This document shows, in pieces, positions 1 to 64,000 of a stretch of DNA of 64,000 bases (the first letter of the stretch is position 1; the number at the start of each line of letters is the position of its first letter). A program made the translations under genes and the position numbers. Source of the DNA: Owenia fusiformis (lineage: Eukaryota; Annelida; Polychaeta; Sabellida; Oweniidae); NCBI GenBank assembly GCA_903813345.2, contig CAIIXF020000010.1:7679169-7743168 (forward strand), given 5' to 3'. Below the pieces are notes generated by a model. That model was not told the DNA's origin. It ran no database searches and saw only the letters and a list, made by a program, of their open reading frames with translations.

Positions 1-1115
1 CCAAGAGTTATTGTTTTGTTTTAAACCTTCAAAATATATCCACATTCATTCTTTGTCAAACAACTGCCTTAGTTCAAATTGTTAGTACTTTTCTACCTTT
101 TAACTGCTCTACATCCATTCTATCATATTACAATATTTACATGATACATTTACATTATTGCATATTTGACTTACTCCCAACATTTATCTGACTCAACCCT
201 CAGCTTAGAATAGCCTTAACACAGTATAACATGTCTTATTGGAGCACCCTTGGTACCTGTTAAAATAATTCAACTTTCAAAGATTTTACAATACTTCAGA
301 TCAAGATTTAAGATATTTTTTGTACACCATATTCTGTTCTTGTATGTGTGGGTATAATCGTCTTAAAATGATGCTATCTACTACGTCTAATTATGTAAAC
401 CATGTGTATTATTTAACAATAAATTGAAATTGAAAGAGTTTTCCTATGGTGGTGGTCTGTTTTTAATTTACTTACATTTCTAATCTAGGCCTATAAGATG
501 AATAAGAAAAAGATATGAACTAAGAAACATGTGTTCAGACTGATATTATCAAATGGTAGATAAGAAACAAACAAAAACAGCATTCCTGGGAAACACGTAA
601 AAGGGAATTATGAAATACTGACACATTGAATAGTTATTAAGAATTCAAATCTCTAATAAACCATTGTTACGGACTCCATCTCTACACACTTCAAGATGTC
701 AGACTTATTTTCCTTTTCTCATTTCACTACATCCTGATATCATTAGTTTCTTCTGCACTTTGTCAGTATTAACTGCTGAAAAGGCAATGACGGTGAAATG
801 GGATGAATTTGGAAAACAACACATTCCTTTCCTGTAGGGAAAAACATGCTGTCCATTGTTTTCAGCCTAATTTTGGTCACCAAATTAAACTTTCAACACC
901 ATTCTAACTTTGTAGAGGTATTATCTATTTATGCAATAAAAAGGAGAAGAACAAGATTATCTTCTTAGAAATAACATTTTGAAAAATGTGTTGAGATAGG
1001 GTCCTAATCCATGGTTTTGCGGATTGGAGAAAACATATATTTTGCCGAGAAATGTCATATTTATGATGAGAAGACTCATGGTCAAAGATATGACTCTGAA
1101 TCACTTGCTATGTCA
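1..1115. other. 3' flank of CHAF1A, no gene recognised
   Basis: AT-rich DNA without coding signal. At 416-438 AATAAATTGAAATTGAAAG resembles the short tandem tail of a LINE 3' end on the plus strand, but no LINE protein remains are seen. Confidence 0.4.
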
Positions 1116-1121
1116 TTTATT
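1116..1121 (-). terminator. Candidate CHAF1A poly(A) signal
   Basis: AATAAA on the minus strand about 240 bases past the CHAF1A stop. It is the first good hexamer in the 3' flank; the true cleavage site is not visible. Confidence 0.4.
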
Positions 1122-1358
1122 TGTTGAAAACTCATGAAAAGATGTAACATTACACAGCAATACTTAACAGATCGATGACGTATTTAACTTTTACTTTGTA
1201 GTCTAGAGCACAGGCTTAAGAAAATAAATCAATTTCCATGTAAAAGCAGAGATCACCATTTCTTGTGACTGTGCAATAGACTGTGATTTATGATGTATGA
1301 ACATGAATGAAATTTCAACATGTGAATCTGGTCTACTGCAATGTATCACTGCACTCTA

Positions 1359-2363
1359 CTAACTAGATTTGGCTGCATTAGGGCCCTGCTTAATGGGTGA
1401 ATCTCCCAGAAAAATCACCTCCCTTTCCTGTTCCATGATTCTATACTGCTGTTTTGGTTGTTGAGGTATTACATAGACTTCCGGCGCCTTGGGCTTCGAT
1501 ATATAAAACTTTTGGGCTGGTTCTTGAGTCTTGTCAGGTGCCTTATTAAGACATTTTTTAAAAGCTGGATGCAAGTTATTGGCATTTGGTTTATTCACTG
1601 GCTTCACGGCCATTACGATAGGGTTGCCATGCATAGTTTTATGTTGAACTGGTTTAACTGATAATGTTTGTCTTTGTGCTAAAGAGGTTATTATATTGCT
1701 AGCCAAAGCTCCTGTATTCAAAGGTGAGGACCCCGTGGCTGTTTGGCTAAGGGGTGTACATCCTAGACTACCAGGGGAGGTTGTTATCTTTTTCATTGCT
1801 TGAAATCTTTCCATATTTGAGACAAACTGTTGAGGAGCAGGAATTGGTTTAGGTTTTACAAGATTCACAGGGCCTGTTTCCTTAGGTGGGGGCAGGGTGA
1901 CCGTAAATTGAGTAATAGAATTTTTAGCTTTGGGGGTGGTGGATGTAGTTGGCTTGGGGGTGGGAGTGGTTACTTTGGTAGGTTTTCCTCCAGGTGTATT
2001 CCTACCAGTCTCCTCCTTTGCTTTATTTTTCTTGGTGCAATAAACCCATTCATTTGGGAATATTAAATCAGTGAGGTTATGCATTTCGAGGATATCTTGC
2101 TTTACATTCCAGCAAAGACGTTTCACATCCTCTCGTCTTTCCCACACTGCAATAGAACGAATTGTCTTCTCCAGCTGCCTGTTTGAAATCAGATATTCCT
2201 GAGTGGTTCCGATGTCTAAAGTTGTGGATTGATCATTTTGTGGCGAATTGGAGTTATCAGGTCTAGGAGATGGACCATTGGGGACTGGAGATTGACAAGT
2301 CCCAGGAGTGATAGTTCCATCTATTTCCATAGGTTCATTGGAATCTGTGGCCACAGGGACCTT
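1359..2363 (-). CDS. CHAF1A: CHAF1A coding exon 15 (C-terminal, winged-helix region)
   Basis: 1,005 nt ending in TAG, acceptor TTCTTGTAG. The frame begins AAG GTC CCT GTG; no Met start here, because the exon continues from exon 14. LISNRQLEKTIRSIAVWERR through CWNVKQDIL (about residues 888-922) matches the conserved C-terminal DNA-binding region of p150. The rest is Pro/Thr/Lys-rich and disordered-looking, with PEVYV (1124-1128) and EREVIFLGDSP (1143-1153) near the end. Confidence 0.93.
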   Translation of the reverse strand, partial: KVPVATDSNEPMEIDGTITPGTCQSPVPNGPSPRPDNSNSPQNDQSTTLDIGTTQEYLISNRQLEKTIRSIAVWERREDVKRLCWNVKQDILEMHNLTDLIFPNEWVYCTKKNKAKEETGRNTPGGKPTKVTTPTPKPTTSTTPKAKNSITQFTVTLPPPKETGPVNLVKPKPIPAPQQFVSNMERFQAMKKITTSPGSLGCTPLSQTATGSSPLNTGALASNIITSLAQRQTLSVKPVQHKTMHGNPIVMAVKPVNKPNANNLHPAFKKCLNKAPDKTQEPAQKFYISKPKAPEVYVIPQQPKQQYRIMEQEREVIFLGDSPIKQGPNAAKSS

Positions 2364-5300
2364 CTACAAGAACAAAACATCACCTTATTTATCAAATGTT
2401 ACTTTGAATATGATTTATAAAGACAAAAAGGACTTTCCTGTTTGTCTAGATAGCCGCATAATTCAATAGATCAAAATATGTGAACAAAAATTATTGAGCT
2501 TCACATTTGAAAACAAGAACACAAATGTGTACAAAATGTCCCCACCAAGTGGTGATCCCGTGAAATGGTTATCCTGAAAATGAGTAGACAAGACTTTACC
2601 AACACAATTTGAGGACGGAAAATCCAAAGTGGCTACCTTAAAATTTACCCAGAATGCCAAAAATTTAGTCAGTTCTAGATTTTCATACTAAGAACCACCC
2701 CTGAAAATTGGAAATTGATCCGTCACACAGTTAACCAGAAAACATGTAAACAAGACTTTACAGACAAGATTTCAGGATGGAAAATCCAAAATGGCTGCCT
2801 TGACATTTACACAGAATGTCAAAAAACTAATCTGTTTGTAGATTTTCATACCAAGAATCATCCCTGAAAATATGAAATTGATCTACCAAACGGTTCACCT
2901 GAAAACGGGTAGACAAGACTTTACAGACAAGATTTTAGGACAGAAAATCCAAAATGGCTGCCTTAACATTTACGCAGAATGCAAAAAAAGTAATCAGATG
3001 TAGATTTTCATACAAAGAATCATCCCTGAAAATTTGAAATTGATCTATCAAACTGTTCTCCTAAAAACGCGTAGACAAGACTTTACAGGCAAGATTTTAA
3101 GACGGAAAATCCAAAATGGCTGCCTTGACATTTACCCAGAATGCAAAAAAACTAATCAGTTCTAGATTTTCATACTAAGAATCATTCCTGAAAATTTGAA
3201 ATTGATCTACGAAACGATTCACCTGAAAACGAGTAGACAAGACTTTACAGACAAGATTTTAGGACGGAAAATCCAAAATGGCTGCCTTGACATTTACCCA
3301 GAATGCCAAAAAACTAATGAGATCTAGATTTTTATACTAAGAATCATCCCTGAAAATTTGAAATTGATCCACCAAACGGTTCACCTGAAAACGCGCAGAC
3401 AAGACTTCACAGACAAGATTTTAGGACCGAAAAATCCAAAATGGCCGACAATAAAAAAGTCCTTATGAGTTTTTGCTGATTTCTTTTTACAAAATTATCA
3501 CATATAACTACTGTTAACAATAAAGTAGGCTTTTACAGCAAAGTACATCTGAAATTATTTATAAAGCTACTAAATAGTTAAAGTATGAAAACTCAAAAAC
3601 ACCATTCAATATGATACAAAGTATTATCGCGCGCTAACTTTTCTTAAGACATTCAAAATGGCTGACATGACTGAGCTAGCAGGTCCAAAACCTAATCAGA
3701 TCTAGAATGAAGTGAGCTGAACAAGATGTTAAAGTTTTAAAAGCAACTGTGAAGCAGTTTTTCTTAAAGTTTGCAGACAAGGATTTTAGCATTTGACTTC
3801 AAAATGGCCGACAGGAAGTAGGTATCGAGTTAATTTTTTTTCATCCACATCTGTATGCACTCATAAGTTATCCCTGAAAATTTGAAGGTGATATCTGTAG
3901 CGGTTTTGGAGAAAACTGCCGGACGTACGGACAGACGGACAGACAGACGGACAGACGGACGGACGCGCCTAGGCCGACAATATGGCCCCACACTATGTGG
4001 TGGGACATAATAATCAATACATTCATTTAACCCTCAGAAAACTGAACAAATTGAAGTAAATTTCATTATGGTGAACTCTCCTCCCTCCATAATGTATAAT
4101 GAGATGAAAATGGTGATTTGCCTTTCACTTGAAATTTTCGTTATTTCCCCCTTCATCCTAATAAAATTAACTTTGTTCTTCCTATCCTATGCACAACTTT
4201 TGACATTTGAACACCAGTAAACACTGACTGATTCATTGAAACCTCTCTTAAGAAGACACATGGTACAATGTATGGTTTGTTCATAGGGTATTCATTTACC
4301 TCATGCTTTACAGGGTGTCCAATAAATAAGGTGAAAGACATTGTAACTTTCTTAATATTGCACCAATCTTGATGAAATTGTCAGACTTTGTAGCCCAAAC
4401 CTTTTTACCTGTATTCTGTGAATTTAAAGCGTCTTCTATTTGATTGGCCAGAGTTGTGGTTGCTATAGCAACGGAAACAAAAAGTCCATCTCTAGCTATA
4501 CATTTCTTATGCCTACTCACCCACTCTCTAAACACACTTTCAAACCCATTCTTGCCCATTTCCTGAAGTCTTGCTAGGACATGTGATCTGAGTTCATCAG
4601 TGCTTCCAAATTTATTTCCTCTCAAGTCACGCTTGAGTTCTGCATATAAGTAAAAGTCATTGAGTGCACGGTCTAGGGAATATGGAAGGTGTGCAAGTAG
4701 GGGTAGCCCCAGTACCCTTATAGTTTCACTAGTGAGCATAGCTGTGTGTGAACTCAGATCACATGTCTTAGCAAGACTTCAGGAAATGGGCAAGAATGGG
4801 TTTGAAAGTGTGTTTAGAGAGTGGGTGAGTAGGCATAAGAAATGTATAGCTAGAGATGGACATTATGTTGAATAGCTTATTTTCATAACAATGGGACTTA
4901 AGGACTGTTTTTATATTGTATTTTTGGTAGAAATAGACCTGGGAGTATGAATTAAGCTATCAGAAAGAATAAATATGTTTTGGAAAGTTATGACATAAAC
5001 AAACTTGCCCCGCCTTTTTGTTGTTTCGGTTGCTATAGCAACCACAACTCTGGCCAATCAAATAGAAGAAGCTTTAAATTCACAGTATAAATGTAAAAAT
5101 GTTTGGCCTACAAACTCTGAAAACTTCATCAACATTGGTGCAATATTAAGAAAGTTACAATATCTTTCACCTTATTTATTGGACACCCTGTATATGAGAA
5201 AATTCAAGTAATACACCTACACGAATCCTTCTCTTAAAACACATTAATCCACTTGCCTGTTCCAATGTTCCCATGCATTTTCTTTTCCAGAACTCTTTGA

Positions 5301-8300
5301 ATTCTGTCTTGAGCTTGTTACAACCCTGTGTACTCATATGTACTAATCGAATCAAGTCAGGTAAGGCTGCAAAATGAAAACAAGACATAGTACACATGTA
5401 TATATAATATTCTTGAGTTGAATTTCCTTAAAGTTTATGCAATAGTCAACTTTTTCCTGGTACAGTTATGAAAACTCACTCACAGATGTTCCGATCTTTT
5501 CTTTAAAAATGACAATAGTTTCTAAAGGATTCAGACATTTCTCTAATTTCAATTTCTAAAGATATATGACCTGGATGCATTTTAAATTCATTAAAGGTTT
5601 TTACATCTTGCTGATCGGTAGATTTTTTTCTAAAAATCCTTTACAATTCTTGAACAAGCCCAAAAACAATACCACTGACACTGAATTCAGAATGCCAGGC
5701 ACAAAAGATTGCTTTAACTGAAACTCACCTTCATCTGGTACAGGTTTCTTGCTACCGTGCTTCACTCCAGAATTTGCAGATGAATTGAGATCATCAACAG
5801 TAGGTGTTCTGCTACGTGCTTCTGGATCATCCAATGTGAGGTTCTTCATGCCTCCACTTAGCTCTGTTGGTATAGGGGCACTGAAGTCGCCCAGTAAACT
5901 ACATGCCTGTAATGTTTAGTTTAGATTCAGAAACAAGGCATTTACATCACCTGCCATTTGTTACAGACACCGAAAGAATTTGTCACAGACACCAAGTGCT
6001 GAACACTAATCGACTTTCACAAAAAGTTGGAGACTATAACAATATGTCAACACTTCTGGTGGTGACACAATAAACCATCAACAATTTCATTTATTTACTA
6101 TTTACTGTAAGAATTGAATCCCTCTTTGGATATTGCCCATCTGAGATCTAAGAATGGGAGGAGGGGTGAAATAATGCCATATAATGGGGACCAAACCTTA
6201 CCTCAAATTGCTGCAGAGTGTCTAGAATGGTCTGTTGTATATTCTGATCCAAGTACACGCAGCCCATACACAAAGATTTCATCTTGTCACATTTCTTCTT
6301 CATATCATTGTCAAATGCCTTTGCTTTCAGTAACTGCCGTGCTTTCATCTTACCAGGGCTGGACTAGAAACACAAAAAAGTATTTTATAGTTCCCTGAGT
6401 ATATGCTTATGACTTAAAAAATGGCATTGTGAATAAAACATAATTAATCAAAAATGAAATGATGGCTGTTAACCCAAACTTTCCCAAAATTTACATACGT
6501 CTTCATCAGCACTCTCTCCTCCCTCATCATCTGAGAGGTAGCCATGGGGAACAAAGAATCCATCATCTTCCTCATCATCCTGTTCCATCTTCTCTTCTTT
6601 GGCATCATCATCTTCCTTCTCTGAGTCTGACAAACTCTCACCAGGTTCTTCCTCTTCCCAGTCATCATCACTGTCATACTCATAGTCAAATACATTCTGA
6701 AATATTAGTCAAATACATCCTGAAATATTAACCAAATACATCCTGAAATATTAGTCAAATACATCCTAAAATATTGTCAAATACATCCTGAAATATTGGC
6801 CAAATACATCCTGAAATATTAGCCAAATACATCCTGAAATATTAGTCTGAAATATTGGTCAAACACATCCTGAAAAAGTAGTCAATAACATCCTGAAATA
6901 TAAGTCAAAGCATCCTGAAATATAAGTCTAATACATGAAGATCCTGAAATATTAATCAAATACACCCTGAAATATTAATCAATTACACCCTGAAATATTA
7001 GTCAAGGTGAATGAGCAATTTGACTTTTATTATAAAGCTGAATTTTTGACACATAAGCTTGCATATTGATATTATGTTCAAGGTTCAAATATTATCCCTC
7101 TTTAACTCAGCACTCCTAAACTGTAATTCAATTAAACGCCATACCTTGTCTAATCCTAGAGGATTTCTCCCAGTGACATGCTTAGATGTCTTCTTCCATG
7201 TACCATAGTAGGCAGGCCTGAAATGGTTATCCTCATTTCCACGGAACTTCAGGAATTTCACATGAATGTAGCGCTTGACCCCCTTCGCCCCTACTTCAAC
7301 CACCTCATCCTTTTGGTCCTCAGGCCTGAAATATATTTTAGTCTATTTAAATTTTATTATCTCAATCCATCCAATAATTTTGGAGACAAAATTTTCAGAA
7401 ATGGCATCATTTACATATAATGTCATCATTCACATAACTTTTTTCAAAGATCACATGTTGCTGAACTAGGACTTAAGATCCGAGACGAATTGAGGTAAGA
7501 GACTTACATCTTATTGGACAAATACTCAAATATGACACTTTATTTGACAGACCTGACACTTGGTGTTTAGAGATGACAAATGGACTTATGACACTAAAAG
7601 ACTATACAGGCAGGTTTGAAAAATGAGAATCAGCTTTGGCTTACAATCTTTTTTAATTTTAGAATGTTACATCGTTCTGGGTTGTATATCTGACATTGAG
7701 TTTAAGAGCTGCAATCAAGTTGGACAGAACTGACAGTCCATTGGAGTGAGCATTGGACAGAGCTTACTCAATGTTAGCAAAAACAACAACAAAACATTAC
7801 CATGGCCAAGTCTTTATGCCCTTCAGTGCTGTGTGTCCTTTTGATTTCAACAAATCAAGGTAAAGCTGCTTTGAGTCCTGGAAAAGTAAAGTATTAAAGT
7901 AGTGAGGTAATGTTATATTCAAATCATTGTATTTATAAGATATTGGGATGATATTTGTACTTAATACTAAGTATTGCAATGTAAGTATAAAATTCTCTAA
8001 AATATTGTTGGAAATCTGGCTAGAGGGGTACATAACTGAAGAATTATTGCATCTCCGATGTTGTATGGAAAATGTGTTACAATTGTACAACGAATCTACA
8101 TGAAATACATCAGTGATCCCTCCAGCTTTGATGTAGTTGGGACCCAAACCCACTTGAGATTTTGAAAATAGGCTTGCATCCACACCAAAAACCATTTTCA
8201 GCCTCTTCAAAATGAGAATTTAGTGTGCACTCTGTGTAAATAATGGGAGAGACCACAAAAGACTACAATCTAAGACACAGTCCCAAAACATGGCCAAATA

Positions 8301-11300
8301 GGACAAAAGGCATGTAAATACACTAAAAAGAATCAATTTTGTCTTGACTTCACTACTTTGTGCATTTTCAGGGGGTTTCAAAGCAAGACCTACTTGTGAT
8401 GACATCATGCTGTCCATCTCCTCTGTGTTTTCCAGCTTGGGACGTGGTTTGGCTGCCATCTTCATATGTTTCTTGACTTGAAATGGCATGAATGGCCCCT
8501 GGGACTCAACCTTTGGGGCTGTCACTATCTTAGGGGCAGCTTTAAAGAAGGCTCCAAAGAAAGCTTTCTTTGTCTGTTCATCCTTCTTTTTCTGATGAAG
8601 AAATTATTCATGGCATCACACAATATTTATACTTCATCTAGGGTCAGGGTCAAAACGCAAGACCCTTGTAAATCTTAACAGAACATAGACATACATTTTT
8701 CTCAACTCAATATTCAAGATTTTTTCCATTTTCTGTGTTTTTCTACCTTTTTACTCCCCCTTATATAAAAATATACCAAATATTCATTTCACGGAAACAT
8801 TGATAATTGACCAAGATGCTTATTATTGCAATGGTCGTGATTGACTCGTGAATGAGGACAAAACCTGCTCTAAGAGGTTTGTTTTATTTCAAATTTTAAA
8901 TATTAGGTCTACAAACCTTTTCCTCCTCATCTCGTTTCTTCTTTTCTTCAAGCTGCTTTTTCTCATCTTCTTTCTTTCGCTTTTCCTCATTTTTGGCACT
9001 AAAACATTGTAGATTCACATATTAATTTATTTTGGGGGCTCGGCTACATAAATTTGAGACCTAGAGCAGAACTAGCTTCTTAAGTTAACACATTTTGATC
9101 AAAGGTTTTACTTGTACAATAATACATAGGCTTTTTGGTCTGATATTCAAACGCCATAAACATTGTCCCGATTGTTCACAACTGAATAAATGTTGTTCTT
9201 TGTCAAAGATAGATACAGAGGTCTGTTTTTCAGGATGCTAACAGATTTTCAACAAGTCCGGATATAATCAAAATTTCTATGGAATCTTCACTGGAATGTA
9301 TTAAAATAATAATTTGAGCTTAAATCTAAACACTCACTCAATTATGGCTTGTTTCTTTTTTTTCTCTTCCTCCTTTTCTGCAAGTTTTTCTAATCGTTCC
9401 TTCTCCTTCAATTCTTTCTTCTCTTGTATCTCCTGGTCCCTCTTAGCCTTAGCATCTGCTTTTTCTTTCTCTTTACGCTCCTGTAAGATATCAAAAATGA
9501 TAAAGATATGTAATTTAGACATCATTATTGCTTTACACATTTGTATATCCTGAATTTTAAATTTCAGAATAATACTGATATGTCTAGCCTCCCATTGCCT
9601 TATTTGGAAAATACAGAAGATATTTCAAAATATTCCTACCTTTTCTTCCAGACGAAGCTTTTCTTTCTCCGCTTTCTCCTCTTCTCTTTTCTTCAGCTTT
9701 TCTTGTTTCTCTTTTTCCTTGAAACAAACCATTCAATTTTGAATATTTCAGTTCTTAAAATTTCATGTTTCTATAAAAGTGTATCATATCCACAGGCTCT
9801 GCATACTTTATGAATACATGTAAGTAATACCATGGGTAGGCTCTAGGGGTGAGACGAGTCGAAAAAATCTGATTCGAGTCGAATTCGATTCGAGTCAGAA
9901 AATGACGATTCGAGTTTCGAATCCGTTTCGAGTCGCGAAAGTGCGAACAACATCGCTTTTGACCGTTCGTATTTTTAATGCGTCAATGGTGGAAAGCCGG
10001 AAATATAAAAAACACAATTCGTCGTAAGTTTATTCTGATTTTACTACATATATTCTTTCATTTATGAGTACATACAATATAATAATTTAATACAAGCATA
10101 TCCAAGTCATTGAAACTTATATATTCAACGCAATATCGAGTAAAAACATGCATATTGACAGTATTTTTCTGAATTTTTTTATTTTTTCGAATTATTTCTC
10201 AACTCGAAAATGATTCGATTCATCAACTTCGACTCGATTCGACTCGAAGCCCCAAACCCGCGAGTCCTCGACTCATCGGGTTGTCGTCTCACCCCTAGTA
10301 GGCTCACATGGTATAGTGGTTTCAGTTGAACTGACAGCCATAATTTGACTATTTTTCAATGTTGTCATTATCATGACAAAATATAGACCTTTATTAAAAA
10401 GTCATTTTCCATTTTTAATACTTTCAAGAACTTTTATCCGCACTTCTAGTTGGACTTGAACATTTTAATGCAAAGTGAACCAATAATTCCCCAGATATGG
10501 CTCAGAAAGTTATTTTAGTACCAATTAATTGGATGCAATTGTAGCAAATCTGGTCAATCCATCATATGAAAGAAAGAATTCAACATACCCGTTCCTCCTT
10601 TTTCTTCTGTCTATCAACAGCTAACTTTGCCTTCTTACCACTGTTAGGGGTCTGAAAGTTAAACAAATTTAAACCATGGTAAAATTACTTATATTTAATG
10701 TCAAGTTACGACTCTTTAGCATCTCACTAAAACAGTGTGCTGTATTTGGTTCATGGCTCATATTTAACTTCCCTTACGCTAAAAGTAGATCATGTTTTGT
10801 TGATCTTTTTATTTAATTCCCTACAGTTAAAACTAAATTGTTTAACCTAATGAACTGCCTTTTGTAGCTATTTCCTTTTGGGAAAATGAGATATAGTTCT
10901 CACCGCTTAACTGTGGTACTACAAAACCTTATCAATAACAAGCAAACAGAAAGCAATACCTTAGAATTAGATGATGTATCAAGCTCATTATTAGGGGTGT
11001 CGCTTTCCTGTGTGTTACTTTGAATTGTACTAGGGGCATCAACCTCACTTGTGCTTGGAGCATCTTCAGTATTCCTTGGGGATGTTTTGCTGGATTTAGG
11101 GGTCTCTAAAAGGCTGTTAGATAAAGGAGTTTTATCATGTGTTGAACCTGGTGTCTTCTCTAACATAGATTTGATTGCAGTATTGCTAGTAGGCTTAGGA
11201 GAACTGAAGAAGGATGATATGGGTCGGTGCTGGACAGGGGTTGAATGAGTTGATCTGGGTGTATCAGTTGTTGATTTGGGTGTATCAGTTGTTGATTTGG

Positions 11301-14300
11301 GTGTATCAGTTGTTGATTTGGATGTATCAGTTGTTGATTTGGGTGTATCAATTGTTGCTTTGGGTATATCAGTTGTTGATTTAGTTAGGTTATTAGTAGA
11401 ATTCGGTTCCTCAATTCCACTTGAAACAATGGATTCAATTGTAGAATCTACTGTATCCATAGTACTTGCAGATATGACTGATTCGATTGTATCTGCTACA
11501 GAGTCTAAAGGTTCTAATTTTTCGTTATTCAATATAATATTCTCCTCTTTGATTTCATCATTTGATTCTATCGCTTCAACTAGATCAGGAGCAGATGTAG
11601 TCACTTCTTCCTGTTTTGGGACAGTCCTCACAAACTTCTCAAGAAGACTTGGCTTTTTATGAGGCTTAACATCCACAAGTTTATTGTGGTTCAGGGGTTC
11701 TGCCTCACTGCTTGAGCTGACCTCATTATCGCCACTCTCAATCGGTATTTCTCTGTTGCCAGATATAGACTTTTTTAACTTTGGTTTTGTGTCATCCAGT
11801 TTTTTCTTGCCTGGAACATCTACTAGCTTGCGTTTATTTTGACTTGGTGAAGAAGCAACTAATGGAGATTTTGCATCCAGTACTTGGAATGGTAGACGAG
11901 CTGAAAATATATTTGGGTCTCATGTCAAAGTCTGATAAAAATATATAAAATTTATTATTTTTACAACTAAAACTCCTGATTCATTTTTCAGAGGAAGAAA
12001 GACACCATGTACAATGTATTTCAATTAAAAAATGATCTTATTTTTTTATTCATCTTACTTACCATTACTTCAATACTGATATTAAAATGAGGCTAATGTT
12101 CAGAAGATGAGTTAACGTACCTTGCTTCAACCTTTTAGCAGGTGGACTTGACAATGGATTCCTGGCAGGGATTCCCTCTATTATTTCTGAAACATGACAA
12201 AAACAGAATATTATTTTAATATATGATACTAGGCGTTTCTGTCCTTCATTGAATTTTTCTGTTACGAAAGCATATACAGATCGGGTATAGGGTTATGTTA
12301 CAATTCATGTAAAAACATACATATTGCAACCTGAGGTCTGTGAAATAATAATTCTTAGTAAATAATTCAAATGGTCAGATGACAGTTACCAGAGACATAC
12401 AGTCCTTGCAATTAAGATGAAAAATATGAAAGGATGAGAGGAGACAGTGCACAAAACTAAGTTGACAGATGACTCATTGAAATGTTCACACGACTACTAG
12501 AGACAAAGATAATAGCCCAGGGGGAGGGGGGGGGGGAGATTTCCCAAAGATGATCTGCAGTTTTCGCCACGTTCGATGACCAATTGTATAAACAGGCCTC
12601 ATTTGTCATTGAAATGGATCTCACAATGTTCGCTGTTGTTTTATGAGTATTCTCTACAAGTCTGGATCGAGTAACTTCAATAGTATTACCGTAGTTTTGA
12701 AATGATGATGTTGAAATGATGTTAATTGAAATAAACGCCATTTCCACGATTTCTAATGTTACTTTACGCATGCACAGCACTGAATGAGTACAATGCTCAT
12801 GATTGTTCACGTGATCACATCCTGCAATTTGGTTGGACGTCATATAATGGGGAATCCCCAAATACGATAGAATATGAAAGAATTGTGGGAGCTACTCACT
12901 TCTTCTGATAATAGCCCCTGAAATTAGGATGAGATGACATTGCATAAAACATACTCAAGAGGATAACTATTCAATCTAATTTGATGGGGACAAGATACCA
13001 TAGACTCAAAAACTAATAAGAAAGTCCTAAATTTGAGATGACAGGTGACTATTTTGAGTGAAAAAAGCTGGCGTGACTTCAATTTCTTCAGCAAATGCGT
13101 GACAAATACGCAAATTGTGGGACAGTTGGATGGCCTGCAGTTGCAGCACTAAATCAAAGGACCATCCTGAAACAGTATATGTAAAAATAGAAACATTTAT
13201 ACATGGCTTAACTTTTGTACATTTTAATTTGTTATGTAGTTTGACTATCATATGTGTGGCCTCTTATATTTTGATGCTTCTCTCCCATGTTATTTTCGAA
13301 AAAGTAAACATGGATAAAACTCCCTAAATTACAAAAGGCCATAGCTTTGCTGCACATTATACATCTATCTGAAATATACTGAAGTTAGGCCTTGTACATG
13401 TTTCTATTTCACATACTGTTGCAATGTGGTCATTTGATTGGTTAGTTTTTAAATCTCAAACATTTAAAATTTTACTGTAAAAGCTGGTTGATCTCAAAAT
13501 AAGAGCCTCGAAGTCAGACATATTCTCCTGGAATAGACCGCATTCGGAAAATAATGTACATGTAGACTGATATGTTCCCTGTGTAATATTAGGGCACTTC
13601 ACTGCTGCTAAAAACAACAAAATGGGTAGAGTCATTACGTCTAAATCCAAACATGGGGGTTAACCCAAACCATGGGCTTTCAACTAGCCCAAACGGGTTG
13701 CAAACAATTGTAAGGAAATCAATTGGATATTCTAACTATGGAGGTTATACCCCGGGGGGTTCACTGTATATAAACCTTGACGGGGATCCTCGGCGCACAT
13801 GGGGTACCTTTTTGGACATTTGGTATGGCAATGGACCCAAATTTTAGGATGTGGTATGAGAATGCCCCCTCATTAAACTTTTGAGGGATGGAAATGGTCA
13901 GATTTTTCAACTTTCTGGTATGAGAATGGTCATGGAAAATAAGTTATCTCACAATTATGGTATGGAATTGGTCTAGTAGTTACACATATCCTAATATAAG
14001 GTTGTATTGGTTCGTTTTCCTCAAAGATCGTCCTTCTTCTTGGGACCTTCTTCAGTTTAAAAAAATAGCTTTTTTCCCAGGAAATATTCTACTTTGGACT
14101 GGTTCAGCCTAGAACCCCTGCCAAATTTTGTACACAGTGAACCCCCCGGGGGTTATACCAAGGGGGAATATGTTTATCTTCAAGGCAGATAATGAATTGT
14201 CTCAAGCGGTCACAATGGTTCCATGTTGAAGTCAATGCAGGGAATTCTTTTTCTCAGCCAATCAAAAACCTAGACTAGCTCTAGATTTACCTTCTTCTAA

Positions 14301-15701
14301 GGCCACTGTATCGTGGCCTTCCAGTACAGATATATACCTGCATGAACAACTGGTCATGTCGTAATCATAAAATTTGAAATCATATGTCCGCCATTTTTCC
14401 ACATCACAATTTGAATTGCGAGTTTTGGTCTTATTACCTCACCAAAAATTCCAAAACACACATAAAGTGATCAGTGTATTAGTTCACATCTTCTGGATCG
14501 CTAACTTAGAATTTACAGCCAGTTACTAATGTCAGACGTTAACGACATTTCGTCCAGTTTTCGAACATCGCCATTTTTGTTGGAGCCATTTTGTTTTAAT
14601 TTTAGACGAAATCCTGTCAAAATCATGTCATATCTCATCAAGGAGCCGAGCTGGGTCCGGTTTGATTAATGATTTATTTATCTGGCGATTTTTAAAATAT
14701 TCAATTACAGTGCTGATATATAATAATATAGGGTGCGTTTTCAAACTAAAAAGAGCGTTCCTACCAAAATGAATTTGCCTACATACCCCTGAAACTCTTA
14801 TCTGATAGATAGAATGCACAAATAAAACAAAAGTTTTGCAATTATAGGTAAAAAGTTCTCTTGAAATTTCGAAGTGATTTTACCTGTTAATTCTGTCCAT
14901 GGTCGGCCATTTTTACGGAAGTTACACTGAAACGCAAACTCCATGAAACGAAACGAAATCACTAGAAAAAACATGGCACACATTGTGCGCATGTGCAGCA
15001 AAGTTTAGACCAATTAGATTATTTGATTATTTTGCGCACGTGAATTATTTGCTTCCGAGCACTTACAAGCTTACCACAATAAACAAACCTGGCAGAGACT
15101 ACCCTTAGCCTACTTCATTTTGGCGAAATTTCAGCTCAAACTCGTGAAAAATGCATTATGCATACGCTGGTGTGAAGCCTTGGAGACACTCATTTTGGTA
15201 AATATGATTTATGGGGTATACTTTTCTGCAGTTTGTGGGAGTTTGGGACATTAAATGTTAAAATTCAAGAAAATATGCCAATTAAACGACTGATCAATTA
15301 ATATATACCAGCACTGTAATTTATGACACCCCGGCCAGCTTTTTTCAAATAGAGTTTACGCATTCCAGATGAAATCCCCTCTAGCAAAGTATTGGCTAGA
15401 GACTCGAGTAACTCTAGATCTACCCCCATAAATTTGGGGTTGATTTTAGGCCTAGGCTACCCTTTATCACCTTTCAACCACACAGGTAGAGATTATGCAC
15501 GTCCCTGTTATTGATCCATCAAAAAAGGGAGATCACAACGTGGACATGAAAAATATACTTTATTCTAAATGAATTGACTTTTGTTTGCTAGCCTCTAGGC
15601 CTAATTGTTGAGAAAAAATGCTTTGAAACGGTGGTGGAAAGTTGCAAATCCTAAAAAATGATAGCTACGTAAAAAGTTGTATACTTACCCTCTGTCGACA
15701 T
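1359..15701 (-). CDS. CHAF1A: Chromatin assembly factor 1 subunit A (CAF-1 p150), 15 coding exons
   Basis: Large subunit of the CAF-1 histone chaperone, which binds PCNA and deposits new H3-H4 on replicated DNA in the nucleus. Coding exons in transcript order: 15701-15689, 12186-12121, 11900-10960, 10651-10589, 9717-9640, 9480-9338, 8998-8917, 8591-8394, 7877-7801, 7325-7145, 6696-6499, 6363-6202, 5906-5729, 5366-5257, 2363-1359. They sum to 3,495 nt (1,164 residues) with every phase matching. Order of regions: N-terminal PIP-like ARLPFQVLD (about 26-35), a Ser/Thr/Pro-rich part with an 8-residue repeat (202-244) and ISSFF (254-258), the Lys/Glu/Arg-rich KER coil (about 341-470), the family signature HFRPAYYGTW with the acidic ED region (about 585-680), and a C-terminal winged-helix-type region (about 885-925). 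The start was chosen because MSTEEIIEG joins in phase to the PIP-like exon and the 5' splice site follows directly. One intron is GC-AG. The family assignment is firm; the winged-helix boundary is inferred from known CAF-1 architecture. Confidence 0.95.
2550..3460. repeat. Tandem array, about 162-bp unit, about six copies
   Basis: The phrase AAAATCCAAAATGGCTGCC recurs near 2619, 2780, 2944, 3104, 3268 and 3432, a spacing of 160-164 bp. Each unit also carries TAGACAAGACTTTACAG and CATCCCTGAAAATTTGAAAT. Lies in the last CHAF1A intron. Copies differ by several substitutions, so the array is not recent. Confidence 0.9.
3600..4012. repeat. Dispersed repeat with (GGACAGAC)n tail
   Basis: Continues the AAAATGGCTGAC-type sequence of the preceding array. 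It ends in a GGACAGACGGACAGACGG simple repeat (3918-3964) and a CCACACTATGTGGTGG hairpin. This resembles the ends of dispersed repeats common in marine invertebrate genomes; a related element lies at 54990-55600 in the other orientation. Confidence 0.6.
4311..5190. mobile_element. Mariner-like element with about 175-bp inverted repeats, rearranged
   Basis: 880 bp starting CAGGGTGTCCAATAAATAAG and ending in its reverse complement, flanked by TA on both sides (4309-4310, 5191-5192). The first and last about 175 bp are inverted copies. Inside is a decayed transposase end on the minus strand (about 4485-4740; YSLD...DFYLY is a weakened form of the mariner third-Asp block). An inverted copy of part of it, about 112 bp at 4749-4862 on the plus strand, ends CIARDGHYVE and stop. 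It has no N-terminal DNA-binding or first catalytic part, so it is non-autonomous. It sits in the last CHAF1A intron. Confidence 0.85.
4485..4739 (-). pseudogene. Mariner transposase C-terminal fragment
   Basis: Reads VLGLPLLAHLPYSLDRALND, FYLYAELKRDLRGNKFGSTD, then ELRSHVLARLQEMGKNGFES and VFREWVSRHKKCIARDG. The pattern HxPYSxDLAPxDFxLFPxLK is known from mariner transposases. Here the second Asp context is altered and the N-terminal two thirds is missing. The frame runs on into the inverted repeat. Confidence 0.75.
5257..5366 (-). CDS. CHAF1A: CHAF1A coding exon 14 (GC donor)
   Basis: 110 nt, acceptor TTTGCAG. Encodes ALPDLIRLVHMSTQGCNKLK and FKEFWKRKCMGTLEQ; LPDLIRLVHG-type sequence is conserved in animal p150. 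The exon ends GAACAG followed by GCAAGT, a GC-AG intron donor; the frame works only at this site. Confidence 0.88.
5729..5906 (-). CDS. CHAF1A: CHAF1A coding exon 13
   Basis: 178 nt, acceptor ATTACAG, donor GTGAGT. Encodes ACSLLGDFSAPIPTELSGGM and then a polar linker (SRTPTVDDLNSS). Ends one base into a codon. Confidence 0.87.
6202..6363 (-). CDS. CHAF1A: CHAF1A coding exon 12
   Basis: 162 nt, phase 0/0, acceptor TTTCTAG, donor GTAAGG. Encodes SSPGKMKARQLLKAKAFDND and on to LDTLQQFE, a basic helix following the ED region. Confidence 0.9.
6499..6696 (-). CDS. CHAF1A: CHAF1A coding exon 11 (acidic ED, H3-H4 binding)
   Basis: 198 nt, phase 0/0, acceptor ATTTCAG, donor GTATGT. Encodes NVFDYEYDSDDDWEEEEPGE, further Asp/Glu-rich sequence and FFVPHGYLSDDEG. 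This is the ED domain that contacts histones H3-H4 in studied CAF-1 complexes. The acceptor lies inside a 23-bp minisatellite. A Met/Lys/Arg-rich reading of the same bases is a shadow frame. Confidence 0.95.
6685..7005. repeat. 23-bp minisatellite overlapping a CHAF1A splice acceptor
   Basis: About 14 imperfect units of TACATCCTGAAATATTAGTC plus AAA. On the minus strand each unit reads AATATTTCAGGATGTATTTG, nearly identical to the real intron-exon junction of CHAF1A exon 11 (AATATTTCAG, then AATGTATTTGAC). Confidence 0.9.
7145..7325 (-). CDS. CHAF1A: CHAF1A coding exon 10 (CAF1A signature)
   Basis: 181 nt, acceptor ATTTCAG, donor GTATGG. Contains FLKFRGNEDNHFRPAYYGTW, the most conserved signature of CAF-1 p150 proteins, ahead of the acidic histone-binding region. 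Confidence 0.95.
7801..7877 (-). CDS. CHAF1A: CHAF1A coding exon 9
   Basis: 77 nt, acceptor TTTCCAG, donor GTAATG. Encodes DSKQLYLDLLKSKGHTALKG up to a Trp codon split with exon 10 (KTWPW). Confidence 0.87.
8394..8591 (-). CDS. CHAF1A: CHAF1A coding exon 8
   Basis: 198 nt, phase 0/0, acceptor CATCAG, donor GTAGGT. Encodes KKKDEQTKKAFFGAFFKAAP and FMPFQVKKHM, the FxxFF...PFxxKxHM pattern seen just after the KER region in animal p150 proteins. Confidence 0.92.
8917..8998 (-). CDS. CHAF1A: CHAF1A coding exon 7 (KER coil)
   Basis: 82 nt, acceptor GTTTTAG, donor GTTTGT. Encodes AKNEEKRKKEDEKKQLEEKK and on to DEEEK. Too short to show as a long open frame; found by phase and splice sites. Confidence 0.88.
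9338..9480 (-). CDS. CHAF1A: CHAF1A coding exon 6 (KER coil)
   Basis: 143 nt, acceptor CTTACAG, donor GTGAGT. Encodes ERKEKEKADAKAKRDQEIQE and continues to KKKKQAII. It ends with two bases of a codon completed as Asp by exon 7. Confidence 0.9.
9640..9717 (-). CDS. CHAF1A: CHAF1A coding exon 5 (KER coil)
   Basis: 78 nt, phase 0/0, acceptor TTTCAAG, donor GTAGGA. All Lys/Glu/Arg-rich (EKEKQEKLKKREEEKAEKEK), as expected for the single-helix KER DNA-binding segment. Confidence 0.9.
9844..10297. mobile_element. hAT-type MITE with 8-bp target duplication
   Basis: 454 bp with terminal inverted repeats TAGGGGTGAGACGA / TCGTCTCACCCCTA and an exact 8-bp direct repeat GTAGGCTC on both sides (9836-9843, 10298-10305). 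The TIR start and 8-bp duplication are typical of hAT elements. The interior is rich in TTCGAGTCGA-type words. No coding sequence. Lies in the CHAF1A intron between exons 4 and 5. Confidence 0.92.
10589..10651 (-). CDS. CHAF1A: CHAF1A coding exon 4 (start of KER coil)
   Basis: 63 nt, phase 0 on both sides, acceptor CTTTCAG, donor GTATGT. Encodes TPNSGKKAKLAVDRQKKKEE and one Arg, the beginning of the charged DNA-binding KER helix. Confidence 0.88.
10960..11900 (-). CDS. CHAF1A: CHAF1A coding exon 3 (large, low complexity)
   Basis: A 941-nt exon, acceptor TTTTCAG, donor GTATTG. Residues 27-340. Begins with RLPFQVLD, which resembles the PCNA-binding motif of vertebrate p150. It then runs through basic KKKLDD/KPKLKK patches, an acidic/Ser/Thr-rich stretch, the TTDTPKS repeat, and ISSFFSSPK, a second PIP-like IxxFF. 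No globular domain is visible. Confidence 0.9.
11248..11376 (-). repeat. Coding 24-bp minisatellite in CHAF1A
   Basis: About five and a half tandem copies of an 8-residue unit TPKSTTDT (residues about 202-244) inside exon 3. Each unit holds Thr-Pro, so the array multiplies possible proline-directed phosphorylation sites. The unit length keeps the frame. Confidence 0.9.
12121..12186 (-). CDS. CHAF1A: CHAF1A coding exon 2
   Basis: Acceptor TTTCAG and donor GTACGT. Encodes residues 5-26, ending in KRLKQ, which leads into the PIP-like ARLPF motif split across the next junction. Confidence 0.88.
13750..14152. mobile_element. MITE with CCCCGGGGGG termini and TTATA duplication
   Basis: 403 bp; starts CCCCGGGGGGTTCACTG and ends in CAGTGAACCCCCCGGGGG. 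TTATA is repeated directly at 13745-13749 and 14153-14157. Internal GGTATGAGAATG repeats, no coding. In CHAF1A intron 1. Superfamily not assigned. Confidence 0.75.
14160..15688. other. CHAF1A intron 1, proximal part
   Basis: No coding exon fits: exon 1 joins exon 2 directly in phase. No clear repeat recognised. Confidence 0.5.
15689..15701 (-). CDS. CHAF1A: CHAF1A coding exon 1
   Basis: Thirteen coding bases (ATG TCG ACA GAG G) followed by donor GTAAGT. They join in phase to exon 2 to read MSTEEIIEG. The 5' UTR extends to the right into the shared promoter region; its start cannot be seen. Confidence 0.85.
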
Positions 15702-15840
15702 CGTTGCACTTGTATGTGTCTGAATCGGTCCTTGAGATGCTGTACAATCGCCAAGCATATCAGAAAACACCAAAATGTGTAAGATGTGGCATTCAAATAA
15801 AATTAAAAAGAAGTTAGAAAAAAGTTTGTTGTCTTCAAAG

Positions 15841-15851
15841 TTGGCGGGAAA
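15841..15851 (-). promoter_or_regulatory. E2F-type site
   Basis: TTGGCGGGAAA, reverse TTTCCCGCCAA, fits the E2F consensus TTTSSCGC. It lies about 140 bp upstream of the CHAF1A ATG. E2F control is established for many replication-coupled genes, so it fits a CAF-1 subunit. Confidence 0.65.
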
Positions 15852-15884
15852 GGTCCAAATAAAAATCGGGTTTGCAAGATTTTG

Positions 15885-15889
15885 ATTGG
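15885..15889 (-). promoter_or_regulatory. CCAAT box (NF-Y type)
   Basis: AACCAATCA on the minus strand, in CHAF1A orientation, about 35 bp upstream of the E2F-like site. A CCAAT box plus E2F pairing is common in S-phase promoters. Confidence 0.5.
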
Positions 15890-16049
15890 TTGTTTAATAA
15901 TTTGTCAAATTAGTGAAATTAAAATCTCATAGATATTTTCTGTCTATATCATTATTTAATTGATTATTTTCTTGTACAGTAATTATAAATTATTTACAAT
16001 TATTAAAAAAAATTCAGAATTAGACTAGTCAGTCCGTATAGGGAAAGAG

Positions 16050-16062
16050 TGACGTCACGTGA
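16050..16062. promoter_or_regulatory. Overlapping CRE and E-box
   Basis: TGACGTCACGTGA contains a full palindromic CRE (TGACGTCA, 16050-16057) overlapping a CACGTG E-box (16056-16061). It lies about 140 bp upstream of the endophilin ATG. Such sites bind CREB/ATF and bHLH-Zip (USF/MITF-type) factors; occupancy here is inference. Confidence 0.6.
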
Positions 16063-16196
16063 CCATCGAAAACAAAGTAGGAAGTCGATATTTTCTCTCG
16101 TTTTGTGACAAATTTGCTGGAATTCCCGAGCCCTATGTATCTTTAATCATTACAGCATAACAACGATATATAGGAGTACAGCATCAAATAGTCGAA

Positions 16197-16241
16197 ATGT
16201 CGTTGGCAGGACTGAAGAAGCAGTTCAACAAGGCGAACCAG
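16197..16241 (+). CDS. SH3GL: Endophilin-A coding exon 1 (H0 helix)
   Basis: Encodes [15 protein letters not shown], the amphipathic N-terminal helix that inserts in membrane; donor GTGGGT. ATG is the only start that gives the conserved N-terminus. Confidence 0.95.
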
Positions 16242-19200
16242 GTGGGTGGATTTTTAAATCTGACAAAAATTTTCTGGCAACTTTTTGATTTTCTGATTCA
16301 TAGAAATATCGTAGTATTGCCACGTTTATAAGGTAGGTTTGCAAATTATTACTCCTGGTTAACTGTTAAAAGTAATAAGAACATAACTTCGACATATGAG
16401 TGTTACCTGATGAATGGGACCCTCACGTGCCTTCTAAATGGTAGTAAACGAACGCTAGTGTAACTAGATCTACATCAGCTTATCTTTCCGTCCGATCAAC
16501 AATAAGTACAGTTATACAAGAAATGTAAACGAAGTGAAAATATTTCCAAAACTTTTCCGAAAGACATGTCATTCCGGAAGTTATGATACGTTATGGTGTC
16601 ACTACGGTAAATCATTGAAAAATATTGAAAAAATCACAAAATTCAAGTTCTGGTGTGAGGTTCCATATCCATCCGCCAAAAGGTATGACCCGATGACTCT
16701 ATTTGGTATCAAAATAAAGAGGAGTTCATTTGAATAACGAAAATAGTGATGCAGGTCAAAGTAGTTCCGGCGTGAGCATGTTTACTACGCGTTTGCCCAT
16801 CATCGCAGGATTGAGGAAATGGTAGCAAGTTACAATAAATGGACGCTGATATCTCAAAAAGAATTAGCCCATACAATGACTATATTTTTGCAATCCCCTA
16901 TACATAACCTTCATCTTGACACTATATTTAACATAGGGTTTGTGTCTCGATTTTTAAATATCGCTACACCAACATAGGGACTCCTTTTTAGGTAAAATCC
17001 CTGCTTCCCCGATGAAAATTAACGAATAAAGTAGTTCCTGTTTACGGGACCATATTCTTGAGATTTTTTTGCTAAAAATGGCACATTTAGAAAGTACTTG
17101 GCCTCAGCTTTACATACATACCTCAAATGGCCACAGTACATACACTTAAACCTACTATACACACCATTGAAGTTGGCATTGCTTCGTTTTAAAGTATTAA
17201 TAAAAAACACTTCCTACCCGGAAGTGATATTTACCGTAATAACACCTTATATTACCGAACATGGGTTTAAATGGAATGTTTTTTCGATGGCATTATTACA
17301 CCAAAAGTAGCGCGAAAATGGCCTTTTCACGGGTTGGCATAAAGTTTTGATGAAATTTAAAGACATTGTTCCTCCTTCACGTATATTATCTCATGGAAAT
17401 GGGCATACCAGCGCAAAGATCTTTGTTCCGTGGTGAAGAAAAGCTATCAAACATTGTCTGAAGAGCAGATTTATCTCCGTAATTCAACTTTTAGCATGGC
17501 GACCTTGACCTTGAAAAAAATATAGCCATTTGGGCGATAATAGGTGATTCAAAAGTAAAAAATAGTGCTTTTTCGAAGTTTTACTTTTACCATATCAACT
17601 TGATTTTTCAAGGACATCCGCCTGATAGTTGTTGGGCCAAGTTTGATGGAAAATGGGCCTTGTTTGATATGCTGGCAGTGAGGTTGATTGTGGCAAGTAG
17701 TAAAACGGCAAACAATGGTGGAGTCATACCCGATGCTTGGATGTTCGCATTTTATTTAGCTCTCGTAAAATGAACGAACAAAAGTTCCATTTTCACGCAT
17801 GTTCGGTAATATAACGTATCATAACTTCCGGAAATGACATGCCTTTCGGAAAAGTTTTGGAAATATTTTCACTTCGTTTACATTTCTTGTATAACTGTAC
17901 TTATTGTTGATCGGACGGAAAGATAAGCTGATGTAGTTACACTAGCGTTCGTTTACTACCATTTAGAAGGCATGTGAGGGTCCCATTCATCAGGTAACAC
18001 TCATACGTCAAAGTTATGTTCTTATTATTTTTAACAGTTAACAAGGAGTAGGTCTTGTAAATATGTATGTTAATAAGTTATTCTTACTTTATTCCATAGA
18101 CTTACTAGATCTACTATCATGGGCCCATGTTCACATTTTAATCTAGTTCCTAAAAATGGTGCATGATGTATTACACGAGATCTGGGATTGACATGTGATG
18201 AAATTTAGAAATCTGAAATATTCATTCGGAAGTCTGATGTGACTCAGCCTACAACGGGGATAAAATGTCTAGATTGTTTGTAAAAAAACATGTGCATACC
18301 TAGATCTAAGTATATTCAGAGGTCCAGTGTAAAAAATGTGTCAATCCTAATTGATCACATGACATTTGCAAGAGATGATAATGCATCATGGGAAATCTTA
18401 TGCAAAAAGTTGCATTGAAATCAAGGCAAATTAAAACACAATATTTAGGATAATTAGTAGAGATAAACACACTCGGGTGTGTATAGTAGGTTTAAGTGTA
18501 TGTATGTAAAGCTGAGGCCAAATACTTTCTAAATGTGCCATTTTTAGAAAAAAATCGCAAGAATATGGTCCTGTAAACTGGAACTACTTTATTCGATAAT
18601 TTTCATTGTTAAAGCTAGGATTTTACCTAAAAATTAGTCCGTATGTTGGCGTAGTGATATTTAATAATTGAGATGCAAACCCTATGTTAAATATGGTGTC
18701 AAGATGAAGGTTATATATAGGGGAATGCAGAAATATAGTCATTATATGGGCTAATTTGTTCGAAAATGGCGATATGTACCCCAGATGACATTGCGATTTT
18801 GTGCCTTTTGTGATTTTTTTTCAATATTTTTCAATGATTTACTGTAGTGACACCTTAACAGGAAATGACAAAACAGGAAGTGACAAAACCATGCTGGATT
18901 TCAAACATTTTTTGAACCAAGATAACTGAGTTCTGTTTTGACCTCCAGTCAGTTTAATAAGTTCTACTTAAGTGATAAGTTGAACTAGTTAATTTAACAT
19001 CTTTTAAAAGTAGGATGTTGATATTAATTCTTTTTTAACAATTACAATTTGCAAGATATAGGGTGCTAGTCAAGTATTTAAGTGTAATGACCCTGAATAG
19101 CAAGTTGCTACTACAGCTCAGCTGTAGTGGCTAGCCCCTATTGGCTAAGCAGTATCTTTTTATTGAGCCGACAATGAGCTTAAATGACTTGCCCCATGTA

Positions 19201-22200
19201 TTTAGAACAAAACACCATCATTGTGGTTACTATATTATCAATACTTATTTGATTATACAATTACAATACCCCTCTAGTTGCACCAATGACAATCTATACC
19301 AGGTTATATGTTAAGTTCGGAATCGAACTATCAAGGAGGATTGGCTCCTAATTCTCACATTGAATGGTCAGTTAATCAACAGAGTTAAAATCTCATGGAT
19401 TTCAAGCTCAAAGAGAAATTGTGATATTTTGCTAATGCCCATTTCTATCATGTTAAATGAGAAAAAGAAAAGCTGTTCGTGTCAAGAATGTCAGAAACAA
19501 GAGGAGAACATTAAGAAATATCTGAAAGAGAAAAACTTTTTAGATTGATGGAAGCATTGCTAGATTTGAATCAAAAATCAGGTAGGAATGATCTGCCACA
19601 CATAATCATGAGGAGTCTTTCGAAAAGAATGAAATGGCAACTAATCAGAACAAAACAGAAACACATTTAACAATATTTATTCTTTATTGGCCTCATAAAT
19701 AAGGTGGCTAGTAAAAGGAATAGTTTAGCTAATATAAACTCATTTACTTGCTCAAAACAGGATTGGTTATTACAGTCTATCTTGGATGAGAATAAGAATA
19801 ATTTGCCTGTCACTGTGGGCGAATTTAAGCTAAAAATGGAATCAAGGACTGTTATATCCAAGACATTAAGTAACATGGGCCAATGTACATAGAGATTACA
19901 GGCTAGAGGTATCGATCCAGATCAATTTCGAGTTCATACATTTTTCATAGTGGTATACTCTTGCAACAAACCCATGTGACCCCCTTACACAGAAATGTAG
20001 ACAAGACTAATTCCAATGATCTACCTACATTTGCATACAAATCACTCAAGAATATAGTTATCTTGCTTCACTCCTATAAAAACTAATTTGTGTACGATTA
20101 ATATCTGATACATCAAGTCTAAAGAGAGCACAGATGTTTGGTTTTGAAATTGTCTGATTTAATCAAAATTTACACAATGATAGAACCAATCTGTTATGAC
20201 AATGAAACATGACAGATATTTGAATTACAGCGAAACTTGACTAGCCTTACATGCAAACAGCTCCTATAATGGGCATAGGGACACTTTTTTGAAACAAAGT
20301 CCCTAATGAAATTTCTTTGTGAAAATCCTTGAGTTGTTAAACATTTGAAATACCTAGTGTAGATCAATCCTTTTGTATTTACTCATTTTCATATATGATA
20401 CAAAATTTATAAAATAATTATTTTGCTTTCTCCCAAAGCCAAAATTCAAACGAGAGGACTGGATCATTTCATATATTTCACATTTAGAAAGGTTTCACCA
20501 TACTTTGGTAACATTGAGGCCTATTCTAAACCAGTCTCACAGTGTCAATTAAGGAGAGATTTATTAGAGCCTTCCTAATATTTCCTCAATAGAGCACTGT
20601 GCTCTTCTAAGTAAATCGAAGCAGTTTGTATGCAATGTTGCAGCACACTGATATCGTCTCAATATATCTCAGATATTTATAGGATATCCTATGATTTTGA
20701 GGAATATCATTTTTATCTATGAGGTGATATTGATATCTGCACGAGAGAGCAAAGCGAACGAGTGCATATATATATATCACCAAGTAGATTAAAATAATAT
20801 TCTGAAAAAATCATAGGATGTTCTACACACTCCTACACTTACAATTATTATTATATCTTTTATTGACAATTTATATCAGTAACATGATACATTAGTCACT
20901 AAAACACTACAAACTACGACTACAACTATTCTAACTACAAATAATAATTATTATACAGTGTGATGCACACTATTAAACATATACACTTAAATTTTGAATC
21001 CATGATATATAAATTTTCCAATGTATAATTGAACATTCAAGTGTTCAGTAGCCATTAACCTTTTAAAAATATCTGGGTCATCACAATCAAAACTTGGAAT
21101 AATTTCTTTTAATTTCGAAAACAAACATTCTCTAAGAGTTACATATTTTTTACATCTTGTGAGAAAGTGTTCTTCATCTTCAATAGAATTACATGTTGAA
21201 CATTTTCTCTCATTTAGAGGTTTAGGGGCAGGTTTACAATGCCTCCCAGTCTCAATATGCAACTGGTGTGAACTTAGTCTAAATCTTGCAATACAATGCC
21301 TATACTTTCTATTGTCTAACTTTAAATATGATTCACATTCAAATTTAGTTTTATATTTACAATATGTTCTAAGTATAGGTGCACACAAAATAGCATTTTG
21401 CCAATCGGCACGATACTGTCTCATCAAAGTGCTATTTACATCCTTTAAAAATATTTTCTCATCAGGTATTTCCTGATTGTCCCAGTATTCTAACATGTCA
21501 CATTTTTCCAGTATTTTAAAAACTCTGGATGCCCATGAGGGAAACCCAAGATTGTGTAACTCAAGCTCATATTTATATGTTTCAGATAATATATTATTTG
21601 GGCATAGTCTTAGGAGTCTAATCCAATATTTTAATAGTTGTATCTCAAATTTTACAAGGAGAGCACTAAATGTAAAATATCATTGCAAAATGAATTTCAT
21701 GCCAAATAGAGTCAATTTCCACATATTGGTTTTACGGGGTATATAGTGGCGATATTCTCTGGTTATTATTCATTTTGCCAATAGATATCAAATTTATTTT
21801 TTAGTTTTATTATACATTTAGCACAATAAGAGTAGGATAAATAGAGGATATCCTATGATTTTTGAGGGATACCATTTTTATCCATGAGTGGATAAAAATG
21901 ATAGCCGAGAAAATCATAGGATATCATATTTATCCGATGGTCGCTATTTTATATGGACTCCAAATAATTAAACCTAAAAGTTGTTGTTTTCTAATTCTTT
22001 TATATTTTTTCATTTTTTTGTGACCTTATTTTTATAAAATGATTGCATGAAAAAATGTAACTAATTTTTACTGAACACATACCCTTGGAACTTTATTGTC
22101 AAACAGACAAGTGGTTATCACAACTTCTTTTCAAAATTTTTGTTTTCAAATTTATTTTCAAAATTTTTTTTTTCATTATTTTAAATTTTTACTTTATAAT

Positions 22201-25200
22201 TTTTTTTTTCAATTTTCTTTTTCTGAATTAATTTTCAAATTTTTTTAAAAATAGTATTCGTCGGATATGATTGGATATCACGTCATATGGATCGGATACG
22301 ATTTTAGTGACACATACCAAAATTATCTTGTGTTGTTATCCCCATATATATTTAGTATCCATCAGATAAAGCTATTTATTTCTCATCCGATTTCTTGCAA
22401 ATTCTCTTCTTCCACATGATCATGTTAACAAGACTTATTACTGAAAATCTATTTTTCCTATTATATTTGTATTTTAATCAATATAGAAACTCAAAATTCC
22501 TTTTTTATTCTTTGAAAAATCCATATAAACAATTGTAAAAACATTATTATCCCAAATGAATGAAGTTTTTGGGGATATACAAGTATAGAGAACTGCTATA
22601 TCTGTCTATACGTACATATGTACGGGCTTTAACTCAAATGTAATCAAACCAATAGCAGTGGAGGGATTTTGTAAAAATGGCAGCCATGTCTGTTCGATGG
22701 AATTTGCTACGCCTTGGCATTGCTGTTATCTCTAGTTATCTCTCTGTTAATGAAGTATGAGGAGTACTAATCCCCATACCCCTTTCCCTCTTTCCATTGG
22801 AGAAAGATTTAAGTATGAGTAGGGTCATGATGATATTGATGTTAAAGTGGAGTAAACATCTTTCTCTTATTTAGATCAATCTATCGATTACCTCAAGTGA
22901 TGAATAAAGTCTTATGAACTCTGGTATAATTAACTTAAAGAAAATCACAGAAGTAGCATGTTGGCATATTAGATAGATGAATTGTACTTATTAGGTGGAA
23001 TTACACCTACGATGTAAAAGCGCTTTTTAAAATCCTATCGGGTTTCGACCCGCCTTTAGAGTCAGGTGTAATCACGATTGCGGATTTAGAAAAGCGCTTT
23101 TGTAATCCTCCCAGACCCCTAGTCATTAAAAACCGCTTTCACACCCAAAGGCGGTTTAACGTGTAGGTGTAATACCGATTGGTTTTCAAGGCGTTTTAAC
23201 TCGATTTACACTGAACGAAAACTATATTTGCGCATGAGTATCAAGCATGTTATTGATTTCTGGTGTGGAGGAAACTTCAAAAAACAAAATTCAAATATTG
23301 TGCAAAACTCAATCAAATCACCAAAATGTCGAAACAAAGTAGAATTTATTGGGACCACGTCAATACTGAGCGTATGCTTTCTATTGTGGCTGACAAAAAG
23401 ATCCAGGCCATGATGAACGGCACGTTAAAAAATGCGATTGCGTATGACCTGATCTCGCAGGAAATGAAAGTAAGCCTAAGCTTAAGTTAGGATAAATAAT
23501 TTCTCAAAGATCCAACCCTCCAGTTACCCTATGGGCCTACTGTACAAAGATTATATAACCACAGATTTTGAGAAAAGCTATCCTATATCCTGTACATAGT
23601 TCAGCAATGCTAAACTCCCCCAGACTTATTTAACGATTTTGAGATTATTTGATGTCTGGCTGTACATTATCTGATTATGGGTGAAATAGGGATAGGGTCT
23701 CATATACATGTACCCTAGGGGCAAGGGGGCTTTTGTTCACTGTGAATCAGAAACATCTACATAATGTTCAAACACATATATGCCCATTTGGCGCTGAAAT
23801 GAAAGTCTCATTTAAACGCCCATGGGCGTATAAAAAATGATAAAATAACGGACGAAATTACCCCTTCTTTCAGTTATACGCCCAGGGCTTATATACGAGA
23901 AATTCCGGTACTATTGTAGATTCGGGAAGGCGAGGGGAGGGGATGATTGAATAGTTGAAATTACCTCTCTACAATCACAGGCTGGTATCGAAATATTTGT
24001 CCGCTGTGACGGAGCATGCTATTTTTCATAAAAACACTAAGAATACTTCACGATTTATTTTTTAACTCATATGTTTCGTTATACCATACAGAATTACTTA
24101 CTCCATGCAATGGATGTATCATTTGCGGGTAACTTTCACTTCTGTTTGAAGTCCAATTACGCTGGGAAGAAAAGCTATTGAAAATGGCGCCGGAGTATCA
24201 TACTTCAAAATGTACCATTTCTTGTTTAACTTTCTAATGGCACGATATAGTGGCACGATAATATTTACACATGGTTTCAGCATAATTATGAAGGTATAAA
24301 TGAGATGTTGATGTATTTGGTCTTTTTAATTCTTTTATAAAAAATAATGTTTAATTTTTTTGTCCGCTGTGACGGAGCAGTTGCAAATGTGAACTGTGAA
24401 AATGCTCCGTCACAGCGGACAAAAAATATTAAAATTATTTTTTATAAAAAAAATTAAAAAGATCCAATGCATTAATATCTCATTAATACATTCAGAGTTA
24501 TGCTGAAAACATATGTTAATAGTATCGTGTCACTATATCATGCCATTAAAAAGTTAAAAAAGAAATGGTACATTTTAGAGTTTGATACTCTGGCGCCGTT
24601 TTCAATAGATTTTACTCCTAGCGTTATTGGACTTGAAGTGAAGGTTACACGCAAATGATATATACATTGCATGGAGTAAGTAATTATCTTTGATATAACG
24701 AAACATATGAGTTAAAAAACAAATCGTGAAGCATTCTTAGTGTTTTTATGAAAAATAGCATGCTCCGTCACAGCGGACAAATCTTTCGATACCAGCCTGT
24801 GACAATGAAGTCAAAAAAATGACGAGATCTTTGTCTTGTCCACATCGTTCGTTCCTGTCCCATATTACCAAGGATGCCAAACAGCCCCAACAAAAGTACC
24901 ATCTTCATTTTACTGGATCTCTCTTGGATCTCTCCTAACGACCGAGCTTCTCTCTTTGCGCGCTTGTGCATTGTTTTCCATGCTTTCTTTAGCACATATT
25001 TGTTAACGCCAGAGGTAGATTGAATACGATTTAAGAAAAAAAGGAACATACAGTATCGGATCATTTTGAATCTCCAGAGATGGCGCTACGGTTGAAAGTG
25101 TATATCTAAATAGCATATTTTGATGCAAATGCGATGGTTGATGGCAAATTTTTGTCTTAAATCAGTCTAAAAGCGCTTTAGAAAAATCAAGTGTAATCAC

Positions 25201-28200
25201 GAAAAGTTGTCTTCAAGGCGCTTTTAAAATTCTGGTGTAATCAGGATTGCGGTTTTCTAGCCTACGTTACCCAAAACGCCTTGAAAACGCCCTTAGCCAT
25301 GAAATAGGTGTAATTCCACTAATTGATTAAGAATAAAATCTCATCAAATTATGATAGAATGTTTTATAGTATGTTAGAGTTTGCATGTATTTCTGTAGGT
25401 GAAACAATAAAACATTGGTAGTATATTGTTCAATAGTTGTGGCTAAGTACGCAGGATTAATTGCTCATACCTGTTCAACATTTTACAATGCAAAAAGAAT
25501 TCCTGTTTCAAAATACTAACAGTGCATAGTCCACAATCCTCATGGAGATATGATACAAAGGGTAAAGCTCCTTAAAATGATAAAACAATAGGTTTAACAT
25601 GTAACCAAGAATTTAAAGTTAACAGGAAACCAACATGGACAACTTATAAACTCACTCATTCGGATAATTCTGAAATGACATTCATAGTTATATTTTTTTC
25701 CATTTCAGATCGATATATTTTGTTTGTAAGACATATTTATTCTGATTTATGAGTATAAATTAATTCTAATCTAATTTAATAGAGGCAATTCCTTTAAATT
25801 CTTCAGCTTTACAGCTTTTACTCGAAATAAAAGTTGTATCAAATGTGCTCTGGAAAGTTACAAGATGAAGGAGAACTTTGATGGTTAATTGATATACAGC
25901 ATACCTCATATGCTGGTATATTGTCAGATTTTCACTGTTGTGACTCATGTTAATCTACATCACTGTTAAACCCATGTTAATCTATATCACTGTTGTTACC
26001 CATGTTAATCTACATCACTGTTGTAACTCATGTTAATCTACTTCACTGTTGTAACTCGTGTCTACATCACTGTTGCAACCCATGTAAATCTACATCACTA
26101 TTGCATGCAACCCATGTTAATCTACATCACTGTTATAACTCATGTTAATCTACATCACTGTTATAACTCATGTTAATCTACATCACTGTTAAACCAATGT
26201 TAATCTACATCACTGTTGTAACTCATGTTAATCTACTTCACTGTTGTAACTCGTGTTAATCTACATCACTATTGCAACTGATGTTAATCTACATCACTGT
26301 TATAACTCATGTTAATCTATATCACTGTTAAACTCATGTTAATCTACATCACTATTGTAACTCATGTTAGTCTACATCACTGTTGAACCCATCATAATTT
26401 GTTTGCATCATTTTTGTAACCCATGTAATCTATGTCACTGTTGCAACCCATGTTATTGTTGTAATTTATATCACTGTTATAATCAGCGTCACTGATGTGA
26501 TTGATGCCACTGTTTTTTTGTCTCTCCCTTTCCAACATTTAGGTTATTGGTTTCTGTAATGTTATTTGGATATAGACATCTCTTGTCTTGGTGTACTATA
26601 TGGATGTCTCGTATTGTACATGTCCAAACTGCTTTTTTCCAACACGTCCAAACTTTGCTAGCTCTGCCGACTTTATTTATAAAATTTTGTTAATTACATT
26701 TTTACTTACTTTTCAGTTTATGAGTGAGAAGATAGGTGGAGCTAAAGGAACAGAGCTTGATGATGAATTCATTGAAATGGAACGGGTAAGTTTTATTGAG
26801 CGATTGTTGGTTTCTAAGAGTGAACTGTTGTGGGAGAACGAAGTTAGTACTTTATCATGTAGAGCAAGGGTTTGTCTTAAACCTGGGGTCAGGACTTTGT
26901 ACCGAACAAAAGGAAACAATATCCAAGGCTTTGTATGGCCATTATCTCACTCGTGAAGAAAGAGGGTGAAATCCCCACAAGACTGTGGCATGATACAAGG
27001 TTACGTGAAATGCAGATGAGATAACCTCATTGCTTTCCTGGCAGAACAAAACAAATATGGACAGTCTTCGCTTTAACTGCTGTTTCTGAATGTCTCGTGA
27101 CGAAATTTCACAAAACTATCAAATTATGTTATATTGTCAGACTAGATTGATTTTACTTACCAATCACTAACATTTGCAGACATTTTAGCTCTGAGCCACC
27201 ATGCACTAAAAGGGGGGTGGGGTGGCACGATTATCAAAATAATATCTAAACCCCCTCTTTCTAATGGTCGATATAACATTATATAGTAAAAAGCTAAACA
27301 CCGAATACATTGATATTTGCAAATTGGGCACATTCTAGGTATTACGTTTGGGGTAAAACCCTCAATGACTGACAATTTCATAAGTGCTCGAAGAATGTTA
27401 TTTTTGAAAAATTCAAGTGATAGGCAAATCAACATTTTCAGATTCTATAATATATGGGGGGAGAGAGAGGGATTAAGTCGCAATGAAATTATCTTATTTT
27501 GTTTTTCTACAACTGTCAATATTTGGACTTCATACGGAAATGGTCCTACTATAAGGGAAGTCATTCCATTAGCAACATCAACTGATCTGTTAACTCTTAC
27601 AATAAAAGGAATTGTAATCTCCTACTTTTAGAGATGATATCCAAAGCTTGCATGTTTTCATCATGTCCAGTGTTATATACCAGGCTTAGCAATGTTCCCA
27701 ATAATATATAGCATTATCGGTGCCTATTGATTTTTGCGTATCTGACTTCACTTATTAATTGCTTTGGTAGTGATACTGAGAGTAAGTGGAATATTCTATG
27801 GTATGCATACACTTTCACTTTTTCTAGATTTTCCAAGTATGCATGATTCTAGCATCTTGGGATTTACTATATTGAATCATTATGATAAACCATGACATCT
27901 CATTTCTTCTCACCCCTGAGATGCCATGATATAGTGAGCTTGATTTGGCGATCCAGGAGAGCCCAAAATTGAGGATTTTTGAGATATTTCATCCCAGCTC
28001 ATATTTCATCTAATTGGGGTCAATTGTGCCTGTACTAATATCTGCTGTTAATACAATGCCTATTATGGTATGTAATGTATTGACATCAAGGTAAATGATT
28101 GAATAGCATTCTGAAAATCTAATAATATTTTCTTTAGATGATATAACATTTTCAAAATGTCAATTTTTTCAAAATCTATCTTTAAGCAGTGATCTGTTTA

Positions 28201-31200
28201 AAGTAATTGAGCTTAGCTCCAGGATGAGTTGAGCTTATGTTTATTATTTAAAACATCTTGACTTTTTTTAAAAGGTCAGTTACACTATTCTAATCTCTCA
28301 GCATTTGATATCCATTCTTTACTTCACAAATCAGCCTTGGTTAATATCCCATTGGGCTTTGAAGTCAATTTTTACTCTATTATGGAAACAGATTTAATTG
28401 GTCGATTAACTTTCATGGATCTTTATAAATTCAATCTGTGCAATTTAGGGGATTCATCAAAATATAATGTGAAAGTATAAAAAATTGAAGAAGTTTAACT
28501 ATTTCGTAGGTTGCCCAGATTAATTTGAAATTCTTAGATTTTTTAAGTTCTTCACAAGAAGTATGAAATTCACCTAGACTCTTAACATTACTGATAAATC
28601 TTGGAATTCGCTTGGTTCAATCATAGCCTAAGCCAGTCACTATTGAAGTTAAGCTTCACATTTTTAAGAGAATTTATTGTGAATGTGTAGAATTATGGTC
28701 CCTCAGAGATTCCCCATCCCTTTCATAGTATTTATAATGGCTGATTGAGTACACGTATAAAGGTACAGTCCAACTTTCAGAATGATTGATAAAAATGAAT
28801 AAATACATCTGTGTCAGGAAAATGATTATTTCCCCTGGAAAATCAAGTGAGAGGGAGGCAGTAATCTATAAGGGGCTAGGTTTAGGGTCATAATATTACA
28901 TACTCATATACAGTAAAACATATATTTTTGGATTGTTATTGACTGTCAACTAATACTGTATATTATATACTCTGATGATCATTTGTGCTATCTTCTTAAA
29001 TACAAAGCATATATATATGTTATATTTAACACTTAAATATACTCAACCTGGCATAAAAATAACATTTTGGCAACATTTTTATGAGCTTCATGTAATGACA
29101 GGTTATAAACATCTTGACTGTTTTCAATATTTCATAAGAAAGGTAGTAAGATCTCACTATGAGATTTTATGCAATTTTCATACACACTGTAGGAAAGATA
29201 CAGTCAAATAAGGTTTTTATTATCATTTTCATATTTTTCATCCCAAAGCCTGAATGGCTTAGATTTTAAGTACATGTAACATTTACTGGTCATTCGTACA
29301 TGAGCACAATCTCAAACAGAGCACAATCTCAAACAAATCACCTGTTTTTGAGGCTGATATCTCATCTCATCATAAAATGTCACCTCCTTTATCCATATAA
29401 AAATAATCTTATTTGAAGAAAGTAATTTTCTCCCTAACATCAATGTTTGCTCATAAAAGTCAACAACTGTTCTTTTCTTTTCAATGTGCTTTGTTCCTTT
29501 GCTGGTATTTTCTGGAAAATAACCATTTAAACTACTAATTTCCGTGCACCATTTGATAGAGACCCCAGCATGCTAGTGGTATCATAATGTGAGCCCTCTC
29601 ATTGAGGCTATGCCAGAACAAGGTTTCCAATATGATGTGCCACATCAATATCAATGTTCTCAAGTATCTGTGTTGGAATTTTCATATCGGTTTTCATGAC
29701 TTCATATATTTTATCAACACAAGATTCATGTGGTTTGTTCACACCATGGAACACTGAGTTGATTTTCATTGAGCGAAACTGTGTATCTTCAACTTGATCT
29801 TTCAATACATTAATCTTCTGGTCCATAGCACACATTTAACCTTCCATCATTGAAATGCATTCACGAAGGATTTTATTCTCAGTTTTTAATTCGGAAACCT
29901 GTTCATGTAGACCATTGAGATTCACCTCGACTGATTCCGTAGTTTCCTTGATCTCATTGATAGCTTTGTTGTTGTTTTTCTTTACAGTCACATCAATATC
30001 CAAGTTTAACACTTTTCAGAGTCTCAAGACCAACTTAATATTCCTTTATAAGTGGAACACCTCCCAGGTAAAACACTTTTACAGGTACCAAAAATGTAAC
30101 ACTTAGGCAGACTTTACTGTATGTCCAGTGGCAGATCTGGAACCAACAAAGGGGGTGGGGGAATATTTAGTCAGTAAAAAAACTGAACCCCTGAAAACAA
30201 AAATTGGATCAGAATTTTGAAAATTTAAGATCATATTTTGATTTGGCTTAAATTTAAAAGATGGGGGGGTGGGACACCATGTCCCCCCCCTCTTCTGGAT
30301 CCTTCAGTGATGTCATTTATGATATTTGCCTAACAAAATAGCCAATAATACATAAAATGTTTATATTTCTCTGTTTCAATATTATCATAGGTGTTCTATT
30401 CTAAATCATCAATAATCCCCACAGGTTTGACTCGTGCCATATAAATTACACTTGATTCACTTGAATAAGAGAAACAAAGAGAATTTGGCAAGGAATACAT
30501 ATAAGGAATAGCGGGGACATGTTATAACTGTCCATGTTCTTGACAATTTAGATTCAGAAGTGAGTTTCTGTAAAATTATACCAGAAAAGAAGAAAATCTA
30601 TGATACAAGACGAGTACCCGCCTACAATTGAATACAACACCCAAGTGGGAACTTAAAAACATTCATAAGAGAATAATTCTATATTTGCCCTTGATTATAT
30701 AGATCATCTCAACTAGGTAGTATCTTATTAGAGGCTTTGTGCCATTGATCTTGCTCTGGCTTAATTCACTATTACACATGAAAGTCATTGATTTTAGGCT
30801 ATGAGCAGTTCTGAAATCCTGCTCAAAAAATGTAAAAATATAATACGATTTTTCAGTTAACATTAAAAATTCAGCGATGTTGACAAGAATGAAGAAAACG
30901 CAAAAATGTATATGGAGTTTTAGGAATTTTGTATTTACATTGAAGGTGTAATGAAAGAATACAGAGAAATATAGATGGTTTTTATGAAGTAAATTATGGA
31001 TGGGATATCGCAATGTCTCAGCCTGTAATTATTCTTTGATTAAGTGGTCTGTTTTCTGAATAATTATTTATTATGAAGCCTGGTTGCTCATAGGCATTTA
31101 TATTTCTTCTTTTCAAATTCTGATTGATTTGCTGGTCTGATTCTTTTACAATTGATATGTAATCAGGATTGGTCCATTTTTGTTGTTTTCTTTTTCAGAT

Positions 31201-34200
31201 TTGTAGCTTCACCTTCACATTATATGATAACATCAGCTCCCTTTTAGTTGTCCAAATCATTTTATATTTCAATGGATTGTCAAAATAGAATTGAGAAATA
31301 CTATATTATTGAGACTTTTGATCTTTCTGACCTAAATGAAGATCTTAGTTTTTTTCAATATTCGCTTTTTTTCTTAAATTTTTTCTAAAATGTGATTTTT
31401 ATTTTATTATCTGATACATGTATTTCTTTTGTTTCAATTGAATGGTTTACAACATTCTGATATTACATAACATTGAGCAAAAAGCCTGGCATATAAGAGT
31501 TGTATTTGTTTGCCAAGCAATTTACCATAAAGTATTTTAACTGGAAGAAGAAAAGAATTCCCTGATTTATAGAACTGGTTATATTTTTTTCTCCCATTGC
31601 ATTTACAATGTGATGATGTCTGTCACATTGATATGATGCTAAAATCATGTTACATGAATTGGCATTTCCGAAAGTAAAAATCATTACTCCAAGGCACTTC
31701 CTCTTATATTGTATATTGGAGGGTCATCATTCATAACAAGATCTCTCATATACCCATAGAGTATATTACCCTAGCTTGTCGCCATAACAGAATAATATTC
31801 CCTCAAGAAATTAACTTGTCTCTTGTAGAATAATTGAATTATATGATATAGGTGAATGGAGAATGTGATTCCTGTTGGGTCATCGTTGGTGTCTTGTAGA
31901 TTCTTAATGTTTGTGTTTTTGTTGATGAAATGGTCAGTATGAGATATGATTCGAGGGTTAACTTCATGAGTACTTGAGTATGTTTAACTGAGCATTAAAG
32001 TACTCAGAATTGTATCAATATTCAATACCTATTAGTCAAATGATATCAGTGTCATGCTTTTTCATATTACAAATAGGCCAGGAAAGCATGCAAAATCTAG
32101 AAATGAAATAAGTACATCATGTAGGTTTGTAATCTATATTCTGAAATATGACAGGCAAATAAGGATATGTTCCTTTAAAAGGCAACATACCATACATGTT
32201 TACCAGTTTAGTATGGGCACTGTGGGTCACAAGGGCTTGAAGCAAGACTTCATGTACGGTATGATGGAAGATCTGCAAAATATAATAAATTTTTTTATCT
32301 TGCACCAAGCCTAACCCCTAAATGATCTATTTCTAAGATGGTATGTATGGTTTTTTGGGTTTTTTATGGGGGGGGGGAGTTAGTGTTATAATGGTTTGAT
32401 GAAAGAATAGAAATTAGACTGAAAGTTTCTTCTGAAGTTACATATCGTCTTCTATCTATTTTGCCGAATGACAACAAAATTATTTCAATTAACCCAAAAG
32501 TGTTGAAGCATACCAATATAATATCGACCAAGGATATACAGCCCTTGGCCAAAGATAAAGAATGTCCCTTAATAGCAAATGGAAAGCATATATGATTAAC
32601 TGAAAATGTAGAACATCACCATCATATGAAAGTGCTAGAGAATATGTTGCTGTTTTACATTAATTACATATTCAGGGTTTCAGGTTAAATTCCCATATAC
32701 AATACCATACTATATCACCTCACAAGGTCTAATGAAGCAACTCTAAGCTAAGCATCTTATACAGACTAATGTTACTAATCTATTATACCATAAGCTGGTG
32801 TGACATAAAATGGCATTTTGCATGGTATAGTAATTTTCGTGTAATTCAGAAAGTCCCTCTGGAACCCTTGTATTCAACGATGGCAGACTCATTAATATAT
32901 TTGTATTCTACCATATTCTTTATATAGGGTAATACCAAGTCATGAAAACTTGAATGACTTTAGTATGATAGCTAATATTTAATCTTATTTTTGAAAATGT
33001 AGAATATAATTTCATATTGAATCATTTTTTCAGTATTAAACTCTCTTATCTTATCGGAGAATAACAGTAAAATCTGGCTAATTGAAACACATTTGTACCT
33101 CTAAAAAGTGGTGCACTTGGGAGGTGTTCCACTTATAAAGGTTCATTCAACATAAGTCAGTTATGTTACACTTTCAGGTGTTCTATTCTACAGGCTTCAC
33201 TGTAATTTTGAAAATCATAATAAAGTAGACTTAACTGTATACATAGCTTTGAATAGGTGCCACATTTAATGATTATTAATGAAAAAGTTATCCAACATAG
33301 TCTAATATATTATACATGCTATAGTATTAATTCAGATATTTTGAAGTTTTAATATTGATATTGTGATATTATGGTTTAACTTAAGAATTTTTTTAATTTC
33401 CAGAAAATTGATGTCACTGGGAAACTTGTGCAAGACCTCAGCGACAAAACATCAGAATTCCTTCAGCCGAATCCAGGTAGATAAACATATGAATAATTCA
33501 GTGCTGTGTTTTTCTATGCTTCTCTTCAATATATGAATGAACTACCTAGCCCAGGAAAAAACTCTTCTCAACAGATTATTGCAAATCCATAAATGTGATG
33601 GGCTAGTTTCAGTCATGTGATATAAGTTTGGAGACATTGGTTTGATATATCCAAGGTCTGAATGTCAGATTTTATAATATGAATAAAGTGAGCCAAGTCT
33701 ACCCATTGAGCTATTTTGGTAATCACCCCTCTCCCTGAAAGAAATCTAAAGCTATTTCTTTCAAATTATATATGAGAAAGGCCACATACCATTTATGTAC
33801 ATCCATACTATTTGTTTGAAAAGTATTGCTTCATTGGTCAAACTACATATACTACTGGAACACAATCATCAATGCATGCAGTTACTAATTATTGATATAC
33901 TAATAGAAACTCTAAAAATATTATATACTATTGAATTCATAGTTTTTGACATTTCGAAGAACAAAGTATTTGAGTTAAGAGTTTTTTTAAACTTTTTCAA
34001 TTGTAAAATGCAAGTTAAACATCATTCAGTGGTTAATGTATTTTTGGTATTATTTCTGTAACAATCATTACAGTTTTGTAATTTCAACTTGGTTGTGATA
34101 TTTTGTCATGTTAATGCCTTGTTTATGCTTTGTACTTTTCAAAATCAGAATACAAGTTAATCCAGTCTTAATTACATGTATTTGAAATCAGTATATACAG

Positions 34201-37200
34201 TAGAACATGTGTAAGTGGAATACCCGTGGTACAACAAAAAGTGTTCCACTTGCAAGGTGTTCCACTTACAGAGGTTCATTAACATGGCGTCAATGGGCCA
34301 CTGGACTTTAAAAATTTGTTCCACTTTAGGTGTTCCACTTAACAGTTTCTACTGTATTAAAAGTATGATTTGTCCAAATGTTGAGTGTCCATTCGTATTC
34401 TACTTTTTAGGTCATCGGTGCATTACATTTGGAGGTGTGAGATTATGTCAATTATTTGAGATTTTTGGAGTGAAATTTATGTCAAATTTGATGTGAGACT
34501 ATATTGTCATAGCAGTAACTAAAACCAACAGAGAGTTTCAACAGTGTGTCTTCTAGTGTGTGTGTGAATTAAAAATACCTAAGTTTGTAAAGCTGTATGT
34601 GACTTGTCCAATCTAATTTAATGTAACTCACTAAACTTATCTCATATACGTATTATCATCTGATTTTATAACCTTCATTTGATTTCAATTCCTGAATAAT
34701 AGGGCTGATTATACCTGGTATTCTACATCATGATAAACTATGACATCTCATTTCTTCTCAGCCATGATCTAGCAAAACAGAAAGATTTGATGAGTATCTA
34801 GCCTCATCAAACCTTAAGAGAATCAGGATAAAGAAGTGCTGAAAATATCATCTGATACTAGCCTCATCAAACCTTAAGAGAATCAGGATAAAGAAGTGCT
34901 GAAAATATCATCTGATATGTATATTCAATGATTGACACCAGCTTTTTCATATGTTGAATTCGGCACACATTTCAGATTTTAGAAAACTTTAGGTCAATAT
35001 TTTTTTAAATGTTGGTCCCATTTCTAAAATTCTTGTCTCACCCAAATTGTTTATTGTTTGCATTGTAGATCATTGGCACCCCTCTTTGGAAAGTGATTTA
35101 CATAGATTGAATATAAGGGAGTCTCATTGATCCTGATTTAGATTTAGATGGCTTACACATAAGGATGTAGTTCGATGTTTCAATTAATAAACATGAGTAT
35201 GAGAGGATCCGAAATCAATCAAACAACTCTAATCATGCTTTTGCAGTAGTTCCTGGATACTAACTGTGTAATATCAAATGTTTGGTCAAAGAATATAGCC
35301 AAGCAACACTAGAAGCTCATTCATCAGCCATTTGTCTTGTCATGCCAAATGACTACCAGAAATTATACCAGGCCACATGCCAGGCCAGCATTTAGAGCTT
35401 ACCCTGTATGATTATGTGTAATGTAATCTATCATTGTCTCATCTTTAAATTAATGCTCCTGTCATCTCATTAAAGCAGGTACCTATCTAGCTGTATGTGT
35501 TGTGTTGGGATTATTCATAGGCCTGCATCAAGTCTCTGTACCCTTTTGCTATGAACATGTATTCTACATCCTCTTTGAATACAGGAAATATAGGGAAATG
35601 TAGAGGAAATATAAGAGAATAGTAGAACTTGATGCATGTCTAAATTCTTTAATTCTTTCTTGCATGTTGTATTTCATATTGCACTTAGGGTTGTTACTAT
35701 TGTCCCTAGAATATTGTAATGATTAGTCGAGGAAGCAGTGAAGAGGAGAGGAATTTTGAATGGGCTCGCTCGAATCATATTTTTTCCAAAATAAAATAAA
35801 TTTAAAGGTAGTGGAATCAGCATACTAAATAACAATAGTGTCTCTGACATATTAGGGGTAATATATAGAGTACGATATGGTGACAATAATGGAAATATTT
35901 ATTCAAAGAGGGTGGGGGTAAAGCTTGGAATAATTCTCATGATATTCTTTAAATAGCTCACTTTAATTCTTGTATCATACACACTATCACAACCTCTCTC
36001 AAATTTGATTATTTTTGTTTTCAGTTCATTGGTTTTTGAACTGATAACATATCAGTTTGAGCTAACAGGCAGCCAAAATAGATCTCAAATCAAGTAATCT
36101 AAAAAGTCAGAGATGACTAAACCAATACTAAGCTCTCATTGCTTTTCTCTGGATATGCGTTAGACAAGTCAAGATGGACTATAACCCCAGTCAATCAATA
36201 TTTGACTTCTTAATAAGTAAATGCAGGTCTGTTGCCAGCTTTGCCAAGGGGCTATGATTTTTCAAAGAATCTGGGGGGTCAACATTTGACAACTTTGGCC
36301 GAAAATCGCTGTGGCTATGGGTGGGTCCAACTTTTTTCTTTCTTGTATGTATAACTTTGTGAGAATCTTCAACCAAATGTGAATGTATTTTGATATTATA
36401 TGACCAGATTTCTCTTGGACACAATGGGGATGCATCATGCACAGACAAGGGTTATCATATTGAAGATCTACATGAACAAGTTTTATTTCCTTTCAATGGA
36501 AGAGCTTGGCAGAGTAGGGACAGAATCTCGTTCAATCTACGGATTTAGAACTTAACACTCGTCTATGAATAATAGATGAAAGTGAACCTGATTGTATCCT
36601 GCCTAACAAAACCGATTTCCCTTTTTGGTGAAATTATCCTGCCACACTATTGCAAATATAAAATGAATGATCATGTAATACATTCCTGTCCTTTATGTTT
36701 TAAACCAAAAATGCTCAAAGAAAATGAAAAATAGTCTCAAGTAAATAAGTCTTTTGGGATGGTTTTTTGTGAGAGTTTTATTATAGTTTTTTCTGTTTCT
36801 CACACATTTTACCACTTTTATCACCTTTAGATTGATTATTTGTCATTTTAGTGCTTGTTCCATTAATCTAGTCAGCAAAGTAAATTGGATATTGTCTCTT
36901 ATTACATGTCTTTGTAATTTATTTTTACAGGAAGTTATGAATTGAAATAAAGTATAAAATATTTTTTATATTGTATGGGGGGAGAAATAATACTTATAAC
37001 AATTTTTAACTTTCTTTAATTAATGATATTTTTGTTTTTTAGATTTTATTTTGTTTTCCTTATTATTCACTTAAACTTACAATATTCATTTCATTTTCTT
37101 AACATTTGGTGGGATTAACATTTTAACTGATTATTATGATCAATAAAAAATAAACTTTGGAATTTTTTATGATTGTAATTACACCAATGTCTCTATATGG

Positions 37201-40200
37201 GTATACTAAATGTTTATTTGTTTGTATTGTTTTGAATTTTGCATTCAAACACCTTCATATCTGTATCCAAATCTAACTAATTGCATGATTTCACTAAATC
37301 AATGATAATACATAATATATATTATGAAAGTTCTTTATGCCATTTCAGCATCACGTGCAAAAATGATGACAGTAAATACACTTGCAAAAATCCGAGGCCA
37401 ATCAAAGAATGCCACCTATCCACAACCGGAAGGGAACCTTGGAGATTGTATGTCCAAATATGGTCGTGAACTTGGCGATGACTCTTCATTTGGTAAGTAA
37501 ATTCTGTTTTCTTTTAGGTTTCTGTCATTGTAGTCTCCATCTCTACTATTTCCCTCACAAGTGAAAATATGATAAAGGCGAGTAATGTAAATCAGATTGG
37601 GTCTTTAGATAAATATATGATATTAGATTGCTTTTATAGAGACATCAACTTGTATTAGTATGTTGCTGATTGAAAAGCATATGTCTAAATAAATAAAACT
37701 ATACATTAGGGCTACAGCTAGCGAGGAAAGTATGAATATTTCCTAATGACAGGATCAATATTATGTTTCAAGTTACAAAACTACTTTATCCTAAATCTAT
37801 AGTAGCTCTGATTCTTGATCGTGGCTTTGTCCATATCAAAATCATATCATGATTTTTAAGCACTGATAACACCATTGAAGCTCTTAGAGTACCAAGGATG
37901 TGTTAATATTTCACTGTCACATTATTATAAAAGCTGATGGCTGCATCCTTCCTTATTATCTTAAGCTCATTGTCTTTAGTAGCAACTCAAGGACTTTTCC
38001 TAGTTTAACTTGACATTTTGTTGTCATGCGATCAGGTAATGCAGTATTGAAACATCCATCAAATACAGGCTTTTCATTAGAGTTCCTAACAACAAGAAAA
38101 ATTGATTGCACCACTTGGTACAATTATTATTAATTATCATTTTAACATTGAAAATAGTGAAAATTCCTCTAAACAACAGGCAATTTTTGTAGAAGTGCAA
38201 CTAAACGTTTAAAGAAAATGTTGTGGTTTTAAAGTATATTAGATCAAATGGAAGGAATAAGCAAGAAGTCAACTCATGGTTTTTCAGTGCAATCAGCAAA
38301 AAAATCATTTTAGTTTCATACAAAAAAAAGATGAGGTAACCTTGACTTTCAATTTGAAAATGCTGAGTTCAGATTGATTCACTGGTCATGCAAAGGTCAC
38401 ATGATCAAGCAGGGAATGCTGGGATGATCCAAAATGAGATATAAATCTACAAATTGAAGCAATGTCTGCATTTATAGTAGTCAGATATAAGGGTTGCATA
38501 CATAATATCAAATAAATTGAAATATCACATTGACATCCAGCTAGATGTTTAGAGCTTATATGGCAGGATTCATTGCCCTTTAGTTTGACATGAAGTGTCT
38601 GGGCACCAGTGTCTGGACCCCCTCGCCCCTCAATCTACTTCCTTGGATGTACTTAACCTCCAGATTGTGGGAATAAGATACAAATATACATCTAATATAT
38701 CTATACATCTAATACAAATGTATAGGCTGGTGTCACAAGAGATTAAAGCAAAAATAATTTCATAGGCATAGCCAGGGGGACTGAAAACCGAAAAAAAATT
38801 GGCCATCACACCCCGCCCCCCTGACTGAAAGCTGGCTATGCCCCTGGAGTTTGAAAGCTCATAGAAATGATATACAATAATAGTCTTGCATCTTCCTTCC
38901 TGGAGTGATTCTACCCAACTTATAATTTGAGGCACAGAGCAGAGGCACTATGCACGTTAATGAGGCTCACTTTTGGAACTATTTTCAGACTATTGGGAAT
39001 TGTACCAAAGTTTTAACATTAGACAGGAAATAGATATCTGAGGAGGGGCAAAAATATTAGGCAAACTGCCCTTACCATACAGTTCTCTAATACAAATGTC
39101 TTCAAATACTCTGGGTTGACTCTGACACATTCATGCAATATCTAAACTAGATACTATTCACATATGTATATAATACAACATGTATAATTAAATCCATGGT
39201 CTTATCTGGTCATTATATAAACATGCAAGTAAAGGTCAGGCCTAATCAATAGTCCAGTAACACCCCAGTGACATTTGTCGCACGGCGGCCTCCGTACGGC
39301 GTATGCAGATTTTTACAGGCCGCAGGGAAGGCGTAGAAATTATAACTCGGAGTTATAATTTTTGTTCATTTCTGAGGTCGCCGTAGAAAAACAAGATTGA
39401 ATCATTATTTGTCAATGTTTCACGATCACTTTTCATTTGATATTACATCCTAGCACTATGAATAACATTTATAAGTTGTCCCGATATAAATAAAATGAAA
39501 AAAGTATTATTTATCAACAGAAATTTAAAATTCACCGTGCGGCTGCCGTGGGAAATGTGACTGCAAAAGTATAAGAGCGCAGAAATTCCGCGGCGAGCGT
39601 AGAAATGTTACTGGCCGCAGAAATGATAGACCGTAAGGTCGCCGTAGGAAATGTGACTGGGGTGTTAGATAGGTATCTTTGAGGAAAACTTCACATGCGT
39701 ATTCTACAAATTTCTTATTTTAACATGTTTCTACATAATAAATAGAGTATCACATTGTGTCTGTTCACAACATTCTTCACTGTTTTATTTATTTTTTACT
39801 GGCCAGACCATTAAAAAGTGGGAGAAACCCTATGTATAAAACAAAATATATTTCTACACCATCAGCACTGAAGTAATTTTCGGTCTCAATTAACTACATG
39901 TAGTGAAAAAATGAAATTTTTTCTTCAGATGTAGTGTGCAAGACTTTTCTGAAAACTTGAAATCATATTTTTACGAAATCTACAAAAATACTTAATTCAT
40001 ATGATCCTGAATTGAAGGAGTAGGGGATGCTTGTTTTTTGTTAGTTAGATCATTGTTTGGGATCTTGTGGTTTTTTATTTTCCTTATATCTGGTTTTATT
40101 CTTTGACACTGTTATAGCATCCTTTGGGGCTATATTTTTTTGCAGAGAGAGAATGATACAAAATACAATAGGGCATCATTTGGGATGTTTGGATAGTTTC

Positions 40201-43200
40201 CTTTTGCCCGGGTGAACTCTTGAATGTTCTTTTACTATAGCTCTATAGTCAATTTATAGTTTTTATACTCTCCCTTTTCCACTTGTGCTTACATATTCAC
40301 ACAAAGTATTAATTGAAATTGCCCATTTATTCTGCAGCCGATGATGAACAATGTGACATTTAAGCTCCAGCACTTAGCCATAGTATGTGGGTGAATAATG
40401 CGAATGCTGTTATTCTTGGCAATCACATTATAATGAATCAATGGCAAATTATACAATGTTTATAGAACTATCAGAAATTATCTTTATAGAGATAATGACA
40501 ATATACATGTTCAATGGTTTAACAGTTTCCTCTGTAAGTTCTTTCATTTCTATTTCACCTCTTCCTGAGAGTGAGAAGGTTCTTTCATTCATTCTGGGAA
40601 GGAACTGATTAATCTGTCATTTTATATTTTAATTTCTTGTAAGTGATGCAATATTTTAGCATGTGACTGTGATATAGTACCATTTGGAATATTCTGTTTG
40701 AACGGCAGTTTAATTTATGAATTATTCAACTTTTTCATCATCTCCAAGAAGTATTGACATTAAGCTTGTTATAGCCACCATTTTTTGCATCTGTAACGAA
40801 TTGATACATCTTTGTATCTATTTGCAATAACTTACCAATTGTTGACATTTTGTCACGTTAATGCCTTCTCAATAGTTGTCATAAAAAAGTGGAGTTTTAT
40901 GGCCAGTTTTTCCAATCCTATTGCCAAGAGTGAACAATTTTTGACATTGACAATTTGGCAACTGTTATTTCTAGCCCTGGTGTGGTGAATGCTACTCGGA
41001 GCTCATAAAATTGTTTGAATTGATAGGTTCATTAAGTTGCGATGAATTTATAGTAGTTTATAGAACATACTAGAATTTGAGATGATAAAGTATCCATAAT
41101 TTTATTTCATAATGTTCAATTTAGAGGGCTGGTTTCATTCAAAGAAAGGTTGTAGTGTACTAATTGGTAAATTGAAGCACATGGACAGTGAACGGAGTTT
41201 ATAGTTAACACATTCAGATCCAGGAAGAGAAAGGATTTGGTTACATGGAAGTTAATGTGCTAAACAAAATCTGTTTGATTGGTTTGGAAAATGGTGTATA
41301 CTAATAACCTATTACTGCATTTCTTAAAACATACTATGGTTCTATGATTCCTTTCTTCAAAACACAAATTAATTCATGAATTTTAGTTTCATGAGATGTT
41401 TCAGTCGTAGCCACAGTTGCAAGAAAATGTATGATAAATTAGGAAATCAAGCCAAGTATATGAATGGAATTGAAACATTTCTTGATTAACAATGGGTTTA
41501 CTTAGGAAAATAATGAAGCAGTAGATAATCTTATCGATAGTCCGCATATGTCAGTCACATGTCAATTAGTGTATGGTTCAACTAAAGATAATATGTATGA
41601 ATTTTACTTCTTAATTAAATCTGCTCATATCTATTAACAGTGGTATTATAAGGGTTATGTTATTTTTAGGAAATACTTATGTCTTGATTGAAATACCCTC
41701 ATTTTTTGTTGATTGCAATACTTTTATTTCTGGTTGATTGGAATTCCTTCATTTTTTATGTCACCACCAAAAAGTGGTGACATATTGTTATGGTCTCTGT
41801 TTCTCTGTTTTTGTGACGTTGGTTGGTGATTGGCAGTCAGCGGTTGATGTCTGTAACAAATGCTGGTGACATTTTGCATGTTAATGCCTTGTTGGTTGAT
41901 TGTTGGTAAATTGTATGACCAACTGGAATGTTTATAAACATTGACCACCTTACTTAGACCATTGTTATAATGATATGTTTATCTACAACTAGTCACTTTT
42001 AGACCTATTTAAGATAACAATGTACTATGACTGTACTATTGCTCATATCAAGGGGTCAAATTATAACAAAATGAATCATACTGAAAATTCTACCCATTTT
42101 ATCCTCCTTTGTAATTTATGTCATGATCCTGTTCTCTTTATCTTTTCCTCCCAATCCTTTTCTCCTGATCCCATTCTCTTAATTGTATTCTCCTAATCCT
42201 GATCGCCACACGTGAACATATCGACCAACTTACCATGAAATATATGTTAATAACACTGGATATATTTTCAGGGGTGTGTCTCGCTGAAGCTGGAGAGTCC
42301 TACAAACAACTGGCAGATGTGAAATATTCACTAGAAGATAATGTGAAACAGAATTTCCTGGACCCACTTCATTACTTACAGACCAAAGAATTGAAAGAAG
42401 TTAATGTAAGAATCAAGTGTATTTTCTATACAGTTAAACCTGTCTAAGTGGGGAACACCTTTAGTGTTCCATTTGTGAGGTGTTCCACTTAAAAAGGTTC
42501 ATTTAACATTAAGTCAGTTGATCTTGGGACTCTGAAAAGTGTTCCACTAGCAGAGGTGTTCCACTTTACCCCCCTATCACACCAAACTAGTTCTTACCCG
42601 TTCTTGCCAGTCATACGAAAATGTCGTAAAACGGGCTCAATCTGGCTGCGGTCGGAATATATGTCTAAAATAATTAGCTACTTCGTTCATAAACAGTCTT
42701 CAATACGTCCATCTCGTTCGCAGTTCGTTCAGGTCACACCACGTCGGTGTGCAACATAGTATAAACCGTCCCTTAGTCTAAAAGTTCATCATGACCTGAT
42801 TACAGAACGGTATGGTGGCCATCGAATTTTGAATCGATTCAAAATTCTAAATCACATTCCCCGTCCGGGAAAGTCCATGAAGTTCGTAAACAGACCGTAG
42901 AACGTTATAGCTACGTTCATTCAGTTCGCACACAGTTTAAAACCGATTCGGCAACGTTTTGACGATCACCAGAAAATTTTGAGCATGCTCTAAGTTCTGG
43001 AGGACCTACTCGTTTGAGTAGGTTCATGAAGTTTGTGAACAGATCCCAAACGGTTATTAGTGGGTTTTTAGTACGTCAAATCCGTTCGTGCACAGTTAAA
43101 GCCCGTTTTCGAGAACGTAGTGAGGACTAGTTTGGTGTGATAGTAGGGTTACAGCTTTCACTGTATTTGAAAAACCATGGAACAGAAAACATTAAAATAC

Positions 43201-46200
43201 AGTCTAGAGGTAATAATAACTGCCTTCTGACTAGAATAAAACATTTATTTAACAGCTGAATGCTGATAATGTCTGAATGACCCCGGAAGTAGCTGTCGTG
43301 GCCTTCCTTTTGAATACGTAATCCATTCCAGCTACTTCCAGCTACTTCAGTGACTGCAAAGTTAGCTTCGATCAAAGGATTATCTCTAACTGAAATTGTA
43401 CAGATGAACATTTTTCTTTAAAAGATTCTAAATTAAAATCTTGAACAGAGTAGAAAAAGACAGATTCTGTCCTTAGTTATAGCAAAATACAACTAAACCT
43501 GTCTAATTTGAACACTACAAGGATCCACCAAGAGTGTTCAAATCTCCAGGTGTTCATACATTTCAAGGTTTTTTTAACACAGAAGTATCGTTTGATAAAA
43601 ATAGGACCAAAAAGCAAAAATCGTTCAGATTAGAGAGGTGTACTGATATTCTGCACCAGAAATCCATTGGCTTAAAAGTCTATATTTCAGTTCATCAATC
43701 TATACAGAATACTTTAAATATAAATTACTGGCTTTTTGATATAAATATGTTACATTGATTTTAATAAAAATAAAAAAAAGATACTAGAGATAGTACTAGG
43801 TATGAAATTATAATAAGAATTCATGATAGCTACTCCCTCATCAATTGGTTGGTCAATAACACTACCATATTAATTCAATTTCGCATCAGGATAAATTGAT
43901 AACGGAAACATTTTCACGGCTGAAGAACTATAATTGCTCTATTTTTATACTTCCTAATATTAGAGATGCTGTAGCCATTTTATATTCAGATAAATTTCTG
44001 TCACGTCTCAACTGATCTGTAATTTTCTTTAGGTCTAATAAGAGTTTTATTTTTGCATCAGTTGTTTTCTGAGAAATTCGAGATCAAATAATTTAATCAA
44101 AATTTAGCACGAGCAGCAACACAATAGACTACATGCGAGTAGAAAAGCAATGTCATATTTGAAATCTGCATGTAAAATTAAATCTAGAAATATGGTTTCG
44201 AAAATTGTCTATCAACTTTGAAAATTTAATTTTTTTGAAAATGTGACTTCTCGTTTGGGTTGACTCCCCATAGACCCCATTTTACAAAATCACAAAAAGT
44301 GAATTATCTTTTCTTGTATTGGACAGATAACATTTTCTTTTACTGGACATATTTTAATTTGCATAACTATTAGATACATAAGAGTTATATGAAAATTGAA
44401 CCACACAAATAGATGTAATTTAAGTTAAAGGGAACTTTCTACTATACACCCCATGCTATCTGACCCGAACGAGCCACCTGATGGTGAATCTGGTAACTAC
44501 CTACTCGCATCTGTGTTATTTAGGAAAAAACATTGAGCAAAGGCAATCTGTGGTGATGTCAAAACCTTACCTTAGTGATAACAACGAAAAAAGATTATAA
44601 GCAATATTTTTTTCTAAGTTTTTGTATGTGCGCTTATGGAATCTCACAATATCTTATCCTTTTAAATTTAAATTTGGAAACTGCACTCTGCATTCATTAG
44701 AGAGGATACAGTAATTTTTGATCTAGCCTCCATTCAATCAGAGTATGTCAGCATAAAGTCAGAACACTACATTTCCTCCCTCTTAAGTAACTCACATTCA
44801 ACTTATTCAAACTCCCATCAATGAAATTACCGTTCAATCAAAATGTGTCAGCAGAATATCACGACACTACTTCACCTTCCTGCCTTGTAAGTGAAATATA
44901 CTCAACTCATTCAAACTCCCATCAATTAAATAACTGTTCAATCAAAATATGTCAGCAGAATATCACGACACTACTTCACCTTCCTGCCTTGTAAGTGAAA
45001 TATACTCAACTCATTCAAACTCCCATCAATGAAATTACCGTTCAATCAAAATATGTCAGCAGAATATCACGACACTACTTCACCTTCCTGCCTTGTAAGT
45101 GAAATATACTCAACTCATTCAAACTCCCATCAATTAAATAACTGTTCAATCAAAATATGTCAGCAGAATATCACGACACTACATTACCTTCCTGCCTTGT
45201 AAGTGAAATATACTCAACTCATTCAAACTCCCATCAATGAAATTACCGTTCAATCAAAATATGTCAGCAGAATATCACGACACTACTTCACCTTCCTGCC
45301 TTGTAAGTGAAATATACTCAACTCATTCAAACTCCCATCAATTAAATAACTGTTCAATCAAAATATGTCAGCAGAATATCACGACACTACATTACCTTCC
45401 TGCCTTGTAAGTGAAATATACTAAACTCATTCAAACTCCCAAAAATGAAATGAAAGCTAAATAAGTTCTTCAGTATAAAAACTGAAACTGTAAATCGTCT
45501 GTCGTAGTCAGAGGGTAGTACACCTAGTCAATTGGGATTAAGGGTACATTTGTTCCAGTGTACAAAATTCAATTTGGAATTATAGATAGATTGTTCTGGT
45601 GGAGATAATTAGATTTTCTTATTGACAAGTTAATGATACATATCACCATGTGCTGTTTCTTTGAACTATTGAATTATTTAATTTTCTTCCTTAGTCAAAA
45701 ATCCATAGTCCATGAAATGAAGTAAACATACTAATTATATTCTTGAAACATGTATCTATACTCATAAGGATCTGTTTTTTAGCATATAAATTTGGTGTAT
45801 CAAAACCTTGTTATTCATATATATGCAGCAGAAAGGATTATTTAATAATCTGAATAGCCTTTATTGGCTGAAAGTCAAAAATTTACAATTATTTAAATTC
45901 CATATTTTTCCTGTTTTCAGCACCACCGCAAGAAGCTGGAAGGCAGGAGGTTGGATTACGATTGTAAAAAGAGGAGACAAGTTAAAGGTATTTCGAACAT
46001 TCTTGTTAACATTTAAGAGTTCTTTAAACGTTCTTCTTGAGCTCATAGCTCTGGAAGTTGTTCTCTTGGGGCCATTGCTGTGAAGAGCTACAGACAGTCA
46101 GAAATGGGGCAAAAGTGAAATTTTTTTTAATTTTTAAACTTTTCACAAAAATTGCTTAAAAAGAGATATTTTGTGCACAAGGGTAGATTTGAAGAGAGTA

Positions 46201-49200
46201 TAATTTTGGCATTGCTCGTCTAGAAAATCTAATTTGCCTCTGTTATAATTGTAAGATCCTGGCAATGGCTTTGCTGTACTTTATCTTTCTTGTGAAGTCT
46301 TCAATTTTCAAGCAAGATCTTCAATTAAGAGTGGATTGAATCTTCAAATTAGAAATCTGCTTTTAATCACAAGATTGAAAAGTTTGAACTCATCATCTTA
46401 TTACTTTGATGTGCTTATCAGTCTATTTTATACACTGTCTATGAAAATAGTATAAAACTCTCTTAGAATTGCTCTTCTTTAAATAAATATGATTCTTTTG
46501 AAACTTGTGTGAAACCTTATTGAATTTGATATAATTCATTTTGAAATGAATATGATTTCTTGTATTTCTTGTTTTTATTATTTCTTGTTGGTGGCTACAA
46601 TGTGACACGACAATGAATAGATATTCTTGAATGTAAAACCTCATTCATTTTTGATTCTCAGACGTTTTATCTAGACAATAACCATTTTCCAGGAAATCGA
46701 AAATGAATGATGTTTTACACTAGGTACTTGTATTGCTTCAAGTCTGTGGACCACCTGCCCCTACCTTTTTAACCTTCAGTTTGTGGAAGTAGAGGGGGGA
46801 TGTATGAGGGGTAGGTCACGAGGGCTCAAAGCAAGACTTGGTAGCTACAAAATCACGGTGCCCATGTCAAGCTGCGCGCCTACTTAGGCGCGCAGTTTGT
46901 TTCGATCACAAACTGCGTGCCTAACAACATTGGATCATTTAAGTTGGAGTCTGTATTTTGAAACGTAATTTAAAGACATTTATCCTGCATTGTTTTCTTG
47001 TTCAATGCGTTCATTCTGTGGCGAATATACGAATCTTGCAAATACTAGCAAAAACTATGTGCAAATGAATCTAAGTTTTAAAACATAAGCAGATTAATGG
47101 CATTTTCGTCACTGATTTAACGGGAATTTATACGTAAATCGATCTAGCACTTTAAACATAAATGACAAATACTTTAGACTCGTTTTATATTTAATTCCTT
47201 ACACATTTATCATGTATAATCCAAAATATTTCGAGATAAAACAGATTATCAGGAGATTAAAAAGAAATAAATCACAAACTGCGCGCCTATTTTAGCCAGA
47301 AATTACAAACTGTGCGCATACACTATTAAAACTACATATTATCATTGGAATTTCTACAGAGGCACGTATAGGTGTTTTTCATGTAGCTTTGGAAATTTTG
47401 CTTTATCGTCAGATTTTATGAGATTTCATATTGAAAGTCAAAATGTATAATAGAAGTGACAATTAAGTTGGGAACGAAAAAAACTTTTATTTTCAGATCA
47501 CCATCTTGGTGGATGGACTCTCATAGTGTTTCAATTATGGGGTTCTACTATTAGACACATATGTGCCTTGTACACCCTATGCAGACAGAGCCTGTGGGAA
47601 ATATTGGGTGCGGCGCAAATGAGCGGAGGGTGCGGAGCTAACGGTCATTTTTGAATTTAAAATTGGGGTATTTCTGAAACTAAGCCGTTTTGGGACTTCA
47701 AATATACCAAGATATGTGTATTTGACACCAAATATCAATAAAATTGTGAAAATAGTAGTGCAATTCATTTTATAGCGACGCAGTATGCCTTAAACATATC
47801 CCAGACCTATATATTTTGAGACTATCCTTTTAATACTGCGTCCCCAGCATTCATAAAAAATGGTGTTCAAGATACACTACCCATGCAAATCATTTTTGCA
47901 TCTTGGAAGCCAGGCAGTATCTGTGTGATTTTATAAAAATTCGGAAATGTTCTTCAGATATGAGCCCCCTCTAAATATTGGGTGCGGAGCTACGTTTATG
48001 GAGCTGCTCCGCACCCAATATTTAGAGGGGGCTCATATCTGAAAAACATTTCCGAATTTTTATAAAATCACACTGATACTGCCTGGCTTCCAAGATGCAA
48101 AAATAATTTGTATAGATAGTGTACCTTGAACACCATTTTTTATGAATGCTGGGGACTCAGTATTAAAAGGATAATTTCAAAATATATAGGTCTGGGAAAG
48201 GTTTAAGGCACACTGCGTCGCTATAGAATGAATTGCGCTACTATTTTCACAATTGCATTGATATTTGGTGTCAAATACACATATCTTGGTATATTTGAAG
48301 TCCCAAAACGGCTTAGTTCCAGAAATATCCCAAATTTAAATTCAAAAATGACCGTTAGCTCCGCACCCTCCGCTCATTTGCTCCCCACCCAATATTTCCC
48401 ACAGGCTCTGTCTGCATAGGGTGTTGTATGGCGCTTATGTTTTCTAATAATACAAAACAAGCTTGGATAGGCAAGCAGTTTGGAAATATTAGGCACGCAG
48501 TTTGGGAAATACATGTGAATATAGGCGCGCAGTTTGACAAGAAAAATGTTTAAATCATGTTTATGGCGTATTATCGTTTTGAACACAAACTTTGCTGATT
48601 TAATCAGATGGAGTAATCCTATATATTCTAGAATTGAATAAACGGCAAATGACGATAAAAAGACATAGATATAGCTTTACACTGCAAATTTTGAACACAG
48701 AAGTTACTTAAGACCCTTATATTGAGATAACTAGGTTTACATCGGGAAAAACATTGAGTACTATAAGTAAATTAAGTTCATCTTCACAGAATGGTACTAT
48801 CTTTAGAACGAGACTAACCTTGTATTTTTCGTATTTTGGCTCTTTTTGGGAGTCGTGTCCTCCCCGTCTCGCATTTTGAAATATGCGCGCAGTTTGTCAG
48901 AGTTTCAAACTGCGTGCCTAGTAGGCACGCTGCTTGACATGGGCATCGTGAAAATGTAGAAACCTTTCTCATATGACCTTGATTTTATCAAAAACTGCAT
49001 ATTAATTTAACATCATCTTGTATGTGTAAAATATGTTTTCATGTCTTAATGGGTTAAAGATGTTTGAATCTTAGTAGGTCACATGAGAAAGGAGCACATG
49101 TACTCTTAGGGATTATAATGACTGTTATCTAACCGTGTGTTTTCTCTTTTTTCCATGCCATTTAGGAGGTAAATAGAAACTTTTTATTTTATTACTTATC

Positions 49201-52200
49201 ATTCTTAGAATCACAGGGCTACAAAACTCGTCTTGGGATTTTATACAATTTGGAGCATTAGCTACGTGCCTGCTTAATGTATTGCTTGCTGATTTTTCCA
49301 CTCTATTTTGAATTTCAAAACTTGATATTTTTTTCACATGGGGTCCTGGCCTAAAGAACAAGAGGCTTATATGTAGTCCTGTATTCAGAGTGATTCTTAT
49401 TATCTTTCAATAAGTAAATATTTAAAATGACTGTCATTGTTTTTCTATTACAAAAAAAAAAATTCTTTGAAACAAGATACAGTTTAAAATGAAAATACAG
49501 GGTGGTCAAAAAAATGGAAACCCTGCATTTTCCTTAAATCTTTGTCACTTTAAGGAATTACTCTCTGATATTTCACACATTTGTACATCATTCAATTTCC
49601 TACCACCCTACCATATTTCATGACCATCAGACCGATAGTCACAATTTTACAGCACTTTAAAGAACATGCTTCAGATTTGACCATTATCGCGCTGTAGGCA
49701 AAACAGCACAGTTGTCAATGAGCCGAATGCATTCTTCAGCAGGTATGGCCTGAATGAAACAGATGATCTCACTTTGGAGGTTCGCAATTGTCCTGAGGTC
49801 ATTCTCATATACTCTATCTCTGCCATATCCCCACAGGTAGGGGCATTTTAGACGATGAGTACAGGTTTCCCCACAACGCAATAGTGGCCACTGGGCATGT
49901 TCTTTAAAGTACTGTAACATTGTGACTATCAATCTGATGGTCATGAAATAAGGTAGGCTGGTAGCAAATTGAATGATGTATAAAAGTGTAAAATATCAGG
50001 GAGTTATTTTTAAAATAACAAAGATATGAGGAAAATGGTAATAGGGTTTCCATTTTTTTGACCACCCTGTACCAATGAGTGTCCAAAAATTGTCTGAATC
50101 TGGACTACAAAGTGTCTAATTTCTAATTTTAATTGTCAATCAAAATTCATTTTCAAGTATTGAAACATAGCAGTCATTTCAGTGCATGCAACTTTAAACT
50201 TGTCATAGACAGCATTATAGATAATAACAACAAATTGAACTACTCAATGTAGTCCGATATTTGCACAGAATGTGGGAAGCCATTCCCCAATTTTCAAATC
50301 AGATTCTTCACACCATGCAATGTGGATAAAGGGATGTATGTTTGATATAACATTTGATGGGTGTAAAACCAAAGGAGTGTTTCGGTTGGAGGATTACTAA
50401 ATAGATAATCTTCAGATCTATTTTTCATTTACATACATGCTATTTCTTATCTTCTTTGGGGCTGTATGCTGGTCTGTATGTTAAAGGGTCTCTGTAATAT
50501 TAAACTCTCTGAAATATCATTAGAATATTGCACCCTTTGTGAAACTGGCACTTAATTTGAATCCTGCACTACAATTAAAATTGGTCAATAATATATAACA
50601 ATCAATTGCACCAATCAGGAGTTGTAGCTTAGATTTCCTAGTTTTTGGGTAAAGAGAGAGCCATGGAATGTCTCAACCTAACCTCAAAAAGAGGTTAATA
50701 ATTATTATTATATGCATTGTATCTCTATTGTTTTTTAAAGGAGGTTCAGGTATGATGAGTGATAAGTATCCATTCTTTACTATGCATGTTCACACTCTCA
50801 AGCTACATGGGTATGCTATCCCATCATTCATGTGTTCATATGCAAATGATTCTAAAAGCTCATTGACTGTGCTGTGCCATATGGATGTTTTGAGAATCAT
50901 GGGATAGCACCTACCCCATTGCCCCTACCTTGTTTCTGTTACATGTACAGGTATTGTATTTAATATGTCAATGATACTTATAAGAGTTCAAAGGAAAGAT
51001 AAGTTATTTCCTAGGTGCCTGAAACAGTAACATTTGAATTTTTGGGATGAGGCGTAAGTTTCACTAAAGGCACCTGGGAGCCAACCTTCCTTAGATGTAC
51101 TACAGTTACAAGGGTGGAGGCCATAGAATATCACAATGCAGAGGAGGGTATAAGTCCCCAGGATGCAATTGGCAACAAGTAGAATTTTACATCAATCAGT
51201 AATTGTTATTGAGTATAGTGTTGACAGATATTTAAATCCTGCTTTGAATTTATAGAAATATTTCGCTTCAATTGCAAAGCATCTTGGTGCTTTTTTGCCT
51301 TCTTTGCATGTGAGAGTGTGAAATCTGGAAATACTGTAAGGTGTGACTAATTAGTTGGACAAGGGCTGAATATGTAGAAAAAGGCTATTGGTGGATTTCT
51401 TATCTCCTAAGTATATGAATTCAATAGTTTGGGTATAGATTGGATTATCGTTGACCATTAATATGCAACTATAATTTTAGGAATCAACAAAGCAGTGTTA
51501 TGGCTTTATTTTGTGTAAAGATTGAAATATTTTTTACAACAATGTAATATATATATAGTTTGCTTCCGTCATATATACCATTTTTATATTTTGAAAGTTC
51601 ACATGTTTAGATGTTTAGGCTTCACATTCTTCAAAGTGCATGTTCCCATTTAAACTAATCCCCTATGTTCATTTACTATACTGTATATGTTTATAATACA
51701 CACCAGTAAATGAGAAAAATGTAGAATAGAATACAGAAACAACACAATACTGTTATAATAAGTTATATAATTCAATTAAAACTCTTCTCTCGAACACATA
51801 CAAACTTTATGAGAAATAACAGGTTGGTCATTAGTAGTTTTACCAAATAACATGTTAGTAATATGATTATCTAATCTTTCAAAAGTGAACACTTCAAAAA
51901 TATGAATAATTGATCTTATAATGTCCCATTTACTCCCATGTTGTCAGATTCTGTAATTGTCTCACAGTGTAACAGTTCACCTTATAAAATATTTTTGATA
52001 CTGTGTATAATTCATATTCCTTTATGATATAAAATTTCAATATCAAATAAAAGTACATATAGATTAAGTTAAGTTACGACCATAGCAACTATTTAGCAAA
52101 CAATATAAAAGTCTGCGAAAAAAGATCCAAGGACGATTCTCGGTTTGGAGAACAGTCTCCTGGGCTAATATTTGTTTTCATGAAAAATATAGAAATATTA

Positions 52201-55200
52201 CCCAAATTAAACTATGAATATTCAAAAGAGGACATTTAAATCTACAAGATGTAAAGATAACAAATTGGTCTGAAGCAGGGATAATGCTCAAATAGACCTA
52301 TTCAATATAAATACAAGTCTCGATTTGGGGAAAGAAGTTCATCAGTGTACTGCGCTAATATTTTTTTGCAAAAAATCTAGAAATATTACCCAAATTAAAT
52401 TATGACTATTCAAAAGAAGACATTCAAATCTTTATTATGTAAAAAAATCAAATTTGTCCGAAGCAGGGATAATGCTCATTTAGATTGACGAACTTCGTTC
52501 TCCAAACCGAGAATCGTCCTTTGAAAATTAAGTCTCTCAGTGCTGGCATAATGTCTTATATTCAGTACTTACATCTCAGAAAATTGTTTACAAGTACAGC
52601 ATTCAGTCTTCTTCAGTTTTTACATAGCTACCTTGATATTATACCTGAAAAAGGAATTATGGTTCAGCAATTGCAAAGTACTACATGGATAATGGATATG
52701 TCATGATGTGTGTTATATAGGAGCAAGCATTACAGAGGATGAGATTAGAATGGCAGAGGAGAAGTTTGAAGATTCCAAACAGCTTGCCGAGACTGCAATG
52801 TTTAACCTTCTGCAGAATGATGTAAGTTTAAGAGAAAAACAGTGTGTGTTTTCAAATGTTTCAAACTGTTTGTTTAGAGGAATTTTAAACATTTGAAATT
52901 TTAATTTTTTGTCATTTTCAGTCTATACATAATTTTTTAGAATACTTTAAAATTGTCACAAATGGTCAATTAGATGTAATGACTAACATGAGAATTTTTA
53001 GAGAAATTATCCATCCAAAATCCTGATGACAGAAACACTTACAAGTGAAGCATTAACACCAAGCTAAAGTGTAATAAATATTATCTATTATATTTTCCTT
53101 GATAATTATAGGTGGAGCAAGTGTCCCAATTGACATCATTTGTCGAATCCCAGTTAGATTACCACCGTCAGGCCTCCGAGATACTACAAACCTTGTTAGA
53201 GACACTGCAGGAAAAGTAAGTTGTCAATAAACATGTATTTAGGCCCCTCTTAACCAGTTAAGTAATCCCTTAAAAGAGCAATGGAAGGCTCTTAAGGGTA
53301 ACATAGGATGGTTGTACCCAAAGGAGTGGTATCGATGTGGAGAACTGAATTCAACAATGTTTTTCTCTTAAACCAATCATTGAAAACACTCTGTAAAAAA
53401 ACACAGTATTTTATGTAATGTTGACTGATTGACAACAATTTAGGCTAGGCCTAATCCGTAAATTATTTAGAAATATTTTATTTAACTGTTTTTGTTAACA
53501 TTTTTTGTTTTTTAGTGCAATTGTTTTTGCTCCTTTCCGAACCTTTTTGGAACAAAATAGCATATACAACATGTTTTTAGACCTCTCAATATTATAGTTA
53601 TACAAAGGAATTTTTGGTTGATTTAAAAAAGTATTCAAAGATAAAAATAAAATCCCCCAAAATAGATAAAAATGAAGATAAAACCTTTTATTTCATTAAC
53701 AAGATACTTTTTTAAAATCAACCAAAATTTCCTTTGTACAATTACAATATTGAGAGACCTAAACATGTTGTGTTTATGTCGTTTTGTTCCAATGAGGTTC
53801 GGAAAGATGTTTCATTTCACTCTGGAAACATGATACCAAGAACCAAGATTTTTTTATGACTGGTTTAAGAGAAACGTGTGTTCAAAATTCAAAAAGTTCT
53901 CCATATCGATACCACTCCTTTCTTGAAACTAGGACATACACAATAGCACTTAAAGTATTTATGTTTCCCTCAGAGAATCCCACAGAAAGGATGTCTCCTT
54001 TAAAAATTATACATCATTCCATTGTACTTGATGGATATTATACAATTAACAAGTTGCACTATTTTGCTGAGGGGTGCCTGAATTTCTGGTAAAAGTTATA
54101 ATGGCATAAAAACAAACATACATTTAACATGTTATATTATTTCTAATATAAACAATTACAATCGATATCCCTTAGGTAATTGCCAAGGTTTTACAACATA
54201 TTGAGAAATGCACTAAAAATTAGAAAAACAACATGTTGTACAACTTTAATTGTGGAATTTCTTGTGAAGATTTTACATGTTTTATTGTGCCCTACATAAA
54301 ATATAATCTGATGTTTTATATTTATGCATTTCAGAGGTAACGAGGCAGCGAGTCGACCTAAAAGAGAGCATATTCCCAGACGAGCAACTTCCAATGCATC
54401 ATCATACAAAGGAGACAATGGAAGTATCTCCTCTCCTTATGATAACAATTCTAATGGAGTAACTGAAGCAGCAGTATTCAAGCCACAGTATGAATCTGGT
54501 GAGTAAGGCCTAAACATTCTTGTGACCTTATTTTGAATATTGCAATATGGATTGTGATGACATCACAATGAAAATTGCATACTAGGGGTGACAAGGATGA
54601 GTTTAGAACTGTATTCGAAACTACTTCCACTGTTTAAATCTGATCCAACCATTTAAAATGTAATATGTTTAAATTCTTTTCCTAAACTATATTTTATTGA
54701 ATTGGTTTAAGGCCTTATAAGAAGTGATGTGATTTAATTTTTTTTTGGACTTACACATTAGTCACATTTGCGCCGAATGCCGGTCAATAAGCAAGCCAGA
54801 GACTTTTTTCTGATGTCTTGGATTTGCCTTGAGTATGGTCACATAAGGTATGGGCACCATACAGCACCCTCAAACAATTTGTCAAAATTAAAATGAACGG
54901 AAATCTGAAGGATTCTGTAGGTAAGGAGCCATTAAGACACCTTGGAACATGTTAGGTTATATAATTGTTCTTCCAAGATGACTGTATGATAATTATCCCA
55001 TCGTAGAAGTTCGGAGGGATATAGGGAACGCCTCCGTCCATCCGTCCGTCCATTGGTACGTACGTACGTACGTCCGTCCGTCCATCCATCTGTCCGTATG
55101 TACGTCAGTCCATCCGTACGGGCAATAACTCAAATACCGCTGTCCCGATTTTGTTCATATTTTATACATATATACCCTATGGGGGTAGAAGTTCTGCTCT

Positions 55201-55962
55201 AAAGCCGATTTTAAAAATGGCGACCATTTTAGTGCCGATTTACAGAAATTTAGGTGCAATATGTAAAAAAGTTATATAGGACATTAATAAAGCTAGAAAT
55301 GTAGATATTAAAGAAGCACATGGCAGTCATCTTGAAAAATGGCTGCCTTTTCTCGTTATTTTACGATTTTTGCTGTAACTCGAAAAGTAGTAGAGTGATT
55401 TTGTTCATATTTGGTATGTGAATACTATAAGCATGGCACACTGTCTAATGACACTTTTGGTAGAAGGTGCCCATTTTGAAGGTGGCCATTTTGAAAAATG
55501 GCTGCCATTTTTGCTATATACTTTGTTTGTAAAAATGCCAGCCATGACTGTTTGATGGGATTTTCTACGCTTTGGTGTTGCTGTTGTCTAGTTGTACGAT
55601 GCCATCAGCAAGATTTATCTCCACATTTGCAGGCTCCGAGCAACCATGTGGCAGTTAAAATCAGTCGGTATTGTCTGACAATCTCCTGGGATACATACAC
55701 CAGTTTAAATTGGAGCAAATGTAACTAATGTATTATCCAAATATTTTCAATATATTGTTGTTTTATCATTTCAGCGGAGAAATTCCCTTGCTGTAAAGCA
55801 TTGTACGACTTTGAACCTGAAAACGAGGGTGAACTAGGATTTAAGGAAAATGACGTCATCAAATTAACACAAAGAATTGATGAAAATTGGTTTGAAGGAA
55901 GCATAAATGGAAAATCTGGATTCTTCCCTTGTAATTACGTAGAAGTGGTCGTTGATGTGTAA
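16197..55962 (+). CDS. SH3GL: Endophilin-A (N-BAR and SH3 protein), 10 coding exons
   Basis: Cytosolic membrane-bending protein of clathrin-mediated and fast endocytosis; its SH3 domain recruits dynamin and synaptojanin in studied species. Exons: 16197-16241, 26717-26785, 33404-33476, 37349-37492, 42272-42405, 45921-45987, 52721-52821, 53112-53215, 54335-54498, 55775-55962. Sum 1,089 nt, 362 residues (vertebrate endophilin-A about 350-370). Residues 1-21 form the amphipathic H0 helix ([15 protein letters not shown]). N-BAR domain to about 248, with the insert helix near 62-85 ([20 protein letters not shown]). Variable linker about 250-303. SH3 about 306-360 with ALYDF (309-313), ENWFEG (Trp339) and FFPCNYVEV (350-358). 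All phases match and all introns are GT-AG. Invertebrates often have one endophilin-A, so the paralogue number is not assigned. Total span about 40 kb; intron 1 alone is 10.5 kb. Confidence 0.96.
16350..18050. mobile_element. Large foldback element, interrupted in its left arm
   Basis: Left arm 16350-16594 (TACTCCTGGTTAACTGTTA onward) is an inverted copy of the right arm ending at 18050 (TTAACAGTTAACAAGGAGTA). The match continues inward for about 30 bp at 17251-17280 against 17770-17806. About 90% identical by eye. The left arm is split at a TTAT by a 652-bp insertion. No coding potential. In endophilin intron 1. Confidence 0.8.
16595..17246. mobile_element. MITE inserted in the foldback, TTAT duplication
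   Basis: 652 bp with imperfect termini GGTGTCACTACGGTAAAT and ATTTACCGTAATAACACC, flanked by TTAT at 16591-16594 and 17247-17250. The opposite arm of the host foldback keeps the uninterrupted sequence with one TTAT, giving an empty site. No coding. Confidence 0.8.
18472..18854. mobile_element. Second, truncated inverted copy of the TTAT-type MITE
   Basis: Reverse complement of most of the left half of the 16595-17246 element, ending at TACTGTAGTGACACC. The other end is truncated near the GGTGTGTATAGTAGG motif. Similarity runs about 380 bp. Confidence 0.75.
18880..20660. other. Intron 1 stretch with nothing recognised
   Basis: AT-rich, short chance open frames only, no splice-compatible conserved peptide and no clear repeat structure. 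Confidence 0.5.
20685..20835. repeat. Dispersed repeat with GGATATCCTATGATTTT ends
   Basis: ATAGGATATCCTATGATTTT is at its left end and AAATCATAGGATGTTCTA at its right end, so it has inverted termini. A related copy is at 21848-21950. The LINE relic lies between the two copies. Confidence 0.6.
20987..21760 (-). pseudogene. LINE (non-LTR retrotransposon) ORF2 C-terminal relic
   Basis: The minus-strand frame reads [40 protein letters not shown], then [20 protein letters not shown] followed by [20 protein letters not shown]. The ETGR..RxCxxC..xEDExHFLxxC pattern is typical of the C-terminal zinc-knuckle-like region of several LINE clades. There is one in-frame stop near 21686 and no reverse transcriptase core, so it is a 5'-truncated dead copy. 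The LINE tail is toward 20840. Confidence 0.82.
21848..21950. repeat. Foldback repeat with GGATATCCTATGATTTTT ends
   Basis: Short inverted-repeat unit; ends GAGGATATCCTATGATTTT and AAATCATAGGATATCATA, with an internal TTTTTATCCATGAGTGGATAAAAA hairpin described here by its arms TTTTTATCC / GGATAAAAA. Confidence 0.65.
23324..23466 (+). pseudogene. SANT/Myb-like first exon of a Harbinger-like element
   Basis: ATG at 23324 opens [20 protein letters not shown], then [14 protein letters not shown] with donor GTAAGC. The spacing Trp...KN..Y..I...M resembles the trihelix/Myb-like proteins encoded by Harbinger transposons. It is not a host endophilin exon: no phase-compatible role. Confidence 0.5.
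23976..24801. mobile_element. 826-bp foldback element, CAC...GTG termini, 5-bp duplication
   Basis: Near-palindrome starting CACAGGCTGGTATCGAAA and ending TTTCGATACCAGCCTGTG, flanked by ACAAT at 23971-23975 and 24802-24806. The motif TGTCCGCTGTGACGGAGC occurs four times, near both ends and on both sides of the centre (24361, 24404). Arms about 390 bp. No coding. Confidence 0.88.
24810..25064 (-). pseudogene. Possible Harbinger transposase N-terminal fragment
   Basis: Reads [20 protein letters not shown] and on to [20 protein letters not shown]. The RxxWxRxRSxxxFxxxV pattern is Harbinger-like. No DDE catalytic part remains, and the frame runs into the nested foldback. Confidence 0.45.
25930..26470. 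repeat. 28-bp minisatellite, about 18 copies
   Basis: Unit ACTCATGTTAATCTACATCA plus CTGTTGTA, in direct tandem with mild variation. It ends about 250 bp before endophilin exon 2. Units abut without spacers, so it is not a CRISPR array. Confidence 0.92.
26717..26785 (+). CDS. SH3GL: Endophilin-A coding exon 2
   Basis: 69 nt, phase 0/0, acceptor TTTTCAG, donor GTAAGT. Encodes [20 protein letters not shown] and MER, the first part of the BAR domain and strongly conserved in the family. Confidence 0.95.
26790..29600. other. Endophilin intron 2, first part
   Basis: No gene or clear element. A phrase GACATCTCATTTCTTCTCA (about 27894) recurs at about 34743, so a small dispersed repeat is present. 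Confidence 0.45.
29608..30000 (-). pseudogene. LINE ORF1 relic (coiled coil and RRM-like part)
   Basis: Minus-strand frame: a coiled-coil-like [20 protein letters not shown] and [16 protein letters not shown], a stop, then [32 protein letters not shown] and [10 protein letters not shown]. The order coil, then N.x.x.HG, then AHxIG matches L1-type ORF1 proteins. One internal stop and an early end show it is dead. Confidence 0.7.
30004..30119 (-). repeat. GTGTTCCACTT-type MITE, copy 1
   Basis: On the minus strand reads TACAGTAAAGTCTGCC ... GGTGTTCCACTTATAAAGG ... GAGACTCTGAAAAGTGTT, colinear with the copy at 42431. Confidence 0.6.
30130..33050. other. Endophilin intron 2, later part
   Basis: AT-rich DNA with short homopolymer runs. 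No coding exon or named repeat seen. Confidence 0.4.
33063..33203 (+). repeat. GTGTTCCACTT-type MITE, copy 2
   Basis: Starts near ACAGTAAAATCTGGCTAA and ends CAGGCTTCACTGTA; middle GAGGTGTTCCACTTATAAAG and TTCAACATAAGTCAGTTA. It lies 200 bp upstream of endophilin exon 3. Confidence 0.65.
33404..33476 (+). CDS. SH3GL: Endophilin-A coding exon 3
   Basis: 73 nt, acceptor TTTCCAG, donor GTAGAT. Encodes [20 protein letters not shown] and QPNP; ends one base into a codon. Confidence 0.94.
34198..34354 (+). mobile_element. GTGTTCCACTT-type MITE, copy 3 (complete)
   Basis: 157 bp, starts CAGTAGAACATG and ends GTTTCTACTG between two TA dinucleotides, suggesting Tc1/mariner-type insertion. Contains three GTGTTCCACTT words. 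Confidence 0.7.
34799..34918. repeat. Perfect 60-bp tandem duplication
   Basis: The 60-base block beginning CTAGCCTCATCAAACCTTAA is repeated once directly after itself without a mismatch that I can see. Confidence 0.9.
34930..37340. other. Endophilin intron 3, later part
   Basis: No gene or clear repeat recognised; AT-rich. Confidence 0.4.
37349..37492 (+). CDS. SH3GL: Endophilin-A coding exon 4 (insert helix)
   Basis: 144 nt, acceptor ATTTCAG, donor GTAAGT. Encodes [20 protein letters not shown], the membrane-inserting insert region of endophilin N-BAR, then [20 protein letters not shown]. Confidence 0.96.
37500..39255. other. Endophilin intron 4, first part
   Basis: No coding exon. A short hairpin at about 38764-38842 (GGCATAGCCAGGGGG / CTGGCTATGCCCCTGG) may be a small MITE. 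Confidence 0.4.
39260..39665. mobile_element. MITE with ACACCCCAGT termini
   Basis: 406 bp; starts ACACCCCAGTGACATTT and ends AAATGTGACTGGGGTGT, between TA dinucleotides. Interior relatively GC-rich with CGGCGGCC and CGCCGTAGAAA words. No coding. Confidence 0.75.
39670..42260. other. Endophilin intron 4, later part
   Basis: No gene. It contains dispersed-repeat pieces: TTGTCACGTTAATGCCTT at about 40850, a related phrase at about 41872, and a GTCACCACC/GGTGGTGAC-type hairpin at 41760-41783. Confidence 0.4.
42272..42405 (+). CDS. SH3GL: Endophilin-A coding exon 5
   Basis: 134 nt, acceptor TTTTCAG, donor GTAAGA. Encodes [20 protein letters not shown] and [20 protein letters not shown], the central BAR helix. 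Confidence 0.96.
42431..43163 (+). mobile_element. GTGTTCCACTT-type MITE, copy 4, split by another MITE
   Basis: Begins TA|CAGTTAAACCTGTCTAAG, runs through AGTGTTCCACTAGCAGAGG, is interrupted at 42577-43140, and ends ACAGCTTTCACTG|TA. It begins 26 bp after the end of endophilin exon 5. Confidence 0.65.
42577..43140. mobile_element. MITE with TCACACCAAACTAGT termini
   Basis: 564 bp; starts TCACACCAAACTAGTTC and ends ACTAGTTTGGTGTGA, with TA on both sides. Interior repeats GTTCGTxxACAGT-type words in several places. Nested in the preceding element. Confidence 0.82.
44733..45440. repeat. 104-bp tandem array with 208-bp alternating structure
   Basis: Copies of ATGTCAGCAGAATATCACGA recur every 104 bp from about 44847 to 45367, with a divergent copy near 44747. 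Successive units alternate CAATGAAATTACCG and CAATTAAATAACTG, so the true repeat is a 208-bp dimer. In endophilin intron 5, ending about 480 bp before exon 6. Confidence 0.92.
45921..45987 (+). CDS. SH3GL: Endophilin-A coding exon 6
   Basis: 67 nt, acceptor GTTTTCAG, donor GTATTT. Encodes [20 protein letters not shown] plus VK, the basic concave-face segment conserved in endophilins. The overlapping plus-strand open frame is a different frame. Confidence 0.95.
46854..48950. mobile_element. 2.1-kb inverted-repeat element, CAC...GTG termini, AAAAT duplication
   Basis: Starts CACGGTGCCCATGTCAAGC and ends GCTTGACATGGGCATCGTG; TIR about 46 bp. AAAAT flanks it at 46849-46853 and 48951-48955. About nine words of the type CAAACTGCGCGCC or its reverse are spread through both ends. 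It is interrupted by an 851-bp foldback, leaving about 1.24 kb of its own sequence. A short minus-strand frame at 48874-48819 ([18 protein letters not shown], then GTTAGT) could be an exon remnant. Confidence 0.88.
47573..48423. mobile_element. 851-bp foldback element, CAC...GTG termini, TTGTA duplication
   Basis: Near-perfect palindrome: CACCCTATGCAGACAGAGCC at the left, its complement at the right; TTGTA at 47568-47572 and 48424-48428. Arms about 420 bp meet at 47980-48010 with GGTGCGGAGCTACG. Matching open frames on both arms are an artefact of the palindrome. Nested in the 46854-48950 element. Confidence 0.9.
49498..50069. mobile_element. Mariner-like element with about 175-bp inverted repeats
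   Basis: 572 bp, starts CAGGGTGGTCAAAAAAATGG and ends in the complement, flanked by TA. Long inverted repeats 49498-49670 and 49893-50069. Its middle encodes on the minus strand a transposase tail. Confidence 0.85.
49684..49890 (-). pseudogene. Mariner/Tc-type transposase C-terminal fragment
   Basis: Reads [20 protein letters not shown] and [20 protein letters not shown] then [10 protein letters not shown]. The LWGYxKDRVYxxxxxxLxxLKxxI pattern is usual after the last catalytic Asp of mariner-related transposases. Catalytic residues are absent. Confidence 0.7.
50100..52120. other. Endophilin intron 6, later part
   Basis: AT-rich, no gene or recognised repeat. Confidence 0.4.
52130..52520. 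mobile_element. MITE with AGGACGATTCTCGG termini and internal direct repeat
   Basis: 391 bp; starts AGGACGATTCTCGGTTTGG, ends CCAAACCGAGAATCGTCCT. Two direct internal copies of about 170 bp share GAAATATTACCCAAATTAAA and GAAGCAGGGATAATGCTCA. It lies 200 bp before endophilin exon 7. Confidence 0.8.
52721..52821 (+). CDS. SH3GL: Endophilin-A coding exon 7
   Basis: 101 nt, acceptor TTATATAG, donor GTAAGT. Encodes [20 protein letters not shown] and [14 protein letters not shown], the last long BAR helix. Confidence 0.95.
53112..53215 (+). CDS. SH3GL: Endophilin-A coding exon 8
   Basis: 104 nt, acceptor AATTATAG, donor GTAAGT. Encodes [20 protein letters not shown] and [14 protein letters not shown], the end of the BAR domain; YHRQ matches the family. 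Confidence 0.95.
53320..53921. mobile_element. 602-bp foldback element
   Basis: Starts AAAGGAGTGGTATCGATGTG, ends ATCGATACCACTCCTTT. The inner arms also match: AACATGTTTTTAGACCTCTC with its complement near 53745-53775, and GGAATTTTTGGTTGATTT with AAATCAACCAAAATTTCC. In endophilin intron 8. No coding. Confidence 0.82.
54335..54498 (+). CDS. SH3GL: Endophilin-A coding exon 9 (linker)
   Basis: 164 nt, acceptor ATTTCAG, donor GTGAGT. Encodes [20 protein letters not shown] and a Ser/Asn-rich linker between N-BAR and SH3. Little conservation is expected here; the phase fit on both sides supports it. Confidence 0.92.
54990..55720. repeat. Dispersed repeat with GTCCGTCC simple repeat
   Basis: Begins with a CCGTCCATCCGTCCGTCC / GTACGTACGTACG tract, then AAAATGGCGACC-type sequence and TTCTACGCTTTGGTGTTGCT. 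A short related copy is at 22620-22740 (TACGCCTTGGCATTGCTG). Confidence 0.6.
55775..55962 (+). CDS. SH3GL: Endophilin-A coding exon 10 (SH3 domain)
   Basis: 188 nt, acceptor ATTTCAG, ends in TAA. The whole SH3 domain is in this exon: [40 protein letters not shown], then EVVVDV and stop. Confidence 0.97.
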
Positions 55963-56445
55963 AACTTGTGACGTCACATGTCATGTGATTGATTCACATC
56001 AATTATTCCAACAAATTGTGATGTACTGGATTAGGCTTCTAGAATGCAAAAATGATTAGGATTAGCCGCAACACTTGGGATTATTTAATGTGTAGTCTGT
56101 ATGGAATCAAATGAATATACAAAATGAGTTTAATACAGAACTTACGGAATACAATACAGTGTTGTCATGTTTGGCTATATGGAGCCATTTTGGACTAAAT
56201 AAAATTGCAGAACTATATGGGAGACACAAAATATAGGCTGTATGGATCAATAAATAATAACATTCTTCTTTTGGCCAGTTAACCATGTAGCCTTAGCCTT
56301 GGTTTTTGAAGGAAGGAATTTTATATTCATGAATTCAAAATTAATCTTTCAACCATGAACTTTCTAAATATTTGAAAATTATGGAGTGAAGTATAAGAGT
56401 CAATATATGAACCAGTGAATATAGAAAATATGCAAATAACTTATT

Positions 56446-56451
56446 AATAAA
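56446..56451 (+). terminator. Candidate endophilin-A poly(A) signal
   Basis: AATAAA followed within 12 bases by a GTGTGTT downstream element, about 485 bases after the stop. An earlier AATAAA lies at 56198-56203. Which is used cannot be told. Confidence 0.45.
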
Positions 56452-56459
56452 GTGTGTTA

Positions 56460-59400
56460 CGAAAGCCAGGGTCATGTATTTTCATTTCTAAATCAAAACT
56501 ATATGAATGTGTGTTCAAGTTGCTATTTTTGAAGATGCTAAAATGTCAAAAGATTTCCATGGAGGTTAATTACCAAAAAATACTGGAAAGTATTTTATTT
56601 ACAGAATAGAATCTATTATCTATGTTTGTTTTGAATTAAATTAATTGCTGTTTTGAAAAAAAGTCATATAAATGTCACTACAGTGCAGTACATGTATATA
56701 AGGATTCACTAAACTACACACAATTTGAATAATTTCCCACCGTTCCTTGGAACTTCATGAAACAACCAAGTCCACCATTGAATTAATGTGGAAGATATGG
56801 TATAATAATATATGTACACACACTTGTCACATACTACATCGTACTATATACACTTTTATATGCAAACTCATGAAAATTATATGAAAGGACAGGCGCCTTT
56901 GATTTCTACTTCATAAAATCAGAATTATGAATCTTAGTCATAGATTTGAGACGATGTTTCAAATTTTCATCGTTATATTGACTAATTAGAGGATTATTTT
57001 AAAATGGAATAATATTAGTCATGTACAGTATATGAGTATGTTCAAATGAATGTACAGTTAGTCGTGTAGGATAGTCATGTAGAATAGTCCTGTTTATAGC
57101 TTTGTTATGATTAGAATGCATAATAGTGTTCTTGATTTTATGTACTGTACATACAATCAAAATTTGACCTACTTTAGCGTTTGGTCCCTGAATGTAAATA
57201 GGATATACATTGTTACCATATATGTAAATGATTGTAAAATGAATGATATCTTATGTATAGAACTATATACTCCTGTTATATGCTATAAATATAATATAAA
57301 TATATATATACAAACTACCCAAATGCTATAGAAAATGTGAATTAAACTGAAGTGTTTTCTCATTGAGCATGGGCTAATAGATATTCATGTCTTGAATGTT
57401 ATAAATGTATAAGCAATAATGCCTACTAACATCCAAATCATGACTTTACAGTGTTATAGTAAATGCTTTTCCTATTTGAGGCCTGTTTAATGTGGAATTG
57501 AATCAACATTAATTTTCTCTGTTACTCTTGTTATTGCATGCAGCCTGTGTAACCCCCAACACAATCACCCCATCTCCACTAGGAGAGGAAGTAGTGGGAA
57601 AGGGGGTTAAGATTTTATATTAAACTTTAAATGACTACATAGATTTATTTTGTATTCTGATTTTGGAGATGTTCTGAGTTCTTAAACAGGCCTAAGATGG
57701 AGCTCTATTATTTCATTGGAAGTCCTATGAAGTGTTCCTGTGCAAAAAATCTTGAGGTGATCATAAATACACCTGTTTATAATAGTCTGCCATATGTGAC
57801 ACCCTAGCACTATCGCATAAAAGATTCAAAGTGGTAAAGGTGTCTACCATGGAATATAGTTAATGAGGCTTCTTCATTGTGACATCACACAGCGTTACCA
57901 CCAACAATAACAACAACGATGTTGCTCTTTTTGGTAGGTTTCCATGAAAAGCAGTGATCCCACAACATTTTAACACAGGAAGACTACGCTAGATATAGTA
58001 GTCACAGAATACAGGGTGTCAAGTCATTGTAGGCGATATTTTATCCAGTGTTTGTATACGTATTTTGAATTAGATCAAGTGAAGTAGATTCTAGTATGTA
58101 AAAAAGTTTTGTTCAATGGCCTAACTTAATTTTTAGACATATCCATATAAATTCTCTATTGTGCTGTACTTAACTTACTCTTTACAGATTTGGTATCTTA
58201 AAAGAGAGCTTTGTCTACTTAGTTAGTAACTAGGCTCTACGCTAAGGGCATGAGCACACTTTAACAATTTATGAATAGTTGTAGCTTTTTCACCTTTGAG
58301 GAGAATGCATGGTACTCCATATATGTTGTGGTAGCCTATATGAATGCACTCCAACTATTATTTCTCATTTGTTCCAGTCTGATCAGTCTAGTTACTTACA
58401 TAAAGAAGCCTATTACTTCTTTTCCTCTAATTCTCAGTCGTATAATCCTTCCATTAACAGCAATGATAAAATAATATTTCATGTAGAGAATGGCATGAAA
58501 ATTAGGCCATTTGAATGTGGCCATTTACAGGGTATGTGACACATGGTTAGACTATACTGGATTTTACTAATAAATTTGTCTGAAGAAAATTCAAATATAA
58601 AAATGGTATGGCTAGAGGTAAATTTATATGGACGTTTCTGTATCATATTATAAAGCACAGAATTTCGAAAATATCGAATCAAATGGAGATACTTGGAATT
58701 TTGCTTGTGCTGATATAGGCTACAAGGCGCATAGACTATAATGCCGGGGGCCTTGTTACTTATAGGGCTTTGAATAGTATACAAATATTTCATACTACTG
58801 AGGTGAATACCTGTTCATCTTTCAATGATTCTAGCAAGGTGCATTGGACAAAGCCTGGAGGGCCAGGGGAATATACCTGTGGAATCATTGACAGTGCAAC
58901 AGGTATTCAACAAAAATAGTATGAAATATTTGTTTTATTATTCTCTTTTATTCACCACTCTCTTATTGGGAATGTCTTATAAGAACAAAAGTGATTAGAT
59001 TTTTTTTGTATCATTTTCATATTTACACTGGACGAAACGCCCATCCTCCGATCACAGGGCTTCAAAATCCAGAATATATTCTTTCTTTTTACCGCCTGCG
59101 ATAAGCAGTTAGCATTTCTTCGATTAAGAACTTGCAATCTGATTGGCTGTCGCAACACTGTGACAGGAATCATGTATAAGTGATTGCGCATTATTAGATC
59201 ACGTGATTCAGTTTAATCGGGCGCTTCCAAATTGGTTATAGCAGGGGGAAGGAGGTACAGATTCTGGATACCTGCTTAGGAGGATGCGAAACGCCACACC
59301 TGATGAATATGCCCATTGAACACTTCTTTTTTCTGATGTCACATGTACAGATGTATGGCCTTTGAATACATATTTTTTTATGTCCTGTGTAATTTATATA

Positions 59401-60190
59401 CCAATGAGAGAGTGGAGAATATGTCTGATATAATAATTTATGTTATCACAAGGTAGCATATTAGTTTGTCACTTGGTAACATTTGATTATGTATAACTAG
59501 GATACATATTTGTTTGCGTTATTATGAAGTTACATAGCCTGTTATTGTTACATAGATTTTATCAATTTAGCATGTACCCAATAATGTCATACTTTATACT
59601 CTCACTTTTACTGAAAAATATTGCACCTCGGTTTTTAGATATAAAAACGTGTATTCAATTTTAAGCAAATCAAATATTCATACACACTTAAACTTTGAAT
59701 AGCATCTTTTTGGACAGATTGCCAAAGGATGGGTAATCATCTAGCTCACTTTAAATGTAACATTCCAAAATCACGGATAGCATCCAAAGGATTAAAGGTC
59801 TCTTGATAATGTATGCTATATATTGTAAATTGTATGGTGGTACAACAAGGGGCCATAATCTCTTGGAGATGACGTGTAGTATTGAGTATTATAATGGCAT
59901 TTCTTTACAGTGTATCGTGTACCTGAACTTCAGGGTATCACACCAACTTACAGCAATTGTTCTGAATTTAGTTTTTTAGCTTTAGGGACCATCTCAAAGC
60001 ACAATCAATAATTTTTATAAAAAGTATTACATAATTAATTATGTAATTTGAATTGATGTGAAAGACAAAAGCATATCAGTGACCCCAGTTTACTTTTGAA
60101 ATGGTTCCTTACTAAGTACACATTGTATGTTCTACCTCAGAGGCTAACAGTATCATGAGGCAAGGATAAGGTATTCTTATGTTTTGCATC
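56460..60190. other. Downstream of endophilin-A, no gene recognised
   Basis: AT-rich DNA without conserved peptides. A small inverted pair (ACAAATATTTCATACTA at 58780 and its complement at about 58917) encloses GAATACCTGTT / AACAGGTATTC, probably a short foldback. Confidence 0.45.
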
Positions 60191-60319
60191 AACCTGATGC
60201 AAATCACAGAAAAGGAGAGAGGTGAGAACAAAACTGTCATAAAACTTATGTCAATGTCCAAGTGATTTATTAGTTTTAGAATTCTACTCTAAGGGGGACT
60301 TGATGAAAAACATAGAAAA

Positions 60320-60510
60320 CTAAGAATTACGTTACTGTATGTCACATATTGTAAGAATTATGTTACTGTATGTCACACATTGTAAGAATTACGTCACAGT
60401 ATGTCACATATTGTAAGACTTATGTCACAGTATCTCACATAGTGTAAGAATTATGTCACTGTATGTCACATATTGTAAGAATTATGTCACTGTATGTCAC
60501 ATATTATCAG
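60320..60510. repeat. 31-bp minisatellite (GTAAGAATTATGTCAC type), copy A
   Basis: About six units of TTGTAAGAATTATGTCACTG plus TATGTCACATA. The 110 bp before it (CAAAACTGTCATAAAACTTA onward) resembles the flank of the copy at 62720. Confidence 0.85.
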
Positions 60511-62009
60511 AAATAGGTCAAGTAAAGTAAGTAGCTTACTTTGGGTATATATTTGGCTGTTACATGGAAATTACTAACAAAACACACAATGTTCATTACA
60601 GTGTGACTATGTATTACGAATTGTATAAAACTGTAGATATGAAAGATGTGAAATCAATACAGGAAAAGTAACATTACAAAGTCTCTTGTTAGTTTTCATA
60701 TTGTATACCACTTTGCTGTTGGTTAACCCCTTGTGCAATAATCAAAATTTAACCTCCTTTTGAACTGCATGGATCAGGCTGAAGACTCAATACACAATGT
60801 ATTTTTCCATAAAAAGCGTTGATTGAATTAAATACTTAGAACTAAAGATCTGTAAGTGGAATAAGAATGATCAGTTTTGATCATCAAGATAGATTCCCTT
60901 TCCAAGGAGTTTCGCAAAACAGGAAGTTGTGAGTGAAGATTTTGAAGACGAGAAGTCAACCAAAATGGGGTAATTATTTGTTCATTTTTTAAAACAATTC
61001 AAACCTATTAGCGCCTAATTATACATGCATCTGAATGTGTTAGTTTGAGGTGACCAATTCTTTTAGCATGTCAAGGTCCACCATTACTTTCCACTTTCTA
61101 TCATCAAATATCAGAGATTTGATGCGACACAATGCTCAGTATAAAAATGTCCAAAACTGGTACCAGTTTTTCAAGTATTGTTTCATTGAGTCTGGGCCCC
61201 TCCCTTCAATTCACTTTTTTGAGATTGGGTGTGTAGGGGGTGGAATCTCTTGTAATTAAAGGATAATTTAAAACTAACAAGTAATAATTTCACCAAAACT
61301 GCCATCTGAAAAAGAAAAAGAAAATTCCAGAAGAATATATTTTGAAAATATTTTTCAACAATTAACTTCTATTTGGGGTGGAGGGGGGGTGGTTATCTCT
61401 CATTTAAAGTTTGAATTCCTGAATAAGATTAACGACCCCTTTTAGAAATCACGAATAAACAGGCACTACAGAGTCCTCTTTTGATAATGCATTCAGATTT
61501 AACACATGTACTATGTGTTAATAACATAGCTTGACTAGTACAAAATAAAAAGTTACTGAATAATAGATGGAAGCCTCACATAAAGTATCACGCGATAGAA
61601 TTACAATAAAATCGTAGTATATTTCTTTGTTTTAAACATGTATTATGTACATGTTTAAAAGAATTATTGGATTTCAATTGAACTCATGTCAATGTGTCGC
61701 CAGATGTTTAGACTCCCAATATATTGATCACAAAGAGGAATCATTTTCTGTGCTCAATGTTTACTTAATGCTAAGAGAATGGAGTGGAAAGGTAAATTCC
61801 TTGAAGTATATGAAGTCGTTATAGCTTAAGTGTTCTATATAAGCCTGGGTCTGCTTTGTGTGATATTGCAGATTGGCTTAGAATATAAATATTCATATGA
61901 TGCATGAAGCATGAATTAAAAAATAAGCGATATTGGTAGTCTCAAGGACGTATATTGACTGAATTAAGAAATAAGCGATATAGGTAGTCTCTAAGACATG
62001 GAATTTGAG

Positions 62010-62331
62010 TGAATTAAGATGTTTCCTATGATGGGTGTCTGGAGGCGATAGAGATACGTTGTCTCCAGGACATGCACTTTGGAATCTGAGTTAAGGTGTT
62101 TCCTATGGTGGGTGTTTGGAGGCACATTGGGAGTGTGTCTTCCAGACATGCGGTGAAAGTCAAGGCCAAGGCCATGGCAATCATCCTGAAGATCACTGTT
62201 AAGGCTGATATCTCCCAAGTCAGTCCCTGGCAGTGGTTCCACTGGAGATAACCTTTTAATTTTGCATGTTGGATACAAGATACTTAGCTCACTTTTGACA
62301 GCCTGTAATATCTGTCGAAGAGTATGGTCGC
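62010..62331 (-). CDS. Possible coding exon of an unrecognised gene
   Basis: An open minus-strand frame preceded by CTCTCTCGTGACAG, a fair acceptor, reading SDHTLRQILQAVKSELSILY and PTCKIKRLSPVEPLPGTDLG. No family recognised. The later part repeats THHRKHLNSD / PIIGNILIHSN-type sequence from a DNA-level duplication, which argues against selection as protein. Could be chance. Confidence 0.2.
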
Positions 62332-62719
62332 TGGATGCTGTCACGAGAGAGATTTACCACAAATCAGCTGATAAAGAGACAATAACTCTCTTGGAACCCA
62401 TGGCCTCACTAACAATGTGAATAATTATATTTCTAGTAAAAGTTCTAATGGCATAAAAAACAAAATCCCATTGATAAAGTTCTACCATACTCATGTATAG
62501 AAAAATCATAACATGTTCCTGAAGGAGGTAAGAACCAAACTGTCATAAAACTTTATATCCATGGACAAGTGATTTAATTCTGTACAGTGCTGTCAGTGGT
62601 ATTATGTCTCGTTTTAGAATTTGCCAAATTCTTACAGGGAATTTGATGTAAAACAGAATAGTGTTAATTTCTGTTTTTTTTCACCTAAAATAAGTTGCTG
62701 TTAAATGTTTTAAGAAATA

Positions 62720-62920
62720 TGTCACTTAACATCACACATTGTTAAAATTATGTCACTGTATGTCACATGCAGTTAGAAAGAACTATGTCACATATTGTAA
62801 GAATTATGTCACAGTATGTCACATTTTGTTAGAATTATGTCACTGTATGTCACATAGTGTAAGAATTATGTCACTGTATGTCACATTTTGTAAGAATTGT
62901 CACTGTATGTCACATAGTAG
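62720..62920. repeat. 31-bp minisatellite, copy B
   Basis: Same unit as at 60320-60510, about six copies with deletions. The preceding 200 bp also matches, so this is part of a longer duplicated segment. Confidence 0.85.
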
Positions 62921-63030
62921 AGAGGTTAAGCTACACGTATAAATGCAAACCGTGAACCTGAACGCGCAAGTCCACGCTCAAGTACACGTTTAAAAAAAAA
63001 TTCTGTTAAAGTGTGCGCCAAAGTTTAAAA

Positions 63031-63067
63031 CTGCGCAGGCGCACCGCTCTCGCTAAACTATATAAAG
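63031..63067 (+). promoter_or_regulatory. Promoter-like patch (NRF1-like site and TATA)
   Basis: CTGCGCAGGCGCA (63031-63043) resembles an NRF1 site, followed 16 bp later by TATATAAAG (63059-63067). It is GC-rich against its surroundings. No first exon can be supported downstream within the window. Confidence 0.3.
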
Positions 63068-63587
63068 AGATTACCAGGTACACGATTCAGAGGTAAGCCA
63101 GGAAGGCGAACTATCTTCGTCTCGTGATGATTTCCCATATAATCGTAACCAGGGAAGTTTCACCATTGAAATTGAAAATTACTATTAGATATACTTTGTA
63201 GATGTTATTTATGAAGCTATTTAGTGTTTGCATCAATCAAATAGCTCATTTTGAACATATAAAAAGTATTTGTGTTTTGTTTCCAAGGGAATTGTATTGT
63301 ATGTAGAACACACATAAATAGTGTACATTATACAGTACTTGAATAGCCTGGTTTACATAATATTGAAGGGCATGCTGATTACATGCACACGAGTACATGA
63401 ATGAAGGCCTAATATTGATATACGGAGCTTGCATACCTAAATAAAAAATAAACTCTTCAAATCCCCTAATGTAAACACGGCGGTATTCACGTAGCCCGAT
63501 TTATCGGGGACTTTAAGCTACACGTCTGAAACCATGTCAGTGGACGTGGAGCTATATTTATGTGGTGACTGTGTCTAAAGGTCATGT

Positions 63588-63660
63588 CTCTATGGTGTAA
63601 TTGATAGCACTGCCAAGTCGTGTCCGTTAGGCCTGGGTTCGAATCTACAGTAGTCGCATC
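63588..63660 (+). ncRNA. tRNA-like sequence, probably a SINE head or tRNA relic
   Basis: ATGGTGTAATTGATAGCAC fits a tRNA D-arm (A box) and GGGTTCGAATC fits the T-loop (B box) at normal spacing. The acceptor and T stems pair poorly and I could not place an anticodon stem, so it is not a convincing functional tRNA. Confidence 0.4.
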
Positions 63661-64000
63661 AACACATTTTGTTTTTTTTATTTTTGCTGTATTTAATATT
63701 CAATGCGCCCTCCATTACGATATTCCCATGATCAAAAATGAATTCATTTAATTTTTTAAAATGAATATACTGTTTTTATTATTACATTTTTATGTACACT
63801 AGTATCGTGTTGACCTATATTCAGCACTGCATTGATGAATGGGCCACTTATTAGGGCCAATATTCAATCATAAAGTGTACAGGGGTAGAGATGCCAAACC
63901 AGGAAGTATTTTTGTGTCTGTCAAAATCCATTTGCATCCTACACATCCCTACATCTTATCCAAAAATGTTATTGATTAATGAACATAACAGTATAATCTT

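Follow-up and report, generated by a model that had tools for sequence, protein, structure and literature searches.

Gene content and organization of the locus

The window, by which we mean the whole stretch of 64,000 nucleotides analysed here, contains two complete genes lying next to each other on opposite strands with their 5' ends facing, which is the arrangement of divergently paired genes. The CHAF1A gene occupies the minus strand from 15701 to 1359 (15 exons, 1164 aa) and the endophilin-A gene the plus strand from 16197 to 55962 (10 exons, 362 aa). Both gene models come from hand splicing of the window sequence, and their parts are as follows.

1359-15701, minus strand: CHAF1A (CAF-1 p150) coding region, from hand splicing, Pfam and PDB sequence match
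15701-15689, 12186-12121, 11900-10960, 10651-10589, 9717-9640, 9480-9338, 8998-8917, 8591-8394, minus strand: CHAF1A exons 1-8, hand splicing
7877-7801, 7325-7145, 6696-6499, 6363-6202, 5906-5729, 5366-5257, 2363-1359, minus strand: CHAF1A exons 9-15, hand splicing
15689-15701, minus strand: CHAF1A first coding exon of 13 nt, made of the ATG and ten further bases, with a GTAAGT donor directly behind it; in-frame join to exon 2
15702-16196, no strand assigned: gap between the start codons, the proposed divergent promoter zone; GC 0.319, CpG observed/expected 1.13
16197-55962, plus strand: endophilin-A coding region, N-BAR plus C-terminal SH3, from hand splicing, Pfam and PDB sequence match
16197-16241, 26717-26785, 33404-33476, 37349-37492, 42272-42405, plus strand: endophilin-A exons 1-5, hand splicing
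45921-45987, 52721-52821, 53112-53215, 54335-54498, 55775-55962, plus strand: endophilin-A exons 6-10, hand splicing

Every exon of the two models is in frame. When every donor and acceptor was tabulated, 45 of the 46 intron ends were GT or AG; the acceptor is AG in all 23 introns and the donor GT in 22 of 23, the sole exception being a GC at 5255-5256 (minus strand), after exon 14, in the last CHAF1A intron (intron 14). Six of the nine endophilin introns span 3.5 to 10.5 kb. Exactly 495 bp separate the ATG of CHAF1A (15701, minus strand) from that of endophilin-A (16197, plus strand), and no reading frame of at least 100 aa overlaps this gap. Hand splicing thus bears out the original prediction of a divergent pair with start codons 495 bp apart, and the stops at 1359 and 55962 agree with it.

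Identity of the two proteins

CHAF1A matched the Pfam families CAF1A_acidic (2.4e-21), CAF1A_dimeriz (2.3e-19) and CAF1-p150_C2 (3.6e-9), that is PF11600, PF12253 and PF15539, all above the curated cut-offs and with best stretches at residues 354-506, 577-651 and 867-962. The acidic KER, dimerisation and p60-binding C-terminal regions hence follow one another in the order of the CAF-1 large subunit, and the whole protein retrieved CAF-1 subunit A (chain A of CAF-1 structures) among PDB sequences at 2.7e-61. A single 71-aa exon searched on its own gave no match to PDB sequences, nor did the first 60 residues up to E 10. Near the N-terminus, KRLKQARLPFQVL, read over the join of exons 2 and 3, is a candidate PCNA-binding motif, and we presume it to resemble the human one. 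The Borrelia_P83 family also matched the charged repeats of the protein (2.9e-13), which was taken as a match of composition.

In the endophilin, BAR (PF03114, 6e-76) covers residues 6-244 and SH3_1 (PF00018, 1.6e-13) residues 308-353. The protein aligns to endophilin A1 from residue 1, and the N-terminal amphipathic helix, judged from this alignment only, completes together with BAR and C-terminal SH3 the architecture of endophilin A. The PDB search returned A1 (1.8e-91, 310 bits) and A3 (9.5e-90, 305 bits) ahead of endophilin B1 (7.9e-24, 88 bits), so that the protein appears nearer to endophilin A than to endophilin B. Identity over the BAR region is 58% to A1 and 62% to A3, as would be expected if the gene predates the vertebrate duplications.

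Repeats and further reading frames in the window

Six-frame Pfam scans of 1-1358, 16242-56000 and 56001-64000 revealed no further gene. Nested genes were sought in 16242-56000 up to E 0.01, where only endophilin's own BAR and SH3 pieces and DUF1497 appeared, the latter below its cut-off (E 0.0061 and 0.0078) and within the satellite at 44.8-45.4 kb. Neither tRNA genes nor Rfam families turned up anywhere in the window when it was scanned for them. In viral contigs, none of 3 pattern matches to endophilin and none of 11 to the CAF-1 middle region was confirmed as a relative, and a repeat signature was found neither there nor in bacterial or archaeal genomes.

Several introns carry repeats. Intron 10 of CHAF1A (6697-7144, minus strand) consists largely of tandem copies of a unit of about 23 bp that joins the 3' splice site to the beginning of the following exon (tatttcag-gatgtatttgac); it holds 14 TTTYAG in 448 nt, with TRF rows between 6683 and 7005, and might give rise to many alternative 3' splice sites. 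Intron 14 of the same gene contains, at 4309-5192, nested inverted repeats, the outer with arms 4309-4483/5018-5192 (175 nt, 93%) and the inner with arms 4476-4596/4749-4869 (121 nt, 98%). Amid them lies a reading frame of 156 residues, whose sole Pfam match, to PRORP (E 0.0034), was sub-threshold and which we take to resemble a mariner-type transposase remnant. The highest CpG observed/expected ratio of the window (up to 2.62) falls at 9718-10400 in CHAF1A intron 4, in a stretch rich in gactcgaatcg-like repeats. Intronic tandem arrays are found at 2573-3445 (162 bp x 5.4), 25932-26455 (28 bp x 18.8) and 44798-45451 (104 bp x 6.3), while downstream of endophilin two arrays, at 60321-60520 and 62713-62916 and about 2.2 kb apart, apparently share the same 31-bp unit (TAAGAATTATGTCACTGTATGTCACATATTG). 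Two open frames had no Pfam match. One of 230 codons (20990-21679, minus strand), in endophilin intron 1, presumably resembles the tail of a non-LTR retrotransposon protein; the other, of 120 codons (61994-62353, minus strand) and protein-like in composition by eye, could belong to the next gene as an exon or have arisen by chance.

Composition and motifs of the intergenic region

The GC content of the whole window is 34%. The CpG observed/expected ratio of the gap (1.13) is raised over that of the window (0.48), the CHAF1A body (0.44) and the endophilin body (0.50), and falls short of the highest values in the window: the top 15 segments of 300 bp (1.46 to 2.62) all lie elsewhere. The motif scan used 17 patterns, picked after the sequence had been read, and three elements matter here; the factor names attached to the gap motifs (E2F-type, CRE, E-box and so on) are putative.

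15843-15850, plus strand: E2F-type core GGCGGGAA, unique in the window and 142 bp away from the ATG of CHAF1A
15885-15889, minus strand: CCAAT box (ATTGG on the plus strand), with 1.04 expected by the window's density and so uninformative alone
16050-16063, no strand assigned: TGACGTCACGTGAC, from the motif scan, a CRE (16050-16057) overlapping the E-box palindrome GTCACGTGAC (16054-16063)

The CCAAT box also fits the stricter RRCCAATSR (from 15883, 0.10 expected), and the CRE/E-box ends 134 bp ahead of the endophilin ATG. Between the E2F-type site and the CRE/E-box the sequence is very AT-rich, with a GC of 0.12 at 15952-16001. The GGCGGGAA and GTCACGTGAC of the gap have no second copy in the 64 kb, and the gap also contains one of three TGACGTCA and one of seven CACGTG; one of the window's four TTSSCGC also lies here and coincides with GGCGGGAA. 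The shuffle test covered 4 of the 17 patterns: among 5000 dinucleotide shuffles of the gap, GGCGGGAA recurred in 13, TGACGTCA in 33, GTCACGTGAC in none and CACGTG in 205. Other motifs were observed in the gap at counts of 2 for TATAWAW (1.48 expected), 2 for TTTGAA (1.40) and 3 for YCTTTY (1.76), and seven of the 17 patterns (NRF1, Sp, ATGGCG, ETS, GABPA, YAACGG and GCGCGC) had no site there.

The gap is better read as two neighbouring promoters, with a separate element for each gene some 135-140 bp from the respective ATG, and its layout would fit two core promoters placed back to back more than a single symmetrical one. A shared promoter is plausible but unproven. CHAF1A is labelled G1/S in one source (PMC5453983, in the part available) and tabulated among genes controlled by p53-p21-RB signalling in another (PMC9090780, likewise), and an E2F-type site near it would fit both. 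In a sponge, according to a passage of PMC4773876, the frequency of an E-box motif is four times higher in bidirectional promoters than in unidirectional ones, and the commonest element of those promoters is the GC-box, which is absent from the gap between CHAF1A and endophilin.

First exons and transcript starts

The original prediction had named a distant first exon of either gene as an argument against it, and this was addressed with a splice-site score trained on the same 23 introns, with cut-offs passed by 22 of the 23 true sites. The CHAF1A strand of the gap yielded neither acceptor-like sites (1.83 expected per 495 bp) nor donor-like ones (1.03 expected). The endophilin strand carries two acceptor-like sites, at 15980 (score 7.2) and 16156 (score 9.4), with 1.59 expected per 495 bp, and two donor-like sites, at 15711 and 16076, with 1.05 expected. 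With two acceptor-like sites in the gap, endophilin may have a distant first exon, and its promoter could lie elsewhere. A misreading of the 13-nt first CHAF1A exon was considered and rejected, the exon joining exon 2 in frame with no acceptor-like site upstream in the gap; the support for this is weak, because the score derives from the same introns, and on this basis a distant first exon for CHAF1A is not favoured. Bidirectional promoters are defined as a class by transcript starts under 1 kb apart, and the 495 bp measured here lie between start codons.

Neighbourhood in vertebrates and in the fly

The human locus on 19p13.3 has the same two gene families side by side as the window. We take human CHAF1A and SH3GL1 to be on opposite strands and to face away from each other, and their spacing to be about 2 kb between transcript starts, against 495 bp between start codons here. 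The fly homologues, Caf1-180 and endoA, are presumably on different chromosomes, and the linkage would therefore not be universal. That the human genes are neighbours, as originally stated, is supported by a printed table in PMC9409227, in which an oral-cancer super-enhancer on chromosome 19 (4,367,944-4,403,867) is given with MPND 'downstream', SH3GL1 'in gene' and CHAF1A 'upstream'. The two are also consecutive in a cattle list printed in PMC7668599 ('HDGF2UBX, N6, CHAF1A, SH3GL1, STAP2, MPND'), which maybe does not follow strict map order and whose garbled entry before CHAF1A we read as UBXN6. Both genes fall within one human 19p13.3 amplification peak in a passage of PMC2873534, which shows closeness and not adjacency. 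From the published tables (PMC9409227 and PMC7668599) the pair consists of neighbours in vertebrates, as ancient microsyntenic pairs do.

A larger conserved block, with MPND past endophilin and UBXN6 past CHAF1A, was looked for in 56001-64000 and 1-1358, where no Pfam family appeared up to E 0.1. Neither vertebrate flank gene was recognised in these flanks of 8 kb and 1.36 kb, which are too short to bear either way on a block extending past the pair. In the passages that name the genes, the head-to-head arrangement is not discussed, though its absence from print is not claimed; in the literature on microsynteny and bidirectional promoters the pair is unnamed in titles and abstract openings among the matches listed.

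Chance against a probable inherited linkage

Close spacing on its own is only mildly unusual: under an exponential gap model with a mean of 5-40 kb, a gap of at most 495 bp has P = 0.094 to 0.012. The striking part of the pair is the identity of the partner. In a random-order model with 20,000 genes, a named gene becomes the divergent 5' neighbour by chance with a probability of about 2.5e-5, a figure from a simple model that is uncorrected for the choice made in the original prediction of what to report, and that by our own multiplication is three times as high if each of the three endophilin-A genes of vertebrates is accepted as a match. This makes inherited linkage the best reading, and much likelier than chance. 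The idea that CHAF1A and endophilin were joined independently in the Owenia lineage and in vertebrates draws on the fact that divergent pairs can arise independently in separate lineages (as stated in a passage of PMC2670823) and on a comparison limited to this window and vertebrates; against the chance figure above, even when tripled, we regard it as extremely unlikely.

The published record on the age of such pairs is mixed. Passages of PMC6292497 give 25% (3,950/15,884) of neighbouring genes in bidirectional promoters in amphioxus, 12.83% in mouse and 7.84% in zebrafish, and report that most of 372 putatively ancestral bidirectional promoters were lost in vertebrates. PMC12672016, in the part available, reports conservation in Drosophila for 66 of 1399 human divergent pairs and in C. 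elegans for 50. A view cited in a passage of PMC3403606 confines the conservation of bidirectional pairs to vertebrates and has them reshuffled between invertebrates and vertebrates, and PMC2670823 argues, in the portion available, for independent origins of such pairs in insects and in vertebrates. Deeply conserved divergent pairs are thus a known minority class, to which CHAF1A and endophilin-A would belong.

The pair is ordinary in kind. With divergently paired genes and bidirectional promoters in general it has in common the adjacency, the opposite strands, start codons less than 1 kb from each other, the raised CpG ratio of the gap and the unrelated partners; it differs from bidirectional promoters in that its gap is AT-rich and without a match to the NRF1, Sp or ETS patterns. 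As in the ancient metazoan microsyntenic pairs of Irimia et al. 2012, as described in passages of citing papers, non-homologous neighbours are common to an invertebrate and vertebrates, whereas, unlike in those pairs, no distal regulatory element is shown for CHAF1A and endophilin-A. The original prediction had further held that unrelated products make the pairing unexpected, which is contradicted by the accessible text of PMC3403606, where such partners are usual in bidirectional pairs: all 35 of 35 partners of bidirectional DNA-repair genes are outside DNA repair, and the selective force on such pairs is said not to come from co-regulation of the partners.

Interpretation of the divergent pair

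The gene models, their orientation, the spacing and the motif positions are observed in the window, and the neighbourhood in human and cattle comes from tables. We infer a common ancestry of the linkage, a promoter mechanism and a reason for retention, and the reading that we consider probable is that of an old divergent pair served by two core promoters placed back to back. CHAF1A and endophilin-A would have been head-to-head neighbours in the ancestor common to this invertebrate and vertebrates, and would still flank a single promoter zone of 495 bp in the window. The zone would work as two core promoters inside one region of open chromatin, with the E2F-type element (together with CCAAT) driving CHAF1A in proliferating cells and the CRE/E-box element driving the endophilin gene. 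The main reason for the pair's persistence would be that breakage within such a short zone severs the proximal control of one gene, and not that the two proteins work together.

It is possible, though on balance rather unlikely, that the genes are ancestral neighbours which no rearrangement happened to part, with independent promoters and no selection for togetherness. The element that apparently lies near each gene's own ATG is in keeping with such passive inheritance, as is the human spacing, since a gap above 1 kb (presumably about 2 kb) would mean that the linkage outlasted a compact shared promoter; on the other hand, 495 bp is short for a stretch with two genes found (P 0.012-0.094), which suggests some constraint in this lineage. 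We think it improbable that selection has favoured a single control region keeping chromatin assembly and endophilin in step, for instance in proliferating cells. CHAF1A and SH3GL1 do occur together in a 31-gene Fra-1-dependent signature of human breast cancer (in the excerpt of PMC5400527), and the oral-cancer super-enhancer interval is assigned jointly to MPND, SH3GL1 and CHAF1A (table in PMC9409227), but both human lists may stem from shared amplification or proximity alone, the gap elements differ between the CHAF1A side and the endophilin side, and co-regulation does not explain the retention of bidirectional pairs in the available text of PMC3403606.

To our knowledge neither CHAF1A nor endophilin is a developmental regulator, and this counts against the suggestion that a distal enhancer, in the long endophilin introns or farther away, acts on CHAF1A or on some other gene and so locks the pair together. 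The length of most of those introns would leave room for one, and enhancer-like signatures were reported for 43 of 60 old microsyntenic pairs of a sponge (in a passage of PMC5429095); all the same, we hold such a bystander arrangement to be very unlikely. Bolder still, and so speculative that we give it little credence, is a bilaterian-wide unit in which S-phase chromatin assembly on the E2F-type side would be tied to a nutrient/cAMP-type membrane-trafficking gene on the CRE/E-box side, kept for more than 500 million years for balance of output and loosened only in vertebrates after genome duplication.

Overall, the old divergent pair with two adjoining core promoters, as favoured here, reveals no new kind of system. 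If confirmed in more phyla, it would add one more old divergent linkage with functionally unrelated partners, of use in finding out whether gene order can be frozen by short promoter zones alone. With two distinct elements, one near each gene, in less than 500 bp, the pair is a simple test case, and it may serve as a linkage marker in the comparison of invertebrate and vertebrate chromosomes.
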